This document shows positions 1 through 44,774 of a DNA stretch of 44,774 bases, one piece after another. Where the stretch lies: IMG/VR virus record IMGVR_UViG_3300017991_001409, positions 1 through 44,774 of that record. The stretch is one strand, 5' to 3'. This DNA comes from a virus. Under the pieces are notes generated by a model. That model did not search any database. It saw only the letters and a program-made list of their open reading frames with translations, and was not told where the DNA came from. The position numbers and the translations under genes are program-made. Numbering within the stretch: position 1 is the stretch's first letter; every line of letters starts with the position of its first letter.

Positions 1-746
1 GCTACCACATCATCCAGAACAGTGACTGCTTCGATTTCATGGACGACGTCGTCGGCAGTGGTCAGGCCATCTATCACACCGCTGGCTCCCTTCGGAATGG
101 TCGAATCATCTTCATGACCGTCAAGCTTCCGGACGACGCCAAGGTTGGTGACGACAAGATCGAGAAGTACATCCTGCTGTCCACCTCACACGATGGCTCC
201 AAGAGCCTCCAGGTTCGCTGGACTCCCGTCCGAGTCGTCTGCATGAACACGCTCGGCGCTGCCCTCCGCACTGGTGCAGACAGCATGATGACGGTGCGCC
301 ACACCAAGAACTACCAGACCAAGGTAGGTCAGGTCCGTGAGGTTCTTCAGCTCACCGACCACTACTACAAAGTCATGGAAGAGGAGTATAACCGTCTTCT
401 GGACGAGCAGTTCTCCACCTCCCAGATGCAGACCCTCACCGAGCAGCTGATCACGTCGGAAGGCGAAGCTTCCACGAAGACCAAGAACAATCGCAACAAG
501 GTCCTGGAACTCTTCCACACCGGACGTGGGCAGGCTGCTGTGGCCAACACTCGCTGGGCCGCTTACAATGCCGTCACCGAGTACGTGGATCACTACGCCA
601 CCACTCGCAAGGTTGGCGACACCACTGCGGGTGAAGCTCGCATGAACTCAGTCATCTTCGGCGCTGGTGCTGGCTCGAAGCTGAAACAGAAAGCCTTCAA
701 CCTGCTGAAGGTAGACCCGAAGATCCAGGAAACCGTCCTGGCCTAA
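1..746 (+). CDS. DUF932 family phage/plasmid protein (5' truncated by window edge)
   Basis: The reading frame is open from the first bases of the window through an internal ATG at 39, so the true start lies upstream. The sequence before that ATG (YHIIQNSDCFDF) matches the N-terminal part of the DUF932 (TIGR03299, phage/plasmid-like protein) core, followed by the family hallmarks of a V-G-G/A-Y-TAG-L stretch, an L-LSTSHDGS segment and a TPVRVVCMNTL segment. DUF932 proteins are common in phages and plasmids; their biochemical role is not established. The C-terminal part is helical and charged. It is the last gene of a plus-strand unit and is followed by two terminators, opposite in direction to the structural genes. 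Family assignment is firm, function unknown. Confidence 0.85.
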   Translation, partial: YHIIQNSDCFDFMDDVVGSGQAIYHTAGSLRNGRIIFMTVKLPDDAKVGDDKIEKYILLSTSHDGSKSLQVRWTPVRVVCMNTLGAALRTGADSMMTVRHTKNYQTKVGQVREVLQLTDHYYKVMEEEYNRLLDEQFSTSQMQTLTEQLITSEGEASTKTKNNRNKVLELFHTGRGQAAVANTRWAAYNAVTEYVDHYATTRKVGDTTAGEARMNSVIFGAGAGSKLKQKAFNLLKVDPKIQETVLA

Positions 747-775
747 CAGAATTACCGTCCTAACGCCTTGGACTT

Positions 776-813
776 AGGGCTCTCGGAAAGTGCGATCCGG
801 GAGCCCTCCTTTT
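776..813 (+). terminator. Rho-independent terminator after the DUF932 gene
   Basis: An 11-bp stem (AGGGCTCTCGG at 776-786 with CCGGGAGCCCT at 797-807, one G-T wobble) with a 10-base loop is followed by CCTTTT. It lies 29 bases after the stop codon. Confidence 0.85.
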
Positions 814-837
814 GAAGCCTCTCGGCCATTCGGTCGC

Positions 838-882
838 AACCCCGGATTATTCGAACGGCATTTGCCGGAATCCGGGGTTTTT
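838..882 (+). terminator. Second Rho-independent terminator
   Basis: A perfect 11-bp stem (AACCCCGGATT at 838-848 with AATCCGGGGTT at 869-879) encloses a 20-base loop, and the 3' arm runs into a T5 tract at 878-882. It sits 56 bases after the first terminator and directly before the next promoter, so it insulates the small-gene operon. Confidence 0.85.
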
Positions 883-885
883 CAT

Positions 886-923
886 TTGCATCCTCCCTCA
901 TATGAAGTATACTTTAGGTATAC
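886..923 (+). promoter_or_regulatory. Sigma70-like promoter with GTATAC inverted repeat
   Basis: A -35-like TTGCAT (886-891) is separated by 16 bases from a -10-like TATACT (908-913). Overlapping and following the -10 is GTATAC (907-912), TTTAG, GTATAC (918-923). Two palindromic half sites over the start region look like an operator, which would let a repressor block the promoter. The promoter call rests on consensus match and position between a terminator and an operon; the operator role is inference. Confidence 0.6.
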
Positions 924-947
924 AGAGGACCTTTGAGGAGATCAGAC

Positions 948-1094
948 ATGGCAACCAAGACACGAAAAATGGAACTGATCGACGAGATCGTGAATCGCAC
1001 AAGTGAGGGATTTGATGAGGCGACCTACAGAGAAGCCCTGAATCAATACAGTGAGGAGCTTCTGGCTTACGCACTGGACACCCTGAATCGCTGA
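948..1094 (+). CDS. Small hypothetical protein, 48 aa
   Basis: This small gene begins with ATG at 948, 7 bases after a GAGGAG ribosome site (935-940). The 48-residue product is soluble, acidic in its second half and probably all-helical (MATKTRKMELIDEIVNRTSE at the N terminus). No family is recognised. It is the first of three short genes sharing the leader motif CTTTGAGGAG. Phage genes of this size in a plus-strand operon are often early host-takeover or regulatory proteins, but nothing in the sequence fixes a role. Confidence 0.65.
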   Translation: MATKTRKMELIDEIVNRTSEGFDEATYREALNQYSEELLAYALDTLNR

Positions 1095-1124
1095 ACCCAC
1101 ATAAGACCCTTGAGGAGAATCGAA

Positions 1125-1319
1125 ATGGAACGCAGATATCACATGAACACGAACGACGGTCGCTTCGTAGAGATGCCCTTTACGACAGTGGGACTGGCCT
1201 TTCTCCATGGCCTCCGCAAGGGCCGCTCTGATCTGTTCAAGTATCAACGGATCACCGAAGTTCTCCAAGCCTACCCCAGCAAAGTTGCTGTGGGTGAACT
1301 CCACACTTACGGTCTTTGA
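1125..1319 (+). CDS. Small hypothetical protein, 64 aa
   Basis: The start is the ATG at 1125, 7 bases after GAGGAG (1112-1117); an in-frame TTG at 1110 overlaps that ribosome site and is rejected. The product (MERRYHMNTNDGRFVEMPFT at the N terminus) is a short basic soluble protein with no recognisable motif. Its stop codon is part of the ribosome site of the next gene, so the two are translationally coupled. Second gene of the three-gene operon. Confidence 0.65.
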   Translation: MERRYHMNTNDGRFVEMPFTTVGLAFLHGLRKGRSDLFKYQRITEVLQAYPSKVAVGELHTYGL

Positions 1320-1330
1320 GGAGTCATGAG

Positions 1331-1486
1331 ATGAAGTGCCCGAAATGCAAAGGCTACGACGTGGACGTTTGTCCGGAACTGGATGCTGACTTTCAGTGTG
1401 GCGAATGTGGTCACAAGATCAAGCGCCGTGTTCGCCGTAGGACTCGCCAGCAGAAGCAGCGCACGCTGGCGAAGACCTGGATCTAA
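1331..1486 (+). CDS. Small zinc-ribbon protein, 51 aa
   Basis: ATG at 1331 follows GAGGAG (1318-1323) by 7 bases. The product has two CxxC knuckles, C3-P-K-C6 and C23-G-E-C26, 16 residues apart, plus an additional C14 (numbering from ATG), the pattern of a zinc ribbon. The C-terminal half is strongly basic (RRRVRRRTRQQKQR-like composition), which suggests nucleic-acid binding. It closes the plus-strand operon and is followed by a terminator. Zinc binding is a firm inference from spacing; RNA/DNA binding is likely but not shown. Confidence 0.75.
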   Translation: MKCPKCKGYDVDVCPELDADFQCGECGHKIKRRVRRRTRQQKQRTLAKTWI

Positions 1487-1508
1487 TATACCTCCTTTCT
1501 TGTTGTTG

Positions 1509-1539
1509 GGCTCCCTGAATTTCGATTTGGGGAGCCTTT
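1509..1539 (+). terminator. Rho-independent terminator of the small-gene operon
   Basis: GGCTCCC (1509-1515) pairs with GGGAGCC (1530-1536) across a 14-base loop, followed by TTT and further T-rich sequence. It lies 23 bases after the zinc-ribbon stop. The gene-free stretch 1487-1798 (about 310 bases) otherwise holds only the three further hairpins listed separately; I see no coding sequence there. Confidence 0.75.
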
Positions 1540-1622
1540 CATTTGCAGGAAGCCAAGGAAGCTGCCCTAAGAGACATTGATGTAATGGAGATCGTGACCA
1601 TCGAGCTTTCGTGATTTTCCAG

Positions 1623-1661
1623 AAAAGTAGGTCCCTTGAACTGGTGAAATCCAAGGGACCT
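1623..1661 (-). terminator. Hairpin terminator for minus-strand (late) transcripts
   Basis: A perfect 10-bp stem (AGGTCCCTTG at 1629-1638 with CAAGGGACCT at 1652-1661) is followed, on the minus strand, by ACTTTTCT. On the plus strand the 3' side is purine rich, so the orientation is minus. It backs up the terminator at 1774. Confidence 0.65.
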
Positions 1662-1690
1662 CCGGAAAGAAATGAGAGAAGCATTATCTG

Positions 1691-1724
1691 AGCCCCTCAG
1701 AGCCGATTTGAGGGGCTTTTGTTT
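1691..1724 (+). terminator. Rho-independent terminator at the convergent junction
   Basis: AGCCCCTCA (1691-1699) pairs perfectly with TGAGGGGCT (1709-1717) over a 9-base loop, followed by TTTTGTTTT. It stops plus-strand readthrough from running antisense into the late operon. Confidence 0.8.
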
Positions 1725-1773
1725 TCATTGGTCCCAGACTCCCCTGAGCCTGAGATCGCCCGCTGGAGCCTGC

Positions 1774-1792
1774 CAAAACGCCTCTGAGAGGC
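1774..1792 (-). terminator. Short terminator at the end of the late operon
   Basis: On the minus strand, 6 bases after the metallophosphoesterase stop, GCCTC-TCA-GAGGC forms a 5-bp GC-rich stem with a 3-base loop followed by GTTTTGG. The stem is short, so it may be leaky; a stronger hairpin follows at 1623-1661. Confidence 0.5.
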
Positions 1793-1798
1793 TGTCTG

Positions 1799-3115
1799 CT
1801 ACTCCTCGTCAAGCACGTGGGTCAAATATGAGCCAATCAGGCCCTCTTGCTTATGCCACAAGAAGCTCTGAGCCGCTCTGTCCTTGCCCACATATCCCTG
1901 CTGATAGTGCCATGCGTCCGTACTGCATAGCGATGGAATCACCCGGACGCTCGTCGCGCCAAATGACTCAGTTGAAATGAAGTCCATTTTCTTCTTCTTA
2001 TGGACATGCCCGATATGAATCTCTCGATATTTCGTATCGGCCCAATCCCTCGTGTACTCGTCCATGAAGATCCTAGGCAGATCCCTAATCGCCTCAGCGT
2101 CACCATGTGTATACCCAATGAAGTTCACACCATAGCGATAGTGCTTCCTCGAATTCGGAGCACAGTTGACGCTCACGTTAGGATCGTGCGTATGCAACGC
2201 ATCCAGGACCTGCGCCAGATAGTACGATGACTCAGGGTCATGGTTCCCTGGCACCCAGAGGATGCTCACAGGAGCCACTTGCCGACACAGCTCAACGGCC
2301 CGAATGACCGCCATCTTCCCTGCCTCAAACACCTTCGCAAATCGACAATCACAATCCAGACGGTTCTTACTCTTCGGAGTCGTCGCTGTCGGATCGTTCA
2401 AGTGGAAGAAGTCCTGCCCGAACGGGATCAGGATCTCCTCGATATTGTGATTCTGCACCTTGTTCAACAGATCCTGCACAGCTCTCAGGTAGAACCGTTC
2501 CGCGATCTTGATATCGTAGTCCTGGCGAGTCTCGTATCTCCAGGCCAACATGCCGAAGTGATGATCATACAAGCAGACCTCCAGCAAATGCGGATCAGTC
2601 ACAGGCTTGTATGTCACTGGTGTGTAATCAGGAGCAAAGCCACGAAGACGTTCCACTAAGTTCTCCATGACTACTTCCGGAGCCTTGTGGTTCTTCTTCC
2701 GCAACCATGCCTTGACCTGATAATTCGTGAAGGTCTCAGGCACCCCTGTCCCTGTCTTCTCTCCACCCATGGTGACTTCCCACGAGTTGACGATGTGACG
2801 CTCCACCTCCCAAACTCCCATGTCCACGTCGGACACAGCAAGCAAATCCTCCAAGGTCTTGATGTCCAAAGATCTCGTTGTGATAGTGGCCGTATCCTGG
2901 CCCATGTCTTTCTTGATCTCCTCCACAGGCTTGCCCAGAGGAGCATTCATCCACTCCTGATCAGCCTCGTCTGCCCCATGCTTCTCGATGTAGGCCAACG
3001 CTCGTCTGACACGGCTGGGATGCTCACCCAGCTCCCTGGCGATGGACGCACGGCCCCACTCAGGATGCGCTTCTTTGAGTTTCCTTACTCGTGCTCTTAG
3101 TTCGTTCAACTCCAT
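1799..3115 (-). CDS. Calcineurin-like metallophosphoesterase with N-terminal helix-turn-helix
   Basis: The 438-aa product carries the full metallophosphoesterase signature: D184-H-H186, GQDFFH (233-238), GNHD (290-293), THGD (336-339) and GHVH (369-372), which together hold two metal ions. This superfamily hydrolyses phosphodiesters or phosphomonoesters (nucleases such as Mre11/SbcD, cyclic-nucleotide or protein phosphatases). Residues 1-45 form a short helix-turn-helix-like region of the type used in phage small DNA-binding domains, so a DNA substrate is plausible but unproven. The start follows an AAGGAGG site. It is the last gene of the late minus-strand unit, just beyond the glycan cassette, and is followed by a terminator. 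Confidence 0.85.
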   Translation of the reverse strand: MELNELRARVRKLKEAHPEWGRASIARELGEHPSRVRRALAYIEKHGADEADQEWMNAPLGKPVEEIKKDMGQDTATITTRSLDIKTLEDLLAVSDVDMGVWEVERHIVNSWEVTMGGEKTGTGVPETFTNYQVKAWLRKKNHKAPEVVMENLVERLRGFAPDYTPVTYKPVTDPHLLEVCLYDHHFGMLAWRYETRQDYDIKIAERFYLRAVQDLLNKVQNHNIEEILIPFGQDFFHLNDPTATTPKSKNRLDCDCRFAKVFEAGKMAVIRAVELCRQVAPVSILWVPGNHDPESSYYLAQVLDALHTHDPNVSVNCAPNSRKHYRYGVNFIGYTHGDAEAIRDLPRIFMDEYTRDWADTKYREIHIGHVHKKKKMDFISTESFGATSVRVIPSLCSTDAWHYQQGYVGKDRAAQSFLWHKQEGLIGSYLTHVLDEE

Positions 3116-3129
3116 GTGTACCTTCCTCC

Positions 3130-3576
3130 TTATTCACACACTGCCTGATGTTTCCGGTGATACTCCAAGACTCTATCCCGGAACTCCTCAATCTCGTCCC
3201 AATCGCACTTCCAGATCTCCGATGGTACACCGTCCATGCGTAGACACGGTTTCCCATTCTCCAGCTGACGTGCCAACTCAGCCTCAGCTCCTCCGGATCT
3301 CTCCCAGAAATGAGCAAACAGCCCCTGGCTCATGTCACCCAGTGTGAAGTCTGCTTCCAGCACATGGTCGATTGTTACGTAGCCATGGCCCAACAGGTAC
3401 TGTACGATGCGATCATACGGAGCCACCGAGATCCACTCGATTTCCGGTACGATGACCTGCAACGCATCAATGTTCCGTTTCGCCTTGGCACAGTTCGCTG
3501 CCATGTCTTCCATGGTAGCCGCATCACCCTTGTTCCCACGAATGGGAATTGCGTAATACACTTTCGGTCTAGCCAT
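3130..3576 (-). CDS. Nucleoside 2-deoxyribosyltransferase-like protein (tentative)
   Basis: The 148-aa product starts MARPKVYYAIPIRG at ATG 3576 after GAGAGGAG; an upstream in-frame TTG (3591) lies over the previous stop and ribosome site and is rejected. The opening beta strand YYAIPIRG followed by a short glycine/asparagine loop, and the later segment VAPYDRIVQYLL, recall the Rossmann-like nucleoside 2-deoxyribosyltransferase / DUF4406 group, which cleaves N-glycosidic bonds of nucleotides. The later charged segment and C-terminal helix fit no specific motif. It lies between a glycosyltransferase and the phosphoesterase. Family assignment is moderate and based on general sequence character. 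Confidence 0.45.
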   Translation of the reverse strand: MARPKVYYAIPIRGNKGDAATMEDMAANCAKAKRNIDALQVIVPEIEWISVAPYDRIVQYLLGHGYVTIDHVLEADFTLGDMSQGLFAHFWERSGGAEAELARQLENGKPCLRMDGVPSEIWKCDWDEIEEFRDRVLEYHRKHQAVCE

Positions 3577-3587
3577 TGTCACTCCTC

Positions 3588-4304
3588 TCAAAGCATGTTA
3601 CGTCTCTTCCTTCCAATCCTTACTACGCCACCACGCCTAACCGACGTCGCCGGATGCCTCTTCACCGATCCCGGCTTCACCATGACTGGGTCAGGCTTAT
3701 CAATCTCCTTCTTAGGTGGTGGAGCATTCCGCACTGTCCTCGATGCCTGATAATGCTTGATCACAGGCTCCTCTACGTCAGCCATGTAATCAAAGATCGT
3801 GCAGTACTCCTCAGGCAGGATGAAGTACGGATAGTCACCCGCCTTCAGTGCCCGATCCAGCCCCACCTGATCCCACAACTGCGGATGTGGCTTGCACTCC
3901 GCAATCCACCGATCAATGATCTCGTGTGTTGTCGCACAGTTCTTGAAGTACAGTGTCCCACTCAACAGCTCAGGCTTCACATGTTTCCGACGCCTGCGTG
4001 AATGGTCCAGAACGTGTGCTGCCAGATACGCATCGTCACGCTCATCATATTCATCGAACAGAGACGGGTATTTCAGGAACTCCGCATCCGCATCCACATA
4101 CACCACCGACTTCGGGAAATGCTTTGCCAGCATCTCCTGCACAAAGTGGGGCTTCCACTGGGTGTTCGCATACCAATCACCCTTCGGTTGGATAGGAGTC
4201 ACGTCATAGGTCAGATTGAACCGCTTCATCGACCGAATCAGCCGCTTGACATGCTCCTCATACGGAGTCCCCACTGTGAAATAGGCTGTCACTACGTAAG
4301 ACAT
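3588..4304 (-). CDS. GT-A type glycosyltransferase with basic C-terminal tail
   Basis: The 238-aa protein opens with a beta strand (SYVVTAYFTVGTPY) and contains VYVDADAEF, a DxD motif that binds metal and a nucleotide sugar, followed by LLSGTLYFKN, WDQVGLDRAL and LPEEYCTIFDY; this order is typical of nucleotide-diphospho-sugar transferases related to GT77/GT8-like families. The last 50 residues are proline- and arginine-rich (ending RRGGVVRIGRKRRNML), probably an unstructured tail that could bind membrane or another protein. The start follows AGGAG. It is the most distal glycosyltransferase of the cassette. Sugar donor and acceptor cannot be read. Confidence 0.7.
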   Translation of the reverse strand: MSYVVTAYFTVGTPYEEHVKRLIRSMKRFNLTYDVTPIQPKGDWYANTQWKPHFVQEMLAKHFPKSVVYVDADAEFLKYPSLFDEYDERDDAYLAAHVLDHSRRRRKHVKPELLSGTLYFKNCATTHEIIDRWIAECKPHPQLWDQVGLDRALKAGDYPYFILPEEYCTIFDYMADVEEPVIKHYQASRTVRNAPPPKKEIDKPDPVMVKPGSVKRHPATSVRRGGVVRIGRKRRNML

Positions 4305-4305
4305 G

Positions 4306-5136
4306 TCACAACTCCTTGATTTGATCTCGAATTGACGGGATCATCAGGCGATCATTCAATGGTAGAACTGTCGCAAGTGTCCGGTTGCAATCTGCACCGG
4401 GGGCACATGGTTCTATATCCAGTTCGAGACCAAAATGTTCGCTCAAAAGTGATAAAAGTTCGTATTTTGTCACGATATCTGAGAATACATGGAAGATTCC
4501 CTTTTTCCATAAATTACCCTCCATGATCTTCTCGCAGATGCGTGCATATTCGTTGGTAGTAACGCCATTCCACCGATGATTCGTGAATCCACGCACCTTC
4601 TGCCCAGCCTGACTCTTCGCCCACGCAATCAGACTTGCGTCCTTGTGCAGCTCATTGCCAATGATGCTCGTTCGCAGCGTCATGCACTCCGTAGACTCAC
4701 CCATGACCTTGCTCATGCCATACAGATCCTGACAATCATGTGCATCTTCCTCAGTATAAAGTCCCTTCTGGCCTGAGTAGACACAGTCAGTAGTGATATT
4801 GATCAGCTTGATCCCATTCTGATTGCAATACTCCGCGAGAACGTGCGGAAATACCGAATTGATCAGCAGCGTGTTTGCCGCACCTGTTGATTCAATGAAT
4901 GGCTTGATGATCCCCAGGCAGTTGATCACATACTCTGCCTCTCTGGGGATCTTGTGCATCGTGTACTTCTCGTGTGGAAGCCGAAATGACATCCACTTGC
5001 CCGGATACATGGGCTCCTGCACCCCATCGTCACTCCGACACGTCAGGAGCACCTCGTCACGTCCATAGATGTTCTGCATATGCTGCCCCACAGCATTGCC
5101 CAGCATTCCCGTTGCACCCAATACGACTACCTTCAT
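4306..5136 (-). CDS. RmlD-like SDR: NDP-4-keto-6-deoxysugar reductase
   Basis: A 276-aa short-chain dehydrogenase/reductase. G7-ATG-MLG13 is the GxxGxxG NAD(P) loop, NCLG and ITTDCVYSG are the RmlD-type strand motifs, and DLYGMSK supplies the catalytic Tyr/Lys pair. RmlD-type enzymes reduce the C4 ketone of activated 6-deoxy sugars; the MLGNAV start resembles reductases of the UDP-L-QuiNAc route (WbvR type). The ATG at 5136 was chosen because AGGAGG precedes it and it forms an ATGA overlap with the cupin gene before it. Neighbouring RmlC-like and epimerase genes support deoxysugar synthesis. Exact sugar is inference. Confidence 0.8.
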   Translation of the reverse strand: MKVVVLGATGMLGNAVGQHMQNIYGRDEVLLTCRSDDGVQEPMYPGKWMSFRLPHEKYTMHKIPREAEYVINCLGIIKPFIESTGAANTLLINSVFPHVLAEYCNQNGIKLINITTDCVYSGQKGLYTEEDAHDCQDLYGMSKVMGESTECMTLRTSIIGNELHKDASLIAWAKSQAGQKVRGFTNHRWNGVTTNEYARICEKIMEGNLWKKGIFHVFSDIVTKYELLSLLSEHFGLELDIEPCAPGADCNRTLATVLPLNDRLMIPSIRDQIKEL

Positions 5137-5588
5137 CTGTAATCCTCCTGCCAAAGCCCTTCTCCGAATGCATCCCATTCCAGACGATAGTCATCACCCC
5201 TGCTCTCTTCCATCGTAGTGGTCGAGAAGAACATCACTATCGTATCTGCTGTCAAATTCATGAATCCGTTGTAGTACCCAGGTGGAATCCACAGCACCTT
5301 CGGTGTGTCACTGGACAGTGTCACCTGTACCAAATCTGGATCATGCCCCACTACGATGTGTGGAGTACGAGAAATCGGAATCGCCTGGATCAGCGCCGCA
5401 CCTTTCGGCACATAGACATACTTGCCCTCGATCTTGTGACCATGCCATGCCCGAATAAACCCAGCCGCATGATTCTCCACCTGATAGAACCGCTTCACTC
5501 CTACGAATGCGAAGTCATTCACAAACGACAACGGCCCACGATCATCCACGAACTTCCCACCACTGATAACTTCCGGTTTCTCTGTCAT
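5133..5588 (-). CDS. RmlC-like cupin sugar epimerase
   Basis: The 151-aa protein matches the single-domain cupin fold of dTDP-4-dehydrorhamnose 3,5-epimerases: DDRG near the N terminus, FIRAWHGHK (the RGxH-type catalytic histidine strand), VPKGAA, and WIPPGYYNGF in place of the usual IPxGxAHGF. It ends with DDYRLEWD, also an RmlC-like feature. The family inverts C3/C5 of 4-keto-6-deoxy sugars or acts as a ketoisomerase. Start ATG 5588 was chosen over 5594 because the AGGAG site abuts the latter; the chosen start makes an ATGA overlap with the preceding SDR. The altered HGF motif (YNGF) means activity may differ from RmlC. Confidence 0.75.
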   Translation of the reverse strand: MTEKPEVISGGKFVDDRGPLSFVNDFAFVGVKRFYQVENHAAGFIRAWHGHKIEGKYVYVPKGAALIQAIPISRTPHIVVGHDPDLVQVTLSSDTPKVLWIPPGYYNGFMNLTADTIVMFFSTTTMEESRGDDYRLEWDAFGEGLWQEDYR

Positions 5589-6559
5589 AGCCATCTCCTG
5601 TATGTATTCTCAATGTGCAATTGATTGCTATAGATCGGACTGCCCAAGTTCTTGATTCGATTGTGCTTCACCAAACTCACAATGTCATGTACACCATTGA
5701 TCAGCTTCCACTGTGGTGATGGTGCATCCAGAACTGCATGCCACCGATCAGTCGAGACACGGTAGTTCCGCTGGTCCTCGAACATCATCTCCACCGTCTT
5801 CACCTCACACTCCGGAATCACCTTCTTGATTTCCGTTGCAATCTCGTGAATGCGAAAGTTCCCCGCACTCAAATTGAACAGACCCTTCAGCTTCGGATGA
5901 TTGACCGCATACCGAATGGCCTCACCCACATCCTTCACGTGAATCATCGGTCTCCACTGCTCACCTCCAAACACTGTCAGAGGCTCACCACATGCGGCCT
6001 TCTTCGCCAGGATGTTCGCCACCAAGTCCAACCGGATACGTGAGAACAGATCACCAACACCATACAGAGTCCCTAGCCGAAACACCACACTACGATCTGC
6101 TGCATGCTCCAGGATGTACTGCTCAGCCTCCAGCTTCGTCTCCGCATACACTGACAACGGATTAGGCGCAGCGTCTTCATCGATGAGATCGTTGTTGACC
6201 CCATACACACTGCATGTACTCGTGAAGATGATTCGTCCATCGTAGTTGTCCACCAGCCACTTCACCGCATCTGCATTCACAGCCTGCGTCAAGAACGGAT
6301 CAGCCGCACACGCACCATCACCCACGATAGCTGCCAGCCACACCACTGTGTCAAACTTCGGTAGGATCTCCAGTAACTTGGACCGATCCCGGATGTCACC
6401 GTACACGAACGGCACATGCTTCATGAACCGCTCTTCATATGCCAAAATGTCATACACGGTCGGATCTGGATCACAATGCTCCCGCGCTGTGTACTGCAAC
6501 AGGTCTGTCAACCACCCACCAATGTACCCGGCACCACCTACCACTAATGTATTACCCAT
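5585..6559 (-). CDS. NAD-dependent sugar epimerase/dehydratase (extended SDR)
   Basis: The 324-aa product has VVGGAGYIGG (GxxGxxG cofactor loop), VYGDIRD, LAAIVG, TSTCSVYG and SVYAETK (Ser-Tyr-Lys catalytic set), and RPMIHVKDV, the order seen in GalE/WcaG-like nucleotide-sugar epimerases, dehydratases and reductases. The substrate cannot be read from sequence. Two ATGs (6562 and 6559) are possible; 6559 lies 7 bases after GGAG, the spacing used through the window. Its stop overlaps the RmlC-like start. In context it would convert a UDP- or GDP-sugar for one of the cassette glycosyltransferases, for example the GT10 enzyme. Confidence 0.8.
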   Translation of the reverse strand: MGNTLVVGGAGYIGGWLTDLLQYTAREHCDPDPTVYDILAYEERFMKHVPFVYGDIRDRSKLLEILPKFDTVVWLAAIVGDGACAADPFLTQAVNADAVKWLVDNYDGRIIFTSTCSVYGVNNDLIDEDAAPNPLSVYAETKLEAEQYILEHAADRSVVFRLGTLYGVGDLFSRIRLDLVANILAKKAACGEPLTVFGGEQWRPMIHVKDVGEAIRYAVNHPKLKGLFNLSAGNFRIHEIATEIKKVIPECEVKTVEMMFEDQRNYRVSTDRWHAVLDAPSPQWKLINGVHDIVSLVKHNRIKNLGSPIYSNQLHIENTYRRWL

Positions 6560-6569
6560 CATCCTTCTC

Positions 6570-7427
6570 CTAAAAGAAACTCCTTCTCTTTCCTTTCTCC
6601 TTCGGCATATCCGCATGTGGAACAACCGATTCATGCAACATCTGAGGATCGTTGTTTCTGAATCTCATGCACGCGCACATATGCAAATCATGAAATGACT
6701 CAAACGGAAGACAGTCCATGGTTCCCTTGCCTGTGTAGATCGCTGGGTAGGATGCGTAATCAAGTTGCAAATCGTCATACGCCCTCGTGAATCCGATCTC
6801 TATCCCGATCCCATTGTAGTTCTCCATCCCATACTGCATCATGACCGTAAACTGCTTCCTTGGTGCTATCGCAGCTGGGAAACACAGCGAATACTCATCC
6901 CGGATCTCTGGCAGCTTCACCAAGAAGTCACCATCATCCGCTCTAATCCAATGCGTCACATCATTGATGTATGCCAACCGCTGCTCTCTGCCTGGGCGCT
7001 CCACGAATCCCGGAACATTCAACAGGTTCTCTTGATGAATGTGCGTATTGTAATTGATCCAGTTGATCCCAAACCTGTTCCACAGAGCATACAAAGTCTC
7101 CTCTGTAGGAATCCGCTCGATCACCACATGGTCCTCACAGTAGAACAGGAACTCATCGTCAATGTTCGCCACACCACGCTTGATGTTGTTCAGCATGGCC
7201 CGCTCTCCCGTACACTCGCCCAACACGACCGTCCAACCCTTTGGAGAGTACCGCTGACGGAGCACATGCTCACAGCCCACCACATCCGGCTGTAGGTCGA
7301 TGGAGAGCACCTTGGTATTCAGCGTCTCAGACACCGTGTTCGCACGATCAATGGAGTCCAGGAGCCGACACGTCAAATCCAGACGATGAGGCAGATTCGT
7401 TGTGATAACCAGACAGCCGACGCTCAT
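6570..7427 (-). CDS. Putative GT-A glycosyltransferase
   Basis: The 285-aa product begins MSVGCLVITTNLPHRLDL, then has the pattern of a GT-A enzyme: an N-terminal strand, a helix with RLLDSID, and EFLFYCEDHVV, an ED-containing strand at the place of the usual DxD. Later parts contain many aromatic residues. The start ATG 7427 overlaps by one base the TAA of the small gene before it (TAATG) and has an AAGGGGA site. No specific CAZy family is recognised. Being inside the sugar cassette supports the call; I would not assign a donor. Confidence 0.5.
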   Translation of the reverse strand: MSVGCLVITTNLPHRLDLTCRLLDSIDRANTVSETLNTKVLSIDLQPDVVGCEHVLRQRYSPKGWTVVLGECTGERAMLNNIKRGVANIDDEFLFYCEDHVVIERIPTEETLYALWNRFGINWINYNTHIHQENLLNVPGFVERPGREQRLAYINDVTHWIRADDGDFLVKLPEIRDEYSLCFPAAIAPRKQFTVMMQYGMENYNGIGIEIGFTRAYDDLQLDYASYPAIYTGKGTMDCLPFESFHDLHMCACMRFRNNDPQMLHESVVPHADMPKEKGKRRSFF

Positions 7428-7609
7428 TATCGTTTCCCCTTGCACTTACCATCATTGCCGATTTCAATCAGGCTGGGACATACGCACTCACCATTCCGAT
7501 TCGCTACACAGTCCACAACACCACACTTCACCGTGGGCATATTCCAATCCCTCGACGTTGGGAATCGCCCACCCGTTCTATTGTGGTCCATAAGCCCATG
7601 TTTTTCCAT
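7427..7609 (-). CDS. Cysteine-rich 60-aa protein, DUF1540-like
   Basis: This small gene starts at ATG 7609 in a TGATG overlap with the epimerase gene, after GAGGAG, and ends in a TAATG overlap with the next gene. The C-terminal half has five cysteines in the order CGVVDC, NGECVC, GKC, close to the DUF1540 pattern (CxVxxCxxNxxGxCxxxxIxIG), a small probable metal- or disulfide-stabilised knot. Position between two sugar enzymes and tight coupling on both sides argue that it is real. Function of DUF1540 is unknown. Confidence 0.65.
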   Translation of the reverse strand: MEKHGLMDHNRTGGRFPTSRDWNMPTVKCGVVDCVANRNGECVCPSLIEIGNDGKCKGKR

Positions 7610-8679
7610 CACGCCTCCTCCTCAATGATTCTCACGATTCTCTCCGCTGTCTTGCCATCGCCTAGCCACTCCAAACCCATGGGACCATCCTGATCCAACC
7701 ATGCCATGGATTCTTCAAACGATCTCTGATCCATGCCCAGCATAAATGAACATCCTGCATTCATCGATTGGGGCCGCTCTGTATAATCACGTGGCACAAT
7801 CACCTTTGTGCCCAGCAATGGGGCCTCCTCTTGGGCCGTGCCAGAATCTGAGAACACAAACAGACTGTGGTACTGCGCCTCCAGAAATTGCTTGTAGGAC
7901 ATCAGTGGAACAGGTCGCACTCGATTTATGCAGATGTGGTTCTCTGACAATGCTCTCATTGTTCGACCAAAAGACACCATATGCACCGGCACATTGTAAC
8001 GATGAGAGTAATCATTGGCATACACCATGATCTGAGCCAGCCGCTTCCGGTCCTTAAAATTCTCAGGACGATGAATGTCCATGATGATATGATCACGCCG
8101 AGAGGGACCCTGAGCCCTCAACTCCTCTGCAATAGGATCACACACCTCCCTGATAGTATTGCCTACCACCCAGATTCCCCACGTGTCAATGCCCTCATTC
8201 AACAACTGCTTCTTGTAGTCCTCATGATAGACAAAGTGCATGTCACAGCAATGGTCACAAACCGTGCGATTGATCTCTTCCAGCATCCGACGATCATAGG
8301 ACCGCATGCCAGCCTCGATGTGGCCCAACTTGTACCCCTCCTTCTTCAGGCCCACCGTGCAGATCACCGAATTCGTGTCACCTAGGAACAGGATCAGATC
8401 CGGATCTAGGTTCTCTGCACGAATCAGCTGAATGACCGCCTTGGTGATGTCACCCGACAGCTCGAAGTGCTCCTTGCCCGGAGCCCCACAACCCAGATTA
8501 TAATCAGGCTCGCGTATCTCCAACTCATCGAAGAACACGCCACTCAACATCTTATCGTAGTGCTGCCCTGTGTGGACCAAGATATGCTCGATACTGTCAC
8601 TCTCGTCCAGTTTCCGGAAGACTTCTCTCATCCGGATGAAATCAGGTCTAATTCCTGTCACCGTCATCACTGTTTTCAT
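7609..8679 (-). CDS. UDP-N-acetylglucosamine 2-epimerase family (WbjD/FnlC-like)
   Basis: The 356-aa product has the non-hydrolysing UDP-GlcNAc 2-epimerase signatures in order: TVTGIRPDFIR, VHTGQHYD, LFLGDTNS, HIEAGMRS, EEINR, MDIHRPEN and FSDSGTAQEE, including the catalytic Asp, Glu and His positions. The pattern HTGQxYD ... FFxxLxIRxPDY is the style of the WbjD/FnlC/CapG subgroup, which inverts C2 of UDP-6-deoxy-amino sugars in UDP-L-FucNAc and UDP-L-QuiNAc synthesis, rather than plain WecB. Start ATG 8679 follows AAGGG and overlaps the upstream sulfotransferase by 32 bases. The subgroup call is from recalled motif similarity. Confidence 0.9.
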   Translation of the reverse strand: MKTVMTVTGIRPDFIRMREVFRKLDESDSIEHILVHTGQHYDKMLSGVFFDELEIREPDYNLGCGAPGKEHFELSGDITKAVIQLIRAENLDPDLILFLGDTNSVICTVGLKKEGYKLGHIEAGMRSYDRRMLEEINRTVCDHCCDMHFVYHEDYKKQLLNEGIDTWGIWVVGNTIREVCDPIAEELRAQGPSRRDHIIMDIHRPENFKDRKRLAQIMVYANDYSHRYNVPVHMVSFGRTMRALSENHICINRVRPVPLMSYKQFLEAQYHSLFVFSDSGTAQEEAPLLGTKVIVPRDYTERPQSMNAGCSFMLGMDQRSFEESMAWLDQDGPMGLEWLGDGKTAERIVRIIEEEA

Positions 8680-9388
8680 CTCTTCCCTTTCCGTCAAACC
8701 GTTCCCAACAATAGTAGTACAATGCAAGATCGTACTGATTGTGCTCCATAGCCAGCTTCTCTGCGTTCTCAGGTAATGGGGCCTTCTCTGTCCTCACATT
8801 GTCCTTCGTCGTATTCTGCATTGGGACCTGGACACCAGGATCACGTCCCATGACCTGGAGCATCCGATCAAACGACGCCTGCATCGTCATCTGGAAACCC
8901 ACAAAGTCATACCACTGATTGATGTTCGCCACAGCTCTCTTGTACATCGCACCTGTACACGACCCAGTCAACGTCGCAAAGGTCTTATTGATATCATTCG
9001 GCCAGCCACTGATCATTCGTGTAATCAGGTTGTTCCCAATCACCGTCTTTGTGCCCGACACAAACTCCTCAAAATCATGAACACCCTCATGCGTATGCAC
9101 CGAATTCAGTCTCCACCAATACTGTGTGTACCACTGCGAAATCACACGCTGCACAGGCTCCCGCATGATAGTCACATAGCGGCATGGTTTCTTTGTCGCC
9201 TGATGAAACCCAAAGTTCACATGCCCTGTCACCAACTCCACAGACATATCATGCTGAACAAAGAACCGATGATGATCATTCGGATACAGTCCCTGAAACG
9301 AGTACATGTTGCCCGTACCAAACACATTCCGAAGCGCCGTTGTCACTGATGTACCACCCACCTTAGGCAGGTGTTGAAAGATCCACAT
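8648..9388 (-). CDS. Sulfotransferase (PAPS-dependent), copy A
   Basis: The 246-aa protein has the 5'-phosphosulfate-binding loop near the N terminus (HLPKVGGTS, residues 6-14) and the 3'-phosphate-binding strand YVTIMREPVQRVISQWY, the order and spacing of the Sulfotransfer_2 family (heparan/chondroitin and bacterial carbohydrate sulfotransferases). It would move sulfate from PAPS to a sugar hydroxyl. The histidine in VTGHVNFG is a candidate base. ATG 9388 was chosen because GGGAG stands just before it, whereas ATG 9400 lies over the previous gene's end. Its neighbour is a second sulfotransferase, and an APS kinase lies 5 kb upstream. Confidence 0.85.
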   Translation of the reverse strand: MWIFQHLPKVGGTSVTTALRNVFGTGNMYSFQGLYPNDHHRFFVQHDMSVELVTGHVNFGFHQATKKPCRYVTIMREPVQRVISQWYTQYWWRLNSVHTHEGVHDFEEFVSGTKTVIGNNLITRMISGWPNDINKTFATLTGSCTGAMYKRAVANINQWYDFVGFQMTMQASFDRMLQVMGRDPGVQVPMQNTTKDNVRTEKAPLPENAEKLAMEHNQYDLALYYYCWERFDGKGRDENSDDGDRN

Positions 9389-9390
9389 GC

Positions 9391-10092
9391 CTACTCCCAT
9401 CCAAACTTATCCCGACAATACTCATACAGCTCATAGTCCAAGCTGTTGTTAGCCTCGATCCGTCTAATCTGATTCGGAGTGGGCTTGACCGGATTCGTCA
9501 TCTTGTTATGATGACCCAGATGTGGAAGCTCACGCCCCAAAAGCATCCCGATCCGCTTCACAGACATATCCAAACACTCCAATGCGCCCACGAACGGATA
9601 CCACTGATCAATATTCCGCTTTGCTGTCTCCAACAAATCCCTGGAGCATGGAGCCCACTTCAGCTTCAGTCCCGTACTCTCAGGACCCAATAGCCCAGCC
9701 ACCTTTCGTGTCATCAGATTGTGGGACTGTGTGAATGCAGGATCATCAATGAAATCATCGAAGTCCCGATAGACACGCCCAGAATTCCACAGATCGATGT
9801 TGTGCTGGACATATGTGTGGCGCTCATGCCATGCAAAGTGTGACACCACTCGTGCCAGAGGATCTCTGAGGATCGTGATGTATCCCTGGACGCCATCAAA
9901 GAACCGATGTATGCCGAACAACAAATGTCCCCGCACCATCTTAGTCTTCTCTGTCCATCCCTCCACCACCTCCGGAGTATGCCTATTCGGAAACGTCGTC
10001 GTCTCCAAAATCTCCTCAGGCTTGTACGTTTCATACAGGGCATTCTTCAAGGACATGCCGCCTGTCTTTGACATATGCTGAATGATCCACAT
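9391..10092 (-). CDS. Sulfotransferase (PAPS-dependent), copy B
   Basis: This 233-aa paralogue of the following gene shares MWI-QH at the start, the phosphate loop HMSKTGGMS (6-14), RGHLLFGIH and the 3'-phosphate strand YITILRDPLARVVSHF. The loop deviates from the usual PKxGGT: S8 replaces Pro and M13 replaces Thr, so PAPS affinity may be altered, although the essential Lys9 and both glycines remain. The pair probably arose by duplication and then took different acceptors or positions on the glycan. It begins 1 base after the stop of the methyltransferase gene and has a GGAG site 8 bases upstream. Confidence 0.8.
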   Translation of the reverse strand: MWIIQHMSKTGGMSLKNALYETYKPEEILETTTFPNRHTPEVVEGWTEKTKMVRGHLLFGIHRFFDGVQGYITILRDPLARVVSHFAWHERHTYVQHNIDLWNSGRVYRDFDDFIDDPAFTQSHNLMTRKVAGLLGPESTGLKLKWAPCSRDLLETAKRNIDQWYPFVGALECLDMSVKRIGMLLGRELPHLGHHNKMTNPVKPTPNQIRRIEANNSLDYELYEYCRDKFGWE

Positions 10093-10093
10093 C

Positions 10094-10741
10094 TTAGCAC
10101 TCCGTTACTACAAGGTATCTCTGATTCAGATTGTTGGTCTCACCCAACACGGCCTTGACTCCATTGGCCTCGGACCACTGTTCCCATGCCAAGTGCTCAC
10201 CCCACTTCTCTGCGCCCTTCCCAATATCGATAGGATCAAGCCAGTCATCAAAGTAGATCGGAAGACCAATACGAATCATCGGCTTGATGAAGTCCAGCAC
10301 CTGGATAGTAGACAGATGAATGTCCACATCGATATTGACGAACATCAACGGAAGACTCTCCTTCACCGACAATAACTTCTGTTGCAATTCCTCAGTCAGT
10401 GTGTCCGCATAGAAACCCTTCACGGTTCTAAACTGCTCATTATCTGGATCAAGCCCAGACAGCTGCATGTGCTCACGCAAAATCTCTTCCCCATATGCAA
10501 AGCAGCCCTTGCCATGCCGCTCTGGAGCCCACACACCATCGGTCTCTTCCGGCAGGCCCTCAAAGGAGTCAAACCCCATCAAGACACACCCCTCTGCCCA
10601 ATCCTTGATCTGCTGCGCCTGCCACACATAGCTATTGCCCATGCCTACGCCAAACTCCAACGCTAAGCCTGGACCCATGGTCTCGTATGCCTTACGAAAC
10701 GCCAGCTTCAAAATACCAGTTGGATTCGGTTCCCATCCCAT
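10094..10741 (-). CDS. TylF/MycF-like SAM-dependent O-methyltransferase
   Basis: The 215-aa product has LALEFGVGMGNS (motif I of class I methyltransferases) and GFDSFEGLPE, the hallmark of the macrocin O-methyltransferase (TylF/MycF) family, followed by NIDVDIHLST and PIYFDDW, where acidic residues bind a divalent metal. Family members methylate sugar hydroxyls using S-adenosylmethionine. In this cassette it would methylate a glycan sugar. The gene sits between the GT10-like enzyme and the sulfotransferase pair, consistent with late tailoring steps. Confidence 0.85.
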   Translation of the reverse strand: MGWEPNPTGILKLAFRKAYETMGPGLALEFGVGMGNSYVWQAQQIKDWAEGCVLMGFDSFEGLPEETDGVWAPERHGKGCFAYGEEILREHMQLSGLDPDNEQFRTVKGFYADTLTEELQQKLLSVKESLPLMFVNIDVDIHLSTIQVLDFIKPMIRIGLPIYFDDWLDPIDIGKGAEKWGEHLAWEQWSEANGVKAVLGETNNLNQRYLVVTEC

Positions 10742-10751
10742 ACTCTTCTCC

Positions 10752-11603
10752 TTATCCCAGTGACTTGATCAGATCTTCCAGCACAGCCACACTTCCCAGC
10801 TTGCACGTGCTAACCCATCGGTGATTACTTTCCACAACCGCTTCATACCAATCCTCATTCTCTGACATCTGTTGTAGCAGTTGCGATAGCCCGTTATAAT
10901 CTCTTGTCTGTCCATAGAATTCTCCAAAGTTAACAAACGATCCTCCAGGCACATAGTCCTGGATGTTGTAGCATCCCATGTAGATCGGGATCGTCCCCGC
11001 TCGGAAGCAGTTCAAGATCCTCTCTGTCATGAACCCCTGTGTCCAGAAGGGATGATACGAGGATTCCAGGCACAGACAGAACTTGTACTCACTGATCTTA
11101 CGCAGCTGATTTGGATGACTGTGATGGATAGGTGACTCCACCTCACCCTGATAACAGCTGCCACCCCATTCACGATCCTTCGGAGCCCACACATGCCGAA
11201 CCAGATCACCGCCGATGTTCTGCATGACCTCATTCCGCAACCAATAGATGCAGCCTGGACGTCCATTCTGATACACGTTGTTCAGGCAACACACCCCATT
11301 GATCTTCTCCTTAAACGGCACCCTCTCGGCCAATGGCGCTGGAGGATTACACCCCAACACACCCTGCACCAGATGCATGTTCAGAATGGGCTTATACATC
11401 TCAAAGAACGCCGGATTCCACGTAATCACATGCTCATACTGACGCAGCATTTGCAGATCCCAGTTCTCAGGCATCCCAACGTATGGCTCTCCTGGGTAGA
11501 AGATGCGGTAGCCATTCTCTCGACTATGCACCTTCCCATCGAATCCCTTCCAGTTGAAAGCCACATGCGGATATTGCTCATTCAGTCTCGTCCAATCATC
11601 CAT
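10752..11603 (-). CDS. GT10-like fucosyltransferase
   Basis: The 283-aa protein ends with the alpha-1,3/4-fucosyltransferase signature: KFCLCLESSYHPFWTQGF, then MTERILNCFRAGTIPIYMG, NIQDYVPGGSFVNFGEF. This matches the GT10 consensus FALCFENSxxxDYVTEKxxxAxxAGxVPVYxGAPNIxDYxP-SFI. GT10 enzymes transfer L-fucose (or a related 6-deoxy sugar) from GDP-fucose to GlcNAc-type acceptors. The usual Y-x-E/T-K is altered to F-MTE-R, so the donor could differ. ATG 11603 was chosen over upstream starts because AAGGAAG precedes it and it overlaps the radical SAM gene by only 8 bases. No complete GDP-fucose pathway is visible here, so the donor probably comes from the host or from the SDR in this cassette. 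Confidence 0.85.
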   Translation of the reverse strand: MDDWTRLNEQYPHVAFNWKGFDGKVHSRENGYRIFYPGEPYVGMPENWDLQMLRQYEHVITWNPAFFEMYKPILNMHLVQGVLGCNPPAPLAERVPFKEKINGVCCLNNVYQNGRPGCIYWLRNEVMQNIGGDLVRHVWAPKDREWGGSCYQGEVESPIHHSHPNQLRKISEYKFCLCLESSYHPFWTQGFMTERILNCFRAGTIPIYMGCYNIQDYVPGGSFVNFGEFYGQTRDYNGLSQLLQQMSENEDWYEAVVESNHRWVSTCKLGSVAVLEDLIKSLG

Positions 11604-12465
11604 TTCTCTTCCTTCGATAGACCACCTTTGACATGAGGCAGGTTGAGTTGTGGTGGCACGGTCTCTTTCCCAATGTGTAATCTCGACAGTACACCTCATT
11701 CACAAGATCATACGGACACTGAATGATCTTCCCGCCAATGATGTAGTTCGCAAAGTTGCAGTGACAATCTGGCAATGTCTTCGTTGATTCAAACACACCG
11801 CGCTTCGACACATGAATGTCCATGTCACCCTCATACTGCCACATGAACTGATGCACCAGCTCCTTGTACTCAATGACTGGCATCGTCAGATCCGTATCAT
11901 CGAAGAACTCCTTTCTCGGATTGTCCAACTCACGTAGGCTGGAGATGAAGAACACCTTGCACATCCCAGTGCTCTCCACCGATTCCGCTGTGGACAACAT
12001 GTCCTCCACTGTGGTGGTCCGTGACACCATGAAGTTCGCATCGAACGGAACCTGTGCATCCATCACATTGTGAATGCCCTTCCCCGGATGGAATGTGCCA
12101 TACAGTGACACTCGCAACTTCGCATTGTACTTCGCAAATGCCTCCCCGCTGAACCCATCCAACTTGCGACCGTTCGTGTAGATGGTGGTCTTCAGTCCCA
12201 ACTTCTGATTGTAGATCAGCATCGCTTCCAGATGAGGATGCAACAAGGGCTCACCACCCAATAGGTTGATCTGCCGCCCACCACGTCTCCAGAACACATC
12301 CACCGCACGCTCATACTCATCCAGGTCGATGTCCACGCTATCCTTCATCACCTTACGAGCAAAGCATCCTGTACACTGCAAATCACATCGATTCGTGATG
12401 AAGATCTGAAGCGTGTATCGCCTGCTCAGTGGTAACTCTTGATATTTGTGCCACGGAAATTTCAT
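11596..12465 (-). CDS. Radical SAM enzyme with possible C-terminal auxiliary cluster
   Basis: The 289-aa protein has the radical SAM cluster motif C27-DLQ-C31-TG-C34 and the SAM-binding INLLGGEPLLHPHLE motif. The C-terminal 60 residues contain further cysteines (DCHC, QCPY, CHH, TC), the spacing of a SPASM-like auxiliary Fe-S cluster. Radical SAM/SPASM enzymes carry out hard C-H chemistry on peptides or sugars. In a glycan cassette, sugar dehydrogenation, deoxygenation or epimerisation is one option; peptide modification is the other. Start ATG 12465 forms an ATGA overlap with the small gene before it. Confidence 0.85.
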   Translation of the reverse strand: MKFPWHKYQELPLSRRYTLQIFITNRCDLQCTGCFARKVMKDSVDIDLDEYERAVDVFWRRGGRQINLLGGEPLLHPHLEAMLIYNQKLGLKTTIYTNGRKLDGFSGEAFAKYNAKLRVSLYGTFHPGKGIHNVMDAQVPFDANFMVSRTTTVEDMLSTAESVESTGMCKVFFISSLRELDNPRKEFFDDTDLTMPVIEYKELVHQFMWQYEGDMDIHVSKRGVFESTKTLPDCHCNFANYIIGGKIIQCPYDLVNEVYCRDYTLGKRPCHHNSTCLMSKVVYRRKRNG

Positions 12466-12737
12466 GCATCCGCTCTCCCACAAAACTCAATTGTCGTCTC
12501 TAAGAACACTTTGCCGACACATATCTCACCCTCGCCCACTATCGTCTCTGCCACACCCTGTGCAGATGAAAGCAACTCAAATGTCATCGCATCCTTATCA
12601 AAGTGCGACCACTCCTTACCCGTCCAAAACCTATGTTCATCAAAGACCTCATCACTTGCAAGCCATGGATCTGTCTTTTTGGGAGGTATCACCGCCATGA
12701 CCACAAACTCAAAATGCCCACCTCTTATCCATTTCAT
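12462..12737 (-). CDS. Hypothetical protein, 91 aa
   Basis: A 91-residue product starting MKWIRGGHFEFVVMAVIPPK at ATG 12737, which forms an ATGA overlap with the preceding glycosyltransferase stop and has a GGGGAG site. It ends in an ATGA overlap with the radical SAM gene. The first part is beta-rich with tryptophan and proline, and the second is probably a mixed alpha/beta small domain. No family is recognised. The double coupling suggests a partner role for the radical SAM enzyme or glycosyltransferase. Confidence 0.6.
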   Translation of the reverse strand: MKWIRGGHFEFVVMAVIPPKKTDPWLASDEVFDEHRFWTGKEWSHFDKDAMTFELLSSAQGVAETIVGEGEICVGKVFLETTIEFCGRADA

Positions 12738-13585
12738 ACGCCGCTCCCCCACTCACGAGTCTTGTTCCGGAAGAAGTCTGCTGGACTCTTCGTCACAAAC
12801 AACTGACGCATAGCCAGAAGCTGCTCCGGAGTACAGTCTGTCGCTCTCGGATGCCAGGGATGAACCGCAGCACATGCCGCATCAGGAACCAAATACACAC
12901 CCAGATGGTACAGCCGACAGAACATATCTGCGTCCTCCCATCCATAGCTCACATAGTCCTCGTCATACCCTCCGATTTTCTGGAAAACACTGGTGGGCGC
13001 TGCATATGCATAGTGGAAGTAGGTCGATGGGTTTACCTGCCCATCAGCCAACTCAATGATCTCCTTTGCATGGTACGCATTCTCAGCCACCATCGGAATC
13101 ACAAGACGAGTCAGAGGCATATGCTCCAACGCCCAATTGACACCACCTGTCACCTCCAGCATGTCTTTCGTGCGATGCTCAGGCACCACCCACACCTTCC
13201 CAGCTCGCCACGGTGTGTGACAATGGATCGCCCGATAGATGAAGTCTCCGGTCATGATGACCTCTCCATCCTTCTGCAAGGTGATCTCACTCTCATTCCG
13301 TCTCAGGAAGTAATTCCGAATGAACGCGCCGTTCCTCGGCCCCTGATGGTCATGGAGCAATGTGAATGATCGCACATTCTTATTACGCAGATGCGACCAA
13401 TTGTGATTCACATTGTCATTTCCGATCACCAACAGATAATCTTTGGGATCGACCTTCGTTCGAATCTGATTGATAGCAAACTCAGTCAAATGAGAGTGTG
13501 CGTAGTTCGGCATGAACACGACCAACTTCTTGCTTCGTGTCTCTGCCCAATCAAAATCCTGCTTAACGTCCAAGAGCTTCGCCAT
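12734..13585 (-). CDS. GT2-type glycosyltransferase with galactosyltransferase-like C-terminal region
   Basis: The 283-aa product contains KLVVFMPNYAHSHLTEFAIN (first strand and helix of a GT-A fold), VIGNDNVNHNW, and later QKIGGYDEDYVSYGWEDADM, the catalytic GYDExxxGWExxD signature of GT2/GT7 galactosyltransferase-like enzymes such as chondroitin synthase domains. These enzymes add Gal, GalNAc or a similar hexose. It overlaps the GT32-like gene by 23 bases and is followed by the small 91-aa gene. Confidence 0.8.
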   Translation of the reverse strand: MAKLLDVKQDFDWAETRSKKLVVFMPNYAHSHLTEFAINQIRTKVDPKDYLLVIGNDNVNHNWSHLRNKNVRSFTLLHDHQGPRNGAFIRNYFLRRNESEITLQKDGEVIMTGDFIYRAIHCHTPWRAGKVWVVPEHRTKDMLEVTGGVNWALEHMPLTRLVIPMVAENAYHAKEIIELADGQVNPSTYFHYAYAAPTSVFQKIGGYDEDYVSYGWEDADMFCRLYHLGVYLVPDAACAAVHPWHPRATDCTPEQLLAMRQLFVTKSPADFFRNKTREWGSGV

Positions 13586-14417
13586 CGTTCACATACCTCA
13601 AAAGGTGACACACGATATTGTCATAGTCTCTATACGTTTTTTCCGTGAGAAAGTTCTGTGCTTTCCCCGCTTCTGGAGCGCCCGCATACCAATGAATCCC
13701 GATCACATCCGGCTGAATCACCTCATTCATGAATCGACCAGCAGGCTCTGTGAAGATCACCAAAGCCGCACGTGTCGGATACACGGTGCGAATATCGAAG
13801 TTGAACACATCTGAAGCCCCCATATCAATCACCGTCTTGTAGAACGGAGATCCCACACTCTGGTATTGCTCCAGGTTGATGTTGTTTCGTGCCAGCTCAA
13901 ACAGCTTCGTGTAATGCCGATTCCCCGGCGCTCCCGCCAGGAACCCAATACTGTGGTATGGAGGCCCATTCGCTGGCGTAGGGTCCTGTGTAGGCCCACC
14001 ACGACGATAGCAGAAGTATGCCGTATGATCCGTCTCCCGCAACACCGCAGACAGAGGACGATAGTAGAGGATGTCAGAATCACTCCACAAGCCTCCGACC
14101 GTAGACAGCAGGTACAGGCGAATGATGTCAGACTTGATCACCTCAGGCAGGTCATTAGAGAACCCAATGGCCTCCATATCGAACGGAGCCACATGGACAC
14201 CAAGATTCTCCAGCCGATCCATGTAGTCCTCTGTGTCCAATCCTTCCTTATTCTCAAAGGTCACCCATGACTGAGTAGTCGTCAGCTTCTTTGGCACATA
14301 TAGCACCATCCTCCAGTCCGGATTATACTTCCGGAAGGAATACAGGGCCATGTACCGCAAATACGGAAGGACCGATCCACCCCAGTAAAAGAACGCCTGC
14401 TTAGGGACAAATCTCAT
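13563..14417 (-). CDS. GT32-like glycosyltransferase (DxD sugar-binding)
   Basis: The 284-aa product has FFYWGGSVLPYL at the start and VIKSDIIRLYLLSTVGGLW followed by SDSDILYYRPL: this is the Gly_transf_sug / GT32 signature, in which a DxD (SDSD) motif binds metal and nucleotide sugar in enzymes such as OCH1 and capsular polysaccharide synthases. A late GIHWYAGAP segment matches the HW motif near the C terminus of the family. The ATG forms an ATGA overlap with the APS kinase gene. Confidence 0.85.
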   Translation of the reverse strand: MRFVPKQAFFYWGGSVLPYLRYMALYSFRKYNPDWRMVLYVPKKLTTTQSWVTFENKEGLDTEDYMDRLENLGVHVAPFDMEAIGFSNDLPEVIKSDIIRLYLLSTVGGLWSDSDILYYRPLSAVLRETDHTAYFCYRRGGPTQDPTPANGPPYHSIGFLAGAPGNRHYTKLFELARNNINLEQYQSVGSPFYKTVIDMGASDVFNFDIRTVYPTRAALVIFTEPAGRFMNEVIQPDVIGIHWYAGAPEAGKAQNFLTEKTYRDYDNIVCHLLRYVNDGEALGR

Positions 14418-15181
14418 AGCTCACCCTTTCTGATCTTCGTCGCACTGATGTCCTCGATAGCTGCATCCAAGCGAATCTCACGAATACCATAGCCCACTCC
14501 ACGACCATAGCATACCTCTGCGATGTCCGGAATCACCACCACCTCCGCATCCGGGACCTGCTCTTTGATCATCGCCCTCCGCTCCGCAACACTGTATGGG
14601 TTGCTCTCCGAAATCTCCGTGTCACGAATGCCGATGAGAATCTTCTTGCCCTCTTTCCGCACCTGATCAAATAGAGTCTTATGTCCCTCATGAAGAGGTT
14701 GCCACCGACCAATGAACAGGCTGTACTTGTTATCCTTCAACACACCCAAATGCTTTCGGATTGTATCCGCACTCTGCTTCACTCCAATGTAATCATGGTT
14801 CACCATACAGAACCCACCTGGATTATCCATAAACTCTTCGCACGTAGGCTCCTCATAGAAGTGACCTTCACGTTCCGGCATTGTGCGCTTGATGTAGATC
14901 CACTCAGGGTCACATACATTTGAGATCTCTCTCCGCACTTCACGCATCGGAGCAATGACTGTCACCATCACATCATGGTGCTGTGAAAGAATCTTCGCCA
15001 ACCGAGCCACTCTCAGATTGTGCTCCCGACGATCTTCTCTAGAAAACCCAGCGCCCAGCGAGATACTTTCCCGCATCTCATCACCATCCAGAATTACGCA
15101 GTTCCAGCTCTTTTGAATCTCCCTCGCCACCGTCGTCTTTCCAGCCCCAGACTGTCCTGTCAACCACACTATCCTTCCCAT
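14414..15181 (-). CDS. Adenylylsulfate (APS) kinase fused to HxGH nucleotidyltransferase
   Basis: The N-terminal half (about 1-145) is an APS kinase: Walker A GQSGAGKTT (9-17), DGDEMRESIS (32-41) and GAGFSREDRREHNLR (43-57). It would phosphorylate APS to PAPS, the sulfate donor for the two sulfotransferases downstream. The C-terminal half (about 152-255) is a nucleotidyltransferase of the NMN adenylyltransferase/cytidylyltransferase type: GRWQPLHEGH (158-167), NPYSVAER (194-201) and ISATKIR (245-251). It is far too short for canonical ATP sulfurylase. It may perform the adenylyl transfer that makes APS, or serve a separate nucleotide reaction. A GGAGGAG site precedes the ATG. Confidence 0.9.
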   Translation of the reverse strand: MGRIVWLTGQSGAGKTTVAREIQKSWNCVILDGDEMRESISLGAGFSREDRREHNLRVARLAKILSQHHDVMVTVIAPMREVRREISNVCDPEWIYIKRTMPEREGHFYEEPTCEEFMDNPGGFCMVNHDYIGVKQSADTIRKHLGVLKDNKYSLFIGRWQPLHEGHKTLFDQVRKEGKKILIGIRDTEISESNPYSVAERRAMIKEQVPDAEVVVIPDIAEVCYGRGVGYGIREIRLDAAIEDISATKIRKGEL

Positions 15182-15368
15182 TCTTTCTCCTCCCTATCCA
15201 ATCCATCCACAAGTGGAAGTGGTAATACAACACGATGTTCAGCAGATTAAATGCCACACTTGTCCCTATCGCTGCATGCCACTGCCCAGTCATAGCAAAC
15301 ACCACGATTGCATGTATCAGCACGTTGTGCAATCGATACAAGATCCCTTGAACAAACAAACCCTTCAT
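15081..15368 (-). CDS. DUF2061-like small membrane protein
   Basis: The 95-aa product begins MKGLFVQGILYRLHNVLIHA, with two hydrophobic segments (about 14-28 and 31-48) ending in VLYYHFHLW. The R..., ATGQW-like loop and YY..H.W ending follow the DUF2061 pattern (KSxxxRxxxxxxT-G...YYxHERxW). Its start is at ATG 15368 with GGAG 7 bases upstream. It overlaps the first 101 bases of the APS kinase gene, longer than other overlaps here. DUF2061 function is unknown; I infer it accompanies the sulfate-activation step at the membrane. Confidence 0.65.
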   Translation of the reverse strand: MKGLFVQGILYRLHNVLIHAIVVFAMTGQWHAAIGTSVAFNLLNIVLYYHFHLWMDWIGRRKNGKDSVVDRTVWGWKDDGGEGDSKELELRNSGW

Positions 15369-15380
15369 CCCTGATCTCCA

Positions 15381-16136
15381 TCATCGCAACATCTCTTCCA
15401 TCTTCGCGTAGATCTTCCGATTTCGTTCCCACAATGGACAACCACCCACGAGACCGGGATTCTTCGGATGCCACTGATGCACCACAAACAAACCATTCGA
15501 CGTACTGTCAATGCACACGCGAAGCTTCTTTCGAATGCGAAGCAAGAAATCATTGTCCTCGAAACAGTACCCAAGAGCATATGCCTCATTGAACCCGCCC
15601 AACTTCTGAAGATTCTTCGTCGTAATGCCCGCACAAAAATGATACCACTTTGGAAACGCACTTGGATGATGATACCACTGTTCCTTCTTGAAAGGCTGCA
15701 CGATACTCCGCACCTGCCCTCCCACATTGCCCCCATCCACCTTCGACAAGAGCCCATACTCAGCCTCCGTAGAAGCGTAGCAAGGAGCTGCCACATAACT
15801 GCCTGATCCCACACGAGAACGCATGTCACGCAGAATCGGCCCCACATGCACACACTCCGCATTCTGAATCACCACCACGTCCCCAGTGACCTCTGCAAAC
15901 CCCATATTGTAAGGGACAGATGGGTTGATCCAGTACTTCTCCTCGTTCGACACCTCCACCAACGTCACTTCTGCGCCAAGCTCCTCGATGACAGTTTTGG
16001 CCCTCAGGCCCTCATCCGAAGCATCATCCACCACAATCAGTTCCAGATCTGGATCACACTGCTCCAGGATCGATTTCAGAGTCAACCGGAACTGATTCGG
16101 CCTGTTGTGATATGTCATTACAACGCTCAGCCTCAT
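15381..16136 (-). CDS. GT2 family glycosyltransferase
   Basis: The 251-aa protein begins MRLSVVMTYHNRPNQFRLTL and has LIVVDDASD, GFAEVTGDVVVIQNAE and LGGFNEAYALGYCFEDNDF, the ordered GT2 motifs (first strand, DDxS/D nucleotide strand, and catalytic ED in the GGFxExxxxGxxxEDxD motif). This class adds hexoses or HexNAc to growing glycans. Start has GGGAG 9 bases before ATG. It overlaps the DUF115-like gene before it by 83 bases. Confidence 0.88.
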   Translation of the reverse strand: MRLSVVMTYHNRPNQFRLTLKSILEQCDPDLELIVVDDASDEGLRAKTVIEELGAEVTLVEVSNEEKYWINPSVPYNMGFAEVTGDVVVIQNAECVHVGPILRDMRSRVGSGSYVAAPCYASTEAEYGLLSKVDGGNVGGQVRSIVQPFKKEQWYHHPSAFPKWYHFCAGITTKNLQKLGGFNEAYALGYCFEDNDFLLRIRKKLRVCIDSTSNGLFVVHQWHPKNPGLVGGCPLWERNRKIYAKMEEMLR

Positions 16137-16812
16137 TTGTCACTCCCACCTTCCGAAATGGAACATAGCGATTCAATCTACTCATCTCTGAACAACTGAA
16201 CACCTGCACTCCGTATTCCTTACGCATCACCTCCAAAGCCATAGGATATGGCACCATGAACTCTTGCAATTTCGCATCGTACTTTCGCCTGTCTCGATCC
16301 GCATAGTCCTTATGAAAATGTGTGCCTCCCACAGTCGCACGAAAATCATACCCAAGCAAGTAGATCTCTGTGTATCCCAGCACCACGGCCAACTGAAGAC
16401 CTGCATAACCTGAGTCACTTCCACAATGGAAATCATCAAAGGAAGGGCCGACACCACCATATGCTGCCGCATGCACCACACGATCAAACGGGCTCAGATC
16501 ATATGTGATACCATGCGCATTGTCCACAATGTGACGCTCATCCAAAACCTGCAACCGATCTCCACTGAATCCCACCACAAAGATCTTATCTGCTGGATGC
16601 CGAGAAAACTCACGCCGCTTGTCCGTGCGACACTTGTCACCTGTGATCCCATTTCGCAGAACCCATGTATAGTCCATGGTCACGAAGTACTTTGCATTGG
16701 GGAGATGAAAGAGAGACTGATTGACAGCTATCACATCCTTCCCATTCAACCATGAATAGTCGAATGTGGTTAGGGACGTACCGCCACCAACAATATAGCA
16801 TGCCTTCTTCAT
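16054..16812 (-). CDS. DUF115/GT42-like protein, copy B
   Basis: The 252-aa product starts MKKACYIVGGGTSLTTFDYS, then KDVIAVNQSLFHLP, YFVTMDYTW, and ends its core with SGYAGLQLAVVLGYTEIYLLG. GGGxSL at the start and the GYTEIYLLGYDF strand are the fold markers shared by DUF115/MptE-like proteins (including Maf flagellin glycosylation proteins) and the GT42 sialyltransferases. It is a paralogue of the gene before it. Members add or prepare nine-carbon or related sugars, but here the donor is unknown. ATG 16812 follows GGGAAG and replaces an upstream in-frame start lacking a ribosome site. Confidence 0.65.
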   Translation of the reverse strand: MKKACYIVGGGTSLTTFDYSWLNGKDVIAVNQSLFHLPNAKYFVTMDYTWVLRNGITGDKCRTDKRREFSRHPADKIFVVGFSGDRLQVLDERHIVDNAHGITYDLSPFDRVVHAAAYGGVGPSFDDFHCGSDSGYAGLQLAVVLGYTEIYLLGYDFRATVGGTHFHKDYADRDRRKYDAKLQEFMVPYPMALEVMRKEYGVQVFSCSEMSRLNRYVPFRKVGVTNEAERCNDISQQAESVPVDSEIDPGAV

Positions 16813-16832
16813 TTCTTCCCACCTATACGGAA

Positions 16833-17573
16833 TTAGACACCAGACAAAAACCCACCCCAAGACCGCTTCTCAAAGCATTGCAATGCACTGTCTGGGTTGA
16901 GGTTGAAAACAGAAATTCCCATCGCACCCAAGCAAGGACCTATCTCCTCAATGCAGTTCCGGAAGTTCTCCAGATTCCGCAATAGGCTCCTGATTGTTCC
17001 ACGATCATACCCCTCGTGACAATGAGTCTTCACTGCGTTTCCATTCTCAATGACCTTGAAATCATATCCCAACAATCCAATCTGAGTACACCCAAGCGCC
17101 ACTGCCAACATCAACGCTCCACACCCAGAATTGTTACCCTTGTAGATGCCCACGCCTAGGTCCAGACTCACCGCCTTCTTGCCCAGGTCCTGCACTACAT
17201 ACACGTTCTCATTGAACACTTGCCGCTGGGCTCGCATGAACACCTTGATCCCATCATACTGGCTCCACTCCCGATGAAGCTCATAGTGATCCTGGGACGG
17301 CTTACGATTCAGTTCCACCATCTCAAAGAACGTGTGGTCCATGGAATAGTGAACCTCAGACGGGTACAACTGAAACATCTTGTTGATCCCAATTGTGTGA
17401 ATCCCATCCAAAACCCCAAAATCAAATCCCTCCAAGCTGGGACCTCCACCGAGAATCACACACCGCTCACCTCTCCAAGCACCAGACGGAAGCACATCCG
17501 ACACTGGACGTGCCTTGCACGGCTTAGGACCTATCCTCTTCACAACGGTTCCCCTATGTGTATTGAAAGACAT
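16833..17573 (-). CDS. DUF115/GT42-like protein, copy A
   Basis: The 246-aa product carries RCVILGGGPSLEGFDF, IHTIGINKMFQLYP, HYSMDHTFFE and NSGCGALMLAVALGCTQIGL, LGYDF, the same skeleton as the following gene. It is the first gene after the tail fibres, 5 bases after the last fibre stop; the ribosome site is weak, so coupling to that gene is likely. A start at MSFNTHRG (17573) was chosen because no ATG exists further upstream in frame before the fibre gene end. DUF115 includes protein-glycosylation factors, which would fit modification of the virion proteins encoded directly before it. Confidence 0.6.
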   Translation of the reverse strand: MSFNTHRGTVVKRIGPKPCKARPVSDVLPSGAWRGERCVILGGGPSLEGFDFGVLDGIHTIGINKMFQLYPSEVHYSMDHTFFEMVELNRKPSQDHYELHREWSQYDGIKVFMRAQRQVFNENVYVVQDLGKKAVSLDLGVGIYKGNNSGCGALMLAVALGCTQIGLLGYDFKVIENGNAVKTHCHEGYDRGTIRSLLRNLENFRNCIEEIGPCLGAMGISVFNLNPDSALQCFEKRSWGGFLSGV

Positions 17574-17578
17574 GCCCA

Positions 17579-18739
17579 CTAGCTCAGCTCCACCGCTTGC
17601 AGATATCTCATATACGATGAGCCATCTTGGTACATGATCACCTGATCCCGATACCACTGCAAATCAACTGTATGAACCCCAGCCGCCAAAGAGGCATAGT
17701 AATTCACATCCAGATTCACGTAGCCCTGATCATCACCTGTCTCCAACCGACGAGTCCACTTCACTTCCCCATCAATTCTCAATCGGAAACTGTTGTAATA
17801 CCGATCCGCACCCCAACGCAGTGGCACACTTCCAGTTATGTGAACAATGCCACCAATCGTAGTGATGCTCACGGACATATCTGTGATGGTAGCCCATGCC
17901 GCTGTGTTGTAGCTGATGTTGTCCGTACCTGTGGACTCAATCATCTGCGTAGTGCTCGACTGGGGATAAGCCAAAAAGGATCTAGCATCCGCAATTCGAT
18001 CCCACGTCAGATCAGTGTCACCATTGACCACTGTCACCTCAGCCAAGACCATCTTCCCACCATACGCTGGAGCCGAAGGACTCACTGCCTCAGTGCCCTG
18101 TGCAATTGCAATAGCTCCTGCGGAAGTCACATAGACTAGATCGATACGGGAATTCGACGCAGAAGGAACCGCAAACGGACCCACCTTCTGATCCCCAATC
18201 CGCACCTTAGCTGATCCCGTATTCACAGTGCCACCACGCACGCGCACATACATCTCAGACGCCGTTGTTGCCTCCACACTCAGATTCCGCTCCAACACCA
18301 TCGGAAACGTTCTATCTGAGTAATCAAAGCTGCTCAACGTGGCACCCTCAAACACACACTTGCCAACCACGATATCATTTTGCTGACGCGCAGAGAGACT
18401 TGCAATCGCATGCACCTCCACATAGTTCGCCACCAATTCCGCAAAAGACCAACGGAGAACCAAGTATGGAGTAGCAGATGAAATCGATCCACTGTCCAAT
18501 GTAGTCGAATCCAGAGTAGCAGCTGCCGCTGTTCTCACATTAACCTGAGCACTCCCATCTCGAATCTCAGCCACCATAGCACTCAGTGACACCCTACTAT
18601 CAGTGACCCTAGTCAGATATCCACCACTGTAAATTCCGACCGGAAGTTGGTCCAACAGCCGCTTGCCCCAATTCGCAGCCTTCGCTTCCTGGAAATAGCC
18701 CCAGGTGATTGTCTGTGTTCCATGATTAGTTGATCCCAT
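17579..18739 (-). CDS. Tail fibre / receptor-binding protein, paralogue 2
   Basis: The 386-aa product shares an N-terminal region of about 290 residues with the gene before it (PVGIYSGGYL, SLSAMVAEI, ATPYLVLRWS, LVLAEVTV, PYNG-like turns), followed by an unrelated C-terminal beta domain ending LQAVELS. Such proteins are trimeric fibre or tip subunits, with the shared part binding the baseplate and the variable part binding receptors. The start is ATG 18739 after AGGAG. A glycosylation cassette follows immediately. Confidence 0.75.
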   Translation of the reverse strand: MGSTNHGTQTITWGYFQEAKAANWGKRLLDQLPVGIYSGGYLTRVTDSRVSLSAMVAEIRDGSAQVNVRTAAAATLDSTTLDSGSISSATPYLVLRWSFAELVANYVEVHAIASLSARQQNDIVVGKCVFEGATLSSFDYSDRTFPMVLERNLSVEATTASEMYVRVRGGTVNTGSAKVRIGDQKVGPFAVPSASNSRIDLVYVTSAGAIAIAQGTEAVSPSAPAYGGKMVLAEVTVVNGDTDLTWDRIADARSFLAYPQSSTTQMIESTGTDNISYNTAAWATITDMSVSITTIGGIVHITGSVPLRWGADRYYNSFRLRIDGEVKWTRRLETGDDQGYVNLDVNYYASLAAGVHTVDLQWYRDQVIMYQDGSSYMRYLQAVELS

Positions 18740-18749
18740 CTCTTCTCTC

Positions 18750-20012
18750 CTATCTGCCAACCATTGCAATTGTGCATGCCCACACATGCGCATCCGCTGC
18801 CGAGGCATCCTGTGTGATCACTTCCAATCTCAAAGTCGTATTAGTGGCCGGAAGAATCAGGCCCTTATACGAAAGTGTGTTGTGCGCTGCCGGATCATTT
18901 TCGATCTCACATCGTGTGATTGATTGGTTGTAATCATCGTCTGCAAGCCACCAACTCAGATCCCCAGACAACACATGAAATCTTGCTCGCACCTCTGGAG
19001 AACTGGTTTGCCTCTGGAACATGATTGTGTAAGACAGCTCGTACAGGCGACCAGCCGGAAGCGTGAAGATTCCACCATATGCCACTGTGATGCCATTTGA
19101 ATTGATCACTGTCCCGTAATTAGTCAAAGCTGTCCACGATGTGTTTCCACTAAGCTGATGACCAATTGTCCTTGTCAACATATAGTATGGAGCTGATCTC
19201 TTCAAGGCACCCGCCGAAGATCTCTCAATGGTTGTTCCATCCACCTTCTCCTGGCCATATGTCACATGGGGACGCACATCCTTGATCATAGATGCATTGA
19301 TGCTAGTGGTTGTGCTAGTGATAGTCACCTCAGCCAAGACCACCCTTCCATTATACAACGGAGCTGTAGGAGATGCCGCTGCCACACCCGATGTATCCAC
19401 GCCAACAGTGCCAGTGGTAGGATCGATGTACACCAAGAAGATCTGGCTATTTGATGCAGGAGCCGTCAATGCGTCCGTCAATTGGAATGGAACCAAGAAC
19501 GACTGGGCATTGTCCTGAAAATAACCAGGATTCACATACATCTTCATGCCTGTGGCCGGAACCACCTTCAATGAAAACTCCTGTGTATTCGGGTATGATC
19601 GAGGATGAGTACTGTCACCATAATCAAACCCATTCAATGCGCCTCCACCTGTGAACGTACACTTCGCCACCACTAGATCAGTGGACACGATGCTACCACT
19701 AGCCACCGCCAAAATCTCCATGTAGTCAGCTGTGGTTCCAGTATATGACCACCGCAGAATGATGTATGGTGTGGCCGATCCAACTGTCACGCTCACGCTG
19801 GTAGTAGTCGCCACCCTCACCTGATGTGTGCCATCACCGATCTCACATACCAACGCCGACAAGCTCGCATGGGTATTGTCCACCACCTCTAGCGCACCAC
19901 CCTCATAGATGCCCACAGGTCGGACATCCACAAACCGTCTGTTCACCTCCGCTGAATTTCCCGGAGCCCCGTATTTCAAACTCAATGTCTGATTTCCAAC
20001 ATCAGCAGGCAT
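18750..20012 (-). CDS. Tail fibre / receptor-binding protein, paralogue 1
   Basis: The 420-aa product (MPADVGNQTLSLKYGAPGNS) has the same N-terminal fibre region as the next gene: PVGIYEGGAL, SLSALVCEIGDG, ATPYIILRWSY, AAASPTAPLYNGRVVLAEVT. Its C-terminal third (from about 275) contains AYGGIFTLPAGRLYELSY and ends ACTIAMVGR, which resembles a jelly-roll C1q/TNF-like tip. The different tips on a common shaft suggest recognition of two receptors or regions. Start ATG 20012 follows AGGAGAG. It lies directly after the gpI-like baseplate protein in transcription order. Confidence 0.78.
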   Translation of the reverse strand: MPADVGNQTLSLKYGAPGNSAEVNRRFVDVRPVGIYEGGALEVVDNTHASLSALVCEIGDGTHQVRVATTTSVSVTVGSATPYIILRWSYTGTTADYMEILAVASGSIVSTDLVVAKCTFTGGGALNGFDYGDSTHPRSYPNTQEFSLKVVPATGMKMYVNPGYFQDNAQSFLVPFQLTDALTAPASNSQIFLVYIDPTTGTVGVDTSGVAAASPTAPLYNGRVVLAEVTITSTTTSINASMIKDVRPHVTYGQEKVDGTTIERSSAGALKRSAPYYMLTRTIGHQLSGNTSWTALTNYGTVINSNGITVAYGGIFTLPAGRLYELSYTIMFQRQTSSPEVRARFHVLSGDLSWWLADDDYNQSITRCEIENDPAAHNTLSYKGLILPATNTTLRLEVITQDASAADAHVWACTIAMVGR

Positions 20013-20023
20013 CGCACTCTCCT

Positions 20024-21256
20024 CTAGCTAGACAAGTCACTCTTGTACACTTCCACAACCACACGCAACTCTTCATTCGCTGTCTTATCAATCTTGGGAA
20101 ACACACTCGCCAAGACCAACGTGTCTGTGCCACCCACATACAGCCCCAGCTCCGTGATGCCACTTTGCACCGTCGCTTTCGGTACAATGAACTCAAACGA
20201 GACCTTTTCCGCATCAAGAGTAATATCCGATGCAGCAATCGTTCCCGTCAAAACCGGATTCTGAATATCAAAATCCGTTGCCGACACGTCACCACCATAA
20301 TTTCCAGTCCCCAGCACCCACTTCGTAATGGACTTGACAAAGCCCTCATCAGAATTGTCAAAGGTCATTGTCCCACCATCAAAGGTCCAGGACCCACTCG
20401 TAGCCTCATCAAAGTACTTCTGAGACACCACCCAATTACTCGTGATCCTAGTGAAAATACTACCACTCACCTCAATCGTATTCCCACGCTCATCCGTCTT
20501 CGGATTCAAAAAGATGATGTAATGAGGAACTGTATGAACTGGACGAGTCTCCTCGACCAGCAGCACAAAGTTGTCACTCAAACCAGCGTACCACAGGTAG
20601 TTCTGCGATCCATAGACACGAACCCGATCCAAAACCACCTCCGCACCAAAGTGCGGACTCTTGTAGTACGTCGAATCAAATCCAGGTGGATTCTCATCCT
20701 CATCGCCCACAAACCACTCCGTCAGATAGAAATTGACGTAGTCATTCGTATACATGTCCCAGATGTTAATAGCCAGCTGGTTAATAGCGGCAATCACATT
20801 GATCGAATCATACGTGCCCTTGACCTTGTACCAATCAATGGCATCCGTCAGGGTCTTTCTCAATTCAGCCTCCGTAGAATCATCCTCAGGAGGGAATGTG
20901 ACCCCAATCAATGCACCCAGATACCGTATATACGTTGTGGATGCGACTGTGTTCGGTCCCAACAGCTTAATTATGTCCTCATTTTTCGTCAGCCAGTTTC
21001 CGACCTGAATCCCCAATTCCGCAACCAAATCCTGCAAAATCTCCGAATTGTGGAATTTCATCGGAAACAGAGGCATCAAGTCTAAAGGCAGATCCGCGAT
21101 AACATCCACCTCAAACTCATGCTCCATCACCAATTCACGACCCACAAACGGATTGTGCTGATACACCTGCTCAACAGACATCTCAGCTTCCGCAGTGATC
21201 TCCCTGGAGTCTTCCTGATCCAAATAAAATGACTGATCCAAGTACCAAGTAGCCAC
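20024..21256 (-). CDS. P2 gpI-like baseplate/tail protein
   Basis: The 410-aa product has a P2 tail protein I-like region at about 105-155 (RYLGALIGVTF, then LRKTLTDAIDWYKVKGTYDS), in which a helix and the K-G-T turn are diagnostic. gpI connects the baseplate wedge to the fibres. The C-terminal half is beta rich (YGSQNYLWYAGLS, LGLYVGGTD) and is likely the fibre attachment. Position between the adhesin and fibre genes fits. Confidence 0.65.
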   Translation of the reverse strand: MATWYLDQSFYLDQEDSREITAEAEMSVEQVYQHNPFVGRELVMEHEFEVDVIADLPLDLMPLFPMKFHNSEILQDLVAELGIQVGNWLTKNEDIIKLLGPNTVASTTYIRYLGALIGVTFPPEDDSTEAELRKTLTDAIDWYKVKGTYDSINVIAAINQLAINIWDMYTNDYVNFYLTEWFVGDEDENPPGFDSTYYKSPHFGAEVVLDRVRVYGSQNYLWYAGLSDNFVLLVEETRPVHTVPHYIIFLNPKTDERGNTIEVSGSIFTRITSNWVVSQKYFDEATSGSWTFDGGTMTFDNSDEGFVKSITKWVLGTGNYGGDVSATDFDIQNPVLTGTIAASDITLDAEKVSFEFIVPKATVQSGITELGLYVGGTDTLVLASVFPKIDKTANEELRVVVEVYKSDLSS

Positions 21257-21265
21257 GGCCTTCTC

Positions 21266-23944
21266 CTACGTTCTATCAATGTCTAACTGCAAATTCAAGA
21301 TATTATACGTCACAGGGTCCGAAGGAAGTGGAGCCGCCGACCACGTGATCACCATAGGTGTTGTGTCAGTGTATCCCAACACATTTGTCGCCCGACACGT
21401 GTATGAGATCGACGTTGGAGACGACTGCGCTGGGGGAGAATATGAAGACCCAGTCTCCCCAGTAATCGGAGATCCATCCGCATACCACTGCAATGTTGGT
21501 GTGGGAGTACCAGACACTGTCACTGACAGTGGCGTCGGTGTTTGATCCACGTACAGACTTTGACTTCCTGACTGTGAGTCAAAGGATGGAAGAACATATC
21601 CACTTTCATCGCCCCACAATTCAAACTTAAGACTGGCTGAACCTGCTGTCCATGATGACCCACCATCAGCACTTTCCCAGAAGTCTCCAGAACCCCCACC
21701 AGCTCCATCAACACTGAAACTCATATCACCATTCGCACGTATCACTATCGCATATGTCCCAGGGACCAGGATAGGTGTGGTCGAGAAGAAAATATGAGCA
21801 ATATATCTGGTTGAGTCTGCCCCTGCGTTAACTGCTGTCCATGAGCCGGAACAAATATCTACACCATCAGGCTTCCCGTCTCCGTCCACCGCCTGGAGAG
21901 AAATTGTCATTGTGCTTGTCTCGTACTGACGACTGACCCACAAAGAGACGCGACCGGGCTTCTTATACTCAGACAGAGTGAATGTCTCTGCCACCCAATC
22001 CGTCGCATTCACCTGATCCGCAATAGTTTCGGTGGTATATTCATCCAGCTTCTCAGATGCAGGAAAAGCCCATGTAACTGATGGGGCCACATCAATAGCA
22101 TACAAAGCATCCTCTTCATCTGGACCATCCAAATCCACCACACAGTTTATGGTATCTGTATCCTCATCCCACACATACAGATTACCACCGTCACCTACGG
22201 AAGATAGAATGAATACTTTCCCACTCTCTCCATAAAGAGCACATGCACGAATTGTTTCCTTTGAAGGTGGACCTACATGGTTGTACAGCTCCGACCCAGC
22301 ATAACTGACCACGCCAAACCCATCACCGATGACATAGACCTGATCAGAGTCTGATTGATCCACCACCATCCCACACTGGTACACTGTGTTTGTGCCCCAC
22401 CCAGTCATCGTTGTCTGGAATTCACCCTGAAAACCACCAGCACCATCCTCCGCATGCCTTCGAAGTGTTGCCTCACCTGGATGCCATGAAAATACCTTTC
22501 CAGTAGATGCCTGTGCTAATGCGTTGATCCTCTCATTATCAGATACCTGAATGTACTCATCAAACACCTCATCATGAGCACTGTCCAACTTTCGGATGAT
22601 GTAGTAGTCCGGACCAGACACATTGTTCTGATATCCATACCAAGTATTGCCATCATCGTCAAAAATGCAAGCATACGCCCCATCTACTGTTTGCGTCTCC
22701 TGATCTGTCACAGTGAAATCAGAATCTGTCCAATACAAGTCTGCTGTCCCACCACAGGATACAGTATTCCCACTGCTATCAACAGACATGCTGTAGATAG
22801 ACCCAGATGTCACCCCACCACTGACGTAAGAACCATCAGGAGCCAATTTCCATATATTCCGAGTGCCATTTCCATCCCCATTGTCCCCAGATACACCTGC
22901 AACAAGAACGTTACCACTGGGCAAAATCTGAACACTGATGACATTGGCACCCGTATCATACGCCCAAATCTGGACCCCAGCCTCATTGAATCCCCAAACA
23001 GACTCATTCCCTGAAGATCTCACTCCCCCCATCACAAGGGCTAGAGAGGATGAGCTGACAGTTACTGTTGCAATAGAAGATGTGGCTGACCCTCCATTGT
23101 TCGTCACCGTACAAGTGTAAGCACCCGCATCATCATCTGTCACATCTGACACAGTGTAAACATTGCTAGTGGCCCCGGAGATGGGTGACCCATCCTTATT
23201 CCACTGATAGGAATAGCCACCTGTCCCACCTGATGCAACCGCTGTGAGAGACATGGTGTACCCTGTGTACACGGCTGTATCCCCAGTAATTGTCACACTA
23301 GACGGAGCCACCTCAGTGATGGAAGGGAAGTCCGCTGTATCCCATGTGGGCGACCCGTACTCTGTCAATGATGTACCACCTTGGAAGTCTACGCCACTAT
23401 CCACCAAAGGGTAGTACGCCACCAGATTGGCCGCCTGAATCGCAGTTGGGTTTGCACCCGCTGCAAGCTGGGCAACCTCTGAGTCACTAAGCGCCACATT
23501 CCACACAGCCACATGGGCCATCTTCCCGTAGAAATGCTGAGTGGGAGATCCGATGGTTCGAATCCCAACCAGGAACTCATTTCCGTTAACTGGAGTCTGA
23601 CTTGTAGTGTCAGTGCCCTTTGAGCCGCCATCAAGAAAACAAGCCCTACTAGCGGCACCTGTGAAAACCCCACACAAGTGTTGCCATGTGCCATCTGTGT
23701 AATCAGTGGTTGTGTATGCAATTCCCCATGCACTTGCATACGAGCCCGCAGCACAGTTGTTTGTAATTCCACGCGCCTGCAAAATATGGGAGTCGCCACT
23801 GCCTTCATGACTTGTCACTGCGTAAATATTGAGATGATCCACCGGCTTAATCCATACAGCCATAGTGAATGGGTACATCGGATACGCAATCAGCTGTGCG
23901 CCTAATGCCAAGTACTGACTTGATCCATTTAATGAAAGTGACAT
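21266..23944 (-). CDS. Giant adhesin: LamG, Ig-like and propeller-like domains
   Basis: The 892-aa product starts with a LamG/concanavalin-like domain (1-205; MSLSLNGSSQYLALGAQL, GTWQHLCGVFTG, HVAVWNVALSDSEV). An Ig-like domain follows (about 215-297; YSYQWNKDGSPISG, DAGAYTCTVTNNGG), then a repetitive propeller-like region (about 300-645), a beta domain at 650-780 (STMTISLQAVDG) and a second Ig-like domain (about 795-875; LQWYADGSPITG, YTCRATNVLG). All are carbohydrate- or protein-binding surface modules, so this is probably a receptor-binding structure attached to the baseplate. Start has AGGAG 7 bases before ATG. Confidence 0.82.
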   Translation of the reverse strand: MSLSLNGSSQYLALGAQLIAYPMYPFTMAVWIKPVDHLNIYAVTSHEGSGDSHILQARGITNNCAAGSYASAWGIAYTTTDYTDGTWQHLCGVFTGAASRACFLDGGSKGTDTTSQTPVNGNEFLVGIRTIGSPTQHFYGKMAHVAVWNVALSDSEVAQLAAGANPTAIQAANLVAYYPLVDSGVDFQGGTSLTEYGSPTWDTADFPSITEVAPSSVTITGDTAVYTGYTMSLTAVASGGTGGYSYQWNKDGSPISGATSNVYTVSDVTDDDAGAYTCTVTNNGGSATSSIATVTVSSSSLALVMGGVRSSGNESVWGFNEAGVQIWAYDTGANVISVQILPSGNVLVAGVSGDNGDGNGTRNIWKLAPDGSYVSGGVTSGSIYSMSVDSSGNTVSCGGTADLYWTDSDFTVTDQETQTVDGAYACIFDDDGNTWYGYQNNVSGPDYYIIRKLDSAHDEVFDEYIQVSDNERINALAQASTGKVFSWHPGEATLRRHAEDGAGGFQGEFQTTMTGWGTNTVYQCGMVVDQSDSDQVYVIGDGFGVVSYAGSELYNHVGPPSKETIRACALYGESGKVFILSSVGDGGNLYVWDEDTDTINCVVDLDGPDEEDALYAIDVAPSVTWAFPASEKLDEYTTETIADQVNATDWVAETFTLSEYKKPGRVSLWVSRQYETSTMTISLQAVDGDGKPDGVDICSGSWTAVNAGADSTRYIAHIFFSTTPILVPGTYAIVIRANGDMSFSVDGAGGGSGDFWESADGGSSWTAGSASLKFELWGDESGYVLPSFDSQSGSQSLYVDQTPTPLSVTVSGTPTPTLQWYADGSPITGETGSSYSPPAQSSPTSISYTCRATNVLGYTDTTPMVITWSAAPLPSDPVTYNILNLQLDIDRT

Positions 23945-23953
23945 GTGATACTC

Positions 23954-24451
23954 CTACTTCATCTTGCACTTAACGGTCAGAATGATTGAGTCCCCATCAA
24001 TGATGGTCCTCTCCACTCCAAACGATAGAACACCAATCAAAGTCCCTGTGTTGTCTGAAGACGTACCTAAGAATGCCCCATTCACAGGACCCAAATCACC
24101 ACCCGATGCGGTAAAAGTAATGTCTACTGACACCACTCGCCAATCGTCTTCATGCTTCTCCAACGTGGGGAAGCCCACATCAGATCTCAACAACACCTGC
24201 CTTGTGTAGCCATACACACCAGATGTTGGCTCATTCGGAAGCGTAGACAATACTGTCGATTCCGAAATGGAACCGTTGTACATGCCCACATAGAAATTGG
24301 TCATTCCGAAATAGTTTGATGCCTTATCCCTATAGAACGAGTCCACAATGGCTCGCTCTCCCTGGTCCACGAGACGATTCTTCTTGTCCGTGACATTCCA
24401 CAGAACCTGACCATCTCGCATGTGATTCACTGTCCATCTCTGCTCAATCAT
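23954..24451 (-). CDS. Baseplate-associated virion protein, unknown family, 165 aa
   Basis: The 165-aa product has a hydrophilic start (MIEQRWTVNHMRDGQVLWNV), then VDQGERAIVDSFYRD, YFGMTNFYVGMYNGS and repeated beta strands ending in VKCKMK. The order of motifs is one I know from small proteins next to large fibres in other myoviruses, but no function is established. It probably links the gpJ-like wedge to the adhesin. Start ATG 24451 follows GAGGTG. Confidence 0.6.
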   Translation of the reverse strand: MIEQRWTVNHMRDGQVLWNVTDKKNRLVDQGERAIVDSFYRDKASNYFGMTNFYVGMYNGSISESTVLSTLPNEPTSGVYGYTRQVLLRSDVGFPTLEKHEDDWRVVSVDITFTASGGDLGPVNGAFLGTSSDNTGTLIGVLSFGVERTIIDGDSIILTVKCKMK

Positions 24452-24459
24452 CTTTCACC

Positions 24460-26169
24460 TCACGAAACATTGGAAATGCTTACAATATCCACATCCTGAA
24501 GTTTACAAATCTGCCGGAACGTTGGAACAACATTCCCATTCTGCGCCTGTTGATATCTCACATACACCGCAGTGGTCCCAGCCGCCGTAATCAACACCTC
24601 ACCTGTGCTGTAATTAACCGTGCCAGAAACACCCGAAGCTGTGAATGTCCCCGTCCCATCATACTGATCCACATCAGTGGCCACATAAGTGCCATCCACA
24701 AACAGACGAACCGTCCCCGGCTCAATCGATGTCACCTCCAGCAAGGCCCCCCAATCGTATGATGAATTGTAAGTACTCGACAAGGTCTTGTAGATCTCCA
24801 GATCCATATTCGCATACGCCACTCGATCCAGATCGTCTATCGCCGCCAACACATTACTGTACTTCACTGTCGTCCCCAATTTCGTTGTATCTCCCAACGA
24901 AAACTGACCATCCAACGCTGTCTCAATGTCAGCTTGGGTCTGAGACAAGGATTCACCTTCCGCAGCCATCACCCACAACCGAGGAATTACATAGATAATG
25001 ACAGGAGTCACATACTCGTATTTCACCGTCAGCATGGATTTCGCATACAAAGCTGCGGACAGATTGGACTTGAACACCGAATCCGGAAGCTGCCACTCCT
25101 GTAATACGACGGAGATCTTCACTTTGTTCAACATTTCATAGTCTACTGTAGTCCCAGCCGCCTCGGCCTCCTCATTCTCGCCCCACACATTCACGTCAGC
25201 CACACCTGAGTAATTGCCAATAATGCTGATAAAGTCAGCCCGATTAACAGCCCTATCACCCGTCTTGAATACCTGTGGCGCTTCATAGCGGATCTCCTCA
25301 ATGCTCTCCTCATCATCACCGCCCAGGAATGAGCTGGAATTCGTGACAGACACATTCGATACAACAGCACCATCCTCATCATAGATCGCATCATTGATAG
25401 TGGTGATGTATCCAGTATTGGTCACATTCCCATCCAGACCATCAGACTTCACATACTGAATGCGAATCACTGATCCAGAATCCGGAGCCTTACCATTGAT
25501 ATCATCCCCGAATTGGACAGTCACGGTTCCGTCCATCTCATCAATGACACGGAAATGCTCAGATGTCACTTCACTTGCATAGAATGAGGTGACTTCAGTC
25601 CATTCCGTCCCGTCCACGATCACCCGTAAAGTCGGATTTGTCGTTGATCCAGAATTCTCCACATTCGTATCATTGACCTCATATTCCTGATTCAACGATC
25701 CATCAGATGTGATGTCCGTCTGGATCAATTCTCCCTGGACACCTTCCACTGTCACTGATGTAGCGCCCTTCTCGATTGCTGCACTGGCATTCGTCAGGAA
25801 CTTGACACCAGATGAATTCTGACACTCCGTATACTTCGGAATGTACACAATCTTGCTCAGCGCCAAAGGAATCGAAAATGTGAGATTTCCTGTAGCAGAT
25901 GACTTCCGCTTAGGAGAGTAACCAATCAATGAAACCAGATTCACAACACTGGATCTCAATCGTGCTGTTGGAAGATACGACTCCTCCGCTCTCCGCTCTG
26001 TGTAGAACAGTCCCATGTTCAGCACATATGCCATCACCTCCAGAATCACCTCACCTGTACCAGATCGATACAGATCCTTCCAAGCATTTCTACTCGACAT
26101 CCGATCCTGCAACTGAGACACAATGGTATCAAAGTCAAAATCCACATAGGAAAGGGTATTGGTCGCCAT
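24460..26169 (-). CDS. Baseplate wedge protein, gp6/gpJ-like
   Basis: The 569-aa product has the Baseplate_J pattern: FDTIVSQLQDRM and LYRSGTGEVILEVMAYVLNM near the N terminus, AEESYLPTARLRSSVVNL, then GGDDEESIEEIRYEAPQVFK and RAVNRADFISII near residue 300. These proteins form the wedge ring of contractile baseplates and trigger sheath contraction. It starts 1 base after the gp25-like stop. The C-terminal beta-rich extension (from about 440) contains Gly/Thr-rich strands. Confidence 0.9.
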   Translation of the reverse strand: MATNTLSYVDFDFDTIVSQLQDRMSSRNAWKDLYRSGTGEVILEVMAYVLNMGLFYTERRAEESYLPTARLRSSVVNLVSLIGYSPKRKSSATGNLTFSIPLALSKIVYIPKYTECQNSSGVKFLTNASAAIEKGATSVTVEGVQGELIQTDITSDGSLNQEYEVNDTNVENSGSTTNPTLRVIVDGTEWTEVTSFYASEVTSEHFRVIDEMDGTVTVQFGDDINGKAPDSGSVIRIQYVKSDGLDGNVTNTGYITTINDAIYDEDGAVVSNVSVTNSSSFLGGDDEESIEEIRYEAPQVFKTGDRAVNRADFISIIGNYSGVADVNVWGENEEAEAAGTTVDYEMLNKVKISVVLQEWQLPDSVFKSNLSAALYAKSMLTVKYEYVTPVIIYVIPRLWVMAAEGESLSQTQADIETALDGQFSLGDTTKLGTTVKYSNVLAAIDDLDRVAYANMDLEIYKTLSSTYNSSYDWGALLEVTSIEPGTVRLFVDGTYVATDVDQYDGTGTFTASGVSGTVNYSTGEVLITAAGTTAVYVRYQQAQNGNVVPTFRQICKLQDVDIVSISNVS

Positions 26170-26170
26170 C

Positions 26171-26569
26171 CTATTCTCCTCTCATCAGAATCTCGTGTTC
26201 AAAAATCGAACTACCATAGCCCTTGATTCGAAACTTCACCACAATCGCTACCGCACTTTTGTCAGGATCGGTAGTCGCCCGCACTTGCTCCACGGACACA
26301 CGATCATCCCACCGCTCAATAGACTCTTTCACGTCATGAGCAATAAACTTCATCAATGTGTCATCGATGTTCTCAAACACCATGCTACCCAGATTCGAGC
26401 CAAACTCTGGAAGCATGACACGCTCCCCCTTCTGTGTGCGCAGGATGTTATCAATGGAACCCATCACAGACGCAACATTTGTCACAATCTTGATGTCACC
26501 CAAACCATCCGGAATAATGCTCGGATGCAGATCTGACCAAATCACCTCAATCTTTTCACTAACAGCCAT
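26171..26569 (-). CDS. Baseplate wedge protein, gp25-like
   Basis: The 132-aa product matches the GPW/gp25 family: residues including IVTNVASVMGSIDNIL, RTQKGERVMLPEFGSNL, and MVFENIDDTLMKFIAHDV, then a C-terminal strand. The EPR-like core (LPEFGSNL) is characteristic. In T4 gp25 bridges the baseplate to the first sheath ring. Usual length is 120-140 aa, so it is complete. Confidence 0.92.
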   Translation of the reverse strand: MAVSEKIEVIWSDLHPSIIPDGLGDIKIVTNVASVMGSIDNILRTQKGERVMLPEFGSNLGSMVFENIDDTLMKFIAHDVKESIERWDDRVSVEQVRATTDPDKSAVAIVVKFRIKGYGSSIFEHEILMRGE

Positions 26570-26591
26570 CGTATACTCCTACTCATGCGCA

Positions 26592-27251
26592 TCACACAAT
26601 CGCAGTGATAATTCCATTCACCACTGTAATCGTCTTATTGCCATCTTTGCTCTGAAATGTGCCACTCACTCCTGCTGTTCCACCCGTCAAATAACCTGCC
26701 ACAGCATCAACCGTCCCCTGCACCTCTGTGTCACCAGCCACTGCCACGTCACCACCAACACTCAAGTCCCCACCCACAGATTCGTCAGCCGAAATACTAA
26801 CACTGCCATCAGACGCCACATGGATAGTCCCACCAGACGGCATAGCCACGTGAATCACCTTGTCCGTATCATCCACATAAAGTGTGATCCCCTGTGCCGT
26901 CTTCACCACACGCCGATCTGGGTAATTTGTAGTCCGCTCTGTGGGTAGCCCATGTGTTCCGTCAGGAGCAGCTGCGAAATACACCGGCTGATTGTAATCT
27001 TCACCCTCAAAGAACACCCACACTATTGTGCTCACCTCAGGCACACAGAAACATCCAGCCCCTGATCCAGCCCCACCACCAAACGAAAACGGCATGGCAG
27101 GCACGGCCCAGGGAAGATACTGTGTATCAATGCCCTCAAACAGCCCACACACGTTGACACGCACACGACCATACTGCCTCGGATCGGCATTGTCCACCAC
27201 CGTGCCCCGATAGAACCCACTCGTTTTCCATGTGCTCTTTTTGATGTCCAT
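26592..27251 (-). CDS. Baseplate spike protein, gp5/gpV-like
   Basis: The 219-aa protein has a gpV/gp5 OB-fold N-terminal half (GTVVDNADPRQYGRVRV, PWAVPAMPF, VWVFFEGEDYNQPVYF) and a C-terminal beta-helix region of Gly/Val/Asp repeats (GGDLSVGGDVAVAGDTEVQG) that forms the membrane-piercing spike. ATG 27251 was used rather than the GTG at 27254 because it overlaps the hub gene stop (TGATG). No lysozyme domain is present, unlike T4 gp5. Confidence 0.9.
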   Translation of the reverse strand: MDIKKSTWKTSGFYRGTVVDNADPRQYGRVRVNVCGLFEGIDTQYLPWAVPAMPFSFGGGAGSGAGCFCVPEVSTIVWVFFEGEDYNQPVYFAAAPDGTHGLPTERTTNYPDRRVVKTAQGITLYVDDTDKVIHVAMPSGGTIHVASDGSVSISADESVGGDLSVGGDVAVAGDTEVQGTVDAVAGYLTGGTAGVSGTFQSKDGNKTITVVNGIITAIV

Positions 27252-28426
27252 CACTTCTTCCTCAATGTGGATTCCTTCAGTGTCGTACTATTCTCTGTGT
27301 CAATTCCACAACGTGCCAAAAGTAGATTCGTCATGAAGGTAGAACCAAGAATATGGACCACACGCTTCACCATCCAATACCCAGTATTCTGATACGCACC
27401 GAACAACTCTCCATAGCCCATGGCATCACTGAACACCACCTTCACAATGTCCCCAGGTGATATATTTTCCAATCCCCATGTGCCTGCCCACATATGAATC
27501 GCTTCCGTGTTCTTTCGAAAGAACATGTTCTTGAATCGTCCCTCGAACGTAGATGAGAAGTCATTCGAACGTCCCGCACCCAGAATAGTCAAGCTGTCCG
27601 TGGACCTGTCACTATCCACCAAGTAAAACTCACTCAACGATGGGCAATCACTGAGAGACACCTCCGAAGATTTGCACACACCATTGTCAAAATCCCAATA
27701 ACTGTACTCCTGCTTTTGTGCGCCAAAATCTGCCAGAAACTGCGAATTATCATAGATCCGATGATCAGTCACCGGAATGAAATCCTCATAAGGCTTGTAG
27801 CCCACGATCAGATTAGCCGACACAGAATTCACGAACAGCTCACTGATACTCTTGAACACAAGCACCTGTGCGCCTCTGACATTCTTAACAAAGCAGTAAT
27901 ACCCAGCCTCCCCATCATTCCCCAAGAGATTATCCCGCAAGTACATCAGCATCTTTGCGTTAGTCCAACTAGGCTGAATGAATGTCTTATCTAGTGACAA
28001 GGACGATCCGACTTCCGTCTCCTCAATCCCCAAATCATCATTTGCCATTGTTTCCAAATTGGTCTTCAGATCCCCTGTGAACTTGCGACTCCACTGCTTA
28101 GTGATCAATTCAGGAACACGCAACAAACCAGAAACCTCATAAGTATCTGAATTCAGAATCCGACGACGCTTCACCTCGAACTCAAACAAATTCAAGTTAG
28201 ACAGATCCTCACTTCGTGTGAACTCCAATCCAATCACATTGGACGTCTTATCATAGGGCGCAATGTGTGACAAGATGTGCGTTGCATCATGCAGCACCAT
28301 CTTAAACGTAGGCAGCAGTCGATCAATGTCCAACGTAATCGTCAGCTCTTGGATCATCTGCGGATAGACAGGCACTGTCTTTCCACCCACCGTCACATTC
28401 AATGTGTAGTTCCCTGAGAAATTCAC
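27251..28426 (-). CDS. Baseplate hub protein, gp27/gpD-like (GTG start)
   Basis: The 391-aa product precedes the spike and carries the order of the tail hub family: an N-terminal beta barrel (LTITLDIDRLLPTFKMVL), FEFEVKRRRILNS, a helix, and a second barrel near the C terminus (LENISPGDIVKVVF, GYWMVKRVVHIL). Such hubs form a trimeric ring on which the spike sits. The start codon is GTG at 28426, 7 bases after GGAG and directly after the TAA of the gp53-like gene. Confidence 0.8.
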   Translation of the reverse strand: MNFSGNYTLNVTVGGKTVPVYPQMIQELTITLDIDRLLPTFKMVLHDATHILSHIAPYDKTSNVIGLEFTRSEDLSNLNLFEFEVKRRRILNSDTYEVSGLLRVPELITKQWSRKFTGDLKTNLETMANDDLGIEETEVGSSLSLDKTFIQPSWTNAKMLMYLRDNLLGNDGEAGYYCFVKNVRGAQVLVFKSISELFVNSVSANLIVGYKPYEDFIPVTDHRIYDNSQFLADFGAQKQEYSYWDFDNGVCKSSEVSLSDCPSLSEFYLVDSDRSTDSLTILGAGRSNDFSSTFEGRFKNMFFRKNTEAIHMWAGTWGLENISPGDIVKVVFSDAMGYGELFGAYQNTGYWMVKRVVHILGSTFMTNLLLARCGIDTENSTTLKESTLRKK

Positions 28427-28738
28427 TTAGGATCTCCGCAATCTGTACTTCTTCTGGAAGTTGTAAATGTCGATTCTATTCGGCACCGTCAGAACTGTCC
28501 CAGGATCGATGTCCACCAAAGGATTGCTGATATCATTCACCAACATCAGCACCCACCAAAACTCTACTGTACCGTACATCTTATGTGAGATCTTATCTGG
28601 ACGCATATCGTCCTCACCCGTCACACGATAGTAATCCGGATCATAGGTCATCTCGAAGTTGCTCAATGGATTATACAGAAAATCCAATTGAGGAACATCA
28701 TCAACCGTAAACTTTTGGTAGAAGTTCGACCGATTCAT
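28427..28738 (-). CDS. Baseplate wedge protein, gp53-like
   Basis: The 103-aa product contains the gp53/LysM-like core: DDMRPDKISHKMYGTVEFWW followed by VLMLVNDISNPLVDIDPGTV and LTVPNRIDIYNF. In T4 gp53 holds the wedge complex to the hub, and the W-WVLMLVND segment is distinctive. The ATG lies in a TAATG overlap with the gene before, after a GGGGAG site. Confidence 0.85.
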   Translation of the reverse strand: MNRSNFYQKFTVDDVPQLDFLYNPLSNFEMTYDPDYYRVTGEDDMRPDKISHKMYGTVEFWWVLMLVNDISNPLVDIDPGTVLTVPNRIDIYNFQKKYRLRRS

Positions 28739-29592
28739 TACTCAACTCCCCTAGACAATGATGCACGATTGTATGCAGATTTCAGACTCTCCACTGTCGG
28801 CATCTCATAGGTCTCAAAGATCATGCTCACTGTTGCACTAACGGGCTCACCTGCCTCCGTAAACTTCGGAGGAACCAGCAATGTCACCTCTGACACGATC
28901 ACATTCCAGAACGTCACAAAACTCCCCAGCTCAATGACGATCAAATCTCCACCCTTGAAATCATCAAAGAAATCAGACGCCTGCTGCACAGCCTTGTTTG
29001 CCCTTTTGTATGTACCCAATTTCTCCAGCAAAAACGGAGTAGGACCTGGAGGCCCCAACAACGGAACCTTCGATACCGCCTTGTCCGGATCAGCTGTGTA
29101 CTCTGACGGCAATGCCAAAGACTGAAGAACTCGACACGGTTCAAGCACCTCCATTGTGGCATTCTCCACAGCCTCGAATCTCAAATTCAATGCCATAATG
29201 ATCGGAGACGCCCCAGACCAAATTCGTCTACTCACCGCCTTAGAGATGAATGACTTTTCACCCTTCGTAATGGCCTGCGTCAAGATGTTCCCAATAGCCA
29301 ATGCGTTCGTTGGTACAATAGGTTCCCATCGTGATGACACCTTCATCTGAATGTCATCCTGCATGAGCCCAATCACTTTGGCGTTGTTACGATACGACGT
29401 GATCTTCACCTTATACGCATCACCAACAACGCCCCCATCTGACACGTGACCATAATAGGTCATGCCACGTGCAGCTTCCGTATTCGTACTGCCCACATCC
29501 GCAGAGAACACATTGCTCTCTGGCTCTGGCACCACATTCTTTACCGTTCTCTCTCCTGGAGAGATAGGATTGATGTCCCTAGGATCAGCCAT
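28738..29592 (-). CDS. Baseplate tail-tube junction protein, gp48/gp54-like (tentative)
   Basis: The 284-aa product lies between the tape measure and gp53-like genes, where T4 holds gp48/gp54. Its last 60 residues (LGSFVTFWNVIVSEVTLLVP, SATVSMIFETYEMPTVESLK) have the strand pattern of tube-like proteins that cap the tube on the baseplate. The first part is polar, with a Gly-rich segment (YYGHVSDGGVVGDAYKV). The position and C-terminal pattern support the assignment; no strong motif is seen. Confidence 0.6.
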   Translation of the reverse strand: MADPRDINPISPGERTVKNVVPEPESNVFSADVGSTNTEAARGMTYYGHVSDGGVVGDAYKVKITSYRNNAKVIGLMQDDIQMKVSSRWEPIVPTNALAIGNILTQAITKGEKSFISKAVSRRIWSGASPIIMALNLRFEAVENATMEVLEPCRVLQSLALPSEYTADPDKAVSKVPLLGPPGPTPFLLEKLGTYKRANKAVQQASDFFDDFKGGDLIVIELGSFVTFWNVIVSEVTLLVPPKFTEAGEPVSATVSMIFETYEMPTVESLKSAYNRASLSRGVE

Positions 29593-29594
29593 GA

Positions 29595-31178
29595 TCAGTC
29601 CTCAAGTCCCAAACGCCCATTTGCTTGCTCATTCAACAATGCATCACCTGAATCATGTAGATTCGGTGGGAACATCGCACCAGTCACTGGATACTTCTCC
29701 GCTGCCTCACGCTCTCGGCGTGCCATGTTCTCATTGGCCTTTCGCATCAGTTCGATCTGCTCAGACATATTCTTGTTCAACTTCTGCATCTCAGAGGCCA
29801 GTGTGTGAGCCGATGGATCAGCACCACCAGCACGAATGATCTCGTCACGACGCTCCACCAACGAAGGACCAACATCCGGCCCCAATACGACCTCCCTCAG
29901 ATCAGCCAACACGCCACTGGCACCCGAACGAGTACGTCGGCGCTCACGTTCAATACGCTGCTGTTCCTTGGCCAAAAACTCAGCCATATTCCGAACAGAC
30001 ATGTTAGCCTGCTTCGCCACAGACACGATGCCTTCTTTCTCAACCACCTTCATCCAATTTGAATAGGACTTCTCAGCCAGCTTCAGAGCCTCCTTCTCAG
30101 CATCCTTTGCGCCCAGCCAACTATCCACCGCCTTATGCAATCGCCCAAACTGATAGACCGCATGGCCCACGCCCACAGCCAACAGCGCAATCCCAGCACC
30201 CTTCGCAATCAACGGAGCCATAGCAGTACCCAGTAGAGCAAAGTCATCGACTGTATCCAGAAGTCTCTCCTTCAAATCAGCCACACGTCCCTTACCCTTC
30301 CCACGCATGTCTTTCAGTACGCTCAACAATTCCTTTGTGTACTTCGCACGATAGGCACCCTTGTTCCAGAAATCCATCAAATCACAGCTGCACTTCCCAG
30401 CACCCACACGACCCTCCAGATCCATGGCACGCTTTGTCTCACGTGCCACTGTCCCTGTGATTCCAGACAAAGAAGTTCCCATTCCACGCGCCTGTGCGAG
30501 ACCTTCCAAATCCTCACCTGGCGCATAGGCTTTCAGTTTACTGGCAAATCGACGCTCTTGTCGTTGTCGGAGCTTCTTACCCAGACCACCAGCAATACCC
30601 GCCGCACCTCTTGCCACATCATAACCAGCACCCAAAAGTGGGGCAAAAGGACCCGCAAAAGTTGCCGCTGCTCCACGAGTCAGCTTACGGCCCAATTCTA
30701 GCGTCCCAGGAGCCGTTCTAGCCAAGAAATCCATGACACCCTCCCTCTGGGACCCTGCCGCCTGCTTCACGCCCTTACGGACGATCTGGCGCGTTATATT
30801 CAGATCCTTCGCAGAGATGCCAACTTCCCGCTGAACCTTGTCCAATCTCTCCCGCAACGCCTTGACCTGAGCCGCCTGTTCCATCAAAGCATCCTTTTTC
30901 TCCTCAATCTGACCAGTCAACTCATAAATCACTCGTGCGTCATCCCGATCAATACTCTTATTCTGCAAGACACTCTCGATAGTCCCGCGAACCTTCTGCA
31001 CCAACATGACTGCATCATCGATCTCACGCTTCTGAGGACTGGCCCCATACATGGATGACAGTGACTTGAAGAAAGCCAAGTAGTCTCTGGTGTATTTGGC
31101 ATGCAAAGCACGAAGCACTTTCATACTGTACTGATCCACACCAAACACATTCTCATAATAGAAACGTCTTGCTGCCAT
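29595..31178 (-). CDS. Tape-measure protein
   Basis: The 527-aa protein follows the tail-assembly chaperone pair and is mostly alpha-helical, with coiled-coil-like N-terminal segments (about 50-140), a Gly/Ala-rich stretch at 155-200 and a strongly hydrophobic segment at 314-344 (LLGTAMAPLIAKGAGIALLA). A second charged coiled region at the C terminus (QKLNKNMSEQIELMRKANEN) ends the protein. These are tape-measure features; the length sets the tail length. Using the usual 0.15 nm per residue, about 80 nm would be expected. A C-S-C pair occurs at 263-265. Confidence 0.82.
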   Translation of the reverse strand: MAARRFYYENVFGVDQYSMKVLRALHAKYTRDYLAFFKSLSSMYGASPQKREIDDAVMLVQKVRGTIESVLQNKSIDRDDARVIYELTGQIEEKKDALMEQAAQVKALRERLDKVQREVGISAKDLNITRQIVRKGVKQAAGSQREGVMDFLARTAPGTLELGRKLTRGAAATFAGPFAPLLGAGYDVARGAAGIAGGLGKKLRQRQERRFASKLKAYAPGEDLEGLAQARGMGTSLSGITGTVARETKRAMDLEGRVGAGKCSCDLMDFWNKGAYRAKYTKELLSVLKDMRGKGKGRVADLKERLLDTVDDFALLGTAMAPLIAKGAGIALLAVGVGHAVYQFGRLHKAVDSWLGAKDAEKEALKLAEKSYSNWMKVVEKEGIVSVAKQANMSVRNMAEFLAKEQQRIERERRRTRSGASGVLADLREVVLGPDVGPSLVERRDEIIRAGGADPSAHTLASEMQKLNKNMSEQIELMRKANENMARREREAAEKYPVTGAMFPPNLHDSGDALLNEQANGRLGLED

Positions 31179-31179
31179 C

Positions 31180-31350
31180 CTATTTTCCCTTCATCTGCTC
31201 AGCTTCATCCTGCAACTGCTTTTGCAATCGACTATCAAACCAGTCCAATATCCGTGAACTAGTGTTCCGTAAATCACTCAACGTGAAACCCGGAACCCGA
31301 TAGCACAGCCGGAACTCACGTTCCAAAAGTGTCTGTAAGGGCTTGACCAT
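31180..31350 (-). CDS. Downstream frame of tail-assembly chaperone (probably made by frameshift)
   Basis: This frame is open from 31491 to the stop at 31180 and overlaps the end of the chaperone gene. Its only in-frame ATG near the overlap (31350, MVKPLQTLLEREF) has no ribosome site (preceding bases CTTCATTTTTCCAG), in contrast to nearly every other gene here. The last 56 residues are helical and charged (LLEREFRLCYRVPGFTLSDL), the usual character of T-domain extensions. Tail chaperones directly before the tape measure are commonly made as a pair by programmed frameshift. I infer the long form joins at 31373 (see frameshift site), giving about 280 aa. Confidence 0.6.
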   Translation of the reverse strand: MVKPLQTLLEREFRLCYRVPGFTLSDLRNTSSRILDWFDSRLQKQLQDEAEQMKGK

Positions 31351-32023
31351 CTGGAAAAATGAAGTCAAGTCGAAAGGGAACCTCAACGTCCTCCTCATTC
31401 CCACACTTCGGACATTGGAACTTAGTAGACATGTCCGGTCCATGGTACATCTTCTCATGCCAAGATCGAATCGTAGCCAGATCCTTGGCACTGAACTTCT
31501 TCAGATCATACATCATCTCAACCACGGACTTTTCCGATACGATAGACCGTGCCCACTTGAACAAGTATGCCTCAGCAGCATTCGGAAACTTTTCGATCTC
31601 GATTTGATCACCTACCGTCAGTAGACGTAGGTCAACGGAACCACCAGACGGAAGCACCAGATGATATGGCTGTGCAAAGTCCTTCGGCAATTCCACCTTT
31701 TCCAGCTTCGTCAAATTGATCATGGGCTCGATGGACTCCAGGCAATGAGTACACACAGTTCGTACCTTCATATGCTCATTGTATGAATTGACGTACTCCC
31801 AGAGGATGATGTACAGCCGATCACCAAGTGTCAGCTCAGTGACATCAATTCCCCGCACCACGTCACGGAGCACCTGCAAGTACTTGGACTCCACGTTCAC
31901 AGGATTGATCTGTGCCAACACGATCTCATCACTGCCCATATAAGGACGGACAGTAATCTCCTCTTGACTCACGCCATACGGAATGCATCTAGACGGCAAC
32001 TGAATTGGAAGAAATTCACTCAT
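31316..32023 (-). CDS. Tail-assembly chaperone / baseplate gp26-like protein with zinc site
   Basis: The 235-aa product is of the T4 gp26/baseplate hub-assembly type, found before the tape measure. Its N terminus (MSEFLPIQLPSRCIPYGVSQ) and segment MGSDEIVLAQINP match that family. It has VCTHCLESI and a second CxxC near the end (FQCPKCGNE), four cysteines forming a likely zinc site. The segment DVEVPFRLDFIFPDG at the end is where a +1 shift could add the downstream frame. Start ATG 32023 follows GGAG. Confidence 0.72.
   Translation of the reverse strand: MSEFLPIQLPSRCIPYGVSQEEITVRPYMGSDEIVLAQINPVNVESKYLQVLRDVVRGIDVTELTLGDRLYIILWEYVNSYNEHMKVRTVCTHCLESIEPMINLTKLEKVELPKDFAQPYHLVLPSGGSVDLRLLTVGDQIEIEKFPNAAEAYLFKWARSIVSEKSVVEMMYDLKKFSAKDLATIRSWHEKMYHGPDMSTKFQCPKCGNEEDVEVPFRLDFIFPDGQALTDTFGT
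31370..31378 (-). other. Candidate +1 programmed frameshift site CCC TTT CGA
   Basis: On the minus strand in the chaperone frame the codons are CCC (31378-31376), TTT (31375-31373), CGA (31372-31370). A peptidyl Phe-tRNA that moves +1 from TTT to TTC would pair better (GAA anticodon) and the next codon in the zero frame is CGA, often slow to decode. The shifted frame continues GAC TTG ACT, which is the downstream open frame, to the stop at 31180. A fallback is a -2 shift at ATT TTT (31360-31355). Confidence 0.4.
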
Positions 32024-32048
32024 TATTCTCTCCGGTCAAAGTGAGTGA

Positions 32049-32723
32049 TTACAGAGAAAGACCTCCTTGTGTTAGGATGTTACCTGAAGCAGTAACAGCC
32101 CCACTAATTGTCCCACCTGCACCACCTAACAAACCTACTGTTTTTGCAGCTATATCCCCAGCCACATTCGTCACGCCCTCTCGGATAGATCCGATCAGAC
32201 TGGTCATCTCCACCTGATCCACTGCAAACTCCACCACATACTTCACCACATCCTCGTCACCATAAGATAGATCCACAAACGGCTTTCGAATGGGGAATGC
32301 GCCTCTGATTTCAAAACGCACAGACTCCACATATGACCGATCATACATGGCAACGAACATGTTCTTCTTGTAGTGGTTCTTTGGGTAGTAATAGCCGCGA
32401 CCATCGACCATCAAATGATACCATCCATGGAAATAGCTCAGGACCGAATTGTCCACAGGAGCCAAAAAGACCGCCTGAAATGTGCTAATGTCCTGCATCC
32501 CCGCATAGAAACGTTGGAATGCCCCATACTTCAACTGAGACAGCGCAGACATTCCGTAATCCCCAAACTGAACATCCTGGCAATACTGGGACACGAATAA
32601 CCCAATATTGCCATTGATGTTGTGAGGTAGCAAGAGCTGCCAGTTATACTTCCTCTGAAGCATCCACGTCTTGGACAATCCAGAAAAAGCCACTCCAGAC
32701 AAATCAAATCCCAAGGTCGCCAT
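32049..32723 (-). CDS. Tail-tube-like protein paralogue
   Basis: The 224-aa product has the tube family hallmark near its middle and C-terminal half: MFVAMYDRSYVESVRFEIRG, then FVDLSYGDEDVVKYVVEFAV. A Gly-rich C-terminal tail follows (LLGGAGGTISGAVTASGN). It follows the canonical tube gene with a TAATG overlap and may be a specialised ring at the tube end (initiator or terminator). Start MATLGFD at 32723 was preferred to an upstream in-frame start inside the tube gene. Confidence 0.65.
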   Translation of the reverse strand: MATLGFDLSGVAFSGLSKTWMLQRKYNWQLLLPHNINGNIGLFVSQYCQDVQFGDYGMSALSQLKYGAFQRFYAGMQDISTFQAVFLAPVDNSVLSYFHGWYHLMVDGRGYYYPKNHYKKNMFVAMYDRSYVESVRFEIRGAFPIRKPFVDLSYGDEDVVKYVVEFAVDQVEMTSLIGSIREGVTNVAGDIAAKTVGLLGGAGGTISGAVTASGNILTQGGLSL

Positions 32724-33238
32724 TAGTCCACATGCTCCCAACGGTCGTAACTAAACGTTGCATTGAAGTAGATTGATGTATCATCCTCATAATTCAGAGG
32801 CACATCATCCACATTCTGCACGTACATACCAATTGCCTTGATGGTCATCCAGACTTCACCCTGCATACTCAAACACCGCAAGTATACATCAGTCTTGATA
32901 GACACATCCGGACCTCCGATACCTGTCCTCGCACTGGTGATCGCTTCCGACCACCCATGAAGTGCATCGAACACCTTCCTGTCCGTACCCTCAACGAACG
33001 TCATTGCCCACGTGTGTGGCATCGTCAGCTTTCCAGGAAACTTGATCCCAGGTGTGCCCTTGAATGGAATCAAAATCTCCCCATGACTACGGCCCGGAAT
33101 GACCGTAGTCTGACAGCGAAGATCCATCACATCTGAATCCCCTCCACCAATCGGATTGGTGAAGAGCATTTCCCACAAGTATGTCTTTGCAGGATTGGTC
33201 AGATTGTTTTTCAGAACATCAGCACTCATATCAGCCAT
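32723..33238 (-). CDS. Tail tube protein, gp19-like
   Basis: The 171-aa product matches the T4 gp19 family in size and pattern: MADMSADVLKNNLTNPAKTY at the start (the family's helix), then beta strands including GKLTMPHTWAMTFVEGTDRK, VFDALHGWSEAI, and AIGMYVQNVDDVPLNYEDDT near the end. It forms the inner tube of the contractile tail. AAGGAG precedes the ATG by 7 bases. Confidence 0.9.
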   Translation of the reverse strand: MADMSADVLKNNLTNPAKTYLWEMLFTNPIGGGDSDVMDLRCQTTVIPGRSHGEILIPFKGTPGIKFPGKLTMPHTWAMTFVEGTDRKVFDALHGWSEAITSARTGIGGPDVSIKTDVYLRCLSMQGEVWMTIKAIGMYVQNVDDVPLNYEDDTSIYFNATFSYDRWEHVD

Positions 33239-33269
33239 GATACTTCTCCTTCTCAGCTAGAATCCTATC

Positions 33270-34892
33270 TTAGAAAATCGCCCCACGATCAATCAGCTCC
33301 TCAAAGGTGGCACCAGTGGTCGTAACAACAGTCTGAAGACGGATAAACTCAGCCGCACGTACCGGCTTCACAAACACATCGACACGCAGTTCATTGTTGT
33401 CAATGACTGCCGATGTGTTGTTTGTGCTGTCACACAGCACGTGATACCCATCATCCCCAGCCTCCGTCTGGAATGCGCCCTGAGTAGACAGCTGCCCAAG
33501 ATACTCATCCAACAATGCCGTCGCTCGGAACCTAGTCGTTTCATTGTTTGGCTCAAACACAAAGCTTCTCAGTGAGATCGCCATAGCCTTCTCAATGATG
33601 ATCAACATTCTACGAACGTTGATGCTGCTCAATGCCGAGAACTTACTCTGGAGCGTCTTCTGCCCCCAAATCACCGTCCCTTCTCCTCGGAACATCTGGA
33701 TCGGATTGATTTGAGCCTGATACAACGTATCGCGCTCACCCTCCGTAAACACATATGACGGCGTAATCACGTCCAACTGTCCACGATTGAAACCAGCTGG
33801 CGCATACCACGTATACGCCACGAAGTCATTGTATGCCATCTGAGCCGCCGCATGCCCACTCGGTGGAACATAGATCAGCAGATCATTGTAAGGATCATGA
33901 ATCTGAACCCACGCCGCATACATGGCCGCATAATTACTGTTTGCATTCAACGTCGTATCGCGGAATGTCACCATGTCAGTCACAGACTGGACTGATGCCC
34001 ACGGAATATCCAGCAATGCAATACAGTCTGCACGTGCTTCCGCAATAGAGATCATCTTATTCTGAACCGCCACAGCCGTCTCACCACCATTGATCAGGAT
34101 ACGAACATCCACATCATCCGGATTCGCAAACTCATCCCATCCACTCGTCAGATCTGAAGAGCTGATAGAACTTCCATCCGCACCTTGAGCCAAAGCCAAA
34201 ACTGTAGCTTGCGCCTTCGGTAGAACTGTGTCAGCAATGGCTGTATTGTCCGCAACACGGATGTACTTGCTGATGCCGTTGATCCGATCCTCCAGATTCA
34301 ACTGCTTCCCAAAGCCATCCACCTTGGTCTTACGTGAAACCTTGAACAGCTCCACCTGCTCATCTTCCCCATCCTCGTTGGTGTAATACACCACGATCTC
34401 AAAGGTGTACTGGTCGGTGATCACCGTATCAGAACCCGTCTTGATGTTCTGGATCTTGATCTTGACCTTATTGTCCCACACACCAGGATCAGCCCCAACA
34501 ATCTGGAACAGAACATCATCATCCAACCCAGAAGCCACGCCAAACGTCGCACTCGCCTTTCCACTTGAAATGGCTGCATTCGCTTCCGATGATGTAGACG
34601 CCATGATATTCACACCACCATACAAGGCACCATTCGTCACACGCAAACAATACAACTTGTTACCTTGTGCCAAATATGCCAACGCAGCATAGTGCATGTA
34701 GTGTCCCGAACTAGGATTAGGCTCACCATAGTTCTCGATGAACTGCTGGGTATTCGTAATCAATAGGATCTCGTCCACGCTCCCCTTCGCTGAGTATCCC
34801 ACCAGCGCGGCTGACGAACTTGCAAGGGCAGGGACCACATCCGACAAATCCTTTTCTGTAGCGTAAACGCCTGGACTCAAATAGATCGACAT
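33270..34892 (-). CDS. Contractile tail sheath protein, gp18-like
   Basis: The 540-aa product begins MSIYLSPGVYATEKDLSDVV, the diagnostic sheath N terminus, followed by VGYSAKGSVDEILLITNTQQ, and ends with VQNKMISIAEARADCIALLD, RFRATALLDEYLGQL and RLQTVVTTTGA. The core and C-terminal part assemble into the contractile helix round the tube. Length is typical of sheath proteins (480-660). A GAGGAGG site precedes ATG. Confidence 0.97.
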   Translation of the reverse strand: MSIYLSPGVYATEKDLSDVVPALASSSAALVGYSAKGSVDEILLITNTQQFIENYGEPNPSSGHYMHYAALAYLAQGNKLYCLRVTNGALYGGVNIMASTSSEANAAISSGKASATFGVASGLDDDVLFQIVGADPGVWDNKVKIKIQNIKTGSDTVITDQYTFEIVVYYTNEDGEDEQVELFKVSRKTKVDGFGKQLNLEDRINGISKYIRVADNTAIADTVLPKAQATVLALAQGADGSSISSSDLTSGWDEFANPDDVDVRILINGGETAVAVQNKMISIAEARADCIALLDIPWASVQSVTDMVTFRDTTLNANSNYAAMYAAWVQIHDPYNDLLIYVPPSGHAAAQMAYNDFVAYTWYAPAGFNRGQLDVITPSYVFTEGERDTLYQAQINPIQMFRGEGTVIWGQKTLQSKFSALSSINVRRMLIIIEKAMAISLRSFVFEPNNETTRFRATALLDEYLGQLSTQGAFQTEAGDDGYHVLCDSTNNTSAVIDNNELRVDVFVKPVRAAEFIRLQTVVTTTGATFEELIDRGAIF

Positions 34893-34916
34893 CCTTATTC
34901 CTCCTCAATCTCTGTG

Positions 34917-35312
34917 CTACCTCAACTCTTTCTTGAGCTTCACACTAACAATGAACTGTTCCGTATAGTGCCTGCCACTCACCCCAATGTAGTCCCTGTA
35001 AAAGACCACCTTCGTCAGGCCCTTCTTATCCACTGACCATCGGCCAAACATCTTGTTCACACCGACATCCCCCAACCTCCTATCCATTTGCTGTGGTGTA
35101 ACTCTCCTCTTTCCCCTAAAGTTCTCTGGGTCCTTATGGTGAATCGTGAGCTTGCCCCAGCGTCCAATGCGTGATAACCAGCCGGGAACTGTCACGTCAA
35201 ACGTGCATGGAAGAATCTCCGGATCAGCCAACTCATCCTTGAGTTTCTTCACCTCTGTTGGTGAGAGGATTTCATACAGATGAATACCCGCAATCATCTC
35301 AAACAATTCCAT
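34917..35312 (-). CDS. Hypothetical virion/neck-region protein, 131 aa
   Basis: The ATG at 35312 overlaps the TGA of the preceding gene (TGATG). The 131-aa product starts MELFEMIAGIHLYEILSPTE, with a basic middle and the C-terminal half RWSVDKKGLTKVVFYRDY; no family recognised. It lies directly before the sheath in transcription order, where T4-like phages keep tail completion or head-completion factors, so neck or tail-terminator roles are possible but not shown. Confidence 0.55.
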   Translation of the reverse strand: MELFEMIAGIHLYEILSPTEVKKLKDELADPEILPCTFDVTVPGWLSRIGRWGKLTIHHKDPENFRGKRRVTPQQMDRRLGDVGVNKMFGRWSVDKKGLTKVVFYRDYIGVSGRHYTEQFIVSVKLKKELR

Positions 35313-36265
35313 CAAACACCCCACTTCTCGACAATACCATCCACTGTCGCATCCACCAACGTCTCCACAAAGTACAGCAATGTCTGATCATTCACAGAAT
35401 CATACACAGCACCCGTACTCGCAATCGTATACATCTCATCATTCGATGTAGACTCCACGATCTTCACCTGATCACCCACAGCAAAGTCCGTCGCCCAATC
35501 ATTTGCTACCGCAACCGTATTGGCAGTCAAGTCCACGCCCACAATTCCATACTGCTGCACACGATCCAATCGCAATGCTGCTTCCAACTCCGTGTCCTGC
35601 GATGAATCCTCTACCACAATTGAGCTGTAATCTGTTACAGAATCCTTATCGTACACCGTCAAGCGAACCTTGTTGATCACAATGTCTGACCCATCTCCCG
35701 CCTTCAATACCCATGCATCAATAGCCAAAGGCATGCGCCACACAAAGTACTTGCCAGTCGAATAGATCTGCTCGATATCTGACTCATCCACTGTCTCAGA
35801 AAAATGAAACTCTGGGTCCAGTGTATATGTGTCATTGTAGGTCACTTCAATCTTCGGATTATCGTGTTGCCACGTCGTATACTGCTCAATCGCCTGATAG
35901 ATCAGATCCAGGCTTTGACTCCAGAACCACACGCCGTATGCTAAGTCCAATGGACTCGCTGTGACGTTGATAATGTCATCGCCAGACTGCACATTGAATC
36001 CACGGCGCGAAACAACACTACGCTGACGAGCCCAACTGAAGGCCGTCCCCATTCTCCACACGTTCGCCGCTGGAACACTCAAATAATCCCTTGCCCGTTT
36101 CTCCGAAAACTCACGAAGCGCCAAACCCTTCGGACAGATGCACACAGACAAATTGATCCGATCTGCGTCCGCATCGGCCAAGCTGTTCCAACTGAACACA
36201 GACTTGAACCGATCAAACACCAATGATCGAACCGCAATGTCATATCCTTGAAGGAAACTAGCCAT
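35312..36265 (-). CDS. Hypothetical neck/tail-connector protein, 317 aa
   Basis: The 317-aa product is mixed alpha/beta; VCICPKGLALREFSEKRARD, YTTWQHDNPKIEVTYNDTY and GKYFVWRMPLAIDAW are conspicuous. A C-terminal beta part contains WATDFAVGDQVKIVESTS. No named family. The start overlaps the 80-aa gene by 8 bases and has only a weak ribosome site, so coupling is likely. Position between neck genes and the sheath fits tail connector or terminator, by inference. Confidence 0.55.
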   Translation of the reverse strand: MASFLQGYDIAVRSLVFDRFKSVFSWNSLADADADRINLSVCICPKGLALREFSEKRARDYLSVPAANVWRMGTAFSWARQRSVVSRRGFNVQSGDDIINVTASPLDLAYGVWFWSQSLDLIYQAIEQYTTWQHDNPKIEVTYNDTYTLDPEFHFSETVDESDIEQIYSTGKYFVWRMPLAIDAWVLKAGDGSDIVINKVRLTVYDKDSVTDYSSIVVEDSSQDTELEAALRLDRVQQYGIVGVDLTANTVAVANDWATDFAVGDQVKIVESTSNDEMYTIASTGAVYDSVNDQTLLYFVETLVDATVDGIVEKWGV

Positions 36266-36500
36266 GTGCCTGTCCCAAAATCTGCAAGAAGCAATTCATC
36301 ACCAACCGCTCAAACTTCACTTCCAAGTCAGTCATGTACTTCTTGAACCACTCCTCTGCGAAACCCTCTGGACCCACTGGGAGCCCACGTCCTCGATCTA
36401 CAACATAGTCATTGTGCATCTTGGTCGCAGCCAATGCCGCCCCGACCCACACATGATGTCGCCGCTCAATCGCATAGTCGAATACCACCTTGACTTTCAT
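36258..36500 (-). CDS. Small hypothetical protein, 80 aa
   Basis: The 80-aa product (MKVKVVFDYAIERRHHVWVG) starts at ATG 36500 after GAGAGGTG. It is short, alpha/beta with basic residues and W, and ends QILGQAHG. No family recognised. It overlaps the 66-aa gene on its 5' side by 35 bases and the 317-aa gene on its 3' side by 8 bases. Confidence 0.5.
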   Translation of the reverse strand: MKVKVVFDYAIERRHHVWVGAALAATKMHNDYVVDRGRGLPVGPEGFAEEWFKKYMTDLEVKFERLVMNCFLQILGQAHG

Positions 36501-36666
36501 TCACCTCTCCCAAATCATGAGTAGCTGTCACTTTCTCTTTGATCTCATCAAAGTTCTGCACATCCACATTCTTCATCTCATCATTCGGAGCCAGATGTGT
36601 AACTGCACCACCATGACGAACAGGGATCGATGTATCGCTTGCGTTTTTCAAACGTGATAATCTCAT
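36466..36666 (-). CDS. Small hypothetical protein, 66 aa
   Basis: ATG 36666 is in an ATGA overlap with the 158-aa gene. The product (MRLSRLKNASDTSIPVRHGG) is polar, without recognisable motif. Tight coupling supports it; its 35-base overlap with the next gene is longer than usual. Confidence 0.45.
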   Translation of the reverse strand: MRLSRLKNASDTSIPVRHGGAVTHLAPNDEMKNVDVQNFDEIKEKVTATHDLGEVNESQGGIRLCD

Positions 36667-37139
36667 AGCTTCTTCCTCCTAGGAGCCGCCGAATACGCCT
36701 TCAGCACCATCGCATCATGCATTCCACGCACCCCAATGTTCACAATCTCAAACTCCTCAGCTTCCGTAAAGTTCGCCGGAATGTACTGAGCATTCAACTT
36801 GAAGTAGCTATGCTGAACAATGTCCACATTCACCACCTCACCACTTTGATTCGTTGCCTGATGCCCAAACCACACCAGGATCGGCAAAGTCTCTTCCGTA
36901 AAAAGCCCAAACTTCTTCAACCGATAGTTGCTTGGATTCCATTCCACCCAGCAGTTCGCAGAGTACTGCGTATGCACATAGTCCTCCGGAGTAGAGAAGA
37001 TGTCCTTCTTCTCCGCAGTCGCATAGCTTGCGTCCGTTGGGACATACAACTGACAGGGAATCCCTACCGCCAACAACACACAATCCAAGTGCTGACGAAG
37101 AACATCCACTGTCCGCTGAGGTATCTGTCTACTAGGCAT
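36663..37139 (-). CDS. Hypothetical head/neck protein, 158 aa
   Basis: The 158-aa product starts MPSRQIPQRTVDVLRQHLDC; later WNPSNYRLKKFGLFTEETLP and HSYFKLNAQYIPANFTEAEE give alternating beta strands. The size and place between head and tail genes resemble head-tail joining proteins. It overlaps the gene before by 8 bases. No family named. Confidence 0.55.
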   Translation of the reverse strand: MPSRQIPQRTVDVLRQHLDCVLLAVGIPCQLYVPTDASYATAEKKDIFSTPEDYVHTQYSANCWVEWNPSNYRLKKFGLFTEETLPILVWFGHQATNQSGEVVNVDIVQHSYFKLNAQYIPANFTEAEEFEIVNIGVRGMHDAMVLKAYSAAPRRKKL

Positions 37140-37353
37140 TGTCCATCACCCTAATCTGAATCTTCGGCCCTTCTCCCTCACCTGTGATGAACTCATAGAT
37201 GAGACTCCCATCTTCACCATCTTCCTTTGAAGAGTACCAATATCCTTCCGGCAACGCGCGTGCCAGGGGATTCACGATGCGCTCTTCAATATCCTTTTCA
37301 TCCATTGCGGGCTTGCTGTCCGCTGCCTGCTCGAATAGGTTCTCAAACTCCAT
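37132..37353 (-). CDS. Small acidic hypothetical protein, 73 aa
   Basis: ATG 37353 overlaps the nucleotidyltransferase stop (TGATG) after a GGAG site. The 73-aa product (MEFENLFEQAADSKPAMDEK) is acidic; the segment RALPEGYWYSSKEDG is a beta hairpin-like part. No family recognised. Confidence 0.5.
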   Translation of the reverse strand: MEFENLFEQAADSKPAMDEKDIEERIVNPLARALPEGYWYSSKEDGEDGSLIYEFITGEGEGPKIQIRVMDNA

Positions 37354-38291
37354 CAGTCCACTCCCAGGATATCCTTAACAATGTCCACTTCGTCCCCCGT
37401 CACCTCACCATCATCAGCTGCCACATCCTCCAGGTCACCGATGACCTTCAAGTAACGATATCGATCCATGAACTTGAACAATGCATTTGCGTCGTCCCAC
37501 TCTTTGCTCAGCTCTGCATCCTTCATGGCTTGATCAGGAGTCACTCTGCTGGCGCGCTTTCGAACATCCACCATCTTCTTCCGCTCACCATACAACTTAT
37601 CAATATCCTCCTCGATCTCCTCCAACTTCGCCTTCAGCTTCGCCAGCAATTTCTCCTTCTGCTCCTCAGGAAGATGCTGAACAGCTTTCGAGATTGTCTC
37701 ATAGTCAATCACGTCACGCTTCAACTCTCCCATCAATAGGTCAGCGTCCCCAGCCAGATCCTGAAGTTCATCGAAAACATGTGAGAAATCATCATACGGA
37801 TCGTAGTCTGTCCCTACCACCTTCGGACCCTTCAACCACTCATCCCGCACCACATGATACACGCCATCAGACGCCATGTCCTGTGACTCATTCGTCTGCA
37901 AATAGACCTCGATAGGGTGCTCACCAACGAATGCGCCCAACTCTTCTCGGTTCGCCTCGAACCACTTCTTCACCTCAGCCCTTCCATCCTCATCGTTGAA
38001 CAGTTCCTCGTCCTCAGCCAGCACCACATGAACATCAATATCGGCCTCATCAGAGTACTGATTCGTGCAGATGGAACCCACGATATGGATAGTGGGCTCT
38101 CCATCCTCTTCCTTTGCCATGCCCACGATGTCCCTATCCGGGTATTTATCTAGAAAATCAAGAATCTGTTCCTTGACCTCTGGGCGCAGCACATAAGAAT
38201 CCTCACCCTTCGCCTCCCACACCTGAGGATCTAGGCCCTCTCGTGGGAAATCGATTGAGGATTCTACGATGTGAATGAAGTCACCGAACAT
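37353..38291 (-). CDS. Pol-beta-like nucleotidyltransferase domain protein
   Basis: The 312-aa product carries IHIVGSICTNQYSDEADIDV, the GS-x10-DxD motif (G72-S73, D84 and D86) of the Pol-beta nucleotidyltransferase superfamily. Enzymes of this fold transfer nucleotides to RNA, proteins or small molecules. The C-terminal half is a long charged helical coiled-coil region (KLLAKLKAKLEEIEEDIDKL). It lies within head/neck genes, so a virion-injected enzyme is possible. ATG 38291 was chosen over a preceding TTG. Confidence 0.65.
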   Translation of the reverse strand: MFGDFIHIVESSIDFPREGLDPQVWEAKGEDSYVLRPEVKEQILDFLDKYPDRDIVGMAKEEDGEPTIHIVGSICTNQYSDEADIDVHVVLAEDEELFNDEDGRAEVKKWFEANREELGAFVGEHPIEVYLQTNESQDMASDGVYHVVRDEWLKGPKVVGTDYDPYDDFSHVFDELQDLAGDADLLMGELKRDVIDYETISKAVQHLPEEQKEKLLAKLKAKLEEIEEDIDKLYGERKKMVDVRKRASRVTPDQAMKDAELSKEWDDANALFKFMDRYRYLKVIGDLEDVAADDGEVTGDEVDIVKDILGVD

Positions 38292-38295
38292 CAAC

Positions 38296-39060
38296 TCATT
38301 CCTTCCAGTTCCTTTGCCATCCGCTCCATCTCAGAGCATGCGTCTTTTCCTTCTCAGCCATCTTGGCCTTCAGCTCCGCTTTGCGAGTCTCCGCTGCATG
38401 ATCCTCTTCCTGCTCGTCCACACTCTCCTCGACCAAAGACAGGGCCTTTGGCACCACAATGTGGCGTAGATAAGCCTGACGAACGTCTCCAGGCTCATTC
38501 ATTGGATCAACAAGGTCCTCCAGCGTGCTCAGAGCATCGATCATAACGTCCTCATCCGGCCACTCATTCGGGATAGCACCCTTCTCTACGGCCTGACGAA
38601 TCGCATCCTGCTCACGGCGATCAATACCCTCAATCTCACCCACCAACTCCAGAATACCTTCCTGAATCTGCCCAATAGGCAGAACATCTCCAGAGTCGCA
38701 GTATAAGCATATACGCTCATTATTGCGAAATGTTCGGCAACACTCGTTACAAAGATGCAAAGGATGTGCAACATTTTCCTTGATATCCTTTGATTCCTTT
38801 GTCTGCTTCTTATCCGGCTTGGCAGGGGTCTGCTCCAGCTCCGAATCCTTGACCTCCTCCGGAACCTCCTCAGTCTTGCTCTTCGCCTTATTCAGATCAT
38901 CGTCACGGTAGTCCTCCATGTTGTAGTCTTCCGCATCGATATTAGGATCATCCTGCACATGCATCGTCTGAGGAGCCTCTTCCGTGTCTGTCATGGACTC
39001 CCGGATCTTTCTCATGTCCTCATACAGGCTCGTCATGTCGGTCTCAGTTGGATCAAACAT
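38296..39060 (-). CDS. Hypothetical acidic protein with zinc-ribbon motif, 254 aa
   Basis: ATG 39060 is in a TGATG overlap with the gene before. The N-terminal 90 residues are acidic and low-complexity (DDLNKAKSKTEEVPEEVKDS). A central zinc ribbon has CNECCRTF and, 11 residues on, CLYC (CxxC-x-CxxC arrangement). The C-terminal part is helical and charged (RKAELKAKMAEKEKTHALRW). No family recognised. Located among head genes. Confidence 0.5.
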   Translation of the reverse strand: MFDPTETDMTSLYEDMRKIRESMTDTEEAPQTMHVQDDPNIDAEDYNMEDYRDDDLNKAKSKTEEVPEEVKDSELEQTPAKPDKKQTKESKDIKENVAHPLHLCNECCRTFRNNERICLYCDSGDVLPIGQIQEGILELVGEIEGIDRREQDAIRQAVEKGAIPNEWPDEDVMIDALSTLEDLVDPMNEPGDVRQAYLRHIVVPKALSLVEESVDEQEEDHAAETRKAELKAKMAEKEKTHALRWSGWQRNWKE

Positions 39061-39506
39061 CACTTGTCCTCCTTCTCATCCTTTGTCAAGTCCAGCAAAG
39101 TGACCTTCTCTGCATCAATGTCTGTCCAGCCACCCTTGCCCTTGCCCTCCCAATCAATCAGTTCCTTGACCTTATCTGTAGTGAACATCCCACGTGTCCA
39201 TGATGCAACGCGCGTTCTGCGTCCGACCTTATACATCGGCTTCACGCAGATAGGCAAGGAGGCAAATCGACAATTCAACAACTTCTGCACAATCCCTGGA
39301 ACCGAAGGTCCCTTCAGGACACAATCCAGAATCGCCAACGCATGCTTGTCCTTAGGCAGCATTGAGATTCCCTTTTCCGATGTTAATCGGTTAAACAAAT
39401 CATCCACACCAGTCCCAGCATTGGATTCCGCATAGTCACCCAACACTCGCAACAGTCTCTTGTAGATGCTGACATCCTTAGCCTCTAGAATCTGTTCACG
39501 TGTCAT
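39060..39506 (-). CDS. Hypothetical protein, 148 aa
   Basis: The 148-aa product starts MTREQILEAKDVSIYKRLLR and overlaps the previous gene by 11 bases. It is helical, with a conserved-looking LPKDKHALAILDCVLKGPSV and a basic middle (YKVGRRTRVASWTRG), and ends acidic. No family recognised. Confidence 0.5.
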   Translation of the reverse strand: MTREQILEAKDVSIYKRLLRVLGDYAESNAGTGVDDLFNRLTSEKGISMLPKDKHALAILDCVLKGPSVPGIVQKLLNCRFASLPICVKPMYKVGRRTRVASWTRGMFTTDKVKELIDWEGKGKGGWTDIDAEKVTLLDLTKDEKEDK

Positions 39507-40755
39507 TCCGTTTCCTCCTCAGCTCATCCTCAACTTCATCATCCACATCTACATCAGTCGAATCGATGATAGCATGCTCCAGCAGCTGCAACAGCCCTGG
39601 TGTGAATCGTTCACCCTTTGGGTATACCACATTCCCAACGCGCTTTATTCCTCTGGCCAGCTCTTCCCACCGATCCAAAACATCTGTATCACCGACATAG
39701 ATTGTCTCCGACACATTGTACAGGGGATCTAGAGCAGCCTCAAAGACCATTTCAACTCCCTCATGAGAACTGTGCATCCGTGTCCCATACAGATAATCAT
39801 TCGCCTTGAACCCATCAAATGAATTCAATGGCTCACGCTCTGCCATAGCCTCAATGAGCATCTCCAGATAGCCACGATCATTGCCATACTTCTGCAACAA
39901 AGTACCCGCCAACTTCTGAAGATCCCGAACCTTCTTCTCCACAGAAACCAATGGAGCACCCGCTGTCAGGTATCGATCCACGCCAAACCGACTCTTCCAC
40001 AATAAAGCATCCCGCTCTACGAAATGGAACGGATCGCCCTCGAACAACCGTGTCAGGGACGGTTTCAAGTCCTCACGTAACTTCGTCATGTCCTCGTCCA
40101 TTGCCTCCTCAAGCGATTCATGGAACTGCGCCGCCAAACTCTGCTGACGTCCCTGACCACGCAAAATCCTTGACAAGTCCCTTGGAGATTTCAAATCAAT
40201 CACATCACCACGCTTATCTAAGTCACTCTCTGTGTTGGACTCATCCTCAATCACAACACGCGCTGTATTGTGCAACTTCGCCAATCCCTGAAGAGCAATA
40301 ACTTGATCTGAATTTGGAGTCCCCTCATAGTCCAAAGCCATTTCTCGTCTTGGATCAGAACTGATACGAATAGCCCCAGTATCCTTCAGCTCACCATAAT
40401 CACCCATGGTCAGTCCCGTCAAGTGCCCATCAGGCATCGGAACAAAGGTCCCGTCACTCAACAACCAAAACTTGATAAAAGGCTCCTCTTCTATGGTCGA
40501 GTTGACCCACAGATCCTTCTCTGATGTTGCCGCTTCATTGTCATCCAACAACTGCTGCTGCACATCTGGAAGATCATATGCGCCCTCTTCCATCTGGGCC
40601 TTCTTTTTCTTGCGCTTCCGAGCTGGCTTTACCACGCCCAATTGAGACGGAAGGTACGCCACGTTATCCTCCGTGGTTGTACCCTCAGAACCTGGAGCAG
40701 ACACCCCAGATCCAGCCTCTTCTTCTATGTGATTCAAAAGGTCATCGTAACCCAT
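39496..40755 (-). CDS. Hypothetical virion-region protein, 419 aa
   Basis: The 419-aa product begins with a disordered acidic/basic segment (residues 1-80, including KPARKRKKKKAQMEEGAYD), followed by an alpha/beta region with FIKFWLLSDGTFVPMPDGH and DVIDLKSPRDLSRIL and a late VDRYLTAGAPLVSVEKKVR segment. No known family. In this gene order a virion accessory or scaffold role would be a guess. Start follows AGAGGTG. Confidence 0.5.
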   Translation of the reverse strand: MGYDDLLNHIEEEAGSGVSAPGSEGTTTEDNVAYLPSQLGVVKPARKRKKKKAQMEEGAYDLPDVQQQLLDDNEAATSEKDLWVNSTIEEEPFIKFWLLSDGTFVPMPDGHLTGLTMGDYGELKDTGAIRISSDPRREMALDYEGTPNSDQVIALQGLAKLHNTARVVIEDESNTESDLDKRGDVIDLKSPRDLSRILRGQGRQQSLAAQFHESLEEAMDEDMTKLREDLKPSLTRLFEGDPFHFVERDALLWKSRFGVDRYLTAGAPLVSVEKKVRDLQKLAGTLLQKYGNDRGYLEMLIEAMAEREPLNSFDGFKANDYLYGTRMHSSHEGVEMVFEAALDPLYNVSETIYVGDTDVLDRWEELARGIKRVGNVVYPKGERFTPGLLQLLEHAIIDSTDVDVDDEVEDELRRKRNDT

Positions 40756-40764
40756 CAGTCACCT

Positions 40765-41739
40765 CTATGCTGTCCAGATCTTCCGCTTGTCCTTGTCCTC
40801 TTCGTCCTCATCCTTTTCTGGCTCTTCAGGCTCTTCGGTCTGATCTGGTAATTCCTCTTTCTCTGGCTCCTTTCGAGCCTTAGCCGGGCGCTCTTCTTCC
40901 TTCTGAGGCTCCTCCTCACGCTCCGGCTTCTCCGTTTCAGGTTCCACCTTACGTTCAGGCTCTTCTTCCTTCTGAGGCTCCTCCTCGCGTTCTGGCTCCC
41001 TTTCAGGCTCCTTCCTAGGCTCCGCTGCCCTTGGCTCTTCCTCAGCCTTAGCGGGCCGCACAGGCTTCCGTACAGGCTCTTCCTTAGCTGCCTTACGCTT
41101 CTTCAACTCCTCCCCAGCTCTCTTGAACTTCTCTGCCTCAGCTCCAGCTTCCTGCTCGACCTCACCAATCAGCTCAGGATAGAAATCGTTCAGCCACTTC
41201 GCCACCGTGTCCGCATAGAACGGCAGTGCCTTGAACAGATTCTGCAAGTGCTTACAATGAGCACCATATTGTTTTGGATTTCGAACATTGGGAGCCCGGT
41301 TCTCAGGGTCCCCATACTTCGCATCATACTTCGGACGACTCAACACATAATCGCCACCCCAGTACTTCTGAGCAGGACAACTACATTCCAACTGAATATC
41401 CGCACGCTTCAAGAACTCACGCGACAACTTGTTCAGGTTGACCTTCGTCCGATCCTTGTTCCACAGCCGTCTGTCCGCAGCCAGCTTCCGCAGCAAAGGC
41501 TCCACGCCCTTGAAATGCAACACGGCATCGTACCACACATCAGACTTAGTGCCACTGTGAATCTTCCACTTCCATGTTTCCTGGTCCACATTCTTCAGAC
41601 GGAGACCGCCCTTATCCTGGACAGCCTTCACCCGATCCGGAAACTGAGGGAACAACTTCCCAATCGACTTCTGCTTCCTACGAATCTGAGATGCAGTAGC
41701 CTCATCCATGTCAAATTGTTCAAACAAATCGTTGAACAC
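40765..41739 (-). CDS. SWIM-like zinc-motif protein with charged repetitive tail (GTG start)
   Basis: The start is GTG 41739 rather than the TTG at 41775: AAGGAG lies 6 bases before GTG and the upstream gene's TAA is 1 base away. The 324-aa product has C119-S-C121 and C162-K-H164 (CxC...CxH), the pattern of SWIM-type zinc sites but with a long 40-residue spacer. From about residue 210 it is a low-complexity E/K/P/R tail (e.g. EREPEREEEPQKEEEP). Such proteins are found in phage head regions; their role is unknown. The tail is encoded by partly repeated DNA. Confidence 0.6.
   Translation of the reverse strand: MFNDLFEQFDMDEATASQIRRKQKSIGKLFPQFPDRVKAVQDKGGLRLKNVDQETWKWKIHSGTKSDVWYDAVLHFKGVEPLLRKLAADRRLWNKDRTKVNLNKLSREFLKRADIQLECSCPAQKYWGGDYVLSRPKYDAKYGDPENRAPNVRNPKQYGAHCKHLQNLFKALPFYADTVAKWLNDFYPELIGEVEQEAGAEAEKFKRAGEELKKRKAAKEEPVRKPVRPAKAEEEPRAAEPRKEPEREPEREEEPQKEEEPERKVEPETEKPEREEEPQKEEERPAKARKEPEKEELPDQTEEPEEPEKDEDEEDKDKRKIWTA
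40891..40986 (-). repeat. Direct repeat encoding the E/P/K-rich tail
   Basis: A 27-base segment (starting CTCTTCTTCCTTCTGAGGCT) occurs at 40891-40917 and again at 40960-40986, 69 bases apart. It encodes the repeated EEEPQKEE of the zinc-motif protein. This may expand or contract by slippage. Confidence 0.7.
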
Positions 41740-41740
41740 G

Positions 41741-42289
41741 TTACTCTCCTTCTTCTTCGTATGGGAATGCGCCAACAGCGCCCTTCATCGCAATCCGAAC
41801 CACCTTGCCCTCAGCCATATCTGTGAGGAACGCCTCCTCTACCTCGATGCCCCAACGAAACCCATGCTTACGAACCGCATTAAAGATCCCCTTGCACACC
41901 TCATCAATATTCTTACACGCCTCAAAGTCATGCTCCATCACATACTGAGTAATGTATCGCATCCCAATCACTTGAATCGCCTGATCATAGTCCTGCACAT
42001 TCAAGATTGCCTTCCGTGGATGTCTGATCGAATACACAATACCACCACTCACATAGATGGTCTTCCCATTCGTGGTTGTCAGCACCTGCTCAGGTAGGTC
42101 GATGACTTGTGACACCACATTGACCTTCCTCACATTCTGAAACAGGGGACAGTACCAATACCACCCTGGCTCCAAGTCCTTTACCCTGCGTCCAAATGTC
42201 ACTCGAATGCCTGACTCGTCTGGTTCCACAAAAGCCCATCTCGGAAACCAACAGAACACTTTGTCAAGAACATTCAATACCCAGTGCAT
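41741..42289 (-). CDS. Band 7/SPFH (prohibitin-like) domain protein
   Basis: The 182-aa product has an SPFH-like layout: WAFVEPDESGIRVTFGRRVK, DLEPGWYWYCP and then KVNVVSQVIDLPEQVLTTTN, GKTIYVSGGIVYSIRHPRKA, as in prohibitin/stomatin proteins (ExGxR/V-x-G-L-x-PGxxxxxP; then beta strands and helix). It lacks a clear N-terminal membrane segment beyond the hydrophobic start MHWVLNVLDKVFCWFPRWAF. ATG 42289 overlaps the prior gene stop (TAATG) and follows AGGAG. Phage Band 7 proteins are known; a head-region location is unusual. Confidence 0.75.
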   Translation of the reverse strand: MHWVLNVLDKVFCWFPRWAFVEPDESGIRVTFGRRVKDLEPGWYWYCPLFQNVRKVNVVSQVIDLPEQVLTTTNGKTIYVSGGIVYSIRHPRKAILNVQDYDQAIQVIGMRYITQYVMEHDFEACKNIDEVCKGIFNAVRKHGFRWGIEVEEAFLTDMAEGKVVRIAMKGAVGAFPYEEEGE

Positions 42290-43290
42290 TACTGTCTCCT
42301 GATGAACGCGATCCACCTTCCGTTCGCTGCCAGATCCTCCTGAAGCTTCTCCATCTCAGCCAGCCCCTCATCTACTAGAGACTGACCATCAACGCCTCCA
42401 GGCAGAATCATATTCGCCTTCCGAAGTGTATTACCTTCCACCTGCTTCACCAACGCCTTGAAATACCGCAGCAACCAATCATTGATGTACTCATCCTTGA
42501 TGTCTTCAGACTTGGTGATTCGTCTAGTGCCCAACACAAACACACTCGTTGTTCCGCTCGGCAAATTCACGCAGTACAGATACCCGCCTTCTTTTTGATC
42601 CTTCGCTGGCTCAAACGTCCATCGAAAATTTGTCCCCACATAGATACGGTAATTTCGGTATGCCTCAGACTGGAGAATCATATCTGTGGTGTAGTTGTCC
42701 AAAACCATCACACCCAACAAAGACCACATTGGATGATTGTTCCAGATCCAATCCGTAGATCTACTTGGGTAGACCTGGGCTACTTGTTTGATCTCCGGAG
42801 GCAACTGCGCTCTCTTCTGAGAAGATGTGTAAGACACCATGGTAGAGACACGGTATGCAGAATGCGTATTCCAATATCGGATTGCATTCTCCAAACACTG
42901 CTTGAGTGTTGCATCCTGTGTCACCAGTGTCAATGGGGCAAACTCAGCCTTGATCCAAGTCAAGTACTTGGTTGTGTTTCTCTGACATGCCAGATCATCA
43001 CTTGTAGCGCCATACATCTGTCCCTTATCATAGTCTGTATGCCCTGCCACCACATACTTGACCCAATAGGTATAACCAAGCCCATCCGCTCCTGCTGGCT
43101 CATCAAAGGTGTAGGTATAAGTTCCTACTGATGGGTTTGACATGGCTACGCTGGCCGCTACCATGATCGCGTTTGTGTCGTTCCTCTTCACACCCCAAGA
43201 TGCATCCGGACTCTCCAAAACCACAGATGTCGGATCGTATGGTGTTCCATTGGAATTAGTGAATGTCTTTGTTATTGTCACCTGACTCAT
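42289..43290 (-). CDS. Putative neck/structural protein with N-terminal beta domain, 333 aa
   Basis: The 333-aa product has an N-terminal Ig-like beta domain (about 1-90: VTITKTFTNSNGTPYDPTSV, SVGTYTYTFDEPAG) and a helical part with WIKAEFAPLTLVTQDATLKQ, AIRYWNTHSAYR and a C-terminal helix WLLRYFKALVKQVEGNTLRK. This order is like neck or head-completion proteins of large myoviruses. ATG 43290 was chosen (AGGTGG site) over the GTG at 43299. Function is inference. Confidence 0.6.
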   Translation of the reverse strand: MSQVTITKTFTNSNGTPYDPTSVVLESPDASWGVKRNDTNAIMVAASVAMSNPSVGTYTYTFDEPAGADGLGYTYWVKYVVAGHTDYDKGQMYGATSDDLACQRNTTKYLTWIKAEFAPLTLVTQDATLKQCLENAIRYWNTHSAYRVSTMVSYTSSQKRAQLPPEIKQVAQVYPSRSTDWIWNNHPMWSLLGVMVLDNYTTDMILQSEAYRNYRIYVGTNFRWTFEPAKDQKEGGYLYCVNLPSGTTSVFVLGTRRITKSEDIKDEYINDWLLRYFKALVKQVEGNTLRKANMILPGGVDGQSLVDEGLAEMEKLQEDLAANGRWIAFIRRQ

Positions 43291-43302
43291 CTGCACCACC
43301 TA

Positions 43303-43749
43303 TCACACATGATCGATTTCACTAGTCCAATCGCCCTCGTCTTCCTCTTCATCCTCCTCTGGATCTTCCTCCTCAAGCTCCTCCATAAGCTCTTCCACAC
43401 TGCCCACCTCTGTCAGATCTTCCTCTTCCAGAGCTGCAACAGTGACCTCATTCGGAATCTCCTCTGGATCAATCTCCACCTCTGGATCATTACTCAACTC
43501 CAAAAACTGCTCCCCATCATGCAAAGCAGTTGGAAGCCCATTCTCCATAGGTACAGGGATCACTGGAATCATCTTGCTCTCCATCGCACCCTGTGGCGCA
43601 GGCTTGATCACGCCCAGTGACACATATGCATCAAACTCCTGCATATTCTTGAACTGCACCAACTTCACTTCACCTTCTACCAACCAGTGATGACCCAGAA
43701 CCGTGTTGAGTGATTGATCCTGGAGGGACTTGATCATCATCTCCACCAT
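43303..43749 (-). CDS. Acidic hypothetical protein following capsid gene, 148 aa
   Basis: The 148-aa product starts MVEMMIKSLQDQSLNTVLGH after AAGGAG, has a central HWLVEGEVKLVQFKNMQEFD segment, and ends in a strongly acidic tail (EELEEEDPEEDEEEDEGDWT). It is the first gene after the capsid gene terminator. Position suggests a capsid-associated (decoration or assembly) protein; no family recognised. Confidence 0.55.
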   Translation of the reverse strand: MVEMMIKSLQDQSLNTVLGHHWLVEGEVKLVQFKNMQEFDAYVSLGVIKPAPQGAMESKMIPVIPVPMENGLPTALHDGEQFLELSNDPEVEIDPEEIPNEVTVAALEEEDLTEVGSVEELMEELEEEDPEEDEEEDEGDWTSEIDHV

Positions 43750-43773
43750 CTCATTCTCTCCTTCTTTCTATAT

Positions 43774-43813
43774 AAAAAGCAAGAGGGGTTAGGCTCCTAG
43801 CCACAAACCCCTC
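43774..43813 (-). terminator. Strong terminator after the capsid gene
   Basis: On the minus strand a hairpin pairs GAGGGGTT and AACCCCTC (43806-43813 with 43783-43790) with an inner GGCT/AGCC (43799-43802 with 43792-43795), then TTGCTTTTTATA with a T5 tract at 43778-43774. It would set capsid mRNA at a high level relative to downstream genes. An alternative pairing is described as a finding. Confidence 0.85.
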
Positions 43814-43853
43814 CTTGAACCCCCTCTGCTTTTCATTCACACTTACTCATCGA

Positions 43854-44774
43854 TTACGTACCCTTGACATAACCACCAGCCAAGTTCGCAATCGTACCCT
43901 GACAGAACAAACCAGCGTTGATGACCTTGAACGCAGCCGAACTCAGGAAGCCCTTCTGCGAGATCAGGTCACTGGTTGTCAGCGTCGGAGTAGCGAACAA
44001 CGGAATGTACGGACAGTACACGAATCCAGCGTAGAGGTACTGATCTCCACGGAACCCAACGGTGTAACTGTTGGTGCTCTTGAACGGATTCTGGATGACC
44101 GTAATCTGGTTGTTCAGAGTACCGATCTCCATCGGACCAGTAGGCTTAGTGTCCGTCTTGACTGGACTGAAGTAATCCTTGCCCAGCTGCTTCAGGACTC
44201 TCGCAACATTGTTGCCAACGACGGCGAACGTTGCGATACCTCTCTTGGTCTTATCGAAGATCAAGTTCGATGCCTCTTCGAACCGATCAATGAACTCTTC
44301 CTTCTTGTCCTTCCAGGTTTCACCCTCCGATGGACGAGCATCCCACTGGGTGATGGTTCCAGCCGAACTTGAAGAGGCCGCAGCCGTATCAATTCGATCC
44401 AGACCCTCCTGGTCGATGGTGAACTTCACCTCGGAACCCAGGTACTTGACCAGTTCACGCTCTAGGTCGATGCCATGAGCCTTCTGCAAGTCAATCTGAG
44501 CACCCAGTGACCAATCAGCTCTCAACGGATAGTCTACCGCCTCAACGGCTGACTGCGTGACGCTGATGTCCACTTTAGGCACACCATCACGACGATCATA
44601 CGCATCCTTAGGCAGGTCGTACTGATAGTCGTAAGTCAAGGAGATCGTAGAACCAGAAGTCGCACCCGAAACCGTGATGCTGTACACACCAGCCGCAGTG
44701 ATCGTACCACTGACAGTGTAAGGAGACACGCTCGCAAACACACCAGCCGCACTACACGTACCGATTGTGGTGTA
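43854..44774 (-). CDS. Major capsid protein, T4 gp23-like (5' truncated by window edge)
   Basis: The frame is open to the right edge of the window, so the N-terminal part is missing. The visible 306 residues contain DWSLGAQIDLQKAHGIDLER, ELVKYLGSEVKFTIDQEGLD, FAVVGNNVARVLKQLGKDYF and GFVYCPYIPLFATPTLTTSD, characteristic of gp23-like myovirus capsid proteins. Near the visible start, VSGTITAAGVYSITVSGATS is a beta-rich segment. It is followed by a strong terminator. In T4-like phages this protein forms the hexamers of the head and is usually about 450-520 aa. Confidence 0.92.
   Translation of the reverse strand, partial: YTTIGTCSAAGVFASVSPYTVSGTITAAGVYSITVSGATSGSTISLTYDYQYDLPKDAYDRRDGVPKVDISVTQSAVEAVDYPLRADWSLGAQIDLQKAHGIDLERELVKYLGSEVKFTIDQEGLDRIDTAAASSSSAGTITQWDARPSEGETWKDKKEEFIDRFEEASNLIFDKTKRGIATFAVVGNNVARVLKQLGKDYFSPVKTDTKPTGPMEIGTLNNQITVIQNPFKSTNSYTVGFRGDQYLYAGFVYCPYIPLFATPTLTTSDLISQKGFLSSAAFKVINAGLFCQGTIANLAGGYVKGT

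Follow-up and report, generated by a model that had tools for sequence, protein, structure and literature searches.

In a clade of myoviruses, the region behind the tail-fibre genes is a hypervariable glycan-synthesis slot, and sulfation is a facultative sub-module of it. The window (the whole stretch of DNA analysed, 44.8 kb) is a myovirus fragment in which approximately 18 close-packed minus-strand genes at 3.6-17.7 kb follow two fibre paralogues (Table 1; genes are named by their first coordinate). Sulfation is very probably a function of this cassette. Glycan synthesis with sulfation plus attachment to the virion is the probable overall reading and does not require the APS step; attachment to the virion, taken by itself, is somewhat favoured.

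Every one of the ORFs between 3588 and 17657 is on the minus strand, with neighbours that mostly overlap or are no more than 12 bp apart and a single gap of 163 bp. This one operon holds a dozen independent matches to families at scores above curated cut-offs, which cannot be due to chance; the cassette is real. These Pfam matches confirm what the earlier note had described behind the fibres: glycosyltransferases and sugar-nucleotide enzymes, together with a methyltransferase, a radical SAM protein, two sulfotransferases, and a fusion that contains APS kinase. Two genes come on top of those listed there, the DUF2061-like one (15167), immediately upstream of the kinase fusion, and ORF 6570. Within the range proposed there, 3130-17573, the glycan genes stand, although ORF 3130-3591 is instead part of the conserved flank, outside the glycan set. 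The GC content of the slot is 0.51, against 0.49 in the structural block, giving no sign of foreign DNA by GC, and consensus promoters and terminators were no more numerous than in shuffled sequence.

Table 1. Genes of the glycan slot and structural genes upstream of it. Pfam matches are above cut-off unless marked as below it; percentages are identities to the slot homologues named.
Feature	Coordinates	Strand	Evidence and remarks
DUF115/GT42-like glycosyltransferase 1	16833-17657	-	PHROG 4603 2e-22; conserved frame gene
CST-I/GT42-like glycosyltransferase 2	16054-16860	-	PF06002 28.5 bits, cut-off 25; PHROG 4603 1.8e-22; conserved frame gene
GT2 glycosyltransferase	15381-16136	-	PF00535 4.7e-12; G055 counterpart 48%
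DUF2061-like small predicted membrane protein	15167-15368	-	PF09834 E 0.0017, below cut-off (profile-scanned as 15081-15368); sulfation sub-module
APS-kinase-type domain (residues 2-98) + mini NadM-like nucleotidyltransferase (~150-255)	14414-15181	-	PF01583 2e-19; PF01467 (CTP_transf_like) 3e-9
Glycosyltransferase, Caps_synth/Gly_transf_sug type	13563-14417	-	PF05704 3.5e-7; PF04488 5e-5; G055 62%
Glycosyltransferase, GT7C/GT2-like	12734-13585	-	PF02709 1.7e-6; G055 56%
Small ORF, 96 aa	12462-12752	-	Overlaps both neighbours; no PHROG match; no G055 homologue
Radical SAM protein	11596-12483	-	PF04055 1.4e-14; slot homologues G055 56%, L215 55%
GT10 (fucosyltransferase-family) glycosyltransferase	10752-11699	-	PF00852 7e-11; homologues G055 53%, L217 39%
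TylF-type methyltransferase	10094-10741	-	PF05711 2e-5; PHROG 6608 6.8e-19
Sulfotransferase, Sulfotransfer_2	9391-10092	-	PF03567 28.8 bits, cut-off 22; 5'-PSB-like SKTGGMS, 3'-PB-like RDPLARVVS
Sulfotransferase, Sulfotransfer_2	8648-9400	-	PF03567 32.3 bits, cut-off 22; motifs PKVGGTS, REPVQRVIS
UDP-GlcNAc 2-epimerase family (WecB-like)	7609-8727	-	PF02350 7e-68; TIGR00236 195.6 bits, below cut-off 210
ORF 6570, possibly a glycosyltransferase	6570-7445	-	No Pfam or PHROG match; 52% homologue in G055 slot
SDR nucleotide-sugar epimerase/dehydratase	5585-6634	-	PF01370 3e-30
RmlC-like cupin (sugar epimerase type)	5133-5594	-	PF00908 1.5e-8
RmlD-like nucleotide-sugar reductase	4306-5178	-	PF04321 9.6e-17; below rmlD equivalog cut-off
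PF03407 (Nucleotid_trans) glycosyltransferase	3588-4304	-	22.9 bits, cut-off 22; conserved downstream frame gene
Two fibre-like paralogues	17579-18808, 18750-20012	-	Homologous to each other; directly upstream of slot
Baseplate wedge	24460-26169	-	Upstream of cassette, same direction
Tail sheath	33270-34892	-	Upstream of cassette, same direction
Major head protein, partial	43854-44741	-	Upstream of cassette, same direction

In approximately 20 related phages the GT42/DUF115-like genes, behind the fibres, and one PF03407 glycosyltransferase, at the other end, are constant as a frame and the interior is exchanged. An alignment of the PF03407 gene (3588) retrieved 16 loci, each with a different interior, and the spacing between a fibre homologue and the first DUF115/GT42-like gene is -36 to +20 bp in nine related records. 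In the sister phage G011, many of the flanking proteins are ~80% identical to those of the window and the DUF115/GT42 pair and the 3588 glycosyltransferase are retained, with an interior of GT4/GT2 and methyltransferase genes that have no homologue in the window. The interior contains NeuB and CMP-sugar-synthase-like (CTP_transf_3) genes in G008, LicD and a cytidylyltransferase in L215, and yet other genes elsewhere; the order of the SDR gene (5585) and its neighbours is kept in L215, L217, L221, and G055. Scans of IMG/VR with single proteins returned close relatives only, and alignment-based scans were needed. The relatives are metagenome fragments, therefore absences concern records and not genomes; the G055 slot is complete. 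The hypervariability of the slot is not visible from the window sequence alone.

The enzyme activities, the APS step, the reaction order, and the acceptor that we infer are as follows. The interior of the window slot would make nucleotide sugars, and a short glycan would be assembled and methylated in the cytoplasm and then sulfated. For this, the C-terminal mini-nucleotidyltransferase of the 14414 protein may adenylylate sulfate to APS, its APS-kinase-type domain may phosphorylate the 3'-OH of APS to give PAPS, and the two Sulfotransfer_2 proteins would transfer sulfate from PAPS to the glycan. A virion protein is likely to serve as acceptor, and a fibre is the probable one.

For the 16833 protein the Pfam MptE/DUF115 match is below threshold, and its predicted fold (pLDDT 70) is nearest to the sialyltransferase CstII (Foldseek E 2.9e-6, TM 0.47-0.51; moderate confidence). 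The PHROG 4603 match and the CstII-like predicted fold support a GT42-like assignment, and GGGxSL..LLGxD..THxH is invariant in this glycosyltransferase. The DUF115/Maf flagellin glycosyltransferases are among the known systems nearest to the 16833/16054 pair. No genes for CMP-sugar synthesis to serve the GT42-like pair are present in the window. The glycan may be fucosylated, as had been suggested, in that the GT10 profile is matched by the 10752 protein (42.5 bits, cut-off 23.9), but the sugar genes of the cassette are of RmlC, RmlD, and epimerase types, with no dedicated match to the GDP-fucose pathway (GMD/Fcl) in Pfam or TIGRFAM-type equivalog profiles. GDP-fucose could come from the host.

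That the cassette serves to remodel the LPS or capsule on the surface of the infected host, blocking superinfection or progeny re-adsorption for instance, is rather unlikely. The enzyme classes do match those of O-antigen/capsule loci, phage Wzy and O-acetyltransferases change the Acinetobacter capsule (PMC9241936, PMC6586298), and sulfated capsule loci combine cysNDC and sulfotransferases (PMC11641403); however, the cassette sits in the structural gene block, tightly linked to the fibre genes, and a search of the slot genes for proteins with several strongly hydrophobic segments (flippase, polymerase, or gtrA type) found none. The fibre spacing and the lack of flippase/polymerase-type slot proteins were counted for the virion side.

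In G055 (L232 and L248), the whole cassette is present at 42-62% identity, minus 14414, 15167, 9391, 8648, and 12462, which are the kinase fusion, the DUF2061-like gene, both sulfotransferases, and one small ORF. A random loss of five of the 18 genes would include all four sulfation genes with P = 0.0016. Conversely, G048 (L220/L237) has in the same slot a DUF2061 gene and a kinase fusion (54%), together with two further genes, one of the Sulfotransfer_1 family and another that is sulfotransferase-like. The DUF2061 homologue of L220 (2.7e-13) adjoins the kinase fusion, and DUF2061 is also found near the kinase/nucleotidyltransferase pair in other phages. It is this joint absence and presence that shows the sub-module to be facultative.

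Both window sulfotransferases (8648 and 9391) combine a Sulfotransfer_2 profile score over the cut-off with 5'-PSB and 3'-PB motifs; no solved structures close to them by sequence were found. The PF03567 profile had no match in the sister phages, in a search that later included the window as positive control. Likewise, tblastn with the window-type sulfotransferases had no match in 50,697 phage records, nor did a pattern search of IMG/VR for the 9391 sulfotransferase. The sulfation arm that the earlier note placed beside the fibres is backed by the absence of the whole module from G055, the version that G048 has of its own, and the enrichment of sulfotransferases around the pair. That it would be new in a phage was too strong, because there are many reports of phage cysC (PMC10914622, PMC9529941) and others of viral sulfotransferases (PMC12285232, PMC13079714); dozens of IMG/VR contigs also have the pair close to sulfotransferases. 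Neither a phage sulfation arm nor this nucleotidyltransferase, its pairing with the kinase, or the hypervariable slot was found described in the open-licence papers searched.

The 14414 protein is a candidate PAPS-forming enzyme. Its match to APS_kinase PF01583 (70.6 bits, cut-off 21.1) covers profile columns 2-98 of 152 only, and its AlphaFold2 model (pLDDT 86) has APS kinases as top PDB matches (E 1.9e-8). Of the canonical APS-binding lid, KGLYxxAxxGxxxxFTGIDxPYExP, the window kinase has a YEEP remnant only; the fusions in L072, L135, L151, L156, and L160 have a complete canonical APS-kinase domain with the full lid motif. No match to ATP sulfurylase PF01747 was found in the protein by hmmscan. 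When aligned by hhalign, the mini-nucleotidyltransferase gave a probability of 0.7% against a Sat protein and 98.7% against a NadM (E 3.4e-16). It has the NadM motifs GRFQPxHxGH and ISxTxIR within ~110 aa, compared with ~160-180 aa for the full-length NadM fold, and a PDIxEVCYGRxVGY motif takes the place of the NadM central region. There is an even chance that the domain makes APS. The arm could be called complete, as was claimed, only if it does; the sequence of the domain places it with NadM and not among the ATP sulfurylases.

The pairing of kinase and mini-nucleotidyltransferase is near-obligate, the two being fused (in either order) or adjacent in 111 out of 115 deduplicated loci. A sulfotransferase is within the locus in 63 of the 115. 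Neither the kinase pairing nor a sulfotransferase was seen with NadM-like controls (0/26 and 0/26), and a repeat gave none in 62 control loci. Among genomes carrying the pair, many of them incomplete assemblies, Sat (PF01747) is present in 1/27 and a CysD-like protein (E below 1e-50) in 5/27. These counts and the pairing, with the frequency of Sulfotransfer_3 in phage records that have the module, lend indirect support to the making of APS and PAPS by the pair.

It is unlikely that the pair, instead of being a PAPS enzyme, makes some other nucleotide donor with a 3'-phosphate or has a role in NAD metabolism. The APS-kinase family does include a cytidine diphosphoramidate kinase, Cj1415 of Campylobacter, the nucleotidyltransferase domain is nearest to NMN adenylyltransferase (PDB 1f9a), and in Stenotrophomonas-type phages distant homologues adjoin NADAR, MazG, and DNA genes. 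A role in PAPS formation is nevertheless favoured by the sulfotransferases near the pair and their absence from controls, by G055 lacking pair and sulfotransferases together, and by the canonical APS kinase domains of several fusions and the structural matches of the window kinase. Counted against the overall reading were the kinase without the canonical lid/FTGID, the NadM-like nucleotidyltransferase, the NADAR/MazG neighbours, the lack of CMP-sugar synthesis, and the lack of a Ser/Thr-rich acceptor, nothing distinctive having been found among the window proteins.

Hypermodification of the phage DNA with a glycan is very unlikely. Phage glycosyltransferases that act on DNA are known (RB69, PMC6024577) and modification of nucleotides by glycosyl- and sulfotransferases has been suggested in phages (PMC10829341), but this locus is among virion genes and not replication genes, its interior is exchanged while the fibre neighbours stay, and no base-modification family was matched by the cassette. 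Assimilatory sulfate reduction, for which phage cysC is usually described as an auxiliary gene and to which published work assigns both phage cysC and phage cysH (PMC10914622, PMC9529941), is hardly credible and was rejected, as PF01507 (CysH/CysD family) is in 0/35 phage records with the module, window included, against 14/14 control genomes, and Sulfotransfer_3 is in 22/35.

It is tentatively proposed, at slightly under even chances, that the NadM-like domain of 110 residues represents a sulfate adenylyltransferase of a third kind, beside Sat and CysDN. With APS kinase the domain would form a minimal PAPS synthetase, supplying sulfotransferases in phages and in lineages mostly without known ATP sulfurylases (Patescibacteria, Omnitrophota, Marinimicrobia, Pelagibacteraceae, and haloarchaea), and phages would plug this module into a swappable virion-glycan slot. 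If so, certain phages would produce a surface glycan of their own, sulfate it from a PAPS supply that they bring with them, and exchange glycan recipes as bacteria exchange O-antigen loci, which would bear on adsorption, immunity, and defence evasion. Much of the phage cysC labelled as assimilatory sulfate reduction would then be sulfation machinery. The mini-nucleotidyltransferase is a directly testable candidate for PAPS making in microbes without known ATP sulfurylases.

Clustered virus-encoded sugar-nucleotide enzymes and glycosyltransferases are also seen in the autonomous glycosylation of giant DNA viruses, which infect eukaryotes, with no sulfation arm in the part of that account drawn on here (PMC4691112). 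Glycans are likewise carried on virion proteins of mycobacteriophages, with no sulfation in the account as cited and with a phage and glycan locus unrelated to those of the window (Freeman et al., 2023, cited in PMC12619734). The GT42 sialyltransferases CstI/CstII resemble the 16054 protein by family and the 16833 protein by fold, although NeuB and a CMP-sugar-synthase-like gene are in the G008 slot and the window has no CMP-sugar synthesis genes. Sulfated capsule loci of marine bacteria, such as that of Vibrio KMM 8419 (PMC11641403), similarly contain glycosyltransferase, rhamnose-type sugar, PAPS, and sulfotransferase genes, but they have export machinery and CysND, both of which are absent from the phage slot. 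An APS-kinase-type gene is likewise what the cysC auxiliary metabolic genes of phages (PMC10914622, PMC9529941) represent, whereas here it is joined to the mini-nucleotidyltransferase or next to it, sulfotransferases accompany it, and cysH is lacking. Compared with bifunctional PAPS synthetases (animal PAPSS; bacterial Sat-CysC and CysN-CysC fusions), the second domain here is a 110-residue NadM-like one in which no similarity to the tested ATP sulfurylase could be detected and the window kinase domain is shortened, but in both an APS kinase and a nucleotidyltransferase are combined, in either domain order, with sulfotransferases nearby.

The glycan-synthesis genes behind the fibres occupy a hypervariable slot, in which the glycosyltransferase frame is constant and the interior is swapped. 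About 20 related phages were gathered by following tail-sheath relatives and by scanning with profiles of the genes that flank the slot. In the sister phage G011, with flanking proteins roughly 50-90 % identical to those of the window, both GT42/DUF115-like genes (16054 and 16833, named by start coordinate) and the PF03407 glycosyltransferase gene 3588 are retained around an unrelated interior of GT4, GT2, and methyltransferases. In G008 the interior has radical SAM and methyltransferase genes along with NeuB and a CMP-sugar-synthase-like (CTP_transf_3) cytidylyltransferase; the latter two suggest a nonulosonic acid, which fits the GT42-like frame genes. The interiors of G009 and G010 are different again, and in another sister slot (L215) LicD and CTP_transf_like genes suggest that the glycan has a phosphodiester decoration. 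Twelve further phages contribute 104 interior proteins, most often methyltransferases, SDR/RmlD, GT2, radical SAM, and GT4. In one record (L217), a slot radical SAM gene is apparently split by an intein-like (Hint) segment, starting CFTGDTKIKL and ending HNFALSAGIFVEN with the next Cys after it, as judged by eye.

Features of the window and of related records, by coordinate
Feature	Location	Strand	Remark
Two fibre-like paralogues	window 17579-20012	minus	
DUF2061-like small protein	window 15167-15368	minus	directly ahead of the kinase fusion
Phosphoesterase-like and deoxyribosyltransferase-like proteins	window 1799-3591		conserved flank past the slot
CMP-sugar-synthase-like (CTP_transf_3) and NeuB genes	L040:3770-4450 and 6608-7429		G008 slot
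LicD and CTP_transf_like cytidylyltransferase genes	L215:909-1959		sister slot
Radical SAM gene with intein-like segment	L217:1581-3227		
Mini-nucleotidyltransferase with HAD-phosphatase-like domain	L070:5599-6324		
Divergent kinase/mini-nucleotidyltransferase fusions	L050:4001-4741, L051:4995-5726		Stenotrophomonas phages
Threonine-rich ORF	L041:17269-17802		G009

The minus strand of the 44,774-base IMG/VR record encodes myovirus virion genes (a partial major head protein, tail sheath, and baseplate wedge), and the fibre paralogues are followed by about 18 genes reaching 3588, most of which overlap or are spaced by 12 bp or less. Pfam, PHROGs, and NCBIfam matches bear out the gene list of the earlier note, which had claimed a cassette for a sulfated, fucosylated, methylated glycan. 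Present are glycosyltransferases of the PF03407, GT10, GT7C/GT2, Caps_synth/Gly_transf_sug, GT2, and GT42/DUF115 types, two Sulfotransfer_2 proteins, an APS-kinase/nucleotidyltransferase fusion, a radical SAM protein, and a TylF methyltransferase. There are also four sugar-nucleotide enzymes (UDP-GlcNAc 2-epimerase, SDR, RmlC-like cupin, and RmlD-like reductase); all four stay below equivalog cut-offs, WecB coming near, so they do not name the exact sugar, and fucosylation is predicted solely from the GT10 gene. The flank past the slot, which sister phages keep, encodes (by eye) a deoxyribosyltransferase-like protein and a phosphoesterase-like one whose N-terminal part is DNA-binding-like.

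Sulfation behaves as a sub-module within the slot. The closest cassette relative, G055 (L232 plus L248), has homologues at 42-62 % identity for the whole slot of the window apart from five genes: the 96-aa ORF and the four encoding the DUF2061-like protein, the kinase fusion, and the two sulfotransferases. Whole-record searches of G055 with PF01583 and PF03567 gave no match, with the window as positive control. Were five of 18 genes missing at random, the five would include the whole sulfation set of four with P = 0.0016, a guide only, as the genes are not independent. A single local deletion would not account for their absence, since in the window the four are split between two sites separated by about 4.3 kb. 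The same slot in G048 (L220/L237) carries the DUF2061-like gene, a kinase fusion 54 % identical to that of the window and, in addition to a Sulfotransfer_1 gene (E 3e-19), another gene that is sulfotransferase-like but matches no Pfam model; in G046 (L218) there is a Sulfotransfer_1 match inside the slot and no kinase in the record.

Residues 2-98 of the kinase fusion match APS kinase (70.6 bits), and the top structure matches of its AlphaFold2 model (pLDDT 86) are APS kinases; several related fusions (L072, L135, L151, L156, and L160) contain a complete canonical APS kinase. The C-terminal 110 or so residues, here the mini-domain, bear the motifs GR[FYW]QPxHxGH, PDIxEVCYGRxVGY, and ISATxIR. 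Its profile matches NadM-type nucleotidyltransferases (PDB 1f9a, E 3e-11; hhalign 98.7 %) and does not match a Sat ATP sulfurylase (hhalign 0.7 %). In L070 the mini-nucleotidyltransferase is joined to what by eye is a HAD-phosphatase-like domain, with a kinase gene adjoining.

Scans with the mini-domain confirmed at least 528 relatives in IMG/VR and at least 530 in GTDB genomes. Neighbourhoods of about 6 kb each side were surveyed, using in-house, iteratively built kinase and sulfotransferase profiles, in 115 deduplicated loci drawn from the best-scoring relatives. An APSK-family kinase is fused (in either order) to or adjoins the mini-domain in 111 loci, and a sulfotransferase is present in 63, versus none of either in 26 NadM-like control loci; on repetition, sulfotransferases were found in 62 out of 113 loci versus 0 out of 62 controls. 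In independent Pfam scans of the neighbours, the leading families include APS_kinase, Sulfotransfer_3, and Sulfotransfer_1. Of 35 phage records carrying the module, 22 have Sulfotransfer_3 and none has PF01507 (CysH/CysD), while in 27 cellular genomes with it, many of them partial assemblies, Sat was found in one and a CysD-like gene (E < 1e-50) in five. Based on the kinase pairing, the sulfotransferase neighbours, the absence of PF01507 from these phage records, and the scarcity of Sat and CysD in the cellular genomes, it is proposed that the mini-domain may make APS, a proposal tempered by the partial assemblies and by divergent homologues in Stenotrophomonas-type phages beside NADAR and DNA genes. 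Those divergent phage fusions neighbour NADAR and MazG in Bhz60 and DNA-metabolism genes in DLP_6. The pair also occurs (L135-L179) across Patescibacteria, Omnitrophota, Marinimicrobia, marine group III, Pelagibacteraceae, alphaproteobacteria, and haloarchaeal plasmids, most tested genomes being without Sat and CysD.

From the observed families and genomic logic, a pathway can be outlined in which activities, reaction order, and acceptor are predicted. Epimerase and RmlCD-type enzymes would supply sugar nucleotides; the constant frame glycosyltransferases (GT42-like pair plus PF03407) would start or finish the chain on an acceptor, plausibly a fibre; variable glycosyltransferases would shape it together with the radical SAM and methyltransferase enzymes; and the two sulfotransferases would add sulfate from PAPS made by the kinase fusion protein. 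The predicted fold of 16833, a moderate model, is closest to CstII, fitting a CMP-sugar donor; CMP-sugar genes are absent from the window. In nine records the distance from the end of the fibre homologue to the first GT42-like gene is -36 to +20 bp. No interior slot protein has several strongly hydrophobic segments, hence no flippase or polymerase is seen, which suggests that the glycan is probably assembled on a soluble acceptor within the cytoplasm. Right behind the G009 fibre, one ORF contains about 48 threonines in a row and may encode a mucin-like acceptor for the glycan, or may be a repeat or an assembly artefact.

In the open-licence literature, neither this slot nor the pairing of the mini-nucleotidyltransferase with an APS kinase was found reported. 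Phage cysC has been assigned to assimilatory sulfate reduction (PMC10914622, PMC9529941), and viral sulfotransferases are included in AMG lists (PMC12285232, PMC13079714, PMC10829341). Virion glycans are known in mycobacteriophages, as cited within PMC12619734, and autonomous glycosylation in giant viruses (PMC4691112). In bacterial sulfated capsule loci, CysNDC occurs together with sulfotransferases (PMC11641403). The present locus is placed with phage glycan cassettes, one part of it possibly being a new enzyme class.
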